Positions 1 to 64,000 of a stretch of 64,000 nucleotides of DNA are shown in pieces. This DNA comes from Nonlabens ulvanivorans (GTDB lineage Bacteria; Bacteroidota; Bacteroidia; Flavobacteriales; Flavobacteriaceae). The stretch lies in contig NZ_JPJI01000032.1 of assembly GCF_000732625.1 (NCBI RefSeq), positions 1,431,180 to 1,495,179 of the forward strand. Direction: 5' to 3'. Both the position numbers and the translations under genes were made by a program. Positions within the stretch are counted from its first letter, which is position 1, and each line of letters starts with the position of its first letter. The notes beneath the pieces were generated by a model. The model saw only the letters and a program-made list of their open reading frames with translations. It did not search any database and was not told where the DNA came from.

Positions 1-353
1 AAATCCCAATTACATTCTTGTGGTGCAATGACAGATAGGAAATGCCTGCCGTCTTTACCTAAATATAGGTGGTAGATTTCACCTACAATAGGTTCAAAAG
101 AGAATTTTGCTCCATATACCAACTGATTATCCTCAAATTTTTTAACCATGGCATCATACTCTGCTTTAAGTTGTTCAAATTTGGATTTGATTTCATGGTT
201 GACCTTATTAATATTGGTTTGCTTCCATGATGTGATATCAGGTGTTGTTATTTTAGGAGCTGCAACGCCACTGGAATAGGGAAGAAGTGCGGCATTATAA
301 GTGCCAGTTTCTTCATCATACACAACATAATCTGGTTTTTTTTCCTCGCTCAT
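1..353 (-). CDS. DUF2452 family protein (3' end outside window)
   Basis: This is the first 117 codons of a gene that runs off the left edge of the window. It begins MSEEKKPDYVVYDEETGTYN and continues with a lysine/glutamate-rich stretch and the segment GEIYHLYLGKDGRHFLSVIAP. I recognise the layout (PDYVVYDEE, PDITSWK, FEPIVGEIYHLY) as DUF2452, a cytosolic family of unknown function common in Bacteroidota. There is no signal peptide. A TAnnTTTG promoter element ends only four bases before the ATG, so the message may be leaderless. Family assignment is from memory of conserved motifs. The function is unknown. Confidence 0.75.
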   Translation of the reverse strand, partial: MSEEKKPDYVVYDEETGTYNAALLPYSSGVAAPKITTPDITSWKQTNINKVNHEIKSKFEQLKAEYDAMVKKFEDNQLVYGAKFSFEPIVGEIYHLYLGKDGRHFLSVIAPQECNWD

Positions 354-357
354 GTTA

Positions 358-365
358 CAAATTTA
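358..365 (-). promoter_or_regulatory. Bacteroidota -7 promoter element (TAAATTTG)
   Basis: On the minus strand this reads TAAATTTG, matching the TAnnTTTG consensus. It lies four bases before the ATG of the DUF2452 gene, so transcription would start at or very near the start codon. I do not see a clear -33 TTG at the expected distance. Confidence 0.4.
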
Positions 366-574
366 CGATACGTCCACTTGTTTTGTGTAAGATTAACATG
401 AATTTCTTAAACAAGAAATCGAGACAGATGCGCCTATCCCGATTTTAATAACTCATCAATCCCCTACAATTGCTGAATCATTTTACTAAAGTATTGATTA
501 TTAGGTATAAAATACGTGGTAAAATCATATTATGTCATTCTCATTCTATGAAACCTTAGTTTGACTTGATGAAA

Positions 575-594
575 TACGCTTTCGCGAAAGCGTA
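575..594. repeat. Iterated palindrome, intergenic copy
   Basis: Perfect 20-bp palindrome TACGCTTTCGCGAAAGCGTA carrying the 14-bp core GCTTTCGCGAAAGC. It lies 11 bp beyond the stop codon of the minus-strand secreted protein gene. It can fold as a hairpin with a CGCG loop but has no T-run, so it is not a classical terminator. Confidence 0.95.
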
Positions 595-604
595 ACACAT
601 TAAC

Positions 605-3600
605 TTACTTTTTCACAAATTTTAATGATTGCCATAAATTGTTATTCTTAATGGCTACAAAGTAAATTCCCGTTTCAAAATTACTGCTATCAATTCCATC
701 ATTAGTATTATAATTACCTTCCATTATTATTCTACCGTTGATGTCGTAAATAATAAATTGATTATCATCTAGAGTCTCACCTTGAATATAAAATTGACTA
801 ACCGTAGGGTTAGGATATAGTTTTAAGGTTTCTTTTTGTGAGATAAATGAATCATTAGATAGTATTGCGCAACCACAATCATCTTGAGAATAGTAAAAGA
901 ATTTTCGTTGACATGGATTATAGCTTATTGCTATAGGACAACCATTAGAAAAATAGTCCACGATTCTAGTAACTACCCAATCACATCTTAAGTCATTTAT
1001 GCCTGATGAGGTATCATTGAGCCCGAATTGATTACCAATTCCGGTTGTGTTGACATTTGGGAAAGTGCCTGTTGTAAATGCTCCATTATTTTCGTGGTAA
1101 TACATTCTACCTCCAGAACTATTAGGTAATAGCGGATCACTTAGTAATAAATCTATATCGCCATCACAATCTACGTCGTAGAGTTCTGGAGTAGGATAGC
1201 TGCCACTGTTTTCAGGAATGAATGGGTTAGTTATTCCATTCCCAAATGAGGTATAGTTTTGTGGACTAACTAAATTAAAAAACGGATAAGAAGTTGAACC
1301 ATTATTCTCAAAGTAAACAGTTCCAGGGAAATTCACACTCTGCGAGGATAGCAAAATATCTGGCAATCCATCATTATTAATATCTCCTACGGCAAGTAAT
1401 GCTGGACCATATCGATAATCTATATTATCAAATAATAATTGTACCCCAAAACTAAAATTACCGGAACAGTCATTATAGTATACTACAGTAGATGTATTAA
1501 CACCATATACTACGATGTCTAAACATCCATTATTATTCCAGTCGTATAATCTGTAGGAAAGAGCATTTTGAATATTCATATTCACTGGCGGCATATTAAA
1601 AACAGGAGTGGTATTTGTACCAGCTGTATTTTCTAACCAATACAAAACTGGAAAACCAGAACTGCTGTCCATTTTTGTATATAGAATATCTATGTCACCA
1701 TCATTGTCTATATCACCATATTCCTTATCGAGAGTGCTAAAGCGATCAGTATCTAATTCTTGTTCAATCGCTAATGGAAATAAATTACCAGCTGCGGTTT
1801 GATATGGCAAGAAATCAAGAGGTTCACATTGATCAAGAGGCGAGTCTATGGAAAGTTCAACAAGATTACTAGGAATTATAATACCTGTTCCTGCATCACA
1901 ATTAACGAGGTAAGCACTGTTTGATACAATAGAATTTGTTCCTGCATTAATGGAAGGAAAACTAGCGTTTAAATCGATCGTGAAACTATTCCCAGGATTA
2001 AGAATCGTATTATTTTCATATAAAACTGTCTGAGTAGTACTGGAAGAATTACTACTACCTGTGGATACTGTATTACAATTAAAATTATTTGAAGACGTAG
2101 TATTTGATGGAGTGGTATTGAGATAAGACACATTAAAATCTGGAGCAATAGATGAAACATTTACCATGGAGAAACTACTATTCCGTGGTAAAACTGTAGG
2201 GAAATAGACATCACCTGCAGCAGGTAGCTCATCAATAATTTGGAATTGATTTAACGCTTTGTTCCCAAAGTTCTCAACCGTCATTCTATAGTAAACATCA
2301 ATATTACATGTTGGGTCATAAATCAAAGGACCATCTTGAAAGGTAATATTATCGTCAGATATTTGTTTTTTTAAGGATATGACTACAGATTCTATGACAT
2401 TCACTTTAGCAAAATCAGTGGTTACAGATAAGTTATTTGCACTATCTGTTATAGTCGCAACATTATCTATATTCCCTGGTACTGTAAATGGCTTTACTCT
2501 TACTTTAACTATAGCACAAAAGAATTGATTTACAGTATTTAAACAGGTATTTGCAGCAAAGAAGCTGGAGCAATTTTCAACTAAATTTAAAGAGTTCCAA
2601 GTCAGATTTTGACCACTTTGAGTAAAAGTAGTTCCAGCAGGCATATTAGAATTATCTACAGAAATAAATTCATACTTAGAGTCTAAAACATCTGTAAGAA
2701 CACCATTGAAGTCCAGACTACCGTTGTTCTGAACACATATTTCAAATTCTAGTTCATCAGTAGGAACTATGTTTGTGATACTGGTTTGATAGGGATCACC
2801 AGTATTAGCTTTTCGTACTTTTTTAACAGCACATAGTTTTACTTCTTCGGCAGCTACAGTAAATGATGCGCAACTGTTATTAGAAAAAGAGACATTTGTC
2901 GCAGGAGCTTCAAGTAGTATTTCCCCTTGAAAATCTGAACAATTTGTAACTACAGTACCAATCGTTAATGCGGGATCAACTGAAAATAAGATTGAAATGT
3001 TTAATTGATCACCAGGGAAAAGAAGTGTATTATTCTGTGCGCTCAACTGTAAACTATTACCTGTTGTTATAGGAGTAAAAACACCATTATAGCCAGTACT
3101 TAAGTCTACAGGAATAGCAGGATTTCCATTCAGGATGAGATCAAAGTTGGTATTTTGAGAAGCACTATTTATAAGACCACTTATTTGCACAGTTTGAGGT
3201 ATGATATCAAAAGGTAAATTATCTATGATATCGACCATTGCAACAGGTCTATTATCAGTATTTGAATACAAAATATCATATACACCTTGACAACCTGCCA
3301 CTGGATTAGTTATAAAAACATTCTTAACCATTGAACTACCTAAAGTAGGCGGTGGTAAATTATCAACAGCCGTTACCGTTGCCGTATCACTTGCTATAGC
3401 TGTTACAGGAGTACCACCTATCGGTGTACCATTTAATTCAACAGTATTTGAAATAATCTGTCCATTTGTGAATGCTGGACAATTGCTGTAATCTACTTCT
3501 ACAATAAACTGAACGTTCTCAAATGGATTAGAACCTATTAGGTTATTATTAAGAGTAATAATGTTCGTTACCGGATCAAGTGTTCCAGGACCACTTATTA

Positions 3601-4324
3601 ACGTCGCAGTAGCACATGGTGGTGATACTATTTCTGAAATAGTGGGATTTTGAAGATTGAGCATACCAAATGAAATTCCTTGATAGCTAGGATCCTTTTC
3701 TACGATAATATTAAATTGAGCTTTTCCTCCAGTAGTAGGAACAAAGAAATCTCCATTTTGATTAGTTACAGCTGGGAATAAAGGCGTTTTGGAAATTTTT
3801 CCCCAAGGATTGATGGCGCTTGCGGTACTTGTTATACCAGTCGTAGGTCCAAAATTTTCTGTTCCTGTCGTTGTCGTATAATCTGCAGTTATATTATTAG
3901 TTGCGGTAAACCCGTCTGGAGTATCACCGGCGCAGAAAGTTACATTAATGGTAAAAGAACCACGTTGTATATTACTAGGAATACTGAATACTACGGCAGG
4001 TAAAGTACTTGTGTCTATCAATCCAGTAATTGAACTTGATACTGGATTACCATTAAAATCTACAAAAGTATTATCTGCTGTTATATCGCTAGCTGTATAG
4101 CATAATCCAGCTGGTAATATATCAGTAATAGTTAATGTGTTTGCTGGATTTAAATTTTGAAAATCTATTTTATAAGCAAATGGCTCACCTGTTGCGATGC
4201 TGGCAACTTGAGGAGTCGATTTTTGGATGGTCGCTTCACCCGTTTGACTACTGGCACTAATTGTTTGCGCCTGCAACTGAATTGACAATATTAAAAAGGT
4301 AAATAAAGGGATGAAATTTTTCAT
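605..4324 (-). CDS. Secreted DUF11/VCBS-repeat protein with T9SS C-terminal signal
   Basis: This is a large exported protein of about 1,239 residues. I place the start at the ATG at 4324-4322 because MKNFIPLFTFLILSIQLQAQ is a clean signal peptide; an upstream ATG at 4357 would add 11 basic residues before it. The N-terminal two-thirds holds several DUF11-like segments (conserved uncharacterised repeat, Ig-like fold), for example TDVLDSKYEFISVDN. Next come four FG-GAP/VCBS calcium-loop motifs: DIDNDGDIDI, DWNNNGCLDI, DINNDGLPDI and DVDCDGDIDL. The last 75 residues (LKLYPNPTVSQFYIQ to LKFVKK) form a type A T9SS sorting domain. It should therefore cross the outer membrane by T9SS and be surface-anchored or released. 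A binding or adhesin role is inference. It lies 53 bp downstream of a lipoprotein gene, so the two probably form an operon. Confidence 0.88.
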   Translation of the reverse strand: MKNFIPLFTFLILSIQLQAQTISASSQTGEATIQKSTPQVASIATGEPFAYKIDFQNLNPANTLTITDILPAGLCYTASDITADNTFVDFNGNPVSSSITGLIDTSTLPAVVFSIPSNIQRGSFTINVTFCAGDTPDGFTATNNITADYTTTTGTENFGPTTGITSTASAINPWGKISKTPLFPAVTNQNGDFFVPTTGGKAQFNIIVEKDPSYQGISFGMLNLQNPTISEIVSPPCATATLISGPGTLDPVTNIITLNNNLIGSNPFENVQFIVEVDYSNCPAFTNGQIISNTVELNGTPIGGTPVTAIASDTATVTAVDNLPPPTLGSSMVKNVFITNPVAGCQGVYDILYSNTDNRPVAMVDIIDNLPFDIIPQTVQISGLINSASQNTNFDLILNGNPAIPVDLSTGYNGVFTPITTGNSLQLSAQNNTLLFPGDQLNISILFSVDPALTIGTVVTNCSDFQGEILLEAPATNVSFSNNSCASFTVAAEEVKLCAVKKVRKANTGDPYQTSITNIVPTDELEFEICVQNNGSLDFNGVLTDVLDSKYEFISVDNSNMPAGTTFTQSGQNLTWNSLNLVENCSSFFAANTCLNTVNQFFCAIVKVRVKPFTVPGNIDNVATITDSANNLSVTTDFAKVNVIESVVISLKKQISDDNITFQDGPLIYDPTCNIDVYYRMTVENFGNKALNQFQIIDELPAAGDVYFPTVLPRNSSFSMVNVSSIAPDFNVSYLNTTPSNTTSSNNFNCNTVSTGSSNSSSTTQTVLYENNTILNPGNSFTIDLNASFPSINAGTNSIVSNSAYLVNCDAGTGIIIPSNLVELSIDSPLDQCEPLDFLPYQTAAGNLFPLAIEQELDTDRFSTLDKEYGDIDNDGDIDILYTKMDSSSGFPVLYWLENTAGTNTTPVFNMPPVNMNIQNALSYRLYDWNNNGCLDIVVYGVNTSTVVYYNDCSGNFSFGVQLLFDNIDYRYGPALLAVGDINNDGLPDILLSSQSVNFPGTVYFENNGSTSYPFFNLVSPQNYTSFGNGITNPFIPENSGSYPTPELYDVDCDGDIDLLLSDPLLPNSSGGRMYYHENNGAFTTGTFPNVNTTGIGNQFGLNDTSSGINDLRCDWVVTRIVDYFSNGCPIAISYNPCQRKFFYYSQDDCGCAILSNDSFISQKETLKLYPNPTVSQFYIQGETLDDNQFIIYDINGRIIMEGNYNTNDGIDSSNFETGIYFVAIKNNNLWQSLKFVKK

Positions 4325-4377
4325 AAATTTAATTTTAATTCGAGTGCATTTACTCATAAAACTTATGGTTAATAACT

Positions 4378-5391
4378 CTAAACTTGCTTGTGCACAAATC
4401 CAAAAATGAAACCATTAAACGATTGTGTTACAAATGATGGACTTGCGTCTAGATTAAATTCTATGATTTCACTAATATCCTGCCCACCAGATGAAGGACT
4501 ACTTGGGAAATTAGTAACTATGTGCAATCTCTTTCCGCAATCTTTCCATTCTATACTTACAGAATCCATATTGATATTTAGATTATCTTCTAACACGGTT
4601 ACTGAATAGTTATTAGCGCCATTGATTTTAATTTCTAATAAATCGATGCTTCCTTGATTATCCGTCACTGCATAGAATACATCTTTATCGGCGTTGTATT
4701 CTAATCCTGTGGTAAAGCCTCCAATTCCATTAATACTTCTATAATCTGTTATTATCCCACTTATAGGGTTGAAATAGATAATATCATTTCCTACTCTAAA
4801 GTAAATGGTGTCTACATCATTAGTTGTACTAGTGGCAAACGTAAAAGAGCCATCGGTTACTAAAGTTCCCGGATTAAATAACACTTGTCCTAAAGATGGA
4901 CCTATGCTACCATTAGAAGGATTCATTATATGAATATCAAATCGAGGTGCGGCTGGGTTAGCATCAAAATCTAGAACGTATAAAACGCCTTGAAAAAATA
5001 CTGGTGCTGTAAATCTACCTAGATTAGTCTGTACAGTTGCTGGTAAACTAAAGTTGTTCAAGGTATTAGATGTCTCATCATAAACAAACCCATCTACTCC
5101 TTCTTCTTGATCAAACCATACAAACCTTTTATTTATTTTATCCCATGCGCTAGGATGGTTGCGTAAAGAGTTACTTATTCCTATTCCACCGTTTACAGTA
5201 AACGAACTAGTGGTAATATTTGAAGTTGTGTTTTGAATTACATCTATTACACCATTCGGATTTCCCATATTACTACTTCTTAAAGCATAGTAGGTATTAT
5301 CTGTACAAGTTATAGTTGTAGCGGTCCCGTCATCTTCTGTACAAGAAAATGAAATAACGATCAGGATTAAGAGTAAAATTTTGATTTTCAT
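4378..5391 (-). CDS. Putative lipoprotein, repeat-rich extracytoplasmic protein
   Basis: The product has 337 residues and begins MKIKILLLILIVISFSCTEDDG, a lipoprotein signal with the lipidated Cys at position 17 followed by Asp/Glu, which favours export to the surface in this phylum. The mature part is rich in beta-strand and Asn/Gly, with recurring short units such as NKRFVWFDQ, DVFYAVTDNQG and KRLHIVTNF that resemble blades of a beta-propeller, although I could not define the repeat. No catalytic motif is visible. It lies upstream of the T9SS-secreted protein on the same strand, so a joint surface role is plausible but unproven. Function unknown. Confidence 0.75.
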   Translation of the reverse strand: MKIKILLLILIVISFSCTEDDGTATTITCTDNTYYALRSSNMGNPNGVIDVIQNTTSNITTSSFTVNGGIGISNSLRNHPSAWDKINKRFVWFDQEEGVDGFVYDETSNTLNNFSLPATVQTNLGRFTAPVFFQGVLYVLDFDANPAAPRFDIHIMNPSNGSIGPSLGQVLFNPGTLVTDGSFTFATSTTNDVDTIYFRVGNDIIYFNPISGIITDYRSINGIGGFTTGLEYNADKDVFYAVTDNQGSIDLLEIKINGANNYSVTVLEDNLNINMDSVSIEWKDCGKRLHIVTNFPSSPSSGGQDISEIIEFNLDASPSFVTQSFNGFIFGFVHKQV

Positions 5392-5513
5392 GATTGTAGT
5401 ATTTGAAGTAAAACTGATAAGAAAAACAGGTGGATACTAGAGTAAATTCAGGAACGGTTATTTTGAGTTGAGGAACGGTAAAGCTTTAATATAAAATGTT
5501 GATGAAGTGATCT

Positions 5514-5529
5514 CGCTTTCGCGAAAGCG
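5514..5529. repeat. Iterated palindrome, intergenic copy
   Basis: Perfect 16-bp palindrome CGCTTTCGCGAAAGCG, 34 bp before the start of the small plus-strand gene and in the spacer between divergent genes. Confidence 0.95.
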
Positions 5530-5562
5530 TAACAATTATGCCCTATCTGCTACTAATGAAAT

Positions 5563-5829
5563 ATGACAAACGAAATACACTTTAAAGATTTTGAACCACA
5601 AGTAATTAAAAAAAGCTTTTGGTCGGGAAATGACTATGAATCAACAGAAGTGGTTCTAGAGCGCGTTAATGAATGGATCCGTAAGAATTACAATTTTAAA
5701 ATCATTAATGTAGAAACCTTATTAGTTCCCACAATGAGCTACACAAAAAAGAAAACAAACACCAAAAAATTGAATATGGGCGGCGGCTATGTTTATATGA
5801 TTGAGGTGGTGAGAGTATGGTATCAATAG
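5563..5829 (+). CDS. Small conserved-type hypothetical protein (88 aa)
   Basis: The product begins MTNEIHFKDFEPQVIKKSFW and is a soluble, mixed alpha/beta peptide with a lysine-rich loop (SYTKKKTNTKK) and a C-terminal strand GGGYVYMIEVVRVWYQ. It has no signal peptide and no membrane segment. The reading frame is open and codon use resembles its neighbours. I do not recognise the family. It ends 35 bp before menB, but menB has its own promoter, so co-transcription is not required. Confidence 0.6.
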   Translation: MTNEIHFKDFEPQVIKKSFWSGNDYESTEVVLERVNEWIRKNYNFKIINVETLLVPTMSYTKKKTNTKKLNMGGGYVYMIEVVRVWYQ

Positions 5830-5838
5830 GATAGGACT

Positions 5839-5846
5839 TATATTTG
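5839..5846 (+). promoter_or_regulatory. -7 promoter element for menB (TATATTTG)
   Basis: An exact TAnnTTTG match 18 bp before the menB start codon, giving a short leader of about ten bases. No good -33 TTG was found. Confidence 0.5.
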
Positions 5847-5864
5847 TAATCTAAAATTATATAT

Positions 5865-6704
5865 ATGTCCATCAACTGGAAAACTGCCATAGAATTTGAA
5901 GATATCACCTATAAAAAAAGTAACGGTATTGCCCGTATAGCTTTTAATAGGCCAGAGGTACGCAACGCCTTTAGACCTAAAACGGTTGCCGAATTGATTA
6001 AAGCATTTTATGATGCACAAGAAGATCTATCTATAGGTGTGGTTATTTTAACCGGTGAAGGACCGTCTAAAAAAGATGGTGGATGGGCTTTTTGTAGTGG
6101 TGGCGATCAAAATGCTCGTGGTCATGATGGTTATAAGGATGATTCTGGTACTGGTAGATTAAATATTCTAGAAGTACAACGCATGATCCGTTTTATGCCT
6201 AAGGTGGTGATATGTGCCGTACCTGGATGGGCTGTAGGTGGTGGACACAGTCTACATGTAGTTTGTGATATGACCATCGCTAGTAAAGAGCATGGTGTTT
6301 TTAAACAAACAGATACCGACGTGGCTAGTGTAGATGCTGGTTATGGTAGTGCCTATCTAGCAAAGATGGTAGGACAGAAAAAAGCACGTGAGATTTTCTT
6401 TTTAGGAAGAACCTATAGCGCTCAAGAGGCTATGGACATGGGAATGGTTAATGCTGTAGTACCGCATGAAGAGCTGGATCAAACAGCCTATGATTGGGGA
6501 CAAGAAATACTTAAAAAATCTCCTATAGCAATTAAAATGGCAAAATTTGCTATGAATGCAACAGATGATGGTATGGTAGGGCAGCAGGTATTTGCAGGTG
6601 AAATGACACGTCTTATTTACATGACTGATGAAGCTCGAGAAGGTCGTGAGGCTTTCCTAGAAAAACGTGAACCTAATTGGGGAACAGATCGATACATTCC
6701 ATAA
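5865..6704 (+). CDS. menB: 1,4-dihydroxy-2-naphthoyl-CoA synthase
   Basis: This 279-residue crotonase-fold enzyme cyclises o-succinylbenzoyl-CoA in menaquinone biosynthesis. Diagnostic segments are NRPEVRNAFRPKTV near the N-terminus, the oxyanion and active-site loop WAFCSGGDQNARG, the segment GWAVGGGHSLHVVCDMTIAS, and the C-terminal EGREAFLEKREPNW. Length and motifs match MenB rather than generic enoyl-CoA hydratases. It has no signal peptide and is cytosolic. It appears to be a single transcription unit with its own promoter and a hairpin terminator downstream. No other men genes are in the window. Confidence 0.96.
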   Translation: MSINWKTAIEFEDITYKKSNGIARIAFNRPEVRNAFRPKTVAELIKAFYDAQEDLSIGVVILTGEGPSKKDGGWAFCSGGDQNARGHDGYKDDSGTGRLNILEVQRMIRFMPKVVICAVPGWAVGGGHSLHVVCDMTIASKEHGVFKQTDTDVASVDAGYGSAYLAKMVGQKKAREIFFLGRTYSAQEAMDMGMVNAVVPHEELDQTAYDWGQEILKKSPIAIKMAKFAMNATDDGMVGQQVFAGEMTRLIYMTDEAREGREAFLEKREPNWGTDRYIP

Positions 6705-6752
6705 TGATCGGAATATGATGTAAATCTATTTTAATCGTAATATTTTAAAAAT

Positions 6753-6790
6753 AATAGGTCATCTTAATTATATAAGCTGACCTATTTTTA
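6753..6790 (+). terminator. Rho-independent terminator after menB
   Basis: A nine-base stem, AATAGGTCA pairing with TGACCTATT, encloses a 16-base AT-rich loop and is followed by a short T-run (CTATTTTTA). It lies 49 bp after the menB stop. Confidence 0.7.
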
Positions 6791-6950
6791 TATGATATAT
6801 GAGTGTATGATTTTTTAAACAATAGAGTATTTAGTCATTTATTGATTTAAGATTATCAAACCACGTGTCGTGTAAGCATAAACTAACACTCTGTTTTTAA
6901 TTAAATTAGCAGTTGATATCTAGCAATATATCTCCTACAAGAATTCTGTT

Positions 6951-9422
6951 ATGACAAATCATCAAGAGACAATCAAGCAATTGATTGAACAAATAGGAAT
7001 ACTCTCTAGAAAGCAAGAGGCTTTTAAGTATGAGATATTTGAGTTAAAAAATAAACTAGATCAATTACAATCTTCTATTGATGCATCTGATAATGTAGAA
7101 AAAGCAACATTAGATCAAACCGATTATGTGGTTAAAAGTGAACCTATTGTGAGTGGACATAGGGAATGGATAGATTCCAATGTCCATGATGAAGCGACAA
7201 TAGCACAACCAAGTTTTCAACATCATAAAAATCAAAATAGTAAAGTAACTCATAATACTCCTCAAAAGTCTAAGAAGCTTTCACCATTTAGAAAATCTAA
7301 TCTAGAAAAGTTTATAGGTGAAAACTTATTGAATAAAATAGGAATTCTAATATTAGTGATAGGGATAGGAATAGGAGCAAAATATTCAATTGAGAATGAA
7401 TTAATAAGTCCTTTAACGCGTATTGTATTAGGTTATTTATCTGCTATCGGCTTATTAGGATTTGGGATTAAGTTAAAGAAGAAATACGAGTCTTACAGCG
7501 CAGTACTGGTAAGTGGCGCGATTGTTATTCTTTACTTTATTACCTTTTTTGCTTATAGTTTTTATGAATTAATACCGCAGACGGTAGCATTTGCGATGAT
7601 GGTTTTATTTACGGTATTTACTATAGTGGCATCTTTAAATTATAACCGCCAGATTATAGCACATCTAGGTTTAGTAGGTGCCTATGCAGTTCCATTTTTA
7701 TTAAGTAATGATTCTGGTAGAGTAGAAGTCTTGTTCAGCTATATCGCTATTATTAATATTGGGATTTTAATAATTGCCTTTAAAAAGTATTGGAAACCAT
7801 TGTATTATTCGGCTTTTGGATTGACTTGGTTAATTTATCTATCATGGTTTGTGATGGACTATAGCAATGATTCTCACTTTATGCTTGCTTTAAGTTTCTT
7901 ACTACTTTTTTATCTCACTTTTTATTTGACTTTCTTAGCTTATAAATTAGTCAAGAAAGAAGGTTTTGCAGCTACTGATATCGTAATGCTTTTAATGAAT
8001 TCGTTCATATTTTATGGATTAGGTTATGCAATTCTTAATGATAACGCAATTGGCGAGGACTATCTAGGACTATTTACCTTAGGAAATGCTGTGATCCATT
8101 TTATAGTAGCTACTATCATTTATAAAAAGCAATTGAGTGATAAGAAGTTATTCTATCTAGCAACGGCACTAGTATTAGCATTTATATCCATTGCTATACC
8201 AGTACAACTAGATGGTAATTGGGTTACCTTATTATGGACAGCTCAAGCTGCATTATTGTTTTGGCTGGGTACATCAAAAAATATTTCTATTTATGAAAAG
8301 CTATCTTACCCATTGATAGCACTTGCTTTCATAAGTTTGATCCATGACTGGTCATATAATTATGATAGCTATTACCATCTAGAGGATAACTTAATAACAC
8401 CATTGTTAAATACTAGTTTTCTAACTTCTATACTATTTACAACTGCAATCGGTTTTATAGTATTCTTACAACGTAAGGGTGATTTCATATCGTCATTAAA
8501 AGAAGGTAGCACTTGGTTAAAGATAGTGTCATATGCTGTTCCTATATTGTTTGTATTCAGTTTGTACTATTCTTTTAGGTTGGAAATAGAAGCTTATTGG
8601 AATCAGTTGTTTTCATTGTCAGAACTAGAAAATAAATCTATCAGTGATTATGTAGTAACCGTCAATGATTATAGTTTAAGGGATTTTAAAATAGTTTGGG
8701 TTATTAACTATACGCTACTATTTTTAGGTTTCATTGGGTATTTAAACTATAAAAAGATTAAAAACATAGTCCTAGAAAATTCAATCTTGGTACTGACAAT
8801 TATAAGTGTTGTTGTATTTCTAACACAAGGATTATACGCATTAAGTGAACTAAGAGATGCTTATATAGAACCGTCCATCTACTATAATAGAGGTTCGTTT
8901 TATCTAATAATACGCTATATATCTTTTGCGTTTCTAGGTTTTTCAATACTATCCTTATATCGTTACATTAAAAAAGATGATATTCATAAAGGCTTCAAGA
9001 TTGCTTATGATGTTATTTTACACATAACAATAGTTTGGGTGGTGAGTAGTGAGTTGATTCATTGGTTAGACCTGGCAGGTGCACGAGATTCTTATAAATT
9101 AGGATTAAGTATTCTATGGGGTGTTTATTCTTTCCTTTTAATAGGTTTCGGTATTTTAAAGAATAAACCATATTTGAGAATAGGAGGAATGGCACTATTT
9201 GCAATTACCTTAATTAAGTTATTCTTTTATGATATAGCGCATTTAAATACTATATCAAAAACGATTGTTTTCGTTTCTCTAGGGATACTATTGCTAATTA
9301 TCTCGTTCTTATACAATAAGAATAAGAATAAAATTAACTATACCAGCGATACAAATTCCGAAAAATCTATTGAAGAAACAAAGGAATTCATTGATGAATT
9401 TGACAACCAAAACGATATTTAA
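6951..9422 (+). CDS. DUF2339 polytopic membrane protein
   Basis: The product has 823 residues. The first 40 or so form a coiled coil (IKQLIEQIGILSRKQEAFKYEIFELKNKL), followed by a polar linker to about residue 120 and then the motif SNLEKFIGENLLNKIGILILVIGIGIGAKY that opens the DUF2339 region. The rest is a long series of hydrophobic segments, perhaps 18-20 helices, ending in a charged tail. DUF2339 proteins are inner-membrane proteins of unknown function. The next gene overlaps nothing but starts one base after this stop, and it belongs to a family often found beside DUF2339, so the two probably work together. Confidence 0.85.
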   Translation: MTNHQETIKQLIEQIGILSRKQEAFKYEIFELKNKLDQLQSSIDASDNVEKATLDQTDYVVKSEPIVSGHREWIDSNVHDEATIAQPSFQHHKNQNSKVTHNTPQKSKKLSPFRKSNLEKFIGENLLNKIGILILVIGIGIGAKYSIENELISPLTRIVLGYLSAIGLLGFGIKLKKKYESYSAVLVSGAIVILYFITFFAYSFYELIPQTVAFAMMVLFTVFTIVASLNYNRQIIAHLGLVGAYAVPFLLSNDSGRVEVLFSYIAIINIGILIIAFKKYWKPLYYSAFGLTWLIYLSWFVMDYSNDSHFMLALSFLLLFYLTFYLTFLAYKLVKKEGFAATDIVMLLMNSFIFYGLGYAILNDNAIGEDYLGLFTLGNAVIHFIVATIIYKKQLSDKKLFYLATALVLAFISIAIPVQLDGNWVTLLWTAQAALLFWLGTSKNISIYEKLSYPLIALAFISLIHDWSYNYDSYYHLEDNLITPLLNTSFLTSILFTTAIGFIVFLQRKGDFISSLKEGSTWLKIVSYAVPILFVFSLYYSFRLEIEAYWNQLFSLSELENKSISDYVVTVNDYSLRDFKIVWVINYTLLFLGFIGYLNYKKIKNIVLENSILVLTIISVVVFLTQGLYALSELRDAYIEPSIYYNRGSFYLIIRYISFAFLGFSILSLYRYIKKDDIHKGFKIAYDVILHITIVWVVSSELIHWLDLAGARDSYKLGLSILWGVYSFLLIGFGILKNKPYLRIGGMALFAITLIKLFFYDIAHLNTISKTIVFVSLGILLLIISFLYNKNKNKINYTSDTNSEKSIEETKEFIDEFDNQNDI

Positions 9423-9423
9423 A

Positions 9424-10668
9424 ATGTTTCATATAAAAATTAAATTGTGCGTTAGCTTTATACTACTGATAAGTTGGTGTGCTACTGCTCAAATACCAAA
9501 CTATAATTATGAACGCTCTCTTAAAGGTATAAGTGATGATTGGCATAGCGTTACCATACCAGATAATGTTTTTGGTAAATTACAACCATCGTTTCAAGAT
9601 ATACGCATTTATGGTATTAATGAAAAGATGGATACAATTGAGGTTCCTTATTATTTAAAGGTTAATAAAGATCATCTAGTTATAAAAGAACATAGTTGTC
9701 AGATCATCAACTCTTCTAAAACAGATGACGGGTATTTTTACACTATTAAGTTAAATCAACAATCAGATATAAGTGACATTAAACTTCTATTTGCAGACGC
9801 AAACTTTGACTGGAAAGTAAATTTAGAAGGTAGTCACGACCAGAAGCAATGGTTTAATATTCTAGAAAACTATAGAATTTTAGATATAGATAATACATCT
9901 ACAAATTACAGTTATACCAACTTAAAGTTTCCAACCGCTAACTACCTGTACTATCGTATCGCAGTTAAGAGTGATAAGCAACCTACCTTAACGTCTGTCC
10001 ATATATTTATGCAAAAACTGACAGATGGTATTTTAATAGATTATAAAGTAAAAGAAATAAAGACTTCACAAGACAAAAAAATGAAGTCCAGCGAGGTCGA
10101 ATTTGAATTAGTAAATCCGGTACCGGTAAGTTCTATGAAGATAAATGTAAATGGTAGCAATGATTATTTTAGACCTATCAGTATGCAATATTTATTAGAT
10201 AGTGTAAAAACGGAGAAAGGATATCTCTATAATTATACAACATTTAAAAGAGGAACATTAACATCTTTAGAAGATAATGAATTTGAATTTAATAGCACGA
10301 TGGCTAAGAAATTTAAAATGGTGATTTCTAACGGTGATAATCAACCATTGGATATCAAATCTGTTGAGGTAAAAGGATTTAAATATGAATTGATTGCGAG
10401 ATTTACAGAGTCTGCAGACTATAAACTTGTTTATGGAAATAAATCAGTTCATAAACCTCAATATGACATTATTAATTTTAAAAACAATGTGCCAGTAAAT
10501 ATTAAAGCACTCACCGTAGGTAATGAGAATCAGATATCAAAGAAGAATGTTCAAAGCAAGACTTCATTATTTGATAATGAATTATGGCTTTGGTCCATCA
10601 TGGGAATCGTTATTTTAATATTAGGCGGTTTTACTTATAAAATGTTGGGAAACACTGTTAAGGATTAA
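9424..10668 (+). CDS. DUF3999-like exported membrane-anchored protein
   Basis: I place the start at ATG 9424, one base after the stop of the DUF2339 gene, because MFHIKIKLCVSFILLISWCATAQ is a signal peptide; the longer frame from 9370 would bury it. The mature protein begins IPNYNYERSLKGISDDWHSVTIPDNVF, typical of DUF3999, with repeated beta-sandwich-like segments. Near the C-terminus is one membrane helix (LWLWSIMGIVILILGGFTYKML), so the bulk lies in the periplasm anchored at its tail. Pairing with DUF2339 is recurrent in bacteria. The function is not known. The gene ends next to an iterated palindrome. Confidence 0.75.
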   Translation: MFHIKIKLCVSFILLISWCATAQIPNYNYERSLKGISDDWHSVTIPDNVFGKLQPSFQDIRIYGINEKMDTIEVPYYLKVNKDHLVIKEHSCQIINSSKTDDGYFYTIKLNQQSDISDIKLLFADANFDWKVNLEGSHDQKQWFNILENYRILDIDNTSTNYSYTNLKFPTANYLYYRIAVKSDKQPTLTSVHIFMQKLTDGILIDYKVKEIKTSQDKKMKSSEVEFELVNPVPVSSMKINVNGSNDYFRPISMQYLLDSVKTEKGYLYNYTTFKRGTLTSLEDNEFEFNSTMAKKFKMVISNGDNQPLDIKSVEVKGFKYELIARFTESADYKLVYGNKSVHKPQYDIINFKNNVPVNIKALTVGNENQISKKNVQSKTSLFDNELWLWSIMGIVILILGGFTYKMLGNTVKD

Positions 10669-10682
10669 TTCTTTTAAGAACC

Positions 10683-10696
10683 GCTTTCGCGAAAGC
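10683..10696. repeat. Iterated palindrome between convergent genes
   Basis: Perfect 14-bp core GCTTTCGCGAAAGC in the 33-bp gap between two converging genes. Flanks are not palindromic and there is no T-run. Confidence 0.95.
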
Positions 10697-10701
10697 AAAC
10701 C

Positions 10702-11517
10702 TTAAAGAACAGCGCAGCTTTCAATAACTTCTTCAATAGTTAATTGTAAATGCTTAGGCAGCATATTATCCTTAGGAAGTACAGATAATTGACGGTCCTC
10801 ATTACTATTAAATACCTGTTTTAATAATGGATGTGGATAGCCTAATGCCTGACATATCTCGCGTATCAAATCAATATGATGTATTAAATCCATACTGCCT
10901 AAATGAAAAACACCACGACGTCGCTTATTAATCAAATAGTGAATTTGCTGTGTTAATTTATTAATATGAGTGGCGTTAATAACTACATTTGGAAACACTT
11001 CAATAGCTTCCTTTTGTTCTAACTGTTGTTTCAAATCATCTACTCGTGGTGTGTTATTACCAAAAATCATAGGGATTCTACAAATCACATATTTAGATGG
11101 ATGCAACCTCAATAAGGCGTTCTCTATTTTTATTTTAAATCTACCATAAACACTCTCAGAGAATGTTTTATCATACTCATAACTAGGGAAATTTGTAAAA
11201 CGATCAAATACATTTGCGCTAGACATAAATATAATTCTAGAATCGTTTTTAAGAACCCAATCTATAAGCCTCATGTGCAAATGTACCTGCGAGTTAACAT
11301 TACCACGCACTGCACTAACTATAAATTTAGGCTTTAGAGAATCTAAAAGACCATGAATATCTTCTAGTTCCATATCCAGCTGGTGGAAATGTTGATTCTT
11401 ATCAAAGTCTTTGTGATCTGTTTTATAAGTAGTATGGACATCATAATAGGGTGCAAGCTCTTTGTAGAGTGCATTACCTATAAAGCCACTACCTCCTAAA
11501 ATAAGAATACGATTCAA
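10702..11517 (-). CDS. NAD(P)-dependent sugar reductase/epimerase-like SDR (RmlD-type)
   Basis: The 271-residue product begins MNRILILGGSGFIGNALYKEL, an extended-SDR dinucleotide-binding GxxGxxG motif. It continues with FIVSAVRGNVNSQVHLHMRLIDW, which resembles RmlD-type nucleotide-sugar reductases, and SSANVFDRF followed by a Tyr-rich stretch (FPSYEYDKTFSESVYGRFKIKIE) holding the probable YxxxK catalytic pair (YGRFK). It is slightly shorter than typical dTDP-4-dehydrorhamnose reductase (about 290). No other rhamnose genes are nearby, so I do not assign a substrate. Its start lies four bases after the gcvT stop, so the two genes form an operon. Confidence 0.75.
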   Translation of the reverse strand: MNRILILGGSGFIGNALYKELAPYYDVHTTYKTDHKDFDKNQHFHQLDMELEDIHGLLDSLKPKFIVSAVRGNVNSQVHLHMRLIDWVLKNDSRIIFMSSANVFDRFTNFPSYEYDKTFSESVYGRFKIKIENALLRLHPSKYVICRIPMIFGNNTPRVDDLKQQLEQKEAIEVFPNVVINATHINKLTQQIHYLINKRRRGVFHLGSMDLIHHIDLIREICQALGYPHPLLKQVFNSNEDRQLSVLPKDNMLPKHLQLTIEEVIESCAVL

Positions 11518-11521
11518 TTAA

Positions 11522-12604
11522 TTACTTTTTATAAAATGGTAATTTAATAACGGTAGCAGGTACTAATTTCTTGCGTATTTGGATGTGAATTTTGCTTCCA
11601 GGTGTCGCAAATATCGGTGGTACATATCCCATACCTATACCTATTCCCATTGATGGAGACATGGTACCACTGGTTACAATCCCTAGGTCTTGTTGGTTAC
11701 TATCTTTAATTTCATAACCTCCACGAGGTATAGCACGCTCATCCATTTCAAAAGCGATTAACTTCCTGTCAACTCCTTTCTCTTTGTGCTCTAGTAATTG
11801 TTCGTGATTCACAAACTCTTTTGTGAACTTAGTTACCCAACCTAGACCAGCCTCATATGGTGATGTTGTATCATCGATATCATTACCATATAAACAATAA
11901 CCCATTTCTAGTCGCAGTGTATCACGAGCAGCAAGACCTATAGGTTTAATTCCAAAGTCTGCACCTGCTTCAAATGCCTTATTCCAGATTTGTTCTACTT
12001 CACTGTTCTTACAATAAATTTCAAAACCACCAGAACCAGTATAGCCAGTAGCACTAATAATGACATTCTCTATACCAGCAAATTCTGCCACTTCAAAATG
12101 ATAAAATTTTATAGCGCTTAAGTCTACAGGTGTTAAGGACTGCATGGCCTCAACTGCTTTAGGACCTTGTATAGCAAGTAAAGAGTAATCGTCAGATAGA
12201 TTTCTCATATCAGCTTCCATGGTATTATGATTTGTGATATGAGCCCAATCTTTATCTATGTTAGACGCATTAACAACTAGTAAATATTGATCTTCTTTGA
12301 TTTTATATACAATCATGTCGTCAACGATACCACCAGTCTCGTTAGGTAAATATGCATATTGTGCTCTACCTACAGTAAGTTTGGACGCGTCATTTGAAGA
12401 TACTTTCTGAACTAAATTAAAAGCTTCAGGACCAGATATCAAAAATTCGCCCATGTGAGAAACATCAAATACACCTACATTATCACGTACGGTCTGGTGT
12501 TCAATATTAACTCCTTCATATTGTACAGGCATATTAAAACCTGCAAAAGGAACCATTTTTGCGCCTAGCGCTTCGTGTACTGCTGTAAGTGCTGTATTTT
12601 TCAT
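11522..12604 (-). CDS. gcvT: Aminomethyltransferase (glycine cleavage system T protein)
   Basis: The 360-residue product begins [29 protein letters not shown], the typical GcvT opening. Later markers include [29 protein letters not shown] (catalytic Asp region), [14 protein letters not shown] and [15 protein letters not shown]. It transfers the methylene group from the lipoyl-bound H protein to tetrahydrofolate and releases ammonia. Length is normal. The H and P subunits are not in this window. It is first in a two-gene operon with the SDR gene and has a TAnnTTTG promoter 22 bp upstream. Confidence 0.97.
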
Positions 12605-12625
12605 GAGGTGTTTTTTTCAGTGCAG

Positions 12626-12633
12626 CAAATGTA
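12626..12633 (-). promoter_or_regulatory. -7 promoter element for gcvT (TACATTTG)
   Basis: An exact TAnnTTTG match on the minus strand, 21 bases before the gcvT ATG. The -33 element is not obvious. Confidence 0.5.
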
Positions 12634-12749
12634 TGGATTAAACCTATTAATTTTAAAAAACATAGTCATAGAAAAATGTGAAATACTACCATAAGCATTA
12701 AAAGAATAGACACTCATTTGTTAAATTGCAAGCTGTTAAAACAAATACA

Positions 12750-14285
12750 TTGAAAATACTAAGCGCACAACAGCTAGCAGAAGCTGATCAGTCTACCATA
12801 GATAAGAACCAGATCTCGAGCAATGATTTAATGGGGCATATCGCAAAACTTATATTTGATAAGATTCACCAGCGATTGCAGGGATCACCTGTACCCATTA
12901 AAATATTTTGTGGCATAGGAAAAAATGGTGGTGATGGACTAGCTCTTGCGAGACAAATGATTCAACATGGTTATCATGTCACGACTTATGTAACCAATTG
13001 CAGTAAAAAGCGTGCGCCAGAATTTTTATATCATTATGATAAAATAAAAGAGGTTACTAAAGACTGGCCTATTTTACTTTCTTGTAAAGAAGATTTTCCT
13101 GATTTGCATCCACAGGATATAATAATAGATGCCATATTTGGAACTGGAATTAATAGACCTATCGATGGCTGGATGGCAGATCTAGTACATTATCTTAATA
13201 AAACGCCTGCCTTTAAACTTGCGATAGATATGCCTAGTGGTTTGTATGCAAACACACCACAAGATATAGCCACACCTATAATACAGGCACAGCACACGTT
13301 CTCATTTGAGACACCTAAACTTAGTTTTTTCTTATCACAGACAGGTAAATTTACAGGTACTTTTGAGGTTGTTCAAATAGGACTTGATCCAGAATACATG
13401 ATGAAAGCAGCACCGCTGGCACAAATCATTACACCAGATGCTGCAAAAAGCATGTATAAGCCACGCGATAAATTTAGTCATAAGGGCGATTATGGGCATG
13501 TGCTCACAATGGCTGGTAGTAAAGGAAAAGTAGGCGCTGCAGTGCTTTCCAATAGTGCAGCATTGAACATGGGAGCTGGAAAAGTGACTGCATATATTCC
13601 TGCACATGCAAATGTCATTTTACAAAGTAGCTTACCAGAAATCATGACCATATCTAGTTTAGGTGAAAATTTCATTACTGATTTTGAGCATGATATAAAA
13701 GACATCACTTTATGTGTAGGTCCTGGATTAGGTACTGGTGATGATGTGAGTTCCGCTTTCGCGAAAGCGTTATCACAACAGTCTCTACCAGTAGTAATCG
13801 ATGCAGACGGGTTAAACATTCTATCTGATAACTCTGATTATTGGAAATTAATTCCTAAAAACTCCATTTTAACACCACATGATGGTGAGTTAGAAAAACT
13901 GATAGGGCAGTGGAAGGATGATTATGATCGTCTAGAGAAAGCTAAAAAGCTATCAATAGATAAAGACGTTATTTTAGTTCTTAAAGGAGCACACACTATA
14001 GCCGTATCTGGTAAGAATCTTTATATTAACGATACAGGTAATCCTGGAATGGCAACAGCAGGTAGTGGAGATGTTCTATCTGGTATAATAGCTGGCTTAC
14101 TGGCTCAAAAATACGATGCACTAACGGCAGCTGTATTTGGGGTGTTTTTGCATGGTAGAGCTGGTGATATAGCTAGTCAAACCTATGCCCATGAAGGGTT
14201 AAAGGCAAGTATTATATCAAATTTTGTAGGTGCTGCAATACTAGATTTATTTAGACCAGAACCTCAACAACCGCAGCAACAATAA
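12750..14285 (+). CDS. nnr: Bifunctional NAD(P)H-hydrate epimerase / ADP-dependent dehydratase
   Basis: This repairs damaged NAD(P)H hydrates. The N-terminal NnrE (YjeF_N) domain has FCGIGKNGGDGLALARQM and IIDAIFGTGINRPI. The C-terminal NnrD domain has HKGDYGHVLTMAGSKGKVGAAVLS, VGPGLGTGDD, VIDADGLNIL, SILTPHDGELEKLIG and NDTGNPGMATAGSGDVLSGIIAGLLAQ. I choose a TTG start at 12750, giving MKILSAQQLAEAD, the usual family opening; another TTG at 12726 would add eight residues. There is no nearby ATG. An iterated palindrome lies inside the dehydratase domain and is read as AFAKA at residues 336-340, in the helix before VIDADGL. Downstream is hutH. Confidence 0.93.
   Translation: MKILSAQQLAEADQSTIDKNQISSNDLMGHIAKLIFDKIHQRLQGSPVPIKIFCGIGKNGGDGLALARQMIQHGYHVTTYVTNCSKKRAPEFLYHYDKIKEVTKDWPILLSCKEDFPDLHPQDIIIDAIFGTGINRPIDGWMADLVHYLNKTPAFKLAIDMPSGLYANTPQDIATPIIQAQHTFSFETPKLSFFLSQTGKFTGTFEVVQIGLDPEYMMKAAPLAQIITPDAAKSMYKPRDKFSHKGDYGHVLTMAGSKGKVGAAVLSNSAALNMGAGKVTAYIPAHANVILQSSLPEIMTISSLGENFITDFEHDIKDITLCVGPGLGTGDDVSSAFAKALSQQSLPVVIDADGLNILSDNSDYWKLIPKNSILTPHDGELEKLIGQWKDDYDRLEKAKKLSIDKDVILVLKGAHTIAVSGKNLYINDTGNPGMATAGSGDVLSGIIAGLLAQKYDALTAAVFGVFLHGRAGDIASQTYAHEGLKASIISNFVGAAILDLFRPEPQQPQQQ
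13754..13769. repeat. Iterated palindrome inside nnr
   Basis: Perfect 16-bp palindrome CGCTTTCGCGAAAGCG inside the NnrD domain, in frame as Ala-Phe-Ala-Lys-Ala. Confidence 0.95.
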
Positions 14286-14347
14286 GAATTCTGTCTCGTT
14301 TAACTTTACTTTACTTATAATTGCATATCCATAAACAGCCCTATTAA

Positions 14348-15856
14348 ATGGAACATCTTATATCGTCTAAGTTATTAACTCTAGAACAGTTATATAATAT
14401 AGTAGAACAGCCAGTAAAATTAACCTTATCGATTGATGCTAAGGAACGTATTGATAAGTGCAGAAGTTATTTAGACGATCGTTTCAGTGGTGAAGATGCT
14501 GCTGCTACTTATGGTATTAATACAGGTTTTGGATCTTTATGTAATACGCACATAGGTCCTGGTGAACTGCAGCAATTACAGCATAATCTTTTGATGTCAC
14601 ACGCTTGTGGAACCGGTGATGAGGTTGCACAAGAAATCGTGCGAATGATGCTGTTTCTAAAAATTCAAAGTTTAAGTTATGGACATAGTGGAATTAGTAG
14701 AGCTGTAGTAGAACGTTTAATTGCATTTTTTAATAATGAGATTTATCCTGTGATATACGAGCAAGGATCGCTAGGTGCAAGTGGTGATCTTGCGCCTCTA
14801 GCACATCTTGCCTTACCTTTAATAGGCAAAGGAGAAGTTTACTTTAAAGGAGAAAAAATTAATGCGGCTGTATTGAATGAAAAAATGGGATGGGAACCAT
14901 TAAAGCTGCAATCTAAAGAAGGACTTGCACTGATTAACGGTACACAATTTATGTTAGCTTTTGCAGTGTATACTTTAATCCAATCTCATAAATTATGGTA
15001 TTGGGCTCATGTCACTGGTGCTATGTCTGTTGATGCTTTTGATTGTAACCTATCTCCTTTTGATAAACGCATTCATCTTATAAGACCACATGCAGGACAA
15101 TTGCGCAGTTCAGATTTGATACTTTCTTTATTAGAAGATAGTCAAATTGCGGTAGGCGAGAAGGTTAATGTTCAAGATCCATATAGCTTTAGGTGTATAC
15201 CACAGGTGCATGGAGCAACATGGGATACCTTACAATTTGTAAAACGAACTGTGTTAACTGAGGTGAATTCTGTGACGGATAATCCTAATATTTTTCCAGA
15301 ATCAGAAGCGATTATTTCTGGCGGAAATTTTCATGGACAACCGTTAGCACTAGCTTTAGATTATCTGGGTATCGCCATGGCCGAAATTGCTAGCATTAGT
15401 GAGCGCAGAACCTTTCAGTTAATGAGTGGCACTAGAGGCTTACCTGCATTTTTAGTAAATAATCCTGGATTAAATAGTGGTATGATGATTTTACAATATA
15501 CTGCTGCAAGTATCGTAAGCCAGAATAAACAATATGCTACACCAGCAAGTGTTGATAGTATAGTATCTTCAAACGGGCAAGAAGATCATGTAAGTATGGG
15601 AGCTAATGCCGCAACTAAAACAAACCGCATTATTAAAAATGTTCAATCTGTTCTTGCAATCGAACTATTAGCCGCTGCACAAGGTATTGAGGAACGTCAC
15701 CCTAAAAAAACGTCTGCCTTTTTAGAACATCTTAAATCTAGTTTAAGAGTGAGTGTTTCAACTTTGGATACTGATCGCGTCTTGCATGATGATATAGTAA
15801 AAGCTAAACAGATGATGGAGCATACTAAACTTGATGCTGATGTTATTTTTAATTAA
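14348..15856 (+). CDS. hutH: Histidine ammonia-lyase
   Basis: This 502-residue enzyme of the MIO lyase family deaminates histidine to urocanate. The motif GSLGASGDLAPLAHLALPLIG contains the Ala144-Ser145-Gly146 triad that cyclises to the MIO electrophile. Other markers are YGINTGFGSL, QDPYSFRCIPQVHGA and VTDNPNIF. The fit to HutH rather than phenylalanine or tyrosine lyase comes from overall length and the RCIPQVHGA region, so substrate is likely but not proven. No other hut genes are in the window. Its stop codon is interleaved with that of the converging small gene in the palindrome TTAATTAA. Confidence 0.92.
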   Translation: MEHLISSKLLTLEQLYNIVEQPVKLTLSIDAKERIDKCRSYLDDRFSGEDAAATYGINTGFGSLCNTHIGPGELQQLQHNLLMSHACGTGDEVAQEIVRMMLFLKIQSLSYGHSGISRAVVERLIAFFNNEIYPVIYEQGSLGASGDLAPLAHLALPLIGKGEVYFKGEKINAAVLNEKMGWEPLKLQSKEGLALINGTQFMLAFAVYTLIQSHKLWYWAHVTGAMSVDAFDCNLSPFDKRIHLIRPHAGQLRSSDLILSLLEDSQIAVGEKVNVQDPYSFRCIPQVHGATWDTLQFVKRTVLTEVNSVTDNPNIFPESEAIISGGNFHGQPLALALDYLGIAMAEIASISERRTFQLMSGTRGLPAFLVNNPGLNSGMMILQYTAASIVSQNKQYATPASVDSIVSSNGQEDHVSMGANAATKTNRIIKNVQSVLAIELLAAAQGIEERHPKKTSAFLEHLKSSLRVSVSTLDTDRVLHDDIVKAKQMMEHTKLDADVIFN

Positions 15857-16256
15857 GGGATAATCCAGTATTGATATCAATTACTCTCTGAGAAACTTCT
15901 TTGTTAGACCACACTATTGCTTCTTCAACATCTTGAAAAGCTAATAGTTTACCAGGTTTAAAAAATTTACTTTCTAAACTAGCGGTACTACTACCTTGAA
16001 GTCTTTTTTCTACGATAGCAATACCGCACAAATTTTTAAATTTTGAATTATTAGTATGAACTAATGGGTCAATGCTATAATCATTTTCCCTTAAACTGAT
16101 ATAAGAAAGTGGAAAGTCTAGACCGTAGTGTTCTATAGCTACTTGCACGAGTTCTTGATTTTTAGACATGTCAAAGTGAATCCCTTCTTTAATTTTACCT
16201 ATAATAACTTCAGGATAAAATTGAAATTCACCAAACTGTAAATCAACTGTTTTCAT
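15849..16256 (-). CDS. Small SpoIIAA/STAS-like hypothetical protein, paralogue A
   Basis: The 135-residue product begins MKTVDLQFGEFQFYPEVIIG. It is a clear paralogue of the next minus-strand gene (16494-16901), which has the same length and many identical positions: the N-terminal LQFGEF/LNFGVF, EGIHFD, NDYSIDP, IAIVEKRL, LESKFFKPGK and EAIVWSNKE. The alternating strands and helices with a final EEAIxW segment recall the SpoIIAA-like/STAS fold of many flavobacterial proteins; that is inference. It has no signal peptide. Its stop overlaps the hutH stop by eight bases. Function unknown. Confidence 0.75.
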   Translation of the reverse strand: MKTVDLQFGEFQFYPEVIIGKIKEGIHFDMSKNQELVQVAIEHYGLDFPLSYISLRENDYSIDPLVHTNNSKFKNLCGIAIVEKRLQGSSTASLESKFFKPGKLLAFQDVEEAIVWSNKEVSQRVIDINTGLSLN

Positions 16257-16278
16257 AATTCTACTTTTAAAAAGCGTG

Positions 16279-16286
16279 CAAAACTA
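16279..16286 (-). promoter_or_regulatory. -7 promoter element for paralogue A (TAGTTTTG)
   Basis: An exact TAnnTTTG match on the minus strand, 22 bases before the ATG at 16256. It suggests this gene has its own promoter rather than depending on read-through from the upstream paralogue. Confidence 0.45.
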
Positions 16287-16493
16287 CGTGTTTTTTATTA
16301 TGCGCGCATAATAAAAATGTAATAAATTGATTAATTAATCCTTAATAGAAGCAAAAATTTATGACTCAAACGTTGTAGTTCTATATCAATATTATACCAT
16401 TTGTCTTTATTCGATTAAAAGCAATAACAGCTATCATGTAGAAATATCAAAATATGAATCTAGACGCTTCTATATGTTGATGAAAAGTATGTT

Positions 16494-16901
16494 TTAGTTA
16501 AGTAAGTTTATTTTTTCGGTTTCAAGTCTTTTTAAAGCGATCTGATGATTAGCCCATAAAATGGCTTCTGTGACACTTAAGAATTTACAGAATTTACCAG
16601 GCTTAAAAAATATACTTTCTAGTTGTACCGTGCTTTTATTCATTAGATTTCTTTCTACAACCGCGATACTACAGAAATTTTCATATTTTGAATTATATCT
16701 ATGGATCATTGGATCTATACTGTAGTTTTTATCTCTTATACAGATAAAAGAGAAAGGTTTTAAAGTTCCGTAAAACGTATCGATTAGATTATTAAATACG
16801 TTGTTTTTATAAACATCATAGTGAATCCCTTCATTCATTTTACCTATGATTATTTGAGAATGAAGTTCAAATACCCCAAAATTTAAATCAACTCTTTTCA
16901 T
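16494..16901 (-). CDS. Small SpoIIAA/STAS-like hypothetical protein, paralogue B
   Basis: The 135-residue product begins MKRVDLNFGVFELHSQIIIG and ends with AILWANHQIALKRLETEKINLLN. It aligns with paralogue A over the full length without large gaps, including NYSIDPMIH, CSIAIVERNL and LESIFFKPGK. The genes are in tandem with 237 bp between them, consistent with an old duplication. It is cytosolic by appearance. No catalytic residues are evident. The possible STAS-like fold is inference. Confidence 0.75.
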   Translation of the reverse strand: MKRVDLNFGVFELHSQIIIGKMNEGIHYDVYKNNVFNNLIDTFYGTLKPFSFICIRDKNYSIDPMIHRYNSKYENFCSIAVVERNLMNKSTVQLESIFFKPGKFCKFLSVTEAILWANHQIALKRLETEKINLLN

Positions 16902-17065
16902 ATTGTGATTTTTATTAATCTAAAGATATGTAGGTAGAAGAATTTCTATAAAAGCGTTGTATCACATATTTAGTAATTCGATGAAATGACTTTATTAACT
17001 GATTAATAGTAGTTTACTGATAATTGATAGTTTTAATTCTCTAAAAGCCTCCATTATTTAAAGCC

Positions 17066-17102
17066 AAAAAAAAACGTCTTAGTGATGACTAAGACGTTTT
17101 TT
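17066..17102 (-). terminator. Terminator after clpC
   Basis: A nine-base stem, CGTCTTAGT pairing with ACTAAGACG, with a GATG loop, is flanked by A and T runs that extend the stem. On the minus strand the T-tract is nine bases long, which fits termination of clpC 18 bp upstream. Confidence 0.85.
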
Positions 17103-17119
17103 ACATTGAAATTTAATAA

Positions 17120-19726
17120 TTATTCAGATTCTATAGAATTATCTGTTGTAGATTCAGAAGTGGTTTCTGGTTTATCTGACTTTTTAGGTTTTTCTATTTT
17201 AATTTTGAGCTCATTAGACTTTTTATCTAAGTCCATAAATATAGAATCACCTTCTTGCAATTCACTATTTACAATAGCCTCTGCAAGAGCATCTTCAATA
17301 TATTTTTGAATTGCTCGATTAAGAGGTCTTGCTCCATATTGTTTATCAAAACCTTTATCTGCGATATAATCTTTTGCAGACTCACTCAAGGTTAAGTTAT
17401 AGCCTAAACCTTTAATACGATCGAATAGTTTTACTAATTCGATATCAATTATCTTGTGTATATCGTCTCTCTCTAATGCATTGAATACAATTACATCATC
17501 AATCCTATTTAAGAACTCAGGTGCAAATGTCTTTTTCAAAGCACTTTCAATAACGCCACGTGCGTTATCGTCCTCAGCACTTTTGCGAGCAGCGGTACCA
17601 AATCCAACACCAGATCCAAAATCCTTTAATTTACGCGCACCTACATTAGAAGTCATGATGATAATCGTGTTTCTAAAGTCAATCTTGCGTCCTAAACTGT
17701 CTGTAAGATATCCGTCATCTAACACTTGAAGTAGCATGTTGAATACATCTGGATGTGCTTTTTCAATCTCATCTAGAAGTATAACCGCATAAGGTTTACG
17801 CCTTACTTTCTCTGTAAGTTGTCCACCTTCTTCATATCCAACGTATCCAGGAGGAGCACCTATAAGTCTAGATATCGCAAATTTCTCCATGTATTCACTC
17901 ATGTCAATACGTATCAATGAGTTTGAAGAATCAAATAATTCACTAGCTATCACTTTTGCAAGTTGTGTCTTACCTACACCAGTCTGTCCTAAAAATATAA
18001 AAGAACCGATTGGTTTATTAGGATCCTTTAATCCAGCACGGTTACGCTGTATCGCTTTAACAACCTGTTTTACCGCTTTATCCTGTCCAATTACTCTATT
18101 TTTAATAGAATCTCCTAGATTAAACAGTTTTTTCATCTCCTTAGTAGCAATACGATTCACTGGTATACCGGTCATCATACTTACTACTTCAGCTACATTT
18201 TCTTCGGTAACAGTATCTTTATGAAGTTTTGATGTTTCTTCCCAAGTTTCTTGAGCTTCAGTAAGAGCTTTTTCTAATTTTTTCTCATCATCACGCAGCT
18301 TTGCAGCTTGTTCATATTTCTGTTTTTTAACTACCGCAGTCTTCTCTTCTTTTACTTCCTCTAGTTGTTTTTCAAGATCTAGAATTTGTTGTGGTACTTC
18401 TATATTTGTAATATGAATACGAGAACCAGCTTCATCAAGTGCGTCGATAGCCTTGTCTGGAAGAAAACGATCGGTCATATATCTATTTGTAAGCTTTACA
18501 CAAGCTTCAATAGCACCATCGGTATACGACACATTATGGTGTTCTTCATATTTCTCTTTTATATTATTAAGTATGGTAATCGTTTCCTCTACACTTGTAG
18601 GTTCTACCATCACTTTTTGAAAACGTCTTTCTAAAGCGCCATCTTTTTCAATACTATTACGATATTCGTCTAGAGTAGTTGCTCCTATACATTGAATTTC
18701 GCCTCGAGCTAGTGCAGGCTTAAACATATTACTAGCATCTAGTGATCCAGCGGCACCACCAGCACCTACGATTGTATGAATTTCATCTATGAAAAGAATG
18801 ATATCCTTATTCTTTTCTAATTCATTCATTACAGCTTTCATGCGCTCTTCAAACTGACCTCTGTATTTAGTTCCGGCAACCAGACTAGCTAGATCTAATG
18901 TTATTACCCTTTTATCATAAAGTATACGAGATACCTTACGCTCTACAATACGTAATGCTAGACCTTCTGCAATAGCACTTTTACCTACACCTGCTTCTCC
19001 TATTAGAAGTGGATTATTCTTTTTGCGACGACTTAAGATTTGAGAAACACGTTGTATTTCTTCCACACGTCCAACAACAGGATCTAGTTTACCGTCCTCG
19101 GCAGCTTTGGTTAAATCGCGTCCAAAATTGTCTAAAACAGGCGTTTTACTTTTCTTACCGCCTTTAGTGGAGCCGCTTTGAGAGAATAAGTTTTCTTTTT
19201 CTTCTCCCGGATTATCATCATTAGAATCATTGTCATCACTAAATGCTCCTTCTATAGGTTCTTCAGTATATCCGTCTTCTTGTGATAATAGAGTTTTAAA
19301 CTCTTCTTTAACACTGTCATAATCAACTTTAAGCTTGTTAAGTAATTTAGTTGTCGGATCATTCTCATTGCGCAAGATGCACAATAATAAATGAGCCGTG
19401 TTAATTGATGAGCTTTGAAATAATTTAGCTTCCAGAAACGTCGTTTTGAGAGCGCGTTCTGCTTGCCTTGTTAAATGTAAATTCTTTTTTTCATTTGCTG
19501 CTATGTGGGTATTAGGATTTGCTGGGCTCAGTATCTCAACCTTACGACGCAAATGATCTAAATCTACTGTTAAGTTATTCAATATATCGATGGCTTTGCC
19601 ATCTCCATCTCTTAATAGACCTAGCATTAAATGTTCAGTTCCTATAAAATCGTGTCCTAACCTAAGCGCTTCTTCTTTGCTGTAGGCAATCACGTCCTTG
19701 ACTCTTGGTGAAAAATTATCGTCCAT
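17120..19726 (-). CDS. clpC: ATP-dependent Clp protease ATP-binding subunit ClpC
   Basis: The 868-residue HSP100 unfoldase feeds substrates to ClpP. The N-terminal Clp repeat domain ([38 protein letters not shown]) is followed by a long acidic linker near residues 155-190. The first AAA domain has [15 protein letters not shown] and [16 protein letters not shown] coiled-coil middle region includes the UVR-like [15 protein letters not shown] that marks ClpC. The second AAA domain has [15 protein letters not shown] and [13 protein letters not shown]. The C-terminus is Ser/Glu/Lys-rich. The acidic inter-domain linker is longer than in Bacillus ClpC. It is divergent from gyrA and ends in a strong terminator. 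Confidence 0.96.
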
Positions 19727-19806
19727 ATTGCTACTTTGAGTTAAATGTAATGAATTCTCTTAGTTCAATATGTATACCATTTTGTTAAATGATGATTTTA
19801 AAGAAC

Positions 19807-19824
19807 ACGCTTTCGCAAAAGCGT
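19807..19824. repeat. Iterated palindrome, degenerate copy
   Basis: ACGCTTTCGCAAAAGCGT, one substitution from the perfect 18-bp form, in the divergent clpC-gyrA spacer. Confidence 0.8.
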
Positions 19825-19868
19825 AGGACAAAACCCTTTAAAACACCGCAATAACCCAATTGTTAAAC

Positions 19869-19877
19869 TTATCCACA
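19869..19877 (+). promoter_or_regulatory. Consensus DnaA box
   Basis: The 9-mer TTATCCACA, an exact DnaA-box consensus, lies in the divergent clpC-gyrA spacer 119 bp before the gyrA start. I see no second box or AT-rich 13-mer array beside it, so I do not call an origin. It may be a DnaA regulatory site or chance. Confidence 0.35.
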
Positions 19878-19995
19878 TTTAAGTTATTAGTATGTTAATA
19901 AAAAGAGTGGTTATGATGGTGTAAAGCCTGATTAAGACTAGGTTTTTCATTAAATTGCTTGCTTATTAAAAAAGTATTAATTAAACGTTTTTTAA

Positions 19996-22518
19996 ATGGC
20001 AGATGGAGAAAAGTTAATCCCGATTAACATCGAGGATGAGATGAAATCAGCATACATCGATTACTCGATGTCAGTCATAGTGTCACGAGCACTGCCAGAT
20101 GTGCGAGATGGATTAAAACCAGTACACAGGCGTGTTCTTTACGGTATGTATGAGCTAGGTGTATTGTCTAATAGAGGATATAAAAAGAGTGCGAGAATAG
20201 TAGGTGAAGTATTAGGTAAGTACCACCCACATGGTGATACGTCTGTTTACGACACTATGGTGCGTATGGCGCAAGATTGGTCACTACGATATATGCTTGT
20301 TGATGGTCAAGGTAACTTTGGTAGTGTTGATGGTGATCCACCAGCAGCTATGCGTTATACTGAGGCTAGAATGAGAAAAATATCTGAAGAAATTCTTGCA
20401 GATATAGATAAAGAAACTGTAGATACACAGCTCAATTTTGATGATACATTAAATGAGCCTACTGTAATGCCTACTAGAATTCCTAACTTATTAGTTAATG
20501 GAGCTTCTGGTATCGCTGTAGGTATGGCTACTAACATGCCGCCACACAACCTTACAGAAGTTATTGATGGAACTATTGCTTACATAGACAATAATGACAT
20601 TGAGATCGATGAATTAATGACGCATGTAAAAGCTCCAGATTTTCCTACTGGTGGTATTATATATGGTTATGATGGTGTTAAGGATGCTATGCATACAGGA
20701 CGAGGACGTATTAAAATACGTGGTCGTGTGAGACTAGAAGAAGTAAAAGGTCGAGAATGTATCATCGTTGATGAATTACCATATCAGGTGAATAAAGCTG
20801 ATATGATTAAGAAAACGGCAGATCTAATTAACGAGAAGAAATTAGAAGGTATCTCTATGATTAGAGATGAGTCTGACCGTAATGGAATGCGTATCGTTTA
20901 TATTTTAAAACGTGATGCAATTCCTAATATTGTCATCAATAAATTATATAAGCATACGGCTTTACAATCTTCTTTTAGTGTTAATAATATTGCCCTTGTA
21001 AAAGGACGTCCACAACTTCTTAATGTAAAAGAGATGATCCACTATTTTGTGGAACATAGACACGAAGTAGTTGTAAGACGCACACAATTTGAATTGCGTA
21101 AAGCAGAAGAAAGAGCCCACATTCTTGAAGGATTAATTATTGCTTCTGATAATATAGATGAAGTTATTGCTTTAATAAGAAGTAGTAAGAATGGAGAAGA
21201 GGCTCGCGAAAAATTAATTGAGCGCTTTGAGCTATCAGAAATTCAAGCTCGAGCAATTGTAGAAATGCGTTTAAGACAACTTACCGGTCTTGAACAGGAT
21301 AAGTTACGTAATGAATACGAAGACTTAATGGCTACAATCACTGACTTAAAAGATATTCTTGCAAATAGAGATCGTCGTATGACGATTATTAAAGAAGAAT
21401 TAATTGAAGTACAGGAAAAGTATGGAGATGAACGTCGTTCTCAAATAGAATATGCAGGTGGTGATTTATCCATAGAAGATATGATTGCTGATGAACAGGT
21501 TGTTATAACTATTTCTCATGCAGGATATATTAAAAGAACTCCTATTACTGAGTATAAAACTCAAAATAGAGGTGGAGTTGGGCAAAAAGCAAGTACAACA
21601 CGTGATGAGGACTTCCTAGAGGATATTTTTGTAGGGACCAATCATCAATATATGTTGTTCTTTACAGAGAAAGGAAAGTGTTTCTGGATGAGAGTTTATG
21701 AAATTCCTGAAGGTAGTCGTACATCTAAAGGTAGAGCGATTCAAAATCTAATAAATATTGAACAAGACGATAATGTAAAAGCTGTCATCTGTACTCAAGA
21801 TATTAAAGATGAAGACTATATTAATAGTCATTATGTGATCATGTGTACTAAAAAAGGTGTGGTGAAGAAAACATCTTTAGAACAGTATTCCAGACCACGT
21901 ACTAACGGTATTAATGCAATAACTATTCGTGAAGGAGATACTTTATTAGAGGCTAAGCTTACAACTGGTGATAGTCACGTGATGTTGGGTCTTAAAAGTG
22001 GTAAGGCTATCAGATTTGACGAAGCAAAAACACGTGCTATGGGTAGAAATGCTAGCGGTGTTAGAGGAATAAGACTTGCAGATGATAGTGATGAGGTAAT
22101 CGGTATGGTTGCTGTAAATGATATGGATTCTAATATTTTAGTAGTATCCGAAAAAGGATATGGTAAAAGGTCTAGTCTAGATGATTATAGAGAAACCAAT
22201 CGTGGAGGAAAAGGTGTGAAAACAATTTCTGTTACTGAAAAAACCGGAGGATTAGTAGCTCTTAAGAATGTAACGGATGATGATGGACTTATGATCATCA
22301 ATAAGTCAGGAGTTGCTATACGTATTGATGTTAAAAACCTGAGAGTTATGGGACGTGCAACCCAAGGAGTGCGTTTAATTAATTTAAAAGGAAACGATTC
22401 AATTGCCGCTGTCGCGAAAGTTGCTCAGGAAGAAGACTCTGAAATCAATGAAGACGGTAGTGACGCTGATTTGAATAGTGATGGCACGACTGTTGTAAAT
22501 GATGATAGCGAAGAATAA
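19996..22518 (+). CDS. gyrA: DNA gyrase subunit A
   Basis: The 840-residue type II topoisomerase subunit starts [26 protein letters not shown]. The breakage-reunion domain contains the quinolone-resistance region [17 protein letters not shown] (Thr82 at the position of E. coli Ser83, Asp86 as usual) and the catalytic tyrosine in AAMRYTEAR at Tyr121. The C-terminal beta-pinwheel carries the GyrA-box-like QNRGGVGQ and repeated [16 protein letters not shown] blades, which separates it from ParC. The tail is acidic. A TPR-protein gene follows 17 bp downstream. Thr at position 82 may be natural in this lineage, and I do not claim resistance. Confidence 0.96.
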
Positions 22519-22535
22519 ATTAAAAACATTTCAAG

Positions 22536-23723
22536 ATGAAAATTAGATTAACGATATTATTTCTAGCAATTGCTGCTTTAGGATTTGCTCAGAAGCGTGA
22601 ATTCAGAAAGATTGAAAATGCAATTACGAAAGGTGATTTACCTGAAGCGATCGAGATTTTTTCAACTATTAATGAATCTGAAGTAGAGGAAGAGTATAAA
22701 GGACAGTATAGTTTTTACAAGGCTGCATCACTTATAGATGTAACAGGTGAGACTAAGCCTACTTTAGAAACTGCTTATGCTGCTTTAGATGCTATGAATA
22801 AAGCAGAAAGTTTAGGGTATAGTAATCCTGCATTGATGGGCCAAGTAAAAAAGTATATTAACGATAGTTTGTTGCAAATTGCAAATAAAAAATTAAATTC
22901 TAAAGATAATAGTGGTGCTTTAGAGATAGTTAATAAACTTTCTTCTGAATCACCACAGGATTTAAACATGCTTTATAATGCTGCAAATTTAGCTTATCAA
23001 GTTGGAGAATTTGAACAAGCAGAGGAGCAATATTTAAAATTATTCAATAAAGGATTTACGGGTGAAGTAATTACTTATACAGCTGTTAATAAATTGACAA
23101 AAGTAGAAGAGTCTTTTCCAAATTTGACTTTGAGAGATGTGTCCGTTAAAACTGGGTCACATGTTTCTCCTTCAGAATCTAAATCCCCTTCACAATTAGG
23201 ACGTATAGTAACTAATTTAGTTTGGTTACAAAAGAATAATGGTGACATGGCATCAGCTAAATCAACATTTTCTAAAGCATTAAAGCTTTATGGTAATGAT
23301 GAATCTTTGAAGATATCTAAAGCAGATAATTATTTGACTTTAGGGATGATGAAAGAATATGAGGAAGCAAATAAAGCATTATCAGATGAAGTTAAAGATC
23401 CTAAAGTTTATGATAATCTAGCGTTAGCAGCAATTAATGCTAAAGAATATGATCAGGCTATTAAGTATTATGAGAAAAGTTTATCTATGAAACCTGATAA
23501 TTTTATTTCTCTATCTAATTTAGGTGTAGCCTATGTGCAAAAAGGAAATCTAGAAACGACAAGTGCTGCTGATCAACAAACTCTTTATAATAAAGCAATA
23601 CAGGTGTATGAAAAGGCTCATAATCTTGATTCTAGTAACAAGAATATAATTAATACGCTTATTAGTCTTTATGGTGTATTTTCTATGGAAGATAAAATTA
23701 CAGCAATGAAGGCTAAGCTGTAA
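22536..23723 (+). CDS. Exported tetratricopeptide-repeat protein
   Basis: The 395-residue product has a signal peptide (MKIRLTILFLAIAALGFAQ) and then alpha-helical repeats. Recognisable TPR units include MLYNAANLAYQVGEFEQAEEQYLKLF, VYDNLALAAINAKEYDQAIKYYEKSLSMKP and FISLSNLGVAYVQKGNLE. It is probably a periplasmic scaffold or a partner of an envelope machine. It follows gyrA by 17 bp on the same strand and ends just before a strong bidirectional hairpin. The specific partner is unknown. Confidence 0.82.
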   Translation: MKIRLTILFLAIAALGFAQKREFRKIENAITKGDLPEAIEIFSTINESEVEEEYKGQYSFYKAASLIDVTGETKPTLETAYAALDAMNKAESLGYSNPALMGQVKKYINDSLLQIANKKLNSKDNSGALEIVNKLSSESPQDLNMLYNAANLAYQVGEFEQAEEQYLKLFNKGFTGEVITYTAVNKLTKVEESFPNLTLRDVSVKTGSHVSPSESKSPSQLGRIVTNLVWLQKNNGDMASAKSTFSKALKLYGNDESLKISKADNYLTLGMMKEYEEANKALSDEVKDPKVYDNLALAAINAKEYDQAIKYYEKSLSMKPDNFISLSNLGVAYVQKGNLETTSAADQQTLYNKAIQVYEKAHNLDSSNKNIINTLISLYGVFSMEDKITAMKAKL

Positions 23724-23730
23724 TTTTCAA

Positions 23731-23779
23731 TTATGTAATAAAAAAAGCCTGCTATTAGCAGGCTTTTTTTATTACATAA
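23731..23779. terminator. Bidirectional terminator with 23-bp perfect stem
   Basis: A 23-base arm (23731-23753) pairs perfectly with 23757-23779 around a three-base loop ATT. The inner part is AAAAAAAGCCTGCT/AGCAGGCTTTTTTT, giving T-runs in both directions. The right arm covers the last two codons of the converging NlpC/P60 gene, so the hairpin serves both genes and overlaps coding sequence. Confidence 0.92.
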
Positions 23780-24518
23780 TTTTTTTAATAACTCTTAATT
23801 TGTGAGTATGTAAATGTCTTTCCACATTAAATATTCCGCTTTGATCTAACCGGTCTATTCGGACCTTACCGTGTGCGTGAATAATGTAATTATCTCTCAT
23901 TATTAAACCTACATGTGTTATGTGGCCTTCATTATTATCAAAAAAAGCTAAATCTCCTTCTTCTGCTTCTTCTATAAAACTAAGTACTTCTCCTTGCTTA
24001 GCTTGTTGACTGGCATCTCGATTTAATTTAAATCCACATAATCTATAAACCAATTGGGTAAAGCCGCTGCAATCTATTCCTAGCGGAGTTCTTCCACCCC
24101 ATAAGTATGGAGAGTTAAGTAATAATAAGGCATTATTAATTAAATCTGATTTATTACTTCCTGAAGTACTTTCAAGCTGATAAGAATCTGCTAGGTATTT
24201 TGAAGTTGAAACCTGAGCGCCGATTGTGATTGTACTCAAAGATTCATTATGATGAGTTATATGACTAATTAAATCTTTAGCATATTCATGCTTAGAACGA
24301 TCAATTTCATGATACGTTTCAGCTTCTATTTCAATAATTTGTTTAATATCGATCCACCCTTCATAAGAATCATGAGCTAATCTAATTTTGACCCATTTCT
24401 TTCGTTCTTCAATTATTTTGAAATATTCTCCATAGAGTACTTGAGATACCATTTCACTAGTATCCTTTGCTTCAAGACGCATTGGCGCAACCGAAATAGG
24501 GCAAATCCCGTACTTCAT
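23772..24518 (-). CDS. NlpC/P60 family peptidoglycan hydrolase with SH3-like domain
   Basis: The 248-residue product has an N-terminal SH3-like domain (ICPISVAPMRLEAKDTSEMVSQVLYGE, WVKIRLAHDSYEGWID) and a C-terminal NlpC/P60 cysteine peptidase domain. The catalytic Cys is in LGIDCSGFTQLVYRL, the His in GHITHVGLIM, and the third polar residue in YIIHAHGKVRID. These enzymes cleave stem peptides, usually between D-Glu and a diamino acid. There is no clear signal peptide at the start MKYGICPISVAP, so export is uncertain. The gene is eight bases after the thiolase stop and probably co-transcribed. Confidence 0.88.
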   Translation of the reverse strand: MKYGICPISVAPMRLEAKDTSEMVSQVLYGEYFKIIEERKKWVKIRLAHDSYEGWIDIKQIIEIEAETYHEIDRSKHEYAKDLISHITHHNESLSTITIGAQVSTSKYLADSYQLESTSGSNKSDLINNALLLLNSPYLWGGRTPLGIDCSGFTQLVYRLCGFKLNRDASQQAKQGEVLSFIEEAEEGDLAFFDNNEGHITHVGLIMRDNYIIHAHGKVRIDRLDQSGIFNVERHLHTHKLRVIKKIM

Positions 24519-24525
24519 AAAAAAA

Positions 24526-25701
24526 TTAACCTTTTTTAATTACCATTGCACTTGCGCCACCGCCACCATTACAGATTGCTGCAGCTCCTATAGAACCATT
24601 TTCTTGGTTTAATATACTTAATAAGGTTGTGATAATTCGTGCACCGCTGCATCCTAATGGATGACCTAATGAAACTGCACCACCATATACATTAACATTT
24701 TTATCTGTTAATCCTAGAATTTTCATGTTAGCTAATCCAACAACGGCAAAAGCTTCATTAAACTCGAAAAAATCCACATCATTTTGAGTGAGACCTGCTT
24801 TTGCTAATGCAATAGGTAAAGCTTTTGCAGGAGCAGTTGTAAACCATTTTGGTTCTTGTGCTGCGTCTGCATAGCTTAACACAGTAGCAATTGGAGTTAA
24901 GCCTAGAGATAAAGCTTTTGATTCACTCATTAAAATCAAAGCAGCAGCACCATCATTGATAGTCGAGGCATTTGCTGCGGTTACGGTACCATCTTTGCTA
25001 AATGCAGCTCGTAAAGCTGGAATTTTCTCTATTTTAACGTTAGTATATTCTTCATCATGATCTACAATAATGTCTTCACCATGACGCTGAGGAACAGCAA
25101 CTGGAACGACTTCATTATCAAATTTTCCGTTTTTCCAAGCAAGTGCTGACCTTCGGTAAGACTGTACGGCATAATCATCTTGATCAGCTCTTGAGAAATC
25201 ATGTTCTTGCGCACATAAATCAGCGCAAACACCCATCGCATTCTGATCATATGCATCAACGAGTCCATCTTTTTGCATTCCGTCTATTAAAGTAGCTGGA
25301 CCAAATTTCTGTCCTGTTCTCATATGTACGTAATGCGGAATCATACTCATATTTTCCATACCACCAGCGACTACAATATCTTTATCACCACAAGCGATAG
25401 CTTGAGCAGCCATCATTACTGTTTTCATTCCGCTTGCGCATACCTTATTAACGGTGGTACACGGAACATCCATAGATAATCCTGCTCCTAATGCAGCTTG
25501 TCTTGCCGGCGCCTGACCAGTGCCTGCTTGAACTACATTTCCCATTATAACTTCTCCTACTAAATTCGAATCTAAATTTATTTTATCAAGAGCACCTTTT
25601 ATAGCGATACTACCCAATTTAGTAGCAGGGATAGTAGATAATTTCCCCATAAAACTGCCTATGGGTGTTCTAGCATATGATACAATAACAACTTTCTTCA
25701 T
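24526..25701 (-). CDS. Acetyl-CoA C-acetyltransferase (thiolase)
   Basis: This 391-residue thiolase uses the nucleophile Cys88 in VNKVCASGMKTVMMA. The C-terminal GGAVSLGHPLGCSGARI carries the catalytic His and Cys, and CNGGGGASAMV closes the domain. The start at ATG 25701 gives MKKVVIVSYARTPIGSF, standard for the family; an ATG at 25731 would add ten unlikely residues. It condenses or cleaves acetoacetyl-CoA. Biosynthetic versus degradative role cannot be told from sequence alone. It is followed by the NlpC/P60 gene. Confidence 0.93.
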   Translation of the reverse strand: MKKVVIVSYARTPIGSFMGKLSTIPATKLGSIAIKGALDKINLDSNLVGEVIMGNVVQAGTGQAPARQAALGAGLSMDVPCTTVNKVCASGMKTVMMAAQAIACGDKDIVVAGGMENMSMIPHYVHMRTGQKFGPATLIDGMQKDGLVDAYDQNAMGVCADLCAQEHDFSRADQDDYAVQSYRRSALAWKNGKFDNEVVPVAVPQRHGEDIIVDHDEEYTNVKIEKIPALRAAFSKDGTVTAANASTINDGAAALILMSESKALSLGLTPIATVLSYADAAQEPKWFTTAPAKALPIALAKAGLTQNDVDFFEFNEAFAVVGLANMKILGLTDKNVNVYGGAVSLGHPLGCSGARIITTLLSILNQENGSIGAAAICNGGGGASAMVIKKG

Positions 25702-25842
25702 TACAATCTCTTTTAGCGCGAAAATAAACAATATTCATATGATAAAAAGTGAAGTTTATACTTAATTAGAGCTGTAATTAATAGAGTAACATATTTTATG
25801 CAGCTTTTAAACAGATCTCCAAACTAAATTGTTAATTTGTAA

Positions 25843-27888
25843 ATGATGAAAAAGAATAATTCTAGTTTCTATAAGTATCAGGATATTTTAATCCGAATTG
25901 CCATAATAATTGCGTCCACAATTATAACAATCTACTTTTTCCCTAAAAGTGATCGATTCAAATACGATTACAAAAAAGGTGAGCCATGGCAATATGAGAC
26001 ATTATATGCTCCGTTTTCTTTTCCTATAAAGAAAAGTCCAGATGCTATTAAACAAGAAATTGATTTTATTAAGCAGAATACTCCTAAGTATTTTGATATC
26101 GAACCTAATATATCCTATGTGGTCAAGGAAATCGTTCAAAATGAGTATCGAATTATCATTCCTGATACTATCCTTACATCAAATTTAGATAGAGAATTTA
26201 ATGAAGTAAACTTTGTTTTAGATCAATTTTACACAAATTATTATCTAGAAAAGCCACTTGAAATAGATGAAAATCAACCCGTTTTAATTCAAACAAAGGA
26301 AGGTTTTGAAGAGGTTGCTTATCATAAAATATTGAAGCCTAAGGACCTTAAAAACAAAATAACTTCTTTAGTTAAAGAAACAGAATTTAAGGATAAAAAG
26401 TGGCTTGCTGAGGTTTTATTAAAAAACATTAAATCCAATGTAAATCTAAATCTGAATCTTACTAATCAAATTATAGAAGATGAAGTGAGTAAAGTATTAC
26501 CTACGAGAGGTGTAGTGCCTCTAAATTCTCGTATAATAGCTCAAGGCGAAATTGTTGAAGGAGAAAAATATCAAATACTAAATACTTTGAATGAAACTTA
26601 TCAAGCGCAAACTTGGTCGGAATCTCAATATGTTTGGAGATTAATAGGTTATATAATTTTAGTTGCCCTAACCTTTACGATTTTACTATTATTCTTATTT
26701 AATTATCGACCAGATATTTATAATAACTCTCGGAAATTACTTTTTATATTTTTCAACTTACTGACAATTATCCTACTTACAACTTTAGTTGTAAACATAA
26801 ATTCTCTTTATGTATATGTTGTTCCTGTCTGTATTTTACCATTGATTCTTAAATCTTTTTTTGATGCAAGAGTAGGTCTGTTTACTCATGTTTTGACAAT
26901 CTTAATATTAAGCTTTATAGTACCTAATGGAGAGGAATTTCTATTTCTTCAAATAATTGCCGGAATTGTAACTATTTTATCTAGTTCAGAAATTTATAAA
27001 AGAGCTAATCTCTTTATTACTATAGGTCAAATTGTTTTGATATACGTAAGTTCTTATTTTGCATTTTACGCGATTAATCAAGGCGGTGTAATAGGTTGGG
27101 AGTGGAATAAAGTAAGTTATTTCATTTTATGTGGATTAGCGATGTTGTTTGTTTGGCCGCTTATTTATATTTATGAAAAGCTTTTTGGTTTAGTTAGTGA
27201 TGTTTCCTTATTAGAATTGTCAGATACAAATTCCAAGTTATTAAAAGAGCTTTCTAATAAAGCGCCAGGTACTTTTCATCATTCTTTAAATGTTGCTAAT
27301 ATTGCAGAGTCAGCGGCAGACGCTATAAATGCTAATGCAATGTTAGCTAGAGTGGGAGCTCTATATCATGACATTGGTAAAATGGGGAATCCAACATATT
27401 TTTCTGAAAACCAAGGTAGTGGTATTAATCCCCATGACGACTTAGATCCCGAAGAGAGTGCTTCCATTATTATTAATCATACGATTACGGGAATTGAGAT
27501 AGCAAAGAAATACAAAATGCCCGACCGAATTATTGATTTTATAAGAACTCATCATGGTGATTCTACCGTTTATTACTTTTACAAAAAAGCATTAGCAAGT
27601 AATCCTAATTTAGATATTAAGGATTATCAATATCCGGGACCGAAACCTTTTAGTCCAGAAACAGCAATTTTAATGATTGCAGATAGTGTTGAAGCAGCCT
27701 CTAAGAGTTTGAAAAATCCTACTTCTACTAGTATTAATATGTTAGTAGAAAATATCATTAACAAACAAGTAGAAGAAAAACAATTTATAAATGCTGACAT
27801 AACGTTTAAACAAATTGAAATTATCAAGTCAGTGATTAAAAAGAAGTTAGCTAATATCTATCATTTGAGAATAGAATACCCAGAATAA
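25843..27888 (+). CDS. 7TM-HD family c-di-AMP phosphodiesterase-like protein (PgpH/YqfF type)
   Basis: The 681-residue product has an N-terminal membrane helix (ILIRIAIIIASTIITIYFFP), a large extracytoplasmic 7TMR-HDED region to about residue 265, seven membrane helices to about residue 450, and a cytosolic HD domain. The metal-binding residues are seen in HHSLNVANIAE, LYHDIGKMGNP, INHTITGIEIA, RTHHGDS and MIADSVEAASKS. This architecture is that of PgpH, which hydrolyses c-di-AMP; activity here is inferred from family. It starts ATGATG. No cyclase (dacA) is in the window. Confidence 0.9.
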   Translation: MMKKNNSSFYKYQDILIRIAIIIASTIITIYFFPKSDRFKYDYKKGEPWQYETLYAPFSFPIKKSPDAIKQEIDFIKQNTPKYFDIEPNISYVVKEIVQNEYRIIIPDTILTSNLDREFNEVNFVLDQFYTNYYLEKPLEIDENQPVLIQTKEGFEEVAYHKILKPKDLKNKITSLVKETEFKDKKWLAEVLLKNIKSNVNLNLNLTNQIIEDEVSKVLPTRGVVPLNSRIIAQGEIVEGEKYQILNTLNETYQAQTWSESQYVWRLIGYIILVALTFTILLLFLFNYRPDIYNNSRKLLFIFFNLLTIILLTTLVVNINSLYVYVVPVCILPLILKSFFDARVGLFTHVLTILILSFIVPNGEEFLFLQIIAGIVTILSSSEIYKRANLFITIGQIVLIYVSSYFAFYAINQGGVIGWEWNKVSYFILCGLAMLFVWPLIYIYEKLFGLVSDVSLLELSDTNSKLLKELSNKAPGTFHHSLNVANIAESAADAINANAMLARVGALYHDIGKMGNPTYFSENQGSGINPHDDLDPEESASIIINHTITGIEIAKKYKMPDRIIDFIRTHHGDSTVYYFYKKALASNPNLDIKDYQYPGPKPFSPETAILMIADSVEAASKSLKNPTSTSINMLVENIINKQVEEKQFINADITFKQIEIIKSVIKKKLANIYHLRIEYPE

Positions 27889-27914
27889 TTTTTACAAAAA
27901 AGTTTCAAAAATGC

Positions 27915-27944
27915 TTGCAGGAACTATAATATCAATTACCTTTG
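27915..27944 (+). promoter_or_regulatory. Promoter for the tRNA pair (TTG-N19-TACCTTTG)
   Basis: A -33 TTG at 27915-27917 and an exact -7 TACCTTTG at 27937-27944 are separated by 19 bp, the standard flavobacterial spacing. It lies about 40 bp before tRNA-Ser and is the best complete promoter in the window. Confidence 0.75.
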
Positions 27945-27983
27945 CAACCGCTTTTGGAAACAATCGCAAGTTCTTTTTATTTA

Positions 27984-28067
27984 GGAGAGGTGCCAGAGTG
28001 GTAATGGAGCAGATTGCTAATCTGTCGACGGGCAACCGTCGCCAGGGTTCGAGTCCCTGTCTCTCCG
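27984..28067 (+). tRNA. tRNA-Ser(GCT)
   Basis: An 84-nt class II tRNA. The acceptor arms are GGAGAGG and TCTCTCC, with a G discriminator. The anticodon loop TTGCTAA gives anticodon GCT, reading AGC/AGU serine codons. A long variable arm (GTCGACGGGCAACCGTCGCC region) confirms serine. The T arm is CAGGGTTCGAGTCCCTG. No CCA is encoded. It is probably co-transcribed with the following tRNA-Pro. Confidence 0.97.
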
Positions 28068-28095
28068 CAATTTTCTAAATAATAGATGATCTTTT

Positions 28096-28170
28096 CGGGG
28101 TGTAGCGTAGCCCGGTCATCGCGCCTCGTTTGGGACGAGGAGGTCGCAGGTTCGAATCCTGCCACCCCGA
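28096..28170 (+). tRNA. tRNA-Pro(TGG)
   Basis: A 75-nt tRNA. Acceptor arms CGGGGTG and CACCCCG are perfectly paired with an A discriminator. The anticodon loop TTTGGGA within CCTCG/CGAGG gives TGG, reading CCN proline codons. The T arm is GCAGGTTCGAATCCTGC. No CCA is encoded. The spacer to tRNA-Ser is 28 nt. Confidence 0.97.
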
Positions 28171-28171
28171 C

Positions 28172-28211
28172 AAAAAGCCTTTCAATCTTATGATTTTAAG
28201 GCTTTTTTTAT
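28172..28211 (+). terminator. Terminator after the tRNA pair
   Basis: AAAAAGCCTT pairs with AAGGCTTTTT around an AT-rich loop and runs into TTTATTTTT. It separates the tRNAs from the patatin gene. Confidence 0.8.
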
Positions 28212-28227
28212 TTTTAAATTCCATTTT

Positions 28228-28983
28228 ATGAAAGTAGGATTAGCCCTTTCTGGTGGTGGTGCAAAAGGGATTGCCCACGCTGGTGTTCTTAAGGCTTTAA
28301 AAGAGCATGATGTACTAGTTCATAAAATTTCAGGTACAAGTGCTGGAGCTTTAATAGGGGCCTTATATGCTGCTGACATAGATATTGACGATATCTATAA
28401 ATTTTTCAGAAGGTCTAATTTATTTCACCCTAGTAAGTTTGCGTTTGGGCAACCAGGTTTTATAAAATCTAATGTGTTCATTGATCATATTAGTTCCTAT
28501 ATTCCTGTTGATTCATTTGAGTCTTTAAAACTACCATTAATTGTTGCTGCAACAGACCTCAATACGGCAACACTTAAACTTTTTGATTCTGGAGAGTTGT
28601 ACATGGCTATTTTAGCGAGTGCAGCTTTTCCTGGAGTATTTACACCGGTAACTATCAATGATAGTGTTTACATTGATGGTGGAGTAATTAATAACTTTCC
28701 TATTGATTTATTAGAAGATTGTGATATAAAATTAGGTAGCTATGTTAATAAGATAGAGCCATTAAATAAAAAAATGAAACATTCTTATGATGTTGCAGGA
28801 CGTGCTTATTCAATTAGTCAATATCATCGAGATTCTTCTAAGTTTTATCAAGCTGATTTAATGTTTGAACCAGAAGAACTTTATCCATTTGGCTTATTTA
28901 GCTTTAGGTCTTTGCGTAAAATGTTTGATATTGGTTATGAAAATGCCTGTAGACAATTAGATAAATCATTACTTTTTGATTAA
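28228..28983 (+). CDS. Patatin-like phospholipase
   Basis: The 251-residue product opens with MKVGLALSGGGAKGIAHAGVL, the oxyanion loop GGGAKG at residues 9-14. The nucleophile is Ser38 in the GTSAG elbow (GxSxG), and the dyad aspartate is Asp150 in YIDGGVINNFP. Fold and length resemble the RssA-type single-domain patatins. It has no signal peptide, so it probably acts in the cytosol on phospholipid or acyl substrates. It begins 17 bp after the tRNA terminator. No -7 element was found in that short space, so some read-through is possible. Confidence 0.9.
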   Translation: MKVGLALSGGGAKGIAHAGVLKALKEHDVLVHKISGTSAGALIGALYAADIDIDDIYKFFRRSNLFHPSKFAFGQPGFIKSNVFIDHISSYIPVDSFESLKLPLIVAATDLNTATLKLFDSGELYMAILASAAFPGVFTPVTINDSVYIDGGVINNFPIDLLEDCDIKLGSYVNKIEPLNKKMKHSYDVAGRAYSISQYHRDSSKFYQADLMFEPEELYPFGLFSFRSLRKMFDIGYENACRQLDKSLLFD

Positions 28984-29081
28984 TTCTGCTTTCAAAGTTT
29001 TAAGTAAATATTGTTTCAGTTTTAATGTACATATTTATTCTATAATACCTTTATTATGTAAATTGCGATAAAGCAATTTAT

Positions 29082-29726
29082 ATGCAAAGAGACCTTCAAA
29101 ATCTTAGGAAAAACTATAGCAAAGGTTCCTTAATAGAAGATAGTATACCTGAAAATCCATATCAATTATTTGAAGAGTGGTTTAATGATGCTAAATCACA
29201 TATGTCAATTGATGAAGTAAATGCAATGAGTTTAACCACACTAGGAGTCGATGGATATCCTAAATCTCGTATTGTTTTACTTAAAGAAATTGAAGAAGGT
29301 TGCTTTATTTTTTATTCAAACTATGGGTCTGAGAAAGGAAGGTCTATGGATTTACATCACAAGGTTTCAATAAATTTCTTTTGGCCTGCATTAGAAAGAC
29401 AGATTATTATTAAGGGTGATGTTAGTAAGGTTTCAAGGCAAAAATCTTTATCATATTTTCATAGAAGACCTAGAGGTAGCCAATTAGGAGCTTGGGCAAG
29501 CAACCAAAGTTCAATAGTAAAAACTAGAGCAGAACTAGAGAAGCAACTAGAAGATTATAAGATTAAATTTGAAAATCAAGAAATTCCATTACCAGATAAT
29601 TGGGGTGGCTACTCTATATCTCCTATATCGTTTGAATTCTGGCAAGGTCGCCCTAATAGGCTTCATGACCGATTCTTATATATGATGGAAGGAAAAGAAT
29701 GGTCTAGTAATCGTTTAGCTCCATAA
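29082..29726 (+). CDS. pdxH: Pyridoxine/pyridoxamine 5'-phosphate oxidase
   Basis: This 214-residue FMN enzyme oxidises PNP or PMP to pyridoxal 5'-phosphate. Family markers are ENPYQLFEEWFNDA, KSRIVLLKEIEEGCFIFYSNYGSEKG, FFWPALERQIIIKGDV, FHRRPRGSQLGAWAS, and the C-terminal signature FEFWQGRPNRLHDRFLY. The length is normal. It is followed ten bp later by a SixA-like gene and the ppk-ppx pair, so it may be first in a five-gene set. Confidence 0.97.
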   Translation: MQRDLQNLRKNYSKGSLIEDSIPENPYQLFEEWFNDAKSHMSIDEVNAMSLTTLGVDGYPKSRIVLLKEIEEGCFIFYSNYGSEKGRSMDLHHKVSINFFWPALERQIIIKGDVSKVSRQKSLSYFHRRPRGSQLGAWASNQSSIVKTRAELEKQLEDYKIKFENQEIPLPDNWGGYSISPISFEFWQGRPNRLHDRFLYMMEGKEWSSNRLAP

Positions 29727-29736
29727 TGACTTTACT

Positions 29737-30222
29737 ATGAAAAGATTAATTTTAATCAGGCATGGTAAATCGAGTTGGGAATTAAATGTTCGTGATCACG
29801 ATCGTGTTTTACTGGAGCGAGGTATCAATGATGCTCATCTAATAGGAAAACATCTCAATTCGGCTTTCATAAGCTCTCAACAGATATGGAGTAGCACCGC
29901 TGCCAGAGCGCTTCAAACTGCTGTTATTGTAAGTGAATATATCGATTATAATTTATTATCATTTAAATTGAAAAGAGAGCTTTATACATTTGATAGTAGT
30001 GAATTAATTAGTCAAATTAAGTCATGCACAAATGATATAGATACACTTATGGTTTTTTCACATAATCACGGCCTTACTGATACGGTGAATGCACTAGGTT
30101 CCAATTATTTTGATAATATACCTACTACTGGCGCGGTAATTATAGAGTTTAATACAACTCAATGGTCAGATATAAGTAACGGTCAAACAATTGCACACTT
30201 TTTCCCAAAAAATCTAAAATGA
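29737..30222 (+). CDS. SixA-like histidine phosphatase
   Basis: The 161-residue product begins MKRLILIRHGKSSWE, with the catalytic RHG at residues 8-10, followed by SSTAARALQTAVIV (second Arg) and FSHNHGLTDTVNALG (second His). This is the short branch of the histidine phosphatase superfamily typified by SixA. Substrate is not predictable; SixA of E. coli acts on phosphohistidine proteins. Its stop overlaps the ppk start by four bases (ATGA), so translation is coupled to polyphosphate kinase. Confidence 0.88.
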   Translation: MKRLILIRHGKSSWELNVRDHDRVLLERGINDAHLIGKHLNSAFISSQQIWSSTAARALQTAVIVSEYIDYNLLSFKLKRELYTFDSSELISQIKSCTNDIDTLMVFSHNHGLTDTVNALGSNYFDNIPTTGAVIIEFNTTQWSDISNGQTIAHFFPKNLK

Positions 30223-32270
30223 GTCCTAGATATTTCAATAGAGAATTAAGCTGGTTAAAATTTAATAATCGTGTTTTACAAGAAGCTGCAGACATAAATG
30301 TTCCTTTAATTGAAAGATTAAGATTTTTAGGAATCTTTTCTAACAACTTAGATGAGTTTTTTAGAGTTAGATATGCAACCATACAGCGTATATTAAGAGC
30401 TGGCAAGAATGCTACAAAATCATTAGGTGGAGTTACTGCGGCGGACTTATTAGAAAAAATAACTGCCGAGGTTATAAAAGATCAAGCCAAGAGTTTTGAA
30501 GTGCTAAACCAACTTGAAGAGGAACTAAGAAATGAAAATATCATTCTAGTAGATGAAACTGAAATTCTTCCCCAACATGAAAATTACATCAGATCTTATT
30601 TTAATAATTATGTGAGTCCTGCACTTGCAACTATAATGGTAAGTGATGAGTCTGAATTTCCAACCTTGCGAGACGGTTTAGGATATTTGGCTGTAAGAAT
30701 GGTAATGAAAGATTCAAGTTTACCTGTAAGATATGCGCTCCTAGAAATTCCAAAATCACTAAATCGTTTTATAGAGTTACCTTCAATTGATGGTGATGAT
30801 AAACAATATATTATCCTTTTAGATGATTTGATTAGAGATAGGATGCACTATATCTTCAATATTTTTGAATACAGCCATCTAGAAGCGCACATGATTAAGG
30901 TGACTCTTGATGCAGAGTTAGACATCGATATTGACCTTAAAAAAAGTCTCATTGAAAAAATAAGTCGTAGTGTTAAAGATCGCAAAGACGGTGATCCAGT
31001 AAGATTTGTCTATGATAAATCGATTCATCAAGAAACACTAGATTTTATTATGAGCAAGGTAGAAATAGATGATACAGATTCTATAATACCAGGTGGTCGT
31101 TATCACAATAGACGTGATTATTTAAAGTTTCCTTCACTAGGTAGGACAGATTTATTGTATGAGAAAAAAACTCCATTACCTATAAAAGGAGTATCTATGA
31201 GAGGTAGTCTATTAGAGAAAATTTCTCAAAGAGATATTTTACAATATGCACCATATCATACCTTTTCTAATACGGTTAAATTTTTAAGAGAAGCTGCTTT
31301 AGACCCTAAAGTGCTTAACATTAAAATTACAATTTACAGACTTGCAGAAGTTTCCCAAATCGCAGCATCATTAATAAATGCTGCAAAAAATGGTAAAGAA
31401 GTTACAGTTTCAATAGAGCTTCAAGCAAGATTTGATGAACAGGCAAATATTAATTATGCAGAACTAATGCAGGAAGAAGGAGTTAAGCTCATCTTTGGAG
31501 TTCCTGGTCTTAAAGTGCATTGTAAAGCTTGTGTTATAAATAGAGAAGAGGATGGTAAAATAGTAAGATATGGATTCATATCTACTGGTAATTTTAATGA
31601 GGCTACAGCAGGTATTTATACAGATTACACCTTGTTTACTGCAAATAAAAAAATTCTTAAAGAAGTAGATAAAGTATTTGACTTTTTTGAAGTTAATTAT
31701 AAGTTATATAGATACAAACATCTTCTAGTATCTCCTCACTCACTTAGAAATAATATAGAGAAAAAGGTTCGTCGAGAAATCGCTTTCGCGAAAGCGGGAA
31801 AAAAAGCACATTTAAGAATGAAATTGAATAGTTTCTCTGATTTTAAGATGATAGAACTATTCTATGAAGCGTCTAATGCAGGTGTTCAAATAGATCTTAT
31901 CATTAGAGGTATATGTTGTTTAATTCCTGGAGTGATAGGTATGAGTGAAAATATTAAGGTTATTAGTATCGTAGATAAGTATCTTGAGCACCCAAGAGTC
32001 TATCAGTTCTATAATGATGGAGATGTAGAGGTATATATATCAAGTGCAGATATGATGGGGCGCAATCTCGATAACCGTGTTGAAATTGCTTGTCCTATAT
32101 ATGATGAATCTGTTAAGAAAGAAATTTTAGATACCTTAGATATCTGCTGGAATGATAATGTAAAAGCCAGAGAGATATGTTCAGAACAACTTAATTTATA
32201 TGTAAAACAGGATGATAGCCCTATACGATCCCAATTTGTTACATATGATTATTACAAAAATCAACTTTAA
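30219..32270 (+). CDS. ppk1: Polyphosphate kinase 1
   Basis: The 683-residue enzyme reversibly transfers the ATP gamma-phosphate to polyphosphate. The N-terminal RYFNRELSWLKFNNRVLQEA and LDEFFRVRYATI are typical. The phosphorylated His lies in VPGLKVHCKACVI, and the second active-site His in VDKYLEHPRVYQFYNDGD. It starts inside the stop of the SixA-like gene and ends three bases before ppx. An iterated palindrome inside the gene is read as AFAKA at residues 522-526, next to KKVRREI, in a surface-type basic segment. Confidence 0.96.
   Translation: MSPRYFNRELSWLKFNNRVLQEAADINVPLIERLRFLGIFSNNLDEFFRVRYATIQRILRAGKNATKSLGGVTAADLLEKITAEVIKDQAKSFEVLNQLEEELRNENIILVDETEILPQHENYIRSYFNNYVSPALATIMVSDESEFPTLRDGLGYLAVRMVMKDSSLPVRYALLEIPKSLNRFIELPSIDGDDKQYIILLDDLIRDRMHYIFNIFEYSHLEAHMIKVTLDAELDIDIDLKKSLIEKISRSVKDRKDGDPVRFVYDKSIHQETLDFIMSKVEIDDTDSIIPGGRYHNRRDYLKFPSLGRTDLLYEKKTPLPIKGVSMRGSLLEKISQRDILQYAPYHTFSNTVKFLREAALDPKVLNIKITIYRLAEVSQIAASLINAAKNGKEVTVSIELQARFDEQANINYAELMQEEGVKLIFGVPGLKVHCKACVINREEDGKIVRYGFISTGNFNEATAGIYTDYTLFTANKKILKEVDKVFDFFEVNYKLYRYKHLLVSPHSLRNNIEKKVRREIAFAKAGKKAHLRMKLNSFSDFKMIELFYEASNAGVQIDLIIRGICCLIPGVIGMSENIKVISIVDKYLEHPRVYQFYNDGDVEVYISSADMMGRNLDNRVEIACPIYDESVKKEILDTLDICWNDNVKAREICSEQLNLYVKQDDSPIRSQFVTYDYYKNQL
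31781..31796. repeat. Iterated palindrome inside ppk1
   Basis: Perfect 16-bp palindrome CGCTTTCGCGAAAGCG, read in frame as Ala-Phe-Ala-Lys-Ala. Confidence 0.95.
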
Positions 32271-32273
32271 TAC

Positions 32274-33170
32274 ATGAGTTTTAGAATTCGTAAATATGCA
32301 GCCATAGACATAGGATCTAATGCTATTAGATTATTAATCGCATCGGTTACCTTATTTGATGATGAGCCTCCAGTATTTAAAAAAATTAGCCTAGTTAGGG
32401 TACCTATACGTTTAGGACAAGATGTTTTTACAACTAAGGAGATAGGATCAGTGAATATGAACAGGATGGTAAAAAGTATGGAATCGTATGCTTTATTAAT
32501 GGATGTTCATAAAGTAGAAAATTATAAGGCTTATGCAACGAGCGCAATGCGTGAAGCGCAAAATGGAGAAGAGGTAGCAAGAGAGATAAAGAAAAAAACA
32601 GGAATCAATATTGAAATTATAGATGGATCTCATGAAGCAGCTATTATTGCGATGACAGATTTACACTCTATGATACATGACAACAAAGTATATCTATATG
32701 TTGATGTAGGTGGTGGTAGTACCGAGTTTACTCTTTTTGCAGATGGTGAAGCAAAGGCTTCGAGGTCATTCAAAATAGGCACAGTACGATTGCTTAATGA
32801 TATGGTTACTAAGAAACTATGGTCTGAAGCGGAACAATGGATTAAGGAAATATGCCAGCCTTATGCTAAAGTTGAACTATTAGGATCTGGTGGTAACATC
32901 AATAATATTTATAAATCTAGTCAAAAATCTACGGGTAAACCATTGTCTTATTTGTACTTGTCTAGCTATTATGAAAAGCTTCAATCTTATACTTATGAAG
33001 AGCGCGTTTACTATTTAAATCTTAATCAAGATAGGGCAGATGTTATCATCCCAGCTTGTCGTATATATTTAAGTGCCATGAAATGGAGCCGTGCAAAAAA
33101 TATATATGTGCCTAAAATTGGTCTTGCTGATGGTATCATTAAATCTATTTTTAATGCAGATGAACGATAG
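32274..33170 (+). CDS. ppx: Ppx/GppA family phosphatase (exopolyphosphatase)
   Basis: The 298-residue product has the ASKHA-fold phosphate-binding motifs AAIDIGSNAIRLLIAS near the N-terminus and YLYVDVGGGSTEFTLF in the middle, plus LLGSGGNINNIYK. It lacks the C-terminal HD domain of E. coli Ppx, as is usual for the short bacterial form. It follows ppk1 by three bases, so synthesis and hydrolysis of polyphosphate are encoded together. GppA-like activity on pppGpp cannot be excluded. Confidence 0.9.
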   Translation: MSFRIRKYAAIDIGSNAIRLLIASVTLFDDEPPVFKKISLVRVPIRLGQDVFTTKEIGSVNMNRMVKSMESYALLMDVHKVENYKAYATSAMREAQNGEEVAREIKKKTGINIEIIDGSHEAAIIAMTDLHSMIHDNKVYLYVDVGGGSTEFTLFADGEAKASRSFKIGTVRLLNDMVTKKLWSEAEQWIKEICQPYAKVELLGSGGNINNIYKSSQKSTGKPLSYLYLSSYYEKLQSYTYEERVYYLNLNQDRADVIIPACRIYLSAMKWSRAKNIYVPKIGLADGIIKSIFNADER

Positions 33171-33215
33171 AAGGTAAGTTTTAAATTATATTTACTACAA
33201 AATCAATGTTTCTGT

Positions 33216-33223
33216 TAACTTTG
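33216..33223 (+). promoter_or_regulatory. -7 promoter element for the porin-like gene (TAACTTTG)
   Basis: An exact TAnnTTTG match 19 bp before the start codon of the small outer-membrane protein gene, suggesting a promoter separate from the ppk-ppx unit. Confidence 0.5.
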
Positions 33224-33242
33224 TCCCCATAATTATTTAAAA

Positions 33243-33803
33243 ATGAAAAAATTATTACTTTTAATTGCTTTAATATCTATCCCTGTAATTGGTGTTGCTC
33301 AAACAACAACTAGCTACGGATTTAGAACTGGATTGAATTACTCTTCTTTAGAAGGTGACGATATCGATTTAGACAGTCGCATCGGTTTTCACGCAAACTT
33401 TTTTGCTAATATACCAGTAAGCTCAAGTTTTTCTTTAGTGCCTGAGATAGGTCTGTCTGCACTAGGTGCAAAGGCTGACGAAATCAGGTTAGAATCTGGT
33501 GATAATGTAGAGCTTAAAACAAACTGGCTTCAAGTAGGTGTGCTTGCTAAGGTAAGTTTAGGGCAAAAATTATTTTTACAATTAGGACCTCAAGTTGGTG
33601 TGAATGTAGGACAAAGAGATAACAATGATTATTATAACTACGACTTTGCCGCGGTAGGTGGTATTGGTTATAATTTCAGTAATAGTTTTGCTATTGATGT
33701 GCGCTACGGTTATGGTTTATCTAATGTATTTGACAGAGAGTTTGGAGAACTTAACGAAGCAAATAATAGATACTTTCAATTAGGTCTAGCCTATAAGCTT
33801 TAG
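33243..33803 (+). CDS. Small outer-membrane beta-barrel protein
   Basis: The 186-residue product has a signal peptide ending at about GVAQ (MKKLLLLIALISIPVIGVAQ). The mature chain shows alternating hydrophobic strands (SYGFRTGLNYSSLEGD, FHANFFANIPVSSSFSLVPEIGLSAL, WLQVGVLAKVSLGQKLFLQLGPQVGV, FQLGLAYKL) consistent with an eight-stranded barrel of the PorT/OmpW-like kind. It is common in Bacteroidota. No specific function is assigned. Confidence 0.85.
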   Translation: MKKLLLLIALISIPVIGVAQTTTSYGFRTGLNYSSLEGDDIDLDSRIGFHANFFANIPVSSSFSLVPEIGLSALGAKADEIRLESGDNVELKTNWLQVGVLAKVSLGQKLFLQLGPQVGVNVGQRDNNDYYNYDFAAVGGIGYNFSNSFAIDVRYGYGLSNVFDREFGELNEANNRYFQLGLAYKL

Positions 33804-33825
33804 TAGGTATAAATAATAAATATTT

Positions 33826-33853
33826 AAAAAGTCCTCAATTGAGGACTTTTTTT
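33826..33853. terminator. Bidirectional terminator
   Basis: AAAAAGTCCTCAATT followed by GAGGACTTTTTTT forms a perfect 26-base inverted repeat with T-runs on both strands. It lies between the converging barrel gene and dnaX. Confidence 0.9.
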
Positions 33854-33856
33854 GTT

Positions 33857-35734
33857 TTAAAACTCTAGATCAAAATTGCGACGCAATAAATCTATCGCAG
33901 GGTTTTTTTCTACCAGTTTTAGAAATTTTTCATGATCAGTATAGGCGTACTTCTTTTGAACGGCTTTATCTACATGAATTTCTAATTCTATAGTATAATT
34001 TTTTAAAGCAGCTTTAATATGTTCTAGAACTTGGCCTTGTGCTTTCTCTAAATCTTCTTTCATTGAAAGGTTAGGATAGCGCAATACGAGTTTGTGATCT
34101 TTAAGTTTAGGTGTGTCAGCTTCCATAATAGAGGCTAGAATTAATTGACCACGTTCTCTTAAATGTGCAGCATAAGATGACCAGCACTGTTGAGCGTCCT
34201 GCTCTGTAAAACTTTCTTCAGGTAAAGCGTCTGTTTGAACCTGGTCTTGATTGTTTTTAACGACATGTGCTTTCTTTGCATTAATCGCTTTTAAAGATAA
34301 ACCGCTAACATTATTTTTATTTCTATCTAATAAGGCTTTACGAGCTTCTTCAATAGATTTATTAGAATTTTGTTGGGCAGTCGTGGTATCTTGTCTAGAT
34401 GTTTGATGAGAAACGGATGATGACTCAATAATAGGTTTAGTTAGCTCCTTTTTATCTGTAGAGATATCGACACTTTGATTACTACTAGTACGATTCAGTG
34501 CGTTAGACGCTTCAGTTGTTGAAGGTTGACTATCTTGCACCGCTGTAGCTTCCTTAACTTGTTTACTTGCTGGTTCTTGAGGTATTTGATAAGAGCTAGT
34601 AGCCTCCGCAGCGACAGGTTGGTTTTTAAAATTGGAAGCAGGAATAATGTAGTTTACATCATTTTTTTTTTCTCCATCTGTTAAGATAGAGGCTAGCTGC
34701 ATAAGGCACAATTCAATATGTAGTCTTGGGTTCCGACTGCTACGATATTTAAAATCTGCTTCATTACTTAAGTTAATGGCCTCTCTTAAAAATACTAAAT
34801 CGACTTTTCTAGACTGTTCGGCATATTTTACTTTCACTGTATCAGACACGTCTAATAAATGAAGAGTTCTCTCATCCTTACAAACCATTAAATCTCTAAA
34901 ATGAGAAGCAAGGCCAGCGATAAAATGATGGCCGTCAAAACCTTTAGACATGATCACATCATAATCTACCAGTAATTGCGGTATGTTACCAGTTATGATC
35001 AGGTCACTGATGTTAAAATAAGTTTCTCTATCAAGTACGTTTAAATTTTCAGTTACCGCTTGTACAGTCAGATCTTTACCTGAGAAACTGACAACCCTAT
35101 CAAATATAGAAAGTGAATCTCTCAAGGCACCATCAGCCTTTTGAGCTATGATATGTAATGCTTCATCGTCTGCGGTGATCCCTTCTATACCTGCGATACG
35201 TTTTAAGTGTCCACGCATGTCTGCCACTGTAATGCGCTTAAAATCAAAAATCTGACAACGAGATAGAATGGTAGGTATAATTTTATGCTTCTCAGTAGTT
35301 GCTAGAATAAATATAGCATGTGCTGGCGGTTCTTCTAAGGTTTTAAGAAACGCATTAAAAGCTGCTGTTGAGAGCATATGTACCTCATCAATAATATAGA
35401 CCTTAAAGTTACCTACTTGTGGAGGAATACGTACTTGCTCTGTAAGACTACGTATATCGTCTACAGAGTTGTTAGAAGCAGCATCTAGTTCAAAAATATT
35501 AAAGGCAAAATCCTCATCGGGATCAACCTCGGCATTTTGTTGATTGATTTTTTTTGCAAGAATGCGGGCGCAGGTTGTCTTTCCTACACCACGAGGACCA
35601 GTAAATAGCAAAGCTTGTGCTAGATGATTACTAGCAATTGCATTTTCAAGCGTTTTGGTAATAGCGCTTTGTCCTACGACATCTTCAAAAGTCTCGGGTC
35701 TGTATTTTCTAGCAGATACTATAAATGGCTCCAT
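33857..35734 (-). CDS. dnaX: DNA polymerase III subunit gamma/tau
   Basis: The 625-residue clamp-loader ATPase has Walker A GPRGVGKTT (46-54), Walker B YIIDEVHM (113-120), the SRC arginine finger (158-160) and domain III to about residue 352. The rest is a low-complexity Ser/Gln/Asn linker and a C-terminal tau-specific domain. The four-cysteine zinc module between Walker A and ELDAASNNSVDD is absent; KKINQQNAEVDPDEDFAFNIF has no cysteine. Codons 355-358 contain a run of ten A (34662-34671), where a -1 slip gives a TGA at once, so a 358-residue gamma-like form is predicted. It is divergent from rnpB. Confidence 0.97.
   Translation of the reverse strand: MEPFIVSARKYRPETFEDVVGQSAITKTLENAIASNHLAQALLFTGPRGVGKTTCARILAKKINQQNAEVDPDEDFAFNIFELDAASNNSVDDIRSLTEQVRIPPQVGNFKVYIIDEVHMLSTAAFNAFLKTLEEPPAHAIFILATTEKHKIIPTILSRCQIFDFKRITVADMRGHLKRIAGIEGITADDEALHIIAQKADGALRDSLSIFDRVVSFSGKDLTVQAVTENLNVLDRETYFNISDLIITGNIPQLLVDYDVIMSKGFDGHHFIAGLASHFRDLMVCKDERTLHLLDVSDTVKVKYAEQSRKVDLVFLREAINLSNEADFKYRSSRNPRLHIELCLMQLASILTDGEKKNDVNYIIPASNFKNQPVAAEATSSYQIPQEPASKQVKEATAVQDSQPSTTEASNALNRTSSNQSVDISTDKKELTKPIIESSSVSHQTSRQDTTTAQQNSNKSIEEARKALLDRNKNNVSGLSLKAINAKKAHVVKNNQDQVQTDALPEESFTEQDAQQCWSSYAAHLRERGQLILASIMEADTPKLKDHKLVLRYPNLSMKEDLEKAQGQVLEHIKAALKNYTIELEIHVDKAVQKKYAYTDHEKFLKLVEKNPAIDLLRRNFDLEF
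34661..34675 (-). other. A10 slippery run in dnaX, candidate gamma-subunit frameshift site
   Basis: On the coding strand the sequence is GGAG, ten A, TGATG. In frame it reads Gly-Glu-Lys-Lys-Asn (354-358). A -1 ribosomal slip, or one extra A added by transcriptional slippage, leads to AAA-TGA and ends the protein at residue 358. A +1 slip also ends within three codons. The site lies exactly after clamp-loader domain III, as in the dnaX genes of E. coli and Thermus. Slippage itself is inferred. Confidence 0.6.
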
Positions 35735-35739
35735 CGATT

Positions 35740-35747
35740 CAAAGATA
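35740..35747 (-). promoter_or_regulatory. -7 promoter element for dnaX (TATCTTTG)
   Basis: An exact TAnnTTTG match whose last base is five bases before the dnaX ATG. Transcription would begin at or near the start codon, suggesting a leaderless message. Confidence 0.45.
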
Positions 35748-35824
35748 AACGCCTCGTTAAATTTGGCTATTATTTCTACTGTTTTATTTCATTAAATTAT
35801 CAACATCGGTGTCAATATTTAAAG

Positions 35825-35832
35825 TAATTTTG
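35825..35832 (+). promoter_or_regulatory. -7 promoter element for rnpB (TAATTTTG)
   Basis: An exact TAnnTTTG match ending four bases before the first base of helix P1, which is the expected distance to a transcription start at about 35836. Confidence 0.65.
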
Positions 35833-35836
35833 CGTC

Positions 35837-36144
35837 AGCAGGTCGCTCTATCGCTTCTTATGAAGAGGAAAGTCCGGGCACCATAGGATAGTATAACGGT
35901 TAATGGCCGTCATTACGCTTTCGCGAAAGCGTAATAGGACTAGTGCAACAGAAAGTATGTACAGGTAATGCTGTAGTGAAACCAGGTAAACTCTATACGG
36001 TGAAATGTTGCGTATATCAGAGCTTGAGCGCGATCCGCGCGATTCTGAAGGGTAAACAGATAGAGGTTGCAAGTAATTGTAATTCTAGATAAATGATAGA
36101 GTGCTTGAGAAATCAAGTAACAGAATCCGGCTTATAGACCTGCT
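35837..36144 (+). ncRNA. rnpB: RNase P RNA (type A)
   Basis: This RNA is the catalytic part of RNase P, which matures tRNA 5' ends. The universal P4 region GAGGAAAGTCCGGGC is at 35865-35879, and the matching 3' conserved region ACAGAATCCGGCTTATAGACC at 36120-36140. Helix P1 pairs AGCAGGTC (35837-35844) with GACCTGCT (36137-36144). Helix P8 is ACGG-loop-CCGT (35896-35910). By comparison with the remembered E. coli layout, the next hairpin is P9, and here it is formed entirely by the iterated palindrome at 35912-35935. A T-run (36144-36150) follows P1 and ends the transcript. Confidence 0.96.
35912..35935. repeat. Iterated palindrome forming RNase P helix P9
   Basis: A perfect 24-bp palindrome: ATTACGCTTT, CGCG, AAAGCGTAAT. 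It is the longest symmetrical copy in the window. In the RNA it would be a ten-base-pair hairpin with a CGCG loop between P8 and the conserved ACTAGTGCAACAGAAAG segment. Confidence 0.93.
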
Positions 36145-36221
36145 TTTTTTACGTTTAGTAATTTTTACAAATTCCTTCTCTTTAATCATATTTAGATTTC
36201 TATATAAGTATAGAATAATCA

Positions 36222-36229
36222 TACTTTTG
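36222..36229 (+). promoter_or_regulatory. -7 promoter element for the ABC-F gene (TACTTTTG)
   Basis: An exact TAnnTTTG match 19 bp before the ATG of the ABC-F gene. Confidence 0.5.
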
Positions 36230-36248
36230 CCGTTGCAAAAACTTCAAC

Positions 36249-37886
36249 ATGATTACAGTAGAAAATATAGCCGTAGAATTTAGTGGTACCACACTTTTCA
36301 GTGATGTTTCATTTGTCATTAATCCAACAGATAAAATAGCACTGATGGGTAAAAATGGAGCAGGAAAATCTACCATGATGAAGATCATCGCTGGTGAACA
36401 AAAAGCTACTTGTGGTCATGTGAGAACTCCAGGTGATACTGTTATTGCTTACTTACCACAACATTTGTTAACATCAGATGATTGTACCGTTTTTGAAGAA
36501 ACAGCCAAAGCCTTTAAACACGTCACATCTATGAAAAAGGAAATGGATGAACTTAATGAGGCTTTAACGACTCGTACAGATTATGAAAGTGCAGAGTATA
36601 TGGCAATCATTGAACGTGTAACAGATTTAGGAGAAAAATTCTATGCTCTAGAAGAAGTAAATTATGATGCCGAAGTAGAAAAAGCTCTCAAAGGTCTAGG
36701 ATTTAAACAAGAAGATTTTACAAGACCAACCAGTGAATTCAGTGGTGGATGGCGTATGCGTATTGAGCTTGCTAAAATTCTATTACAAAAACCAGATTTG
36801 ATTTTACTCGATGAGCCTACCAATCATATTGATATAGAATCTGTAATTTGGTTAGAAGATTTTCTTGTTAATAAAGCAGACGCTGTAATGGTTATCTCAC
36901 ACGATAAAGCATTTATAGATAACATCACTAATCGCACTATTGAAGTTACCATGGGACAAATCCATGATTATAAAGCAACCTATTCCCATTACCTAGTGTT
37001 AAGAGCAGATCGTCGTTCACATCAAATTAAAGCATATCAAGAACAACAAAAGTTTATCGCCGATACGAAAGCTTTTATAGAACGATTTAAAGGAACTTAT
37101 TCTAAAACTAATCAGGTTAATTCTAGAGAGAAGATGCTTGAGAAGTTACAGGTTATTGAGATTGACGAGGTAGATACGTCTGCATTAAAACTCAGTTTCC
37201 CGCCATCACCACGATCTGGTGATTATCCTGTAACCGTTAAAGATGTATCAAAATCTTATGGAGATCATGTGGTTTTTAAAGATGCAAATATGTCTATTGC
37301 TCGAGGCGAAAAGGTATCCTTTGTAGGTCGTAATGGTGAAGGAAAGTCAACGATGATCAAAGCTATTCTTAACGAGATAGAAGTAGAAGGTAATTGTCAA
37401 CTAGGTCACAATGTAAAAGTTGGATATTTTGCGCAAAATCAGGCAGCTTTGTTAGATAATAATTTAACGATATGGCAGACAGTTGATGAAGTGGCAGAAG
37501 GCGATGTGCGTACACAATTAAAGAATATTCTAGGGAGATTTATGTTTAGTGGTGATGACTTAGAAAAGAAGGTAAGTGTTTTGTCTGGTGGTGAAAAAAC
37601 CAGGCTAGCTATGGTAAAGTTATTACTAGAACCTGTGAATTTGTTAATTCTCGATGAGCCTACAAACCATTTAGATATTAAATCTAAAGATGTTTTAAAG
37701 GAAGCTTTATCTACTTATGATGGTACTTTAATCTTGGTATCTCACGATAGAGATTTCTTGCAAGGCTTATCAGAAAAAGTATTTGAATTTAAAGATCAAC
37801 GTGTGATAGAACACTTTGAAACCATTGATGCGTTCTTAGAAAGAAATAGAATTAAAAACATCGCTGATATTAATTTGATGGGGTAG
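36249..37886 (+). CDS. ABC-F family ATP-binding protein
   Basis: The 545-residue soluble protein has two ABC modules and no membrane segments. Module 1 has Walker A GKNGAGKST (35-43), signature FSGGWRMRIELAK and Walker B LILLDEPTNHID. Module 2 has GRNGEGKST (about 360-368), signature LSGGEKTRLAMVK and LLILDEPTNHLD. The linker of about 80 residues (QIKAYQEQQKFIADTKAFIERFKGTYSK) is the ABC-F P-site tRNA-interaction motif. Members bind the ribosomal E site (EttA, YbiT, Uup); the overall form is closest to YbiT by my reading. It is a stand-alone gene after rnpB. Confidence 0.92.
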   Translation: MITVENIAVEFSGTTLFSDVSFVINPTDKIALMGKNGAGKSTMMKIIAGEQKATCGHVRTPGDTVIAYLPQHLLTSDDCTVFEETAKAFKHVTSMKKEMDELNEALTTRTDYESAEYMAIIERVTDLGEKFYALEEVNYDAEVEKALKGLGFKQEDFTRPTSEFSGGWRMRIELAKILLQKPDLILLDEPTNHIDIESVIWLEDFLVNKADAVMVISHDKAFIDNITNRTIEVTMGQIHDYKATYSHYLVLRADRRSHQIKAYQEQQKFIADTKAFIERFKGTYSKTNQVNSREKMLEKLQVIEIDEVDTSALKLSFPPSPRSGDYPVTVKDVSKSYGDHVVFKDANMSIARGEKVSFVGRNGEGKSTMIKAILNEIEVEGNCQLGHNVKVGYFAQNQAALLDNNLTIWQTVDEVAEGDVRTQLKNILGRFMFSGDDLEKKVSVLSGGEKTRLAMVKLLLEPVNLLILDEPTNHLDIKSKDVLKEALSTYDGTLILVSHDRDFLQGLSEKVFEFKDQRVIEHFETIDAFLERNRIKNIADINLMG

Positions 37887-37986
37887 GGATTAGATTTCTT
37901 AAGATTAACTTCAGTCTTTTACTTAATAAGAGGAATATATAATTTAATCATTTAAGCAATCTCAAAACTCATAGCGAATTAAATAA

Positions 37987-38625
37987 TTACCTAAATTGTT
38001 CTTTCATTTGATTTCTTTGAGATTCAACAATCCAAGAGTCAAATTTTGTGAAGTTATCTTTTAATTCCGATGTTTCATTACTATACATCAGACATCCTCT
38101 ATCATCATACATCCAAAACCATTTTTGAGTTTTCTTCTCAAAAAAGTAAATTAATTGATGAATGTAAGGTTCGAATCCCATTTCATAATTAGCAATTCCG
38201 TTGAAAATTTTCTCATGAGAAATTTTGTTCCTTTTTCCAGAATATATTGATAGTTTTCCTTCAACCCATTCAATTTCCGTTTCATAGTCAAAATATCGCA
38301 GGGCTAACTTTTCATCATAACTTTCACCTTTAATTTCATTATCATTGAGAATTTCATGAATATAGGCTGAGGTATTATTAAATATTTTGTTACTGAAATC
38401 ATAGATAATTATATAGATTTTAGAGTCTTCTGTAAAATGACTTTCAAAAAGTTCTGATGCTCGAATAGTAGCCTGATTAACGCGTTGTTTTGTTCCGTTC
38501 TCTAAATTATCACCTAATTCAAACCTCAAAAAATATTTAAGTTTACGTTCTAGCGTATTAAAATCCGTTAAATTTACTTCAGATTGCAAATCGTTTAATT
38601 CTTTAAGAAGAGCTTCTTTAATCAT
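37987..38625 (-). CDS. DUF3885-like hypothetical protein
   Basis: The 212-residue soluble protein begins MIKEALLKELNDLQSEVN. The features LKYFLRFELGDNLENGTKQRVNQATIRASELFESHF, KIYIIIYDFSN and, near the end, KTQKWFWMYDDRGCLMYS match my memory of DUF3885, whose hallmark is an aromatic-rich YDDRG motif. It has no signal peptide and no membrane span. It is the first of four minus-strand genes here counting leftward but lies 38 bp after rsmD and could be separate. The function is unknown. Confidence 0.65.
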   Translation of the reverse strand: MIKEALLKELNDLQSEVNLTDFNTLERKLKYFLRFELGDNLENGTKQRVNQATIRASELFESHFTEDSKIYIIIYDFSNKIFNNTSAYIHEILNDNEIKGESYDEKLALRYFDYETEIEWVEGKLSIYSGKRNKISHEKIFNGIANYEMGFEPYIHQLIYFFEKKTQKWFWMYDDRGCLMYSNETSELKDNFTKFDSWIVESQRNQMKEQFR

Positions 38626-38663
38626 TGTAAAACAATGTCTTATTGAAATAAATTAGTTTGATT

Positions 38664-39215
38664 TTATTCTTCCTCATCAGGATTTTCAAAGAAACTAAAT
38701 ACGGTACCACCATATCTTCTAGAACTTTCTAACCACTGATGATTTGAAAGATCAGTATGTTTAGAATGCTCCATGATAAAAATACCACCAGGTACTAAGA
38801 GTTCGTTTTCCATGACTAAGGTTGCAATAGAGTGAAATTGCTCTTCTTCTAGTCCGTATGGTGGATCTGCAAAAATTAAATCATAACTACCTTTATGCTT
38901 TTCTAAAAAACTAAAAGCATCTGCTTTATTGGTATCAATAGGTAGATTTAAAGCGCTTGCTGTTTTTTTTATAAAATCTAGACACGGCTTATGTTGGTCT
39001 ACTGCAAGAATACTAGATGCACCACGACTTCCAAATTCATAACTCATATTACCACTTCCAGCAAATAGCTCTAATACTTTGATACCTGGAATATGCTTGC
39101 GATGCCTTAAAATGTTGAATAGGGCTTCTTTAGACATATCTGTAGTAGGTCTTACTGGTAAATTCTTTGGAGCCTGTATTCTTCTCCCTTTATGTATTCC
39201 TGAAATTATACGCAT
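38664..39215 (-). CDS. rsmD: 16S rRNA (guanine-966 N2)-methyltransferase
   Basis: The 183-residue SAM methyltransferase opens MRIISGIHKGRRIQAPKNLPVRPTTDMSKEALFNIL, the RsmD signature. Motif I is LELFAGSGNMSYEFGSRGA, and the catalytic motif IV is FADPPYG. It modifies 16S rRNA in the small subunit. Its start overlaps the 3' end of the DUF3822 gene by ten bases, so the two are translationally coupled. Confidence 0.95.
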   Translation of the reverse strand: MRIISGIHKGRRIQAPKNLPVRPTTDMSKEALFNILRHRKHIPGIKVLELFAGSGNMSYEFGSRGASSILAVDQHKPCLDFIKKTASALNLPIDTNKADAFSFLEKHKGSYDLIFADPPYGLEEEQFHSIATLVMENELLVPGGIFIMEHSKHTDLSNHQWLESSRRYGGTVFSFFENPDEEE

Positions 39216-39958
39216 AAAATGTCTTCTATATAAGTGTTTGAGTCGATGACGTAGTTAACCTCACGTACATAGGTATAAAGTAAATCGTAAACCGCATCGT
39301 TTTTTGCACTTGCTATAATCTTTAAAGCCATATTCTCAGGATCCAATTGGTTATGCTGTGCGGTAAATAATGTATAGTAGAGAATATCCTCTGCTGCTTG
39401 ATGAGGATAACTATTATGTAATTTCAAATTTCCTTTTTCAAAAATAGTGATATAAAATTGTGACTCTTTTATATCAATGATAACTTCTGACTTGGACAGG
39501 TCATTTCTAGAATAGTGTTTTTGTAAAGCAAGAGTAGAGTAGTGGTAATAATTAAAATCACCATATTTATCAAAAAAGTAATTATTAATATTAGTATAAG
39601 CGATATAAACTGTTTTATAGTCTAATACTTCGATAGCGTCATCCGTACTTATCACATCTGTCTCTAATAGGCGTACATTATACTTTAAGTAATCAGACTG
39701 GTGTTGCTCATCATAAATGCTAGATGGGACACCTGTAAAAATCGGGTGATTATATATTAAAGTGACTTCTTCAAACTGTTGATTTAAATTTACCTCAGTT
39801 TCATAAATATTTTCAATCTCTTGTAGTATTTCAATCGGATTAGACTCATGCTTAAAAGATTTAAGAATGCGATTTTCAATACCCTTTGATGAGTAGATAA
39901 AAAAAGAAAGTCCATCTTGATGAATCAAGACGGACATTTTTTTATGCATTGCAGACAT
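39206..39958 (-). CDS. DUF3822 family protein
   Basis: I place the start at ATG 39958, one base after the stop of the upstream gene, giving MSAMHKKMSVLIHQDGLSFFIYSSKG. The longer frame from 40000 would overlap that gene by 41 bases. The 250-residue product shows the DUF3822 pattern, an actin-like ASKHA-type fold recognised by segments such as DYKTVYIAYTNINNYFFDKYGDF and YYHYSTLALQKHY. DUF3822 commonly lies next to rsmD in Bacteroidota, as here. Its function is unknown. Confidence 0.8.
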   Translation of the reverse strand: MSAMHKKMSVLIHQDGLSFFIYSSKGIENRILKSFKHESNPIEILQEIENIYETEVNLNQQFEEVTLIYNHPIFTGVPSSIYDEQHQSDYLKYNVRLLETDVISTDDAIEVLDYKTVYIAYTNINNYFFDKYGDFNYYHYSTLALQKHYSRNDLSKSEVIIDIKESQFYITIFEKGNLKLHNSYPHQAAEDILYYTLFTAQHNQLDPENMALKIIASAKNDAVYDLLYTYVREVNYVIDSNTYIEDILCV

Positions 39959-39959
39959 A

Positions 39960-40727
39960 TTACTTTGGGCTAGTGGCATATTGTCTAGGCCAGTTTCCAC
40001 TTGTTGTTACTTCAGTTAAGCTTCCTACAACAATTTCTTCTCCAGTAACACCTTCTACAGCTTTAGTTCTTAATTCTTGTTCAAGTAACCTTTCTGGTTG
40101 ATCAAATAAGATATCTGATTTCTTTGCTCTAGCTTCAAATACACTGATGGCATTATCATCATCAAAATAAGTACCTGTTTCCAAAGAAATTTTCCCAGGA
40201 GTTTCAATCTTCTTGCCTTCTGTCGTAAATGAATAGTCTAGTAAAGTAGCAATATCTACGTTTTGGAATAATGAATCTTTCACAGATTTATATCCTAGTG
40301 TATCTGTTACAACAATTTCTTTGTAGTAACCACCATTGTCTGCGTTAAGACCAAAACGTTTGTTCTTATCGCGATCAGCTACAGAGCTATCCCTTCTTTG
40401 TACTAATGCAAATTTTGCAGTGTCTACAAACATTGCAAGTTTATTAATGTCATCTGTATATTTTCCAGTAATTGTTTTATGAGCATTTTCTGCCTCACGT
40501 AATTTAATCAATTGGGCAATTACTTTCTTATATCTTTCTTCTTTTACTTTTTCAAACTTTACCGGAGCTGCTATTGAATCAAATAGTTCATATCCAAAGT
40601 AGCCAATCAATGCTAATAAGAACACTATAATAACAATATGTAATTTCTTAGGTAATTTATTAATTAGAAAAGCTAGTCCTACTAATGCTAAAATTCCTAA
40701 TACTATTGATGTAATGAGAGCAGTCAT
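39960..40727 (-). CDS. Conserved two-helix membrane protein
   Basis: The 255-residue product has two N-terminal membrane helices (LITSIVLGILALVGLAFLI and LHIVIIVFLLALIGYFGYELF) and a long soluble region after them (KVKEERYKKVIAQLIKLREAENAHKTITGKYTDDINKLAMFVD), probably periplasmic. The segment QLIKLREAENAHKTITGKYTDDINKL resembles the pilin-like domain of secreted competence or T2SS proteins, but the match is too weak to name. It is first in an operon with DUF3822 and rsmD. The function is unknown. Confidence 0.75.
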   Translation of the reverse strand: MTALITSIVLGILALVGLAFLINKLPKKLHIVIIVFLLALIGYFGYELFDSIAAPVKFEKVKEERYKKVIAQLIKLREAENAHKTITGKYTDDINKLAMFVDTAKFALVQRRDSSVADRDKNKRFGLNADNGGYYKEIVVTDTLGYKSVKDSLFQNVDIATLLDYSFTTEGKKIETPGKISLETGTYFDDDNAISVFEARAKKSDILFDQPERLLEQELRTKAVEGVTGEEIVVGSLTEVTTSGNWPRQYATSPK

Positions 40728-40753
40728 ATTTTTTAAAATAATTATCTTGGTTT

Positions 40754-40761
40754 CAAAGCTA
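40754..40761 (-). promoter_or_regulatory. -7 promoter element (TAGCTTTG)
   Basis: An exact TAnnTTTG match on the minus strand, 26 bases before the start of the membrane protein that heads the DUF3822-rsmD operon. Confidence 0.5.
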
Positions 40762-40846
40762 ACAAATCTACAATATTTTTTGACTCATCCTAGCGTCACA
40801 TTTCAAATTTGAGTTAAGTTTATCATCAGGTTTTCACCAATAATTC

Positions 40847-42274
40847 ATGACTGCAGCAGAATATTACAAAATAATACACACCGATTTTCCTTTTGTCCCT
40901 ACAAATGAGCAAGATAGAGCGCTTGAAGAGCTCTCTTCTTTTGTCATTGATAAAGATAAGGACAGACTATTTTTATTAAAAGGATATGCCGGAACAGGAA
41001 AAACGACTATAATTAGTGCCATTGTTAAGAATATATGGAAAGCCAAAATGAGTTGTGTGCTGCTTGCACCTACAGGTCGAGCGGCAAAAGTAATTAGTAG
41101 TTATAGTAATAAAACGGCTAGTACGATACATCGTGAAATTTATTATCCCAAAGCACAAGGTAAAGGTGGAAATGTAGAGTTTACCTTAAAACAAAATAAG
41201 CATCGTAATTCCTTATTTATAGTAGATGAGTCTTCAATGATACCTGATGTTGCTAGTGAGAACAAAATGTTTGGTGGTAATGGTTCTTTACTAGATGACT
41301 TAATTGAGTATGTATATTCTGGTATAGGTTGCATTCTTCTCTTAATAGGAGATACAGCTCAATTACCACCTGTAAAACTAGACGTTTCCCCTGCTTTAGA
41401 ACCTACTCTATTAGAACAACGTTATTTAAAAGAGGTTACTTGTATTGAACTGGATGAGGTAAAGCGACAAGAAAAGGATTCTGGCATATTGCTAAATGCT
41501 ACACGTATTAGAAATCATATAGAAGAACTAGATAACGACTTCAAATTTGATGTAGACCCATTTATTGATATTAATAGACTTATCGATGGTCACGAGATTA
41601 TGGAGGCTATTCAAACAGCTTATGACACTCAAGGACATGAGGAAACTGCCATTATCGTTAGGTCTAATAAAAGAGCAAATTTATATAATCAACAAATTCG
41701 GTCTAGGATTCTTTTTCGCGAAAGCGAACTAGCATCTGGCGACTACCTTATGGTGGTAAAAAACAATTACCACTGGTTAAAGCCCAGTAGTGCTGCTGGT
41801 TTTATAGCAAATGGAGATATTATAGAAATTTTAGAAATTTATAATTTTAAAAATATTTATGGCTTCAGATTTGCAGAGGTAAAGGTGCGTATGGTAGATT
41901 ATCCAGATGAAAAACCTTTTGAAACAGTACTATTGCTTGATACACTCGAGTCAGAATCTCCATCTTTAACTTATGATGATTCAAATAAACTATATCAAGA
42001 AGTGAGAATGGATTATCTTAAGTTACCAAAATGGAAACAATATAAAGAGATTAAAGAAAACCCGTTTTTTAATGCGCTACAAGTTAAATTCTCCTATGCA
42101 ATAACTTGTCATAAATCACAAGGTGGACAATGGGAAAATGTGATAGTAGAACAACCATATTTACCAGATGGTCCATCAAAGGATTATTTGCGCTGGTTGT
42201 ATACCGCTGTGACGCGTGCCAAAACAAATTTGTATCTTATAGGCTTTAATAAGGATTATTTTATAGAATCATAA
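40847..42274 (+). CDS. RecD-like superfamily 1B DNA helicase
   Basis: The 475-residue product has Walker A KGYAGTGKTT (45-54), Walker B-like LFIVDESSMIPD, motif III LLIGDTAQLPPV, and the UvrD_C_2 end KFSYAITCHKSQGGQWENVIV plus WLYTAVTRAKTNLYLIGF. It belongs to the small AAA_30/RecD-like helicases and lacks the N-terminal helix-hairpin region of full RecD2. No recB or recC is near. A degenerate copy of the iterated palindrome (41712-41725) is read as LFRESE around residue 290, in the loop before helicase motif IV-type sequence. It heads a plus-strand operon through kdsB. Confidence 0.88.
   Translation: MTAAEYYKIIHTDFPFVPTNEQDRALEELSSFVIDKDKDRLFLLKGYAGTGKTTIISAIVKNIWKAKMSCVLLAPTGRAAKVISSYSNKTASTIHREIYYPKAQGKGGNVEFTLKQNKHRNSLFIVDESSMIPDVASENKMFGGNGSLLDDLIEYVYSGIGCILLLIGDTAQLPPVKLDVSPALEPTLLEQRYLKEVTCIELDEVKRQEKDSGILLNATRIRNHIEELDNDFKFDVDPFIDINRLIDGHEIMEAIQTAYDTQGHEETAIIVRSNKRANLYNQQIRSRILFRESELASGDYLMVVKNNYHWLKPSSAAGFIANGDIIEILEIYNFKNIYGFRFAEVKVRMVDYPDEKPFETVLLLDTLESESPSLTYDDSNKLYQEVRMDYLKLPKWKQYKEIKENPFFNALQVKFSYAITCHKSQGGQWENVIVEQPYLPDGPSKDYLRWLYTAVTRAKTNLYLIGFNKDYFIES
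41712..41726. repeat. Iterated palindrome, half-degenerate copy in the RecD-like gene
   Basis: TTTTTCGCGAAAGCG, with the right half intact and two changes in the left. Read in frame as Phe-Arg-Glu-Ser (290-293), a different frame from the AFAKA copies. Confidence 0.7.
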
Positions 42275-42276
42275 CC

Positions 42277-42879
42277 ATGGAATGGATTACATCAAATTTT
42301 GAAATTTTTGTCAGTATATGCCTGGGAATAGGACTTTCTGCTAGTGCTGGATTTAGAGTTTTTGTACCGCTTTTATTTTTAAGTATCGCGGCTTACATGG
42401 GTATGGTACCGCTTAATCCAGATTGGGCTTGGGCAGGTAGTTTAAGCGCAGTTCTCATACTAGGTGTTGCAGCGATTGTAGAGTTAATGGCTTATTATAT
42501 ACCTTATGTAGATAACTTATTAGACACTATCACCGTACCGCTAGCGGCCATTGCTGGTACTGCAGTTATGGTAAGTGTAGTAGGAGATTTAGATCCTGTA
42601 TACACCTGGACACTAGCGATTATTGCAGGTGGTGGAACTGCAGCAAGTGTAGCTAGCACTGCTGGTGCTGCTCGTTTAACCAGTACAGCAACCACTGGTG
42701 GTATAGGTAATCCTGTAATAAGTACTGCCGAGGCAGGTTTTAGTGGTATTCTAAGCTTTCTTTCTTTAATAGCACCTATTTTTGCAGCAGTAATTGTTGT
42801 GTTGATTTTTATTGCAATTAGAAAACTGTACAAGAAGTTATTTAAGAAAAAACCGCTTCCGCGAAAGCCGATTTCATAA
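42277..42879 (+). CDS. DUF4126 membrane protein
   Basis: The 200-residue product has several hydrophobic helices rich in Gly and Ala: ICLGIGLSASAGFRVFVPLLFLSIAAYMG, AVLILGVAAIVELMAYY, VMVSVVGDLDP, IIAGGGTAASVASTAGAARLTSTATTGGIGNPVISTAEAGFSGIL and IFAAVIVVLIFIAIRKLY. These match DUF4126. It starts two bases after the helicase stop. The C-terminal PLPRKPIS is encoded by a one-mismatch copy of the iterated palindrome (42855-42868), so the repeat forms the protein's tail. Function unknown. Confidence 0.82.
   Translation: MEWITSNFEIFVSICLGIGLSASAGFRVFVPLLFLSIAAYMGMVPLNPDWAWAGSLSAVLILGVAAIVELMAYYIPYVDNLLDTITVPLAAIAGTAVMVSVVGDLDPVYTWTLAIIAGGGTAASVASTAGAARLTSTATTGGIGNPVISTAEAGFSGILSFLSLIAPIFAAVIVVLIFIAIRKLYKKLFKKKPLPRKPIS
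42855..42868. repeat. Iterated palindrome, one-mismatch copy in the DUF4126 gene
   Basis: GCTTCCGCGAAAGC, one change from the core, within the last few codons (LPRKP, residues 194-198). Confidence 0.75.
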
Positions 42880-42894
42880 ACCATTCAACATATA

Positions 42895-43359
42895 ATGTCT
42901 GTACTAAAAGGTCGAAAGTCTTCGGTATTAAGATTTGATACTGAAAAACAAATATTAAGCATTGAAGACCACTTAAGGTCTTATCGAATGATGCAAATAG
43001 TATTATTGTGTTCATCAATTTTATGGTGTACAGTGATTATTATAAATGATATTTCCTCTTTCTGGTTAGGGTTTTTAATAGGATCTTATATTGCAGTAGC
43101 TCTATTTGCAATCTATTATTATCTCTTTAAGTCATCAGTTGTTAAATCAATTCCATTTAATGAAATTGAAGAATTGATTTCCATAACGTTATTCTCTAAA
43201 AATGATAGACGTTTAACTTTAAAACTGAAATCAGCACGATATAGAAACCTTATTATAATGAATCAATCTGATATTAATTTAATCATAGACTCTTTTAAAG
43301 AGATGGCTATTACGGTAAGGGAACGTACCACTTTCAATTTATTACCACTTAATTTTTAA
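42895..43359 (+). CDS. Two-helix membrane protein with PH-like cytosolic domain
   Basis: The 154-residue product has two adjacent membrane helices (MQIVLLCSSILWCTVIIIND and FWLGFLIGSYIAVALFAIYYYLF) and then a strand-rich domain (VVKSIPFNEIEELISITLFSKNDRRLTLKLKSARYRNLIIM). The layout resembles small bacterial PH-domain membrane proteins; the gene at 57575-58027 has a similar plan without obvious identity. It lies 15 bp after the DUF4126 gene in the same operon. The function is unknown. Confidence 0.65.
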   Translation: MSVLKGRKSSVLRFDTEKQILSIEDHLRSYRMMQIVLLCSSILWCTVIIINDISSFWLGFLIGSYIAVALFAIYYYLFKSSVVKSIPFNEIEELISITLFSKNDRRLTLKLKSARYRNLIIMNQSDINLIIDSFKEMAITVRERTTFNLLPLNF

Positions 43360-43362
43360 TTC

Positions 43363-44106
43363 ATGAGTTTAAAAGTTATTGCTGTAATACCAGCACGATA
43401 TGAAGCAAGTAGATTTCCAGCAAAATTGATGCAAGATCTATGCGGTAAGTCTGTCATAGTAAGAACTTATGAGGCTGCGCTAGCTACAAATCTTTTTGAT
43501 CAGGTAATTGTGGCTACGGATAGTTCAATTATATTTAAAGAGATTACAGATCATGGTGGTAAGGCTGTAATGAGCAAAAAGCAACATGATTGTGGTAGTG
43601 ATCGTATTGCCGAGGCTGTTGAAAATATAGACGCAGATATTATCATCAATGTGCAAGGTGATGAGCCATTTACTAATCAGGCAGATTTAAAAAAATTGCT
43701 AGAAGTATTTGAAAATGATGATGATGAGACAATAGCTCTAGCTTCATTAATGCATGAGTTAAAAGAAGAGAAAGACATTCATAACTCTAATAATGTTAAG
43801 GTTATTACTGATTTATCAGGTAACGCTATCTATTTTTCTCGTAGTCCAATCCCATTTAATAGAGCAACTGACGTAGAGGTGCCAGTATATAAACATATAG
43901 GGATTTATGCATTTAGAAAAGCGGCATTGATTGATTTTTACAATTCTAGTGCAACACCATTAGAATTAAAAGAGAAGATAGAGTGCTTAAGGTATCTCGA
44001 GCATGGTAAAAAAATAAGCATGATCATTACTGACCATGCTAGTATAGGTATCGATACACCATCAGATTTAGATGCAGCTAGACAAATGTGGTTAAGTATT
44101 AATTAG
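43363..44106 (+). CDS. kdsB: 3-deoxy-manno-octulosonate cytidylyltransferase
   Basis: The 247-residue enzyme activates KDO as CMP-KDO for lipopolysaccharide. Family markers are IPARYEASRFPAKLMQDLCGKSVIVRTYEAA, TDSSIIFKEI, HDCGSDRIAEAV, IINVQGDEPF and YFSRSPIPFNR. Length is typical. It starts three bases after the previous gene and is the last of the helicase-DUF4126 operon. No other KDO genes are in the window. Confidence 0.96.
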   Translation: MSLKVIAVIPARYEASRFPAKLMQDLCGKSVIVRTYEAALATNLFDQVIVATDSSIIFKEITDHGGKAVMSKKQHDCGSDRIAEAVENIDADIIINVQGDEPFTNQADLKKLLEVFENDDDETIALASLMHELKEEKDIHNSNNVKVITDLSGNAIYFSRSPIPFNRATDVEVPVYKHIGIYAFRKAALIDFYNSSATPLELKEKIECLRYLEHGKKISMIITDHASIGIDTPSDLDAARQMWLSIN

Positions 44107-44108
44107 GT

Positions 44109-44426
44109 TTAAATACTAATTCCCACAGGTAGCATTTCCTTAAATTCATGACGATTGCGTCGAACAAATCCAGCTATTTTAGGATGTGTAGGTACTACTT
44201 TAATTTTCTTTTCATCTCTAATGTTAAGAAATACAGCTCTTAAAAATTCATTTTTAAAATCAGCATCATCTTCTAAAGACTCTGGAATGATAAATTTAGT
44301 CAAGAAAATTTTTCGCTCTTGTTGAGAATATTCAATTTTTGCTAAATCTCCATTTTTGGTACATTCATACTGACGTAAAAAGGTGTTGTCAGTAATTTCA
44401 ATCGTAGTTGATGTTTCCATTTTCAT
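44109..44426 (-). CDS. Small GNAT-like N-acetyltransferase (YidJ/Gcn5-type)
   Basis: The 105-residue product lines up with the short GNAT_2 family: a strand pair CTKNGDLAKIEYSQQERKIFLTKFIIPESL, a helix DFKNEFLRAVFLNIRDEKKIKVVPTHPKIAGFVRRNRHEFKEML. The usual acetyl-CoA loop (Q/RxxGxG/A) is replaced by DDADFKNEF, so catalytic activity is doubtful. It is cytosolic. It converges with kdsB with two bases between stop codons. The assignment is based on the overall pattern, not on a complete active site. Confidence 0.6.
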   Translation of the reverse strand: MKMETSTTIEITDNTFLRQYECTKNGDLAKIEYSQQERKIFLTKFIIPESLEDDADFKNEFLRAVFLNIRDEKKIKVVPTHPKIAGFVRRNRHEFKEMLPVGISI

Positions 44427-44606
44427 TCTTTTTAACTCCTAAATATGATTAGGTATATTCACTAAAGGATAAGTTTATTAAAACTTTGTGGTTGATTAGT
44501 GAAAGCATAAAAATTGCTCTTATTAACTTTGTAAAGATACTTTAAAATAACATTTTCTTAATCATAGCATCTGTTAAAACATTGATTATAAATCTATTCT
44601 TAAAAT

Positions 44607-45254
44607 ATGATTCCTGTTTACTTTATGCCTGGTATGGCTGCGTCTGATTTGATATTTGAGAATATTAAGCTTCCACCAGAACAATTTGAAATGTTTTTTA
44701 TGCACTGGATCATTCCTGAAAAAAATGAGCCTTTAAAGAATTATGTTACACGTTTAATAAAACAAATCCATCATGAAAACCCTGTGGTTATAGGAGTCTC
44801 ATTTGGTGGTATCATTGTTCAAGAGATTGCAAAACAAATTATAGTACGTAAAACCATTATCATTTCTAGTGCAAAAAGTAACAGCGAGTTCCCTAGACGT
44901 ATGCATTTTAGCAAAGTCACTAAGCTTCATAAGATCGTGCCTACTCGTCTTTTTGAAAATATGGATTCTTTAGTTAAGTATACCTTTGGAATTGCACCTA
45001 AAAAGCTTGAGCTGTACAAGAAATATTTATCAGTTAATGATAGACGTTATCTAGATTGGGCACTGGATACGATAATCAACTGGGATCAACAAGATATGCC
45101 TGAAGATGTAATACATATTCATGGAGATAAAGACCCGATTTTCCCCATCAAATACATAAATAATGTAACTATAGTACCAGATGGAACTCATATAATGATT
45201 ATTAATAGATTCCGCTGGTTTAATGATAACTTACCTCAAATCATTTCACAATAA
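44607..45254 (+). CDS. Alpha/beta hydrolase
   Basis: The 215-residue product carries the nucleophile elbow GVSFGGIIVQE (GxSxG), an aspartate in HIHGDKDPIFP and a histidine in VPDGTHIMIIN, in the order Ser-Asp-His of the alpha/beta-hydrolase fold. There is no signal peptide and the lid is short. Substrate is unknown. A TAACTTTG element at 44524-44531 could be its promoter but lies 76 bp upstream. It precedes the envelope gene series. Confidence 0.85.
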   Translation: MIPVYFMPGMAASDLIFENIKLPPEQFEMFFMHWIIPEKNEPLKNYVTRLIKQIHHENPVVIGVSFGGIIVQEIAKQIIVRKTIIISSAKSNSEFPRRMHFSKVTKLHKIVPTRLFENMDSLVKYTFGIAPKKLELYKKYLSVNDRRYLDWALDTIINWDQQDMPEDVIHIHGDKDPIFPIKYINNVTIVPDGTHIMIINRFRWFNDNLPQIISQ

Positions 45255-45305
45255 CAGTTTTAGACTCAATGGGATTCCCTTATATTTAAACCAAAAATAG
45301 AACGC

Positions 45306-46244
45306 ATGAAAAAGATATTATTAGGAGCAGGAATAGTAGTCGTTTTATTGCTAGCAGTAAGTGCTGTGCAACAAAACTCTAGTCTTCAAGAAATGGAGCC
45401 TATGAAGACTCCAGAGTTAAAAGATCCATCACGAGTGGGCGATTATGGAGTATATGCGTTAGAGCTTCCTAAAACATTAGATTTTGCAGGAGAATCTGTA
45501 CCCTTACATCATCCTGATATTAAAGAGCGTGCAGACCGTGAATTTTTAGTAAATACCTACTGGCAATCTAACGGAATCATGCTAGTTAAAAAATCAAAAA
45601 AATATTTTCCTGTTATAGAAGCTATACTGGCAGAAGAAGGAATCCCAGATGACTTTAAATATCTAGCGGTTATTGAGAGTGGTCTCGATAATGTAAAGTC
45701 ACCTGCAGGAGCTAGTGGTTTCTGGCAAATAATGAGCGCAACTGGTAAAGAATTGGACTTAGAAGTAAATAGTAATGTAGATGAACGTTACCACCTAGAG
45801 AAAGCCACACGCGCTGCTTGTAAATACTTAAAGGATAGTAAAGAAAGAATGGGAACATGGACACTTGCTGCTGCTGCCTATAATGCGGGAAATGCTGGAA
45901 TAAATCGCGAGTTAGAGCGACAACAAGCAACTTCTTATTATGATTTATTGCTAGGACAGGAGACAGGTAGATATGTGTTTAGGATTCTAGCGTTAAAAGA
46001 AATTCTTAAAAGTCCAGAAAGCTTTGGTTTTAATGTGGAGCCTGAGCAATACTATTACCAAGTACCTACTAAAAAAATCTTAGTGGATTATGAGATTGAT
46101 GATTTAGCAGCTTTCGCGAAAGCGAACTCTATAAACTATAAAATTTTAAAAATCCATAATCCATGGTTGAGAGAAAATAAGTTGAATAACAAGTCTGGGA
46201 AATTATACGAAATTGAAATTCCAGAAAATGGTTACTACGACTAG
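45306..46244 (+). CDS. Membrane-anchored lytic transglycosylase
   Basis: The 312-residue product has an N-terminal membrane helix (MKKILLGAGIVVVLLLAVSAV) and an SLT domain: catalytic Glu in FKYLAVIESGLDNVKSPAGASGFWQIMSATG, then DERYHLEKATRAACKYLKDSKERMGTWTLAAAAYNAGNAGINREL. It cleaves glycan strands to anhydromuropeptides. The C-terminus has a short LysM-like tail (LVDYEIDDLAAFAKANSINYKILKIHNPWL). The iterated palindrome encodes AFAKA at residues 269-273 in that tail. It lies two bases before the cardiolipin synthase gene. Confidence 0.92.
   Translation: MKKILLGAGIVVVLLLAVSAVQQNSSLQEMEPMKTPELKDPSRVGDYGVYALELPKTLDFAGESVPLHHPDIKERADREFLVNTYWQSNGIMLVKKSKKYFPVIEAILAEEGIPDDFKYLAVIESGLDNVKSPAGASGFWQIMSATGKELDLEVNSNVDERYHLEKATRAACKYLKDSKERMGTWTLAAAAYNAGNAGINRELERQQATSYYDLLLGQETGRYVFRILALKEILKSPESFGFNVEPEQYYYQVPTKKILVDYEIDDLAAFAKANSINYKILKIHNPWLRENKLNNKSGKLYEIEIPENGYYD
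46110..46123. repeat. Iterated palindrome inside the lytic transglycosylase gene
   Basis: Perfect 14-bp core GCTTTCGCGAAAGC, read in frame as Ala-Phe-Ala-Lys-Ala. Confidence 0.93.
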
Positions 46245-46246
46245 TT

Positions 46247-47716
46247 ATGTTAAACTGGGTTCTTAGTAATTGGTTTTTAAGTCTGCTTATTATCAATTAT
46301 ATCGTTGCGTTAAGTGCAGCGTTTTTCTTGATACGTAGTAATCAGAACCCACGTAAAACAGTTTCTTCATTATTGTTTTTAGTAGCCTTACCTTTTTTAG
46401 GATTGGGTATCTATTACTTTTTTGGTCTTGAATACCGAAAATCTAAAATTTTTAAAAGAAAAGATCTTAATGCAAATGAACTTATTCAAGACTGGAATAA
46501 ACGTTTGCATGTATCAAATGATGATCTTGATAAATATGAAGAGACTTTTTTAATAGATCGTCTTAAAATGGTGAAGCTGTTAAGACATAACCAGGCAGCA
46601 CCCTTAACGTTACGCAATAATTTAGATGTTTTAATCAACGGTAGATCAAAATTTGATCGTGTTTTTGAGGATATTAAAAACGCTCAAAATCATATTCATC
46701 TTGAGTATTTTATTTTGAGTGACGATCATATCGGGACAGATGTGATCGATGCTTTAATAGAAGCTGCAAAACGTGGAATTGAAGTTAAAATTATTTATGA
46801 TTCTGTAGGAAGTTCTATCTCTAGAGCTAATAAGAGCAGAATGAATGCTGTAGGTATCGAGTATGAGGCATTTATGCCTGTTCTTTTTTCAAAATTTACA
46901 CGTAAGGCAAATTATCGCGATCATCGTAAAATTTTTATTATTGATGGTAGTATAGGTTATATAGGTGGCGTGAATATAAGTGATGATTATGTGAATGAGC
47001 CCGTAAATCACAATGGTCAGTTCTGGCGTGATACACACCTGCGTATAGAAGGTCATGCTGTTAAAAGCCTGCAAGCGCAATGGTTGTTGAACTGGTACTT
47101 TGTGAAACGACAAGATGAAAATTATGAAATTCCATCTAGCTATTTCCCAGAGATTGATTTTCCTGAAAATAAAGCCGTTCAAATAGCTGCTAGTGGTCCC
47201 GATACAGACTGGGCAAATATTATGGAAGCACTTTTTATTGCTATTAACACAGCAGAGAAAAGTATTTATATCACCACACCGTATTTTATACCCAATGAAG
47301 CGATTTTAACGAGCTTAAAAAGTGCTGCACGCAGTGGTGTAGAAATTCACATCATGGTGCCTAAAAAAGGAGATAGTTGGGCAGCAAGATATGCGTCTAG
47401 ATCATATTTCCAGGATTTATTAGAAAGTGGTATATATGTTCACTGGTATCATAGGGGAATGCTACATGCAAAAACAATGGTAGTTGATGATATGTTTTGT
47501 ACCATAGGGACTTCAAATATGGATTATCGCAGTTTTGATATTAATTTTGAGATTAACGCATTAATTTATGATGAAGAGATTTCACAAGAATTAAATGTCC
47601 AATTTCAAAAGGATTTAGAATATTGCGAAGAAGTTTTATTAGAGCTGTGGATAAAAAGAGATAAAGCAAATAAGTTTAAAGAGTCTTTTTGTAGATTGTG
47701 GGCTCCTTTATTATAA
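46247..47716 (+). CDS. cls: Cardiolipin synthase
   Basis: The 489-residue phospholipase D-type enzyme has two N-terminal membrane helices (WFLSLLIINYIVALSAAFFLI and VSSLLFLVALPFLGLGIYYFFGL) and two HxK(x4)D active-site motifs: NYRDHRKIFIIDGSIGYIGG and GMLHAKTMVVDDMFCTIGTSN. It joins two phosphatidylglycerols. Its length and topology match bacterial ClsA-like proteins. It begins two bases after the transglycosylase stop. Confidence 0.95.
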   Translation: MLNWVLSNWFLSLLIINYIVALSAAFFLIRSNQNPRKTVSSLLFLVALPFLGLGIYYFFGLEYRKSKIFKRKDLNANELIQDWNKRLHVSNDDLDKYEETFLIDRLKMVKLLRHNQAAPLTLRNNLDVLINGRSKFDRVFEDIKNAQNHIHLEYFILSDDHIGTDVIDALIEAAKRGIEVKIIYDSVGSSISRANKSRMNAVGIEYEAFMPVLFSKFTRKANYRDHRKIFIIDGSIGYIGGVNISDDYVNEPVNHNGQFWRDTHLRIEGHAVKSLQAQWLLNWYFVKRQDENYEIPSSYFPEIDFPENKAVQIAASGPDTDWANIMEALFIAINTAEKSIYITTPYFIPNEAILTSLKSAARSGVEIHIMVPKKGDSWAARYASRSYFQDLLESGIYVHWYHRGMLHAKTMVVDDMFCTIGTSNMDYRSFDINFEINALIYDEEISQELNVQFQKDLEYCEEVLLELWIKRDKANKFKESFCRLWAPLL

Positions 47717-47718
47717 CT

Positions 47719-48120
47719 ATGAAACCAAAAAAGAAAATGACATTAGAAATTATTTTACTCTTATTGCTATTAGGCTTATTAGCAGGATTTTTAAGTGGTA
47801 GTGTAGGAGTAGGTGGTGGCGTTATTATGGTGCCACTAGCAATATGGTTTTTAGGTTATAGTCAGCATCAAGCACAAGGATTAAGTCTTGCTGTATTAGC
47901 AGTTCCTGTCACATTTCTTGCTGCATATACGTATCATAAAAATGGTCATGAACTCGACTGGCGTTATGCATTAGTGATCGCTGTTGCTTTTGTTTTTGGT
48001 GGTTATTTTGGAACTAAATTAGCAATAAGTATAAATCAACAGTTATTAAAAAAGATTTTTGGAGTTATTTTAATAATTGTAGCCGTTAAAATGATTTTTT
48101 TCTCTAGCGCCAAAGCTTAA
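47719..48120 (+). CDS. Half-size TSUP (TauE/SafE) family membrane protein
   Basis: The start is ATG 47719, two bases after the cls stop; a frame from 47698 would overlap cls. The 133-residue product has the TSUP motif SGSVGVGGGVIMVPLAIWFLGYSQHQAQGLSLAVLAVPVTF followed by three more helices. Typical TSUP transporters have about 250 residues in two repeated halves; this one holds a single half. It may work as a dimer. Substrate is unknown. It shares the operon with cls. Confidence 0.82.
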   Translation: MKPKKKMTLEIILLLLLLGLLAGFLSGSVGVGGGVIMVPLAIWFLGYSQHQAQGLSLAVLAVPVTFLAAYTYHKNGHELDWRYALVIAVAFVFGGYFGTKLAISINQQLLKKIFGVILIIVAVKMIFFSSAKA

Positions 48121-48199
48121 TGTATTAAGAAAACCCTAACAATAGATAAACGATAAAAGCTGTTTATTTACATTTAAATTAATTCAATTTTTTTCAATT

Positions 48200-49045
48200 A
48201 TGAAATATACATTACTTGCTTTTATGTCATTATTTGTAGCTACAACTCTTACAGCACAAATAGAAGCACCACAACCTAGTCCTAGTGCTATGGTAAAACA
48301 AACCGTTGGTCTTACGGAAGTTACACTGGAGTACTCTAGACCGGCTATGAGAGATAGAGATATCTTTGGCGATTTAGTACCTTTTGATAAAATGTGGAGA
48401 ACCGGTGCAAATGCTAACTCTGAGGTTTCATTCTCTGATGATGTGATTGTGGCTGGGAAAGAATTAAAAGCTGGGACTTATGCAGTATTTACTAAGCCTG
48501 GTAAAAAAGAATGGGATGTTTATTTTTATACTGATCATTCTAATTGGGGAACACCTAGTGAGTGGGACGATTCTAAAGTAGCTGCAATGGTTACCGTGCC
48601 CGTAAGCAAACTAAAAAATACTCAAGAAAGTTTTACCATGGCAATTAATGAGATTAACATGGAAGGTGCTCATTTACAAATTATGTGGGCTAATACTATG
48701 GTAGCAGTTCCTTTCTCAGTGCCTACTAAAGCAAAAACTCAAGGTAGTATTGATAAAGTAATGGCAGGTCCTAGTGCAAACGATTACTATTCTGCAGCAT
48801 CTTTTTATCTTGATGCAGATAAAGATTTAGAAAAAGCACACGAATGGATTACTAAGGCAACTGTATTGAGCCCTAAAGCGTTTTGGATGTTCCGTAAAAA
48901 ATCACTTATAGAAGCTAAATTGGGCAATACGAGTGCAGCCATTGCATCTGCAAAGCAGTCTCTAGCATTAGCTACTGCTGCAGGTAATGCTGACTATGTA
49001 AAGATGAATAAAGATAGCCTTAAAGAATGGGGCGTTAAGATGTAA
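48200..49045 (+). CDS. Exported DUF2911 protein
   Basis: The 281-residue product has a signal peptide (MKYTLLAFMSLFVATTLTAQ) and the DUF2911 core: PSPSAMVKQTVGLTEVTLEYSRPAMRDRDIFG, FDKMWRTGANANSEVSFSDDVIVAGKELKAGTYAVFTKPG and DHSNWGTPSEWD. A C-terminal helical section (KAHEWITKATVLSPKAFWMFRKKSLIEAKLG) resembles TPR. It is predicted to act in the periplasm or be secreted. Function unknown. Just after it comes the left copy of a 57-bp repeat. Confidence 0.88.
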   Translation: MKYTLLAFMSLFVATTLTAQIEAPQPSPSAMVKQTVGLTEVTLEYSRPAMRDRDIFGDLVPFDKMWRTGANANSEVSFSDDVIVAGKELKAGTYAVFTKPGKKEWDVYFYTDHSNWGTPSEWDDSKVAAMVTVPVSKLKNTQESFTMAINEINMEGAHLQIMWANTMVAVPFSVPTKAKTQGSIDKVMAGPSANDYYSAASFYLDADKDLEKAHEWITKATVLSPKAFWMFRKKSLIEAKLGNTSAAIASAKQSLALATAAGNADYVKMNKDSLKEWGVKM

Positions 49046-49062
49046 TAACCTGTAAACAATAT

Positions 49063-49078
49063 CGCTTTTGCGAAAACG
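49063..49078. repeat. Iterated palindrome, degenerate copy within left 57-bp repeat
   Basis: CGCTTTTGCGAAAACG, two differences from the perfect form. The first (T for C) is shared with the copy in the right 57-bp repeat, so the two have a common ancestor. Confidence 0.75.
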
Positions 49079-49083
49079 TATTT

Positions 49084-49116
49084 AAAAAACCACTTAAGAA
49101 ATTAAGTGGTTTTTTT
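49084..49116 (+). terminator. Terminator within left 57-bp repeat
   Basis: AAAAAACCACTTAA pairs with TTAAGTGGTTTTTTT around GAAA. It follows the DUF2911 gene and has T-runs on both strands. Confidence 0.85.
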
Positions 49117-49180
49117 GTTATATGACGCAACCATTTTGATTATTATATACTATTAGTTAAAGGCTTATAAATTAAATATT

Positions 49181-50431
49181 ATGAAAAATAAAATAGTACT
49201 TATTTTAATCTGCTTTACAGTAATTTCTTGCGGATATGATAAAATAGAAAACGAACAAATTTTGGAAACTAATATAGTTTATCAAGATGAAGAGTTATTC
49301 AGTTTATTACTCAATGTACAAAATGAAATATTAGATAATAATCAACTGTCATGCATCAGATTTCTTTATCCTGTTAAAATTTATGAATTGGATCAAAACC
49401 GAAATGTGAAAACTTCAAAACATATAGAGAATAATAATGATTTATATAATTTTTTAATACATTTACCTATTAATAGTAATATTTATTTCAATTTTCCTCT
49501 AAATTATATTTTTCCAAATGGGACTATTATAGAGATCAATAATAAAGCAGATTTATTGCTTTGTATTAAAGGTTGTGTAGCTCAACAAACTCCACAAACT
49601 TATGAGACTCAGACTTATCAATTTATAACTCAAAATGCAGAAGTTTACTTTACTGGCTCTAATGAATGTAACACTAATGGAGATTATAATTTTAATACTG
49701 ATAAATTATTAGATAACTTAATAATTCCTAATACTTTGCCCAGTAGTTTTGATTTGTCACCTCTTTTACCACCCGTTGGAAATCAAGGTAGACAAGGTTC
49801 ATGTACCTCTTGGGCTATCACTTATTATTTAAAATCTTTTCAAGAACAGATTGAAACAGGACTGCCATACTCAGAACATAATATCATGAGTCCTGCATAT
49901 AGTTACAATCAATTAACACAAGGAATCTGTGAAGGAACTTCAATAACCGCAACATTAGAAATCTTGAAAGAAAAAGGAGCCGTATCAATGCAATCATTTC
50001 CATATCTAGATTATTCTTGTAATATTCAACCTAATAGTTTTCAAAATACAGAGGCATCTGCAAATAAAATAAGTGATTATAAATATTTAAGTGGCTCTAA
50101 TATGTTGTTAGAAATGAAAACCTTATTAAACGAACAAAAACCAATCATTATATCTGCATATTTAGATTCTCAATTTGGAATTGTTGATCAATTTGGTTTG
50201 TCAGCGTATAGAGAGCATCCTGTTGATTATAGTTCTTCAGGAAGTTGTCATGCAATGCTTGTAATTGGTTATTCAGATAATTACAATGCTTTTAAGGTTG
50301 TTAATTCATGGGGTGAAGATTGGGGAGATGATGGATTCGTTTGGATTGATTATGCTGCTTTTGTTAACGTAACAAATACTAATGCAGATTTTAAAGTAAT
50401 TAGTAATGCTGTTGTTGCTTTTGATGAATAA
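49181..50431 (+). CDS. Lipoprotein papain-family (C1A) cysteine peptidase
   Basis: The 416-residue product begins MKNKIVLILICFTVISCGYDKIENEQ, a lipoprotein signal with lipidated Cys17. The first 190 residues form a non-conserved propeptide-like region. The peptidase domain starts at LPPVGNQGRQGSCTSWAITYYLKSFQEQ, with the oxyanion Gln and the catalytic Cys. The catalytic His is in SSSGSCHAMLVIGYSD and the Asn in FKVVNSWGEDWGDDGFVWIDY. All four key papain positions are present. It should act outside the inner membrane. It is the first gene in the repeat-bracketed segment, 102 bp before an ECF sigma gene. Confidence 0.9.
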   Translation: MKNKIVLILICFTVISCGYDKIENEQILETNIVYQDEELFSLLLNVQNEILDNNQLSCIRFLYPVKIYELDQNRNVKTSKHIENNNDLYNFLIHLPINSNIYFNFPLNYIFPNGTIIEINNKADLLLCIKGCVAQQTPQTYETQTYQFITQNAEVYFTGSNECNTNGDYNFNTDKLLDNLIIPNTLPSSFDLSPLLPPVGNQGRQGSCTSWAITYYLKSFQEQIETGLPYSEHNIMSPAYSYNQLTQGICEGTSITATLEILKEKGAVSMQSFPYLDYSCNIQPNSFQNTEASANKISDYKYLSGSNMLLEMKTLLNEQKPIIISAYLDSQFGIVDQFGLSAYREHPVDYSSSGSCHAMLVIGYSDNYNAFKVVNSWGEDWGDDGFVWIDYAAFVNVTNTNADFKVISNAVVAFDE

Positions 50432-50533
50432 TATTTATAATTTATATGTTGACCTCTTAATTTTCGATGTAATCTTGGGATGATGATTATACTATTGAGT
50501 TAAGTAAATTTTTTAATTTTTAAATCAACAATA

Positions 50534-51088
50534 TTGAATTTAAAAGAACTTCTTAAATCTTGTAAAAAAGATGATATAAACGCTCAAAAAGAGCTTTATG
50601 ATCAATATAAAGAAGTGCTCTTTATTTTGTGCTTAAAATATAGCCGTAATAGAGAAGAGGCTGAAGATATTCTTCATGATTCATTTATGATCATATTTAC
50701 ATCGATAAATAAATATAAAGGAAAAGGCAGTTTTGAAGGCTGGATGAAACGTATCGTAATTAATACAGCTATTTCTTCATTTAAAAAAGCTTCTAATTTT
50801 AATATCTTATTAAATGAGGAAATAACTAAAGAAGTATTAATTGAGGAAGATTTTATAGAGACTATTCCACTTCAGGAAATTTTAATTGCGGTGCAGCAAT
50901 TACCAGATCGATATCGAATGGTATTTAATTTATATGAAATGGATGGTTATAGTCACAAACAGATTAGTAAAATGCTTGACATTACAATAGGTACATCAAA
51001 ATCTAATCTAAATCGTGCTAAAACTATTCTTAAAGGAAGTTTACAAAAGTGGAGCGTTAATTCAAAAAACAGATCTTATGGTAACTAA
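50534..51088 (+). CDS. ECF-subfamily RNA polymerase sigma factor
   Basis: The 184-residue sigma factor starts at TTG (MNLKELLKSC); no ATG lies nearby in frame. Region 2 is YDQYKEVLFILCLKYSRNREEAEDILHDSFMIIFTSINKYKGKGSFEGWMKRIVINTAISSFKK. Region 4 is LPDRYRMVFNLYEMDGYSHKQISKMLDITIGTSKSNLNRAKTILK, a normal helix-turn-helix. It overlaps the downstream gene by 11 bases, typical of a sigma/anti-sigma pair. Its regulon is not known. Confidence 0.93.
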   Translation: MNLKELLKSCKKDDINAQKELYDQYKEVLFILCLKYSRNREEAEDILHDSFMIIFTSINKYKGKGSFEGWMKRIVINTAISSFKKASNFNILLNEEITKEVLIEEDFIETIPLQEILIAVQQLPDRYRMVFNLYEMDGYSHKQISKMLDITIGTSKSNLNRAKTILKGSLQKWSVNSKNRSYGN

Positions 51089-52451
51089 TAAAGAAATAGG
51101 GTCTTCTATAAATGATAAATTGAAATCACTAAATGCAACTCCTAGTGATAAAGTTTGGAAGGAATTAGAAAGGGATTTGAAAAAAAAGAAGAGAAAAAGA
51201 TTGATTCCATTTTGGTTTTGGATCACTGGTATTGGAATATTATTTGTTGGATTTCTATTTAATGGTTTGATTTTTAATTTCTTCTTAAATAATTATTCAA
51301 ACAAAGATTTTAACGAATTACCGATAGTAGATTATCAAACTGATAAAGCTGGGAATAAATTTAAATCGAAAGATCAAAAGGGATTATCTAGTACAGATTT
51401 TAAATCTAGTCAAGATAGCCTTATATCCAATCAAGTTTTGCTTGAGGAAAATGAAGGTCCAGTAAACAAAAATTTCAATGGTCCGATTTATGTCAATCAA
51501 ACAATATTTAAAAATACAGCTTCAAAAGCTAAAAATATTTTGGATACTCAAATTACCTCAAACTCTGAATTTGATAGAGTAGGGCGTGGTGATGCAAAAA
51601 GTAATGATATACTTTTAAAAAGCACTAATACTATCGTCGATGATAAATTAAGAGAGATAAAAACAGCAATCGATTCTTCAGCTAACAAGTTTGAAGATCT
51701 ACTCGAGCATAATGAAGACAGCCTAACGAAGAAAAAAAATAGTTTTAAGTTAGAGATGAATGAGAAAAAAGATAGCCTAAAAGAGATTTATAAAAACCCT
51801 TGGAGTGTAAGTGTTTCTGGAATCATAAATAGGTATAACATTTCTAATGGAGAATCCGTAATAGACAGAAGACTGAATGACAATCAGATAGATAGAGATA
51901 TTCAATTAAACTACGGAATAGCTCTTCATCATAACTTGTATAATAGATGGACATTAAGGGTAGGTGCTAACCTAATCAAGTACAATCAATCAACTAGAAA
52001 TATAGATTCTAACATTATAAATTTTGAATCGCTTGAACATATTTCTTATGACGTCGATCAGCAAATACTGAATAACTTTATTGCGGCATCATCCACGATA
52101 GAAATCAGACAGAAATATACTTATCTAGAGATTCCAATACAAGCCCGTTATTCTCTAATAAACGGAAATACTGATCTTGCCACAATTCTTGGTTTTCAGA
52201 ATCGATTGTTACTTAACGATCAAACGTTTTTAAATTCAAAATCAAAAGAATTGTTGATCGGGAAGTCAAACAATGTTTACGATTATGGAGTATCTGTACA
52301 TTTATCTTTAGCTAGCAGAATTCATTTATACAAAAAGCTATATTTTAATGTGGAACCTGCTATTTATTATCATATCCAACCATTTGATAATAGAGGGATT
52401 AATCTACTTTCAGAGTTTAGATTAACAACCAGTCTAGAATACAAATTCTAA
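51078..52451 (+). CDS. Putative envelope-spanning anti-sigma/outer-membrane barrel protein
   Basis: I place the start at ATG 51078, which overlaps the sigma gene by 11 bases. The 457-residue product has four parts: a basic cytosolic N-terminus (SLNATPSDKVWKELERDLKKKKRKR), a single membrane helix at about residues 42-70, a polar Ser/Lys/Asn-rich periplasmic linker to about residue 238, and a C-terminal strand-rich domain of about 215 residues ending in aromatic EYKF. That tail looks like an eight-stranded outer-membrane barrel. I infer that it ties the outer membrane to the sigma factor. The architecture recurs next to ECF sigma genes in Bacteroidota, but I know of no experimental work on it. 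Confidence 0.7.
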   Translation: MVTNKEIGSSINDKLKSLNATPSDKVWKELERDLKKKKRKRLIPFWFWITGIGILFVGFLFNGLIFNFFLNNYSNKDFNELPIVDYQTDKAGNKFKSKDQKGLSSTDFKSSQDSLISNQVLLEENEGPVNKNFNGPIYVNQTIFKNTASKAKNILDTQITSNSEFDRVGRGDAKSNDILLKSTNTIVDDKLREIKTAIDSSANKFEDLLEHNEDSLTKKKNSFKLEMNEKKDSLKEIYKNPWSVSVSGIINRYNISNGESVIDRRLNDNQIDRDIQLNYGIALHHNLYNRWTLRVGANLIKYNQSTRNIDSNIINFESLEHISYDVDQQILNNFIAASSTIEIRQKYTYLEIPIQARYSLINGNTDLATILGFQNRLLLNDQTFLNSKSKELLIGKSNNVYDYGVSVHLSLASRIHLYKKLYFNVEPAIYYHIQPFDNRGINLLSEFRLTTSLEYKF

Positions 52452-52463
52452 TTATAGCCTGAT

Positions 52464-52479
52464 CGCTTTTGCGAAAGCG
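52464..52479. repeat. Iterated palindrome, one-mismatch copy within right 57-bp repeat
   Basis: CGCTTTTGCGAAAGCG, one change from the perfect 16-mer, the same T-for-C change as in the left 57-bp repeat. Confidence 0.8.
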
Positions 52480-52484
52480 TATTT

Positions 52485-52516
52485 AAAAAACCACTTAAGA
52501 AATTAAGTGGTTTTTT
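52485..52516. terminator. Bidirectional terminator within right 57-bp repeat
   Basis: AAAAAACCACTTAA pairs with TTAAGTGGTTTTTT around GAAA. It separates two converging genes, and both strands have a T-tract after the stem. Confidence 0.85.
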
Positions 52517-52519
52517 GTT

Positions 52520-53026
52520 TTAAAAAGAGAATGTCATTAATTGCACAGCACCAAAAATAAACCTAATCATCAAGATTACGGAGATAATAATCCCGATGAC
52601 TTTAAGAGTTTTATCCTGTATACTTAAAGCTATCAATAATGGTAATGCAGCCGAAATTAAGTTAACTAATCCCAGAAAAATATATTGAGAATTTGAAGAG
52701 TAACTATAACTAAAAATGGCACTCACAATAGCATTTAACAACATTGTTGATAACCACAAAATAAGGGTTGCAATCAATAATTTATCGCTTGATGACTTCT
52801 GGGCAGCCGGTTGTAAATTAGTTTGCTTATGGAAGGTTACATTTTGAACAGCTGCAGCAGGCTTTTGAAATAAAACATCTAATTCTGCAATGCTAGAGGC
52901 AGTTGCAACAAAACTTTTATTTTCAGTTCTAATCTTAAAATCAGGACGTAATGCTTTTTCTTTTAACTCATTTAGATGAAACGGGCCGAACTCATTTATG
53001 CCGTCTGAGTAATAATAATGTATCAT
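52520..53026 (-). CDS. GYF_2 (DUF4339) domain membrane protein
   Basis: The 168-residue product opens with a GYF_2-type domain (MIHYYYSDGINEFGPFHLNELKEKALRPDFKIRT) which binds short peptides in other proteins. A Pro/Ala/Gln-rich linker follows, then three hydrophobic helices (LLIATLILWLSTMLLNAIVSAIF, YIFLGLVNLISAALPLLIAL, VIGIIISVILMIRFIFGA). The topology puts the GYF domain in the cytosol. Function unknown. It is downstream of the SSS symporter gene by 13 bp and may be in its operon. Confidence 0.8.
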   Translation of the reverse strand: MIHYYYSDGINEFGPFHLNELKEKALRPDFKIRTENKSFVATASSIAELDVLFQKPAAAVQNVTFHKQTNLQPAAQKSSSDKLLIATLILWLSTMLLNAIVSAIFSYSYSSNSQYIFLGLVNLISAALPLLIALSIQDKTLKVIGIIISVILMIRFIFGAVQLMTFSF

Positions 53027-53039
53027 ATGATTTTAAAAT

Positions 53040-54779
53040 TTAAACGTCTTGAAAATGTGTGATTTCTTCAGTATCATTTTTAGAACCACTAGATTCTATC
53101 AACCATGCTAGTCCTACAGTAATCAATGCACCCAATGGATTCAACCATAAGAACGGTAATAATTTCACATCAGGAACAAACTCATCTACACAATAGAATG
53201 CTATCACAATAGCTTCTGAAATTAACGCGGCAATAAATATAGAACGACCACGTACTTTTTTTAAATAGAAAGCCACTAAGAAAATCCCAAGGATAGTTCC
53301 ATAAAATAGCGAACCTATAATATTTACTAGCTGTATCAAATTATCAAATAACGATACCACACTAGCAAAAATAATAGCTATTATTCCCCACATAAGTGTA
53401 AACCATTTACTCATGCGCACATAATGATCATCATCCTTAGTATCATTGTGATTAAAACGCTTATAAATATCTACGGCAGTCGTAGAGCTTAAGGCATTCA
53501 ACTCTGACGCTGTTGAACTCATTGCAGCACTTAAAATTACGGCTAGTAAAAGACCTATCAAGCCTTTAGGTAAATGGTGTAGAATAAAATGAATGAAAAC
53601 AAAGTCCTTATCATTAGTTTCAATACCATCGTCTGCTTTGGCTATTAATTGTCTTGCAGCTTCTCTGTTTTCTTCTTCTGCCTGACGGAAGTAATTCAGA
53701 CGTGACTCTAATTTATCTTCAGGTGCTATGTATTGATTATTCAGCTTTTTGGCATAGTTCTCTTGCATGGTTTGCTTTTCATGCAGGATAGAGTAGTGGC
53801 GCTCTTGTAAGGCTTCATAATCTGCTGCGTATTCACTTTCCATAACAGCTTTTTCGGCAGCAGGATTAAAATTCAAAGGTGTATCATTAAATTGATAGAA
53901 TACAAAAACCATGACACCTACCATAAGAATAAAGAATTGCATCGGTACTTTAAGTAATCCATTAAATAATAAGCCGATACGCATTTGCTTAATAGATTTA
54001 CCAGACAGGTAACGTTGTACTTGCGATTGATCAGTTCCAAAATAGCTTAACATTAAAAAACTAGCACCAAAAATGGCGCTCCATACATTGTAGCGATCAT
54101 TTAATGAAAAATCAAAATCTAAAATTTTCATCTTATCTGCGCTACCGGCCATGGTTAATGCATTGTCAAAGGTTACATTATCAGGTAACTGTGTAACAAT
54201 AAGAACAAAGGCAGTAATCATACCTGCCATGATGATGATCATTTGCTGTTTTTGGGTAACGTTTACCGCTTTAGTTCCACCAGATACGGTATAAATTATA
54301 ACTAGAATTCCTATAATTATATTTAGATATTTTAGTTCCCAATCCAGTACGGCACTCAGTATAATAGCTGGTGCATAAATGGTAATTCCTGCAGCTAGTC
54401 CACGTTGTATAAGAAATAGGATTGAGGCTAGTGATCTGGTTTGAACATCAAATCGCTTTTCTAAAAATTCATAAGCAGTGTATACTTTAAGCTTATGATA
54501 AATGGGAATGAATGTCACACAAATTATGATAATCGCAATAGGCAGACCAAAATAGAACTGGACAAATTCTAAACCATCTGTATAAGCCTGTCCTGGTGTA
54601 CTTAAAAATGTTATAGCACTAGCCTGTGTTGCCATTACCGATAGTCCTACCGTCCACCATCTTGCATCACCACCTTTAATATACTCTTCGCTGGTTTGTT
54701 TTCCTCGAGTTTTATAAACTCCATACAACACTATAAAGGCTAGTGTTGATGTAAGAATCGTCCAATCAATTATTTCCAT
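53040..54779 (-). CDS. Sodium:solute symporter (SSS family) with coiled-coil insertion
   Basis: The 579-residue transporter has an SSS core: GVYKTRGKQTSEEYIKGGDARWWTVGLSVMATQASAITFLSTPGQAY (helix 2 signature), GTDQSQVQRYLSG and AAMSSTASELNALSSTTAVDIYKR. About 13 membrane helices are visible. Between helices near residues 300 and 392 is a 90-residue charged, helical insertion (AVMESEYAADYEALQERHY, HEKQTMQENYAKKLNNQY, RLNYFRQAEEENREAARQL) absent from typical SSS proteins. The start overlaps the 35-residue peptide gene by 14 bases. Substrate is unknown; the neighbouring PIG-L deacetylase suggests an amino sugar or a related product. Confidence 0.92.
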   Translation of the reverse strand: MEIIDWTILTSTLAFIVLYGVYKTRGKQTSEEYIKGGDARWWTVGLSVMATQASAITFLSTPGQAYTDGLEFVQFYFGLPIAIIIICVTFIPIYHKLKVYTAYEFLEKRFDVQTRSLASILFLIQRGLAAGITIYAPAIILSAVLDWELKYLNIIIGILVIIYTVSGGTKAVNVTQKQQMIIIMAGMITAFVLIVTQLPDNVTFDNALTMAGSADKMKILDFDFSLNDRYNVWSAIFGASFLMLSYFGTDQSQVQRYLSGKSIKQMRIGLLFNGLLKVPMQFFILMVGVMVFVFYQFNDTPLNFNPAAEKAVMESEYAADYEALQERHYSILHEKQTMQENYAKKLNNQYIAPEDKLESRLNYFRQAEEENREAARQLIAKADDGIETNDKDFVFIHFILHHLPKGLIGLLLAVILSAAMSSTASELNALSSTTAVDIYKRFNHNDTKDDDHYVRMSKWFTLMWGIIAIIFASVVSLFDNLIQLVNIIGSLFYGTILGIFLVAFYLKKVRGRSIFIAALISEAIVIAFYCVDEFVPDVKLLPFLWLNPLGALITVGLAWLIESSGSKNDTEEITHFQDV

Positions 54780-54873
54780 AAACGGCAGTAATTAAGTAAA
54801 ATATAGCTGCAAAAATGATGTTTGCAACAATCACAAGAATGTAAATACGATTCCATTTCTTAGAACTTTTCAT
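54766..54873 (-). CDS. 35-residue single-helix membrane peptide between PIG-L and SSS genes
   Basis: This short gene encodes MKSSKKWNRIYILVIVANIIFAAIFYLITAVYGNN: a basic N-terminus, a single hydrophobic helix and a polar tail, in keeping with the positive-inside rule. Its ATG overlaps the end of the PIG-L gene by 14 bases, and its own stop overlaps the SSS start by 14 bases, so the three reading frames form an unbroken chain with translational coupling. The position resembles the small accessory subunits found before some SSS transporters (DUF997, DUF4212), though those are larger. No homology claim is made. Confidence 0.72.
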   Translation of the reverse strand: MKSSKKWNRIYILVIVANIIFAAIFYLITAVYGNN

Positions 54874-57400
54874 CACTATTCTTTTTAACAGGTTGATCAT
54901 CTACACCTATACTTACCATATTAGCAAGTAATTTGTAAGCTCCAGAAACACCAGCAGGTAACTCTCTAAAAAGGCTGAGACCTGTATATATGATATGCCC
55001 ATTACCATATCTCGCCACAATTAAACTACCATTAGTCATCTCTTCACCGTTATCATTCATTCCTAGAATAGGAGTAAAGGCTGGATCCCATTTTTCTGGA
55101 AAATACAATCCACGTTCTTGCACCCAATTTTCAAAATCAACACTTGTAATTTTGTTAGGCTTGTTTAAAATCGCATGATCAGGTTCTAATAAAGTTACAG
55201 CCGCATTTTCATCGGTTACACGCTTTCGCGAAAGCGTAATAGACAACGGCCCTAGTGCATCTGGATTTATACGTCTGCTTGTGTTGTACTGCATCATTAA
55301 CGTCCCACCATTTTTTACATAGGTATCGATACGTTCTTGCAAGGCTGCCATTTCAGTAGGTGCGACGTTAAACGCCCTAATTCCTACCACAACAGCATCA
55401 TATTTTGATAAATCACTAGGAACCTCGCTAGGTTCAAAACGGAATACTTTTGATCCTATCGCTTCTATTGCGGTGGCAACATCATCGCCGGCGCCATTAA
55501 TATAAGCCACTGTGGTAGCTCTATTTTTAAGATTAGGTTTAACAACTTGAGCTTCATTGTTGCGCACTAACTGTTGATCTGGTATATGGTTATAATCTAT
55601 AGAAATAACCTCTTTAGAAAATGATTGATCACCTATTTTTACCAGACCACTTACCACACCACGTGAGGCTCTTTTAGGAGGTGCTATGTTAAAATTATAA
55701 GTACGCACGGTTCCTGAAGTCATGGCGTCAAATTCAATTTTAGAAGGTTTGATCATCCAGTCATTAGGTGCGCATAGCTCAATAGTTCCCGCATTTAAAT
55801 CTGTATTTGCGGTCATGCTTACCTGTATTATTTTAGATTCCTCATTAAAAATATAAACTGGATTTTGAACACTTACAGATACGGCAGGTACAACATTTAA
55901 TGGCTCATGTATCTCACCTCGTACAGGATCAGTTGATTTATATTGAATTTTTAAGTCTCTATAGATTTTTATATTCTGTATGGTTACTACTGCCTTTACT
56001 GCAAATGGTGATTCAAGTTCTGGCAAACCTCTTTCATTCATAGCCTTAACAGTATACATACCTACGGATGCTTGTTCATTAAGGTAATAAGGTGACGTGG
56101 GCTGGAAGTACTGCGGTATCGTTAGGGTACCTTTTACAATTGTACTGGAATTAGATGTGGTGTTAATTTGAGTTTGATCTAACGCTATCATATTATTAGC
56201 CGATAAGGAAATATTTATCTCATCATTAGATCTATTTGTTACCTCAACATTAATAGGTGTGGTGGCACCATCAGTAATATATTGTTGATTTGAGCTCGCT
56301 TCTAGATAAATACCACTGATTTGAAGAATAATATCTTCAAGTTCTCTTAATTTGATGGCTTTCCAGTGCTCATCTTTAAGTCTAGAAATGGCTTGATGCA
56401 ACTCAGCTAGTGCTGGTAGACTAGCTTCAGGATTTTTAAAATCATAACTCGATAGAATTTTATTAAGTTGGGTTTGAATTTTAGATCCACCAGATACTCG
56501 TGTCCAAGTAGTATTAATGCCCGAGAACAAATCTGATTTATCGGTTGGGAATGAGCCTTCTAAATACTCGAGATATTCAGTTTGTGATCCTCTAGAACCA
56601 CTACTACCAAAACCTTGTGATTTATGCTCACTGCGACTTAATGCGGCAATCTCACTGTTAGATAAACCATTCCATGGGTAATAAGTTCCGGCATCGATCT
56701 CTAGTAAGTTGGTTTTGTCTGCTTTTTCAAAAGCTTCTTGACTTCCGTAAAACCACCAACTAGTATTAAAAAATATACGTTGAGGTTGCCATGTGTCTAG
56801 GCGACTTAATTGACTCGCATATGCTGTTTTAAGTGCTGCACTTTTAAATGCAGTCATGCTTAACATAGCACTGGTTGTATGATGACCATGAGTGGTACCA
56901 GGCGTGCGATGATTAAATCGGTTGATGATGACATCTGGTTTAAACGTTCTTATGATTTGCACCATGTCTTCAAGAACTTCTTGTTGATTCCATATTTCTA
57001 GGGTTTCATCTGGATGTTTAGAATAGCCAAAATCGTTTGCACGTGTAAAGAACTGCTCGCCGCCATCTCGATGTCTCGCTTCTAGCAATTCTTGTGTGCG
57101 TATCATACCTAATTGCTCACGCAATTCTGGACCTATAAGGTTTTGACCACCATCACCTCTGGTTAATGATAAGTAACCAGTACGTGCCATCTTATCATTA
57201 GAAAGCCATGAGATTAAACGTGTGTTTTCATCATCTGGATGAGCGGCTATGTATAGTGCCGTACCTAAAAAACCTAACTTCTCTAGATTGTGATATATCT
57301 CACTGGTATTGGGTTGTGTAGGGAATAATCGATTTTCTTGAGCTGTGGCGTGACCTAGGAATAAAAGGGACGCAATAAAAGTAAAAATTGGTTTCTTCAT
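54860..57400 (-). CDS. Exported PIG-L family deacetylase, multidomain
   Basis: The 846-residue product has a signal peptide (MKKPIFTFIASLLFLGHATAQ) and a PIG-L/LmbE metal-dependent deacetylase domain: zinc ligands in IAAHPDDENTRL and TTHGHHTTSA, with RGDGGQNLIGPE between. About 250 residues of beta-sandwich follow, then a C-terminal class I glutamine-amidotransferase-like or ThuA-like domain (DAVVVGIRAFNVAP, YVKNGGTLMMQYNTSRR). It probably removes N-acetyl groups from extracellular glycans. The iterated palindrome at 55220-55237 encodes TLSRKR (residues 722-727). It heads the chain peptide-SSS-GYF_2. Confidence 0.88.
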   Translation of the reverse strand: MKKPIFTFIASLLFLGHATAQENRLFPTQPNTSEIYHNLEKLGFLGTALYIAAHPDDENTRLISWLSNDKMARTGYLSLTRGDGGQNLIGPELREQLGMIRTQELLEARHRDGGEQFFTRANDFGYSKHPDETLEIWNQQEVLEDMVQIIRTFKPDVIINRFNHRTPGTTHGHHTTSAMLSMTAFKSAALKTAYASQLSRLDTWQPQRIFFNTSWWFYGSQEAFEKADKTNLLEIDAGTYYPWNGLSNSEIAALSRSEHKSQGFGSSGSRGSQTEYLEYLEGSFPTDKSDLFSGINTTWTRVSGGSKIQTQLNKILSSYDFKNPEASLPALAELHQAISRLKDEHWKAIKLRELEDIILQISGIYLEASSNQQYITDGATTPINVEVTNRSNDEINISLSANNMIALDQTQINTTSNSSTIVKGTLTIPQYFQPTSPYYLNEQASVGMYTVKAMNERGLPELESPFAVKAVVTIQNIKIYRDLKIQYKSTDPVRGEIHEPLNVVPAVSVSVQNPVYIFNEESKIIQVSMTANTDLNAGTIELCAPNDWMIKPSKIEFDAMTSGTVRTYNFNIAPPKRASRGVVSGLVKIGDQSFSKEVISIDYNHIPDQQLVRNNEAQVVKPNLKNRATTVAYINGAGDDVATAIEAIGSKVFRFEPSEVPSDLSKYDAVVVGIRAFNVAPTEMAALQERIDTYVKNGGTLMMQYNTSRRINPDALGPLSITLSRKRVTDENAAVTLLEPDHAILNKPNKITSVDFENWVQERGLYFPEKWDPAFTPILGMNDNGEEMTNGSLIVARYGNGHIIYTGLSLFRELPAGVSGAYKLLANMVSIGVDDQPVKKNSDEKF
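55220..55237. repeat. Iterated palindrome inside the PIG-L gene
   Basis: Perfect 18-bp palindrome ACGCTTTCGCGAAAGCGT, read on the minus strand as Thr-Leu-Ser-Arg-Lys-Arg, the frame that avoids AFAKA. Confidence 0.95.
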
Positions 57401-57543
57401 ATTGCGTGTGAAGATAGAATTTTCAATTCTTAAAAATTTGTGAAGATTTGTAACTTCTTTATCACATCTAGACGTATTTGAGAATGTTCTGATTTATAAT
57501 CGTTGAACCATCAATGTTTTAGTAAATATTACCAGTTGATTAC

Positions 57544-57565
57544 ATACGCTTTCGCGAAAGCGTAT
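57544..57565. repeat. Iterated palindrome, intergenic copy
   Basis: Perfect 22-bp palindrome: ATACGCTTT, CGCG, AAAGCGTAT, plus one more pair. It lies nine bases beyond the stop of the minus-strand small membrane protein gene and has no T-run. Confidence 0.95.
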
Positions 57566-57574
57566 TTTCCAATT

Positions 57575-58027
57575 CTAATAGCGATCTATTCGAGTGTTGG
57601 GTGAATAGTAGTTGATCATTTTCTCAAAGGATTCAATATTGTAGTTGATAGAGTTCACCAAAAAGCTATAGGAATTTTTTGATCGGTCCTCATTTTGATA
57701 AGTGATCATATAATCATGATAGGGAATGCCCATCAGTTTTACTTCGGGTTTAGAAAGTCTAACACTAATAATGTCTTGTAATTTTATTTTGATAGTCCCA
57801 CTTTTATAGGTGAGATATAAAAATTCAGAATCATAAAAGGCATTAGCATGTCCATTATAAGATCGTTTTGCAAATAAATAACCTATAATCACACTAATAA
57901 GAATTACAGGTCCCAAGAAAAATAAGTGGTTTTTAAGAGCAGCAATGAATATTAAGCAACCTACAAATGTTAAGATAATAGGTAGGAAGGTTTTATTGAG
58001 TCTATGGTTAGGAGCAAGATCTTTCAT
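57575..58027 (-). CDS. Small two-helix membrane protein, PH-like domain
   Basis: The 150-residue product has two close membrane helices (TFLPIILTFVGCLIFIAAL and LFFLGPVILISVIIGYLFA) and then a strand-rich domain (FYDSEFLYLTYKSGTIKIKLQDIISVRLSKPEVKLMG) that could be PH-like. It starts four bases after the stop of the DUF1206 gene, so the two form an operon. Its plan is like that of the gene at 42895-43359. The function is unknown. Confidence 0.65.
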   Translation of the reverse strand: MKDLAPNHRLNKTFLPIILTFVGCLIFIAALKNHLFFLGPVILISVIIGYLFAKRSYNGHANAFYDSEFLYLTYKSGTIKIKLQDIISVRLSKPEVKLMGIPYHDYMITYQNEDRSKNSYSFLVNSINYNIESFEKMINYYSPNTRIDRY

Positions 58028-58031
58028 AACC

Positions 58032-58808
58032 TTATCTGATAGGTATATTTCTGTACTTAGAACTTAGAATTAAAAACAGACCATAGAAAAGTACACCGCT
58101 AGAGACTAGTCCCATAATTATAGCTCCATACTCGACATGCATAAACGCAAAGGCAGCGTCTGCGCCTTTAGGTAAGTTTTGCATATTGTAATATGCAGAT
58201 CGCGCTAGGATATATGCAAAAACAGCAAATACAATTCCGCGACTGAATCTACCTATGCGACCTAAAAGCATGAGGTATTTGTATTGATGATCAGTAAGAT
58301 TTTCTTTATGCGTCATTTTGTCCATCATGGTTGAAAAAGAGATCCACCATTCATTAATAGCACTTACAGCCAGTCCAGTAGCAATTATAAATACAATGAT
58401 TTTTCCCCATACCGATTGTAGGATTTTGATTTTCCATCCAGCATTACCATCATCGTCGGGCATACCGAATAGTAATTTTAAACAAGTAAATAAAAGTAGA
58501 CAGTATCCTATACCATTTATAAAATAGGCGGCTCTACGGAAAGTTGGTTTTCCAGAATCACTGTCATAATCTTGCATATTAAAAGTTAGAAAGAATCTGG
58601 AGAAAATATAACCAGCTAGACCTATACTCATTAATAAAATTAAGAACCATCCAAAGCTTAAATGAGAGATCCATTTTAAAACGTCATCACCACTTTTAAG
58701 CGCATAGGTGAGCTGAAACGCTGTAATTAGTGCGGTTATTCCCATCAATAAAAAAACGGCACCTTTAGTAGCTATTCCTATTCTTGCAAATCTTCTGTAA
58801 TTTTTCAA
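58032..58808 (-). CDS. DUF1206 membrane protein
   Basis: The 258-residue product has six hydrophobic helices in three similar pairs, each with the DUF1206 pattern of a basic segment, R-x-G-x-x-x-K/R-G and a helix: RRFARIGIATKGAVFLLMGITALITAF, FRRAAYFINGIGYCLLLFTCLKLLFG and LGRIGRFSRGIVFAVFAYILARSAY. It is an inner-membrane protein of unknown function. It is first in a two-gene operon. Confidence 0.88.
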   Translation of the reverse strand: MKNYRRFARIGIATKGAVFLLMGITALITAFQLTYALKSGDDVLKWISHLSFGWFLILLMSIGLAGYIFSRFFLTFNMQDYDSDSGKPTFRRAAYFINGIGYCLLLFTCLKLLFGMPDDDGNAGWKIKILQSVWGKIIVFIIATGLAVSAINEWWISFSTMMDKMTHKENLTDHQYKYLMLLGRIGRFSRGIVFAVFAYILARSAYYNMQNLPKGADAAFAFMHVEYGAIIMGLVSSGVLFYGLFLILSSKYRNIPIR

Positions 58809-58882
58809 TCGTTATTTTTAATTCCTTCAAAAATAACATCCGATAGATAACGTCTTATTATAAGTAACAAAACTTTAGTTGT

Positions 58883-59992
58883 TTAATTTATCGTTTCTAC
58901 GATCTTTTCCCACATTTCATCATGTAATATAACAGGAACTAAACTTCCAGAAGGCTCGTTGCCCATTCTTATGACTACCATATTTAAACTAGGCACCACA
59001 TCTATAAACTGTCCATTTTTTCCTAAGGCACTAATCATATCCAGTGGTCCAGATGGCGTTAGGGATGACGGGATAGTTGCTGTAGATCCAGGAAATCTTA
59101 AGGTACTTTTACCATTTAACCACCATAGATAACCATATGCTTCATTAATATTTTGAGAAGTGTTTGTCATCGCATTAAAATAGGTACTATCACCTAAAAC
59201 AGTTGTTCCGTCCCAATTCCCTTCGGCAAGTGTTAATAAGCCAAATCTTGCGGCACTTCTTGCGTTACTAAAAAATACGTTGGTAAATAATGCTGTATTC
59301 GTCCATTGTCCTGTCATACCTGTTTTACTAAGTACAGTATTATTTGTGTACTGATTATTAGTAACACCAGTTGCTGCTTCGATGATATCATGGGTGATAA
59401 GGTAAGTACCATTATGGTAGTACCATTCATTCCCAGCGTCTGCTAGATAATTTAAACATGTTGGATCATAACATTGCTCATCGGTTACATTGTAGTCGAT
59501 ACCAGTGGTAAACGATAAATGGTTTTTTATAGTAATTAAGTCTTCTTTATCTTGTGACATATTCGTCCATCCATTGCCTAGATAATCAGATGTCTTATCA
59601 TCTATATTTAAGTAACCTTCTTCTTGTGCGATACCTACCACAGTACTAGCTAGCGACTTGCCAGCACTTGCCCAATACCAGATGCTATTTCTATCAAATG
59701 GCTGACCTAGTAAGTCATTATTCCAGTATTCTTCAACGACGATTTTACCATCTACTAAAATGATAAATGCACGCGTTTCATTTTGCTCTAAAAAAGTGTT
59801 AAGTTCAGTAAGCTTTTGATTATCCCATTGTAAATCTGTTGGAGAAGATGTCTCCCAAGTGTCACCAGTTAATGGTGGGAAATAATTTACTTCTATTGGG
59901 TCTATTATGATATCGTCATCATTATTATCATTTGAACTACAAGAGGTTACTATAAAAATGCTTAGTAAAAATATAGATAAAAATACTTTCAT
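58883..59992 (-). CDS. Serine hydrolase lipoprotein (beta-lactamase/class C PBP fold)
   Basis: The 369-residue product has a lipoprotein signal (MKVFLSIFLLSIFIVTSCSSND, Cys18) and an Asp/Asn-rich linker. The SxxK motif is Ser109-Ala-Gly-Lys112 in WYWASAGKSLAST. The second motif is Tyr-His-Asn (NEWYYHNGTYLI), and the third is GKNGQ near residue 330. These are the three active-site elements of class C-like serine hydrolases, including esterases and D-amino peptidases. No class C beta-lactamase KTG is present. Substrate unknown. It is divergent from icmF. Confidence 0.88.
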   Translation of the reverse strand: MKVFLSIFLLSIFIVTSCSSNDNNDDDIIIDPIEVNYFPPLTGDTWETSSPTDLQWDNQKLTELNTFLEQNETRAFIILVDGKIVVEEYWNNDLLGQPFDRNSIWYWASAGKSLASTVVGIAQEEGYLNIDDKTSDYLGNGWTNMSQDKEDLITIKNHLSFTTGIDYNVTDEQCYDPTCLNYLADAGNEWYYHNGTYLITHDIIEAATGVTNNQYTNNTVLSKTGMTGQWTNTALFTNVFFSNARSAARFGLLTLAEGNWDGTTVLGDSTYFNAMTNTSQNINEAYGYLWWLNGKSTLRFPGSTATIPSSLTPSGPLDMISALGKNGQFIDVVPSLNMVVIRMGNEPSGSLVPVILHDEMWEKIVETIN

Positions 59993-60102
59993 GATAATCG
60001 GTTGTTTTATAATGAATGAGTAACAAGAATAAGAATAAAATTAAGACTATAAATAAATGTAAAAGTTTAAATACAATATATCATACTACGCTATCGATTT
60101 CG

Positions 60103-60110
60103 TAATTTTG
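60103..60110 (+). promoter_or_regulatory. -7 promoter element for icmF (TAATTTTG)
   Basis: An exact TAnnTTTG match 24 bp before the icmF ATG. No good -33 TTG was seen at the expected distance. Confidence 0.55.
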
Positions 60111-60134
60111 CTTTTATAAATTGAGAATATCATA

Positions 60135-63100
60135 ATGCAAGATCAAACTCCATATATCCCAGTAAATAAAGTACGTATCGTAACTGCAGCTAGTCTTTTT
60201 GACGGTCATGATGCCGCAATTAATATTATGCGTCGTATCATTCAATCTACCGGTTGTGAAGTCATTCATTTAGGTCACGATAGAAGTGTAGAAGAAGTAG
60301 TAAATACTGCTATTCAAGAAGATGCAAATGGTATCGCCATGACCTCTTATCAAGGTGGTCATAACGAGTACTTTAAGTATATGCGTGATTTATTAGTAGA
60401 AAAAGGCGCAGGACACATCAAGATTTTTGGTGGTGGTGGTGGAGTGATTCTACCATCAGAGATTCAAGAATTGATGGATTATGGAATCACACGCATCTAT
60501 TCACCAGACGATGGACGTGAGATGGGATTGCAAGGAATGATTAATGATTTAGTGAAGCAATGTGATGTTCCTGTACCTGCTTTCGCGAAAGCGCAATTAA
60601 ACGGAGAGCTACTAGAAAATCACGTTCCTACCATTGCTAGATTAATCTCGCTAGCCGAAAACCGTCACGATGATTTTACCAAACATTTTGCAGAAGCCGA
60701 TAAAACTGAAAAACAAGCACCAGTTCTAGGAATTACAGGAACCGGTGGTGCTGGTAAGTCATCACTTGTAGATGAATTAATACGCAGGTTTTTAATCGAT
60801 TTCCCAGAGAAAAATATAGGAATCATATCTGTAGATCCATCAAAACGTAAAACTGGTGGTGCATTACTAGGTGATAGAATACGCATGAATGCTATTAATA
60901 ACGATCGTGTTTACATGAGGTCTCTGGCAACTCGACAATCTAATCTAGCACTTTCTAAACATGTGCAAGAAGCAGTTGACGTTTTAAAAGCTTCAGACTA
61001 TGATTTAATCATTTTAGAAACTAGTGGAATAGGGCAGAGTGATACTGAAATCTTAGAACACAGTGATGTGTCATTATATGTAATGACTCCAGAATTTGGT
61101 GCGGCGACACAACTAGAGAAAATCGACATGCTTGATTTTGCAGACGTAGTGGCAATCAATAAATTTGATAAACGTGGTTCACTAGATGCATTACGCGATG
61201 TAAAAAAACAATACCAGCGCAATCATAACTTATGGGAAGCAGATCCTGCAACGCTACCAGTTTATGGAACCATAGCAAGCCAATTCAACGATCCAGGAAT
61301 GAATGCGTTGTATGAAGCGCTAATGGCTGAGGTTACAGAGAAAACAGGTGTGGACTTAAGTTCTAAAAATGAACTTAATAAAGCGCAAAGCGAAAAAATC
61401 TTTGTAATTCCTCCAGCAAGAACACGTTACTTAAGTGAGATTGCCGAAAGTAATAGAGCTTATGATAATACTGCTGCAGCTCAATCTAAAGTGGCACAGA
61501 AATTATATGGTGTTTTTCAAACGGTCAATACTTTATTAGATCAAAATGAAAACGCACCTGCGGTAGAAAACAGAGAGCGTTTAATTACCGATAAAGGATT
61601 AAATGAAGAGTACATTTTATCTCTAGTTTTGGCAGACGATGTAGATTTTATGAATCTTCTAATCGCACAATTCAACAAATCATTAAAAGACCTTGATCCA
61701 TATAACTGGGAAGTAATTACCGGTTGGGATGAAAAAGTAAATAAGTACAAGCAACCTATTTATGAGTTTCAAGTACGTGACAAAGTCATTAAAATTGAAA
61801 CACATACAGAGTCACTATCTCACAAAATGATTCCTAAGGTAGCGTTGCCTAAATACAGCGCTTGGGGCGATATTTTAAAATGGTGCTTACAAGAAAACGT
61901 GCCAGGAGAATTCCCTTATACAGCAGGATTATATCCTTTCAAACGCACTGGAGAAGATCCTACCAGAATGTTTGCCGGTGAAGGTGGACCAGAACGTACT
62001 AATAAGCGTTTCCACTACGTGAGTCTAGGTATGCCAGCAAAACGTTTAAGCACAGCTTTTGATAGTGTGACTCTTTACGGTAATGATCCAGGATTGCGAC
62101 CAGATATTTATGGAAAAATCGGTAATGCTGGAGTAAGTATTTGCTGTCTGGATGATGCAAAGAAATTGTATTCTGGTTTTGATTTGTCGCACGCTATGAC
62201 CTCGGTTTCTATGACTATTAATGGTCCAGCGCCTATGCTATTAGGGTTCTTTATGAATGCTGCCATCGATCAGAACTGTGAACGATTTATCACTGAGAAT
62301 GGTTTAGGCGATAAAGTAGAGGCAAAGCTTAAAGAGGTTTATGATGATAATAATGTAGAACGTCCTTCTTATTTAAACGCTCAAGGCGAAAAAGTATATT
62401 CTAAAAACGGACAGGTTGATACCAGCAAACTGCCTGAAGGTAATGACGGTTTAGGTTTAATGCTTCTTGGTTTAACAGGAGATCAAATCCTAGATCCAGC
62501 AGACTATGCTCGTATCAAGATGGAAACGCTAGCGCAAGTGCGTGGTACCGTTCAAGCAGATATCTTAAAAGAAGATCAAGCACAAAACACGTGTATTTTC
62601 TCTACAGAATTTGCACTGCGTTTGATGGGAGATGTACAGCAGTATTTTATTGAAGAAAAAGTGCGTAACTTCTACAGTGTGTCCATCTCAGGTTATCACA
62701 TTGCAGAGGCTGGTGCAAATCCTATCACGCAATTGGCTTTCACATTAGCAAACGGATTCACTTATGTAGAGTACTATTTGAGCCGTGGTATGGACATCAA
62801 TAAATTTGGTCCTAACCTGAGTTTCTTCTTCTCAAACGGTATCGATCCTGAGTATTCAGTGATCGGTCGTGTGGCGAGAAAGATTTGGGCCAAAGCGATG
62901 AAGAACAAATACGGAGCAAATTCTCGTGCTCAAATGTTGAAATACCACATCCAGACCAGTGGTCGTTCACTACATGCTCAAGAAATAGACTTTAACGACA
63001 TCCGTACGACATTGCAAGCACTGTATGCGATTAATGATAACTGTAACTCGTTGCATACTAATGCTTATGACGAGGCGATTACCACACCTACAGAAGAATC

Positions 63101-63641
63101 TGTAAGACGTGCGATGGCGATTCAGTTGATTATTAATAAAGAATTAGGTCTTGCCAAAAATGAGAACCCTATTCAAGGTGCATTTATCATAGAGGAGTTG
63201 ACGGATCTAGTTGAAGCGGCAGTTCTAGAAGAATTCGACCGCATTACAGAACGTGGTGGAGTTCTAGGAGCCATGGAAACCATGTACCAGCGCAGCAAGA
63301 TTCAAGAAGAATCTATGCACTATGAGATGTTAAAGCACACAGGCGAGTTCCCAATCATAGGAGTGAACACATTCTTAAGTTCTAAAGGTAGCCCAACCGT
63401 TTTACCAGCTGAGGTGATACGTGCGACTGAAGAAGAGAAACAAGCACAAATTAGTACTAAGGATAATCTACATACCGCTTTCGCGAAAGCGCAACAAGAA
63501 CAACTATCTAACATACAACAAGCTGCTGTTAAACAAGAAAATATTTTTGAGCATCTAATGGAAGCTACTAAGATTTGTACTTTAGGTCAGATTACTGAAG
63601 CGTTGTTTGAAGTAGGAGGACAGTATAGACGAAATATGTAA
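60135..63641 (+). CDS. icmF: Fused isobutyryl-CoA mutase (B12-binding, MeaB G-domain, mutase)
   Basis: The 1,168-residue adenosylcobalamin enzyme has three parts. The N-terminal B12 domain (1-145) has [31 protein letters not shown] and [10 protein letters not shown]. The MeaB-like GTPase chaperone starts at [18 protein letters not shown] (about 196-213). The mutase domain, about 590 to 1100, ends with [25 protein letters not shown]. It rearranges isobutyryl-CoA to n-butyryl-CoA; methylmalonyl-CoA mutase is the alternative, but this fusion is typical of IcmF. Two copies of the iterated palindrome are read as AFAKA: residues 149-153 in the linker between the first two domains, and 1115-1119 near the C-terminus. 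Confidence 0.95.
60579..60592. repeat. Iterated palindrome inside icmF, linker copy
   Basis: Perfect 14-bp core GCTTTCGCGAAAGC, encoding Ala-Phe-Ala-Lys-Ala at residues 149-153 between the B12 and GTPase domains. Confidence 0.93.
63476..63491. repeat. Iterated palindrome inside icmF, C-terminal copy
   Basis: Perfect 16-bp palindrome CGCTTTCGCGAAAGCG, encoding Ala-Phe-Ala-Lys-Ala at residues 1115-1119, in a helix-rich segment ([12 protein letters not shown]). Confidence 0.95.
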
Positions 63642-63651
63642 GCAGACACTT

Positions 63652-63671
63652 GGCTTTGCAATTGCAAAGCC
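63652..63671. repeat. Perfect 20-bp palindrome after icmF
   Basis: GGCTTTGCAATTGCAAAGCC, ten bases after the icmF stop. It differs from the iterated GCTTTCGCGAAAGC family, having only the flanking GCTTTGC/GCAAAGC similarity. No T-run follows. Confidence 0.9.
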
Positions 63672-63828
63672 TTAGTGGTCGCTTATCCCGAACTCGCTTC
63701 AGGATCTTTTGAACCTTGAATGATTTCAAGCTCTGCTAGCGTATGAATCGCTTATCCGGATGAATATTGGTTTCTGTACCTTTCTCAAAGCTTGATAAAG
63801 AGCAATCATACAAATTACAATTTTTACT

Positions 63829-63860
63829 AAAAGCGCAAACCTATGGGTTTGCGCTTTTTT
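63829..63860 (+). terminator. Strong terminator after icmF
   Basis: A 13-bp perfect stem, AAAAGCGCAAACC with GGTTTGCGCTTTT, closes a TATG loop and runs into a T-tract. It is symmetrical enough to work from both strands. It lies about 190 bp after icmF. Confidence 0.92.
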
Positions 63861-63952
63861 AATTTAAGTATAGAATGTTAATGTTTTCTAAAAAATAAGT
63901 TCATTCAATCTCAATTCAAATAATCTTCTTTAATTGTAGGAAATATTTGATT

Positions 63953-64000
63953 ATGAGAAGATTAAAGCTATTGATATTTCTGTTTTCAGGGTTTTCAATA
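63953..64000 (+). CDS. Start of an exported protein (3' end outside window)
   Basis: The 16 visible codons read MRRLKLLIFLFSGFSI, a basic start followed by a hydrophobic core, as in a signal peptide. Too little is seen to name it. An AATATTTG sequence just upstream is one base off the -7 consensus. Confidence 0.45.
   Translation, partial: MRRLKLLIFLFSGFSI

Follow-up and report, generated by a model that had tools for sequence, protein, structure and literature searches.

The 64-kb stretch of Nonlabens ulvanivorans DNA analysed here (the window) carries repeated copies of GCTTTCGCGAAAGC, a 14-bp perfect palindrome, eleven of them exact, three with one mismatch and three with two. The 17 matches within two mismatches compare with 0.08 expected from dinucleotide shuffles. 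The copies are distributed over genes and spacers as follows (coordinates of the window; no strand is assigned to a copy):

578..591, exact core, 13 bp past the stop of ORF 605-4357 (minus strand)
5515..5528, exact core, intergenic
10683..10696, exact core, flanked by a convergent ORF pair with ends at 10668 and 10702
13755..13768, exact core, in the YjeF/NAD(P)H-hydrate dehydratase ORF 12726-14285; all 6 aligned congeners have the exact core
19809..19822, copy with one mismatch, intergenic; exact in 7 of 7 aligned congeners
22408..22421, match with two mismatches, within ORF 19996-22518; a doubtful site
31782..31795, exact core, within the polyphosphate kinase ORF; 10 of the 11 aligned congeners have the exact core
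35917..35930, exact core, intergenic between divergent genes; exact in 7 of 12 aligned congeners
41712..41725, copy with two mismatches, within the RecD-like helicase ORF; several congeners are without the site, the length being unchanged
42855..42868, copy with one mismatch, close to the 3' end of the DUF4126 ORF
46110..46123, exact core, in the lytic transglycosylase (SLT) ORF; of 12 aligned congeners, 9 exact and 3 with one mismatch
49064..49077, copy with two mismatches, a stop codon lying 18 bp before it; exact in 3 of 5 aligned congeners
52465..52478, copy with one mismatch, a stop codon lying 13 bp before it
55222..55235, exact core, within ORF 54860-57400 (minus strand); exact in 8 of 9 aligned congeners
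57548..57561, exact core, intergenic
60579..60592, exact core, within the fused methylmalonyl-CoA mutase ORF
63477..63490, exact core, within the fused methylmalonyl-CoA mutase ORF, close to its 3' end

The preliminary description of this DNA had claimed an iterated palindrome at 16 positions, all of which proved real, with starts off by at most five bases, apparently because longer arms had been used as starts; the match at 22408, absent from that list, may be a chance match or a weak site. The arms vary in length, as had been stated, perfect symmetry extending 0-5 bases past the core on each side in an own-genome sample of 464 kb (the window and 400 kb beside it). In N. ulvanivorans JCM 19298 (L047) the counterpart of the site at 35917 is a shorter palindrome, GCTTCGCGAAGC, which looks like the product of symmetric one-base deletions.

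The RecD-like helicase of the window is 99% identical to a protein of N. ulvanivorans JCM 19298 and 78-96% identical to the proteins at ten other loci, of which nine carry the label Nonlabens and one that of bacterium BBFL7. The iteration throughout the genome proposed from the window turned out to be larger than claimed, the own genome of 3.21 Mb containing 566 exact copies of GCTTTCGCGAAAGC and no copy of a control word, the pattern read backwards. A 16-bp form, CGCTTTCGCGAAAGCG, was present in all 23 Nonlabens genomes at 180-737 copies per genome. Among 299 genomes sampled from the family five were rich, namely three Nonlabens (566, 578 and 664 copies), G185 (408) and G200 (857), the last two belonging to other genera; 239 of the remaining 294 had no copy and 55 had 1-19. 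In the class sample of 197 the own genome alone was rich, 12 others having 1-4 copies and 184 none. Near relatives of the rich genomes have few or zero sites. An RpoB tree of 30 genomes placed G185 and G200 as sisters (support 0.77), adjoining the poor G142 (9 copies), with Nonlabens separate from them; its deep nodes were weakly supported, so that the word may have arisen twice, or once and been lost elsewhere. Only 29 matches were found in G142 when one mismatch was allowed, so a large set of decayed copies is not seen at this tolerance.

The comparison with congeners showed that the exact window sites kept 14 of 14 bases in 45 of 57 alignable pairs, against 5.9% for random 14-mers, unalignable pairs being excluded from both figures and the pairs being non-independent, as the congeners are mutually related. 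Conservation at the same positions had earlier been taken as a sign of ordinary sequence, a reading that fails here, the conservation within the genus being far above that of neighbouring DNA. From 0.96 within the core, identity fell to 0.81 at the adjoining base and to 0.73-0.77 further out, and the substitution rate neither dipped nor rose with distance from the site. The 14 congener stretches contained 103 exact sites, of which 48 were unalignable, 40 had a window site and 15 were flagged as absent there; on inspection seven of these absences were the same site displaced by an alignment gap, and the eight clear presence/absence pairs that remained, at three coding loci, were without length difference in seven cases. 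A mobile element that changes the length at its site was rejected on these ungapped pairs at coding loci, and the suggested likeness to the Rickettsia palindromic elements is not borne out.

The spacing of the copies is even. In simulations weighted to keep the intergenic preference the expected CV was about 1.01, and the gap CV found in the 464 kb was 0.51 for the 82 exact copies and 0.46 for the 104 copies with up to two mismatches, none of 5000 simulations being equally even in either case; gaps below 1 kb numbered 0 against 14.5 expected for exact copies, and 1 against 22.5 when near-copies were included. G200 (CV 0.66, 0 of 5000 simulations) and G185 (CV 0.72, 15 of 5000) were less evenly spaced than the own genome. 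Four 60-kb congener stretches gave CVs of 0.37-0.42 with near-copies included (each 0 of 2000 simulations) and of 0.35-0.62 with exact copies only (G302 1, G313 26, G304 59 and G305 0 of 2000). Two observations count against evenness, a CV of 1.26 in the G307 stretch, owing to a single 24.6-kb gap, and gaps of 34 and 20 kb among the 16-bp copies listed for G299. The eight largest gaps of the own genome measured 7.6-12 kb, and one of them, without long ORFs and of higher G+C, is perhaps an rRNA operon.

With a simple ORF caller 55 of the 82 copies in the 464 kb lay inside ORFs and 27 in intergenic DNA, which makes up 8% of the sequence. The ORF copies favoured the frame Ala-Phe-Ala-Lys-Ala (31/55), and 17 of 23 distances measured between an intergenic copy and a 3' gene end were 4-27 bp. 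In G304 an asymmetric 20-base form ending in TAAT was found at 27 places, each chromosome half seemingly having mostly one orientation.

The counts in the 464 kb fall steeply with mismatch, from 82 exact copies to 15 with one mismatch and 7 with two. Forty single-mismatch Nonlabens copies, among which orthologues are counted repeatedly, were changed only at half-site positions 1, 2, 5 and 6, most frequently as T5C and C6T (12/40 each), T3, T4 and G7 being invariant. Elsewhere one of 19 single-mismatch copies in G200 altered G7, and none of nine in G185 altered positions 3, 4 or 7. Shortened or lengthened centres or arms were essentially absent from 546 kb of congener DNA, the two exceptions, one symmetric and one one-sided shortened form, both occurring in L047. 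The first base outside the core is C on the left in 86% and G on the right in 85%; beyond it the observed symmetry minus that expected from composition was +0.07, +0.05 and +0.04, and then about zero or below.

The flanks carry a signature of their own, the outward strand being G-poor and A/C-rich for about 30 bp on both sides, in genes and spacers. At a distance of 6-10 bp the outward skew is -0.67, declining to about zero at 36-40 bp; the signature was found also in G200 and, weaker, in G185. This signature and the even spacing are new beyond the preliminary description. Left and right flanks hardly covary, the observed minus expected complementarity being -0.14 to +0.10 in the own sites, with a maximum of +0.14 at one position in G185; therefore selection appears to act on the composition of the flanks and not on a longer hairpin. 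A hairpin with compensating arms, a trait of the REP and RPE type, was rejected because of this near-absence of arm covariation. The opinion that the element is not a terminator was upheld, the left flank being T-rich and the right one A-rich, the opposite of a terminator; an intrinsic terminator (hairpin and T run) was rejected on the A-rich right flank and on the 55 of 82 sites within ORFs.

Copies in the poor genera were examined in 20 stretches from 10 poor genomes. Many of these stretches contain gene blocks that recur in different genera and are 65-97% identical in DNA across segments of hundreds to thousands of bases, and six proteins tested from three stretches comprised an RND transporter, an outer-membrane efflux protein, a multicopper oxidase, an HlyD-type protein with metal-binding domains and two P-type ATPases. 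Such copper/heavy-metal resistance blocks (L016-L031) bring a palindrome of the Nonlabens type into flavobacterial genomes otherwise nearly without it, and are read as horizontally moved metal-resistance islands which retained the word of the donor. In G101, TTTCGCGAAA was found at 7 places (14 on both strands) within 57 kb of island stretches, with zero in 40 kb of G101 DNA outside them. The palindrome may flag horizontally moved DNA, the copper/heavy-metal blocks of poor genera carrying the word.

Scans of IMG/VR with the 16-bp and 15-bp forms gave at least 125 stretches. Among the matches listed, 30 of 125 stretches had at least two sites, near-copies counted; 41 distinct contexts from these 30 carry the flank signature, which was not seen in 75 contexts of the remaining listed stretches. 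As 21 of the 30 multi-site stretches listed form one group of related sequences, mainly one phage family is concerned. It has portal, head and tape-measure proteins, with an integrase in one contig, and its sites lie at host-like spacing. A search of 26 genomes for the head protein of the L206 phage, run without a positive control, gave no hit, and a 34-base consensus gave only chance-level matches (E 3-4) against phage and plasmid records. The closely related Nonlabens phages P12024S and P12024L (L257, L258), annotated with ERF and YqaJ-type recombinases, had zero sites within two mismatches; their CGCG counts were 9 and 10 against 43 and 45 expected, compared with 349 against 301 in the own-genome sample, a scarcity perhaps due to restriction avoidance. 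The phage data suggest that the sites matter beyond host genes, without deciding among uptake, recombination and spacing.

The observed copy number, even spacing, conservation, flank signature, position-specific tolerance and substitution at three coding loci form a pattern which fits a protein recognition site, and not a mobile element, a terminator or a TCGCGA methylase word. The probability that the copies of GCTTTCGCGAAAGC are sites recognised by a protein and kept under selection or drive is put at about 0.9. We infer both the protein that reads the sites and its part in self-DNA recognition; searches for ParB, AddAB-like and Y1 transposase genes gave no reader. ParB is single in G000, G302, G185 and G200, with two in G304, and a ParB paralogue reading the palindrome as in ParB/Noc sites was rejected, as four of these five rich genomes have no extra ParB.

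Each copy would be a site for a sequence-specific, symmetric (dimeric) DNA reader, consisting of a core of approximately KCTTYYGCRRAAGM and of outward G-poor, A/C-rich DNA of about 30 bp, on both strands. The reader would serve self-DNA recognition, most likely the import of DNA during natural transformation. Fragments bearing a site may be preferentially imported and recombined, in which case conspecific DNA would spread and repair the sites, and a single site on each imported fragment of about 4-5 kb would suffice, leading to even spacing. Such a system would work like the uptake signal sequences of Haemophilus, with a palindromic signal instead. The uptake route is advanced tentatively, at somewhat less than even odds, since the whole pattern matches the Haemophilus signals best, with the palindromic form and the phages as counterarguments. 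We know of no natural competence in Nonlabens. The phage family has sites at host-like spacing, which uptake alone does not require, the G200 copy altered at G7 counts against uptake as well, and own signals would be expected in other genera, a strong one being found only in G076. Natural competence occurs in some relatives of the wider group, and Riemerella columbina favours its own DNA, but F. johnsoniae was not competent in the same study, which is counted against uptake (excerpt of PMC7965970).

The regular spacing, the most regular property of the sites, could also be explained by an architectural protein bound every 4-5 kb that sets domains or condenses the nucleoid, prophages carrying sites because they are obliged to fit the spacing. 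Noc, MatP and SlmA provide comparable architectural binding at fewer sites. The symmetric dyad with its nearly fixed centre agrees with such a protein, as does the 20-base form of G304, whose 27 places extend over 0.09-2.73 Mb of the 2.9-Mb chromosome; however, the missing ParB paralogue, the survival of near relatives with few or zero sites, the gaps in G299 and a macrodomain pattern that was not seen in a small sample make this explanation doubtful. A little less probable still is a Chi-like recombination or protection site, at which a helicase-nuclease would halt from either side and RecA would be loaded on the GT-rich strand, phages exploiting the site as some lambdoid phages exploit Chi. 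About one site per 5 kb resembles the density of Chi in E. coli, the strands with a 3' end at the site are GT-rich on both sides, AddAB-like genes are present and phage contigs carry sites. All 13 genomes searched, rich and poor alike, have these genes, however, so that their presence does not separate the classes, divergence is flat near the sites, and the known Chi words are 5-8 bases long, read on one strand and biased in orientation. In phages with recombinase genes and an inhibitory effect on the host machinery, absence of Chi is selected for (excerpt of PMC3784561), with which the lack of sites in the recombinase-annotated P12024S and P12024L would accord, but this lack is confounded by their general scarcity of CGCG.

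The two remaining explanations are improbable to different degrees. A methylase or restriction system acting on TCGCGA, with the palindrome as by-product, would be in line with the palindromic form, with the frequent change of C6 to T (12/40) and with the association of HIP1 in Synechocystis with a CGATCG-specific methylase (excerpt of PMC5101192). TCGCGA, singled out earlier as a unit for methylation tests, occurs 118 times in the 464 kb, however, and the 30 occurrences outside the palindrome are at chance level (30.8 expected); about 14-16 bp are conserved, and composition further out, and methylase sites are usually shorter. This explanation is given little credit. A mobile palindromic element of the REP/RPE type spread by a transposase would account for the numerous near-identical copies, and Y1 transposases, a search for which had been advised, exist in five of eight rich genomes tested; they are absent from the other three (G304, G305 and G185), and with the ungapped pairs, the nearly absent arm covariation and the even spacing such an element is already contradicted and hardly credible.

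Words of another kind were encountered in other genera. The 9-mer TTTCCGAAG of G076 (L255, L256, L373-L375) occurs 33 times in 100 kb, where 0.3 copies would be expected, with 19 on one strand and 14 on the other and in all three frames, with 27% of copies intergenic against 11% of the sequence and with nearly all one-mismatch neighbours near background; its spacing is only mildly even (CV 0.71, 60 of 3000 simulations), and there is no avoidance of short gaps, six being below 500 bp where 5.0 are expected. This 9-mer could be either a dialect or a word of Chi or DUS type unrelated to the palindrome. Weaker signals were found in G101, G117 and G196, no word exceeded z 6 in four of nine other genera tested (G040, G014, G209 and G170), and 40-kb samples of ten other genera scanned for palindromes only gave no counterpart. 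In 40 kb of G117 (L249, L250) there were 9 copies of TACTGCGGA where 0.34 is expected, at 7 places at least 400 bp apart; it is perhaps another iterated word. Two candidates were discarded: AAATGCCTCCGG in G078, mostly a tandem repeat with five of six copies 333 bp apart, and TTTC[AT]GAAA in G076, in one reading frame in 20 of 28 cases and probably coding-driven.

One may speculate, as a possibility rather on the doubtful side, that flavobacteria use lineage-specific genome-wide words for self-DNA, an evenly spaced palindrome, which temperate-like phages share, in Nonlabens and a second lineage, and TTTCCGAAG in another genus. If true, this would be a signal system with dialects and an undescribed dimeric reader; we know of no earlier such system in Bacteroidota. 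Evenly spaced, genome-wide iterated words are rare, and the search for the function of the Haemophilus signal was still called inconclusive in 2007 (excerpt of PMC1939737). A palindrome in lineages whose near relatives lack the word offers a natural comparison for finding the reader, and the same comparison may tell uptake drive from chromosome architecture and from recombination.

No description of the palindrome was found in the literature searched, from which subscription papers were mostly outside, in agreement with the earlier statement that none was known. Among known systems, the Noc/ParB sites are likewise chromosomal palindromes of about 14-16 bp, but the Nonlabens word has far more copies and another sequence, and four of five rich genomes are without a ParB paralogue. 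With Chi it shares the density, a GT-rich strand adjoining the site and the presence on some phages; it is, however, palindromic and about twice as long, and AddAB-like genes are found also in genomes without the word. The supposed HIP1-like behaviour of a genome-wide iterated palindrome was upheld, HIP1 (GCGATCGC, cyanobacteria) being also iterated in genes and spacers; identity with HIP1 was rejected, GCGATCGC differing from GCTTTCGCGAAAGC in sequence and length. The Nonlabens word has 14-16 bp versus 8, far fewer copies, even spacing and a flank signature, and its central hexamer is not selected alone. The function of HIP1 is open (excerpt of PMC3219970). The uptake signals USS (Haemophilus influenzae) and DUS (Neisseria) are alike in their hundreds or more of copies in genes and spacers, their even spacing and intergenic excess, their steep fall with mismatch, their extended flanks (for USS) and their lineage specificity; in Haemophilus 65% of the signals are in ORFs, with intergenic excess and even spacing, and the known signals are non-palindromic (excerpt of PMC1939737). 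The Nonlabens word, a perfect palindrome, was for that reason not filed as USS/DUS, and it differs further in its longer core, its occurrence at about one per 5 kb, its presence on phages and its other phylum, known uptake signals being about four times denser (count from the excerpt of PMC1939737). With these signals it nevertheless shares a clear excess of the word, 566 copies against 0 of the control, and even spacing in ORFs and spacers.
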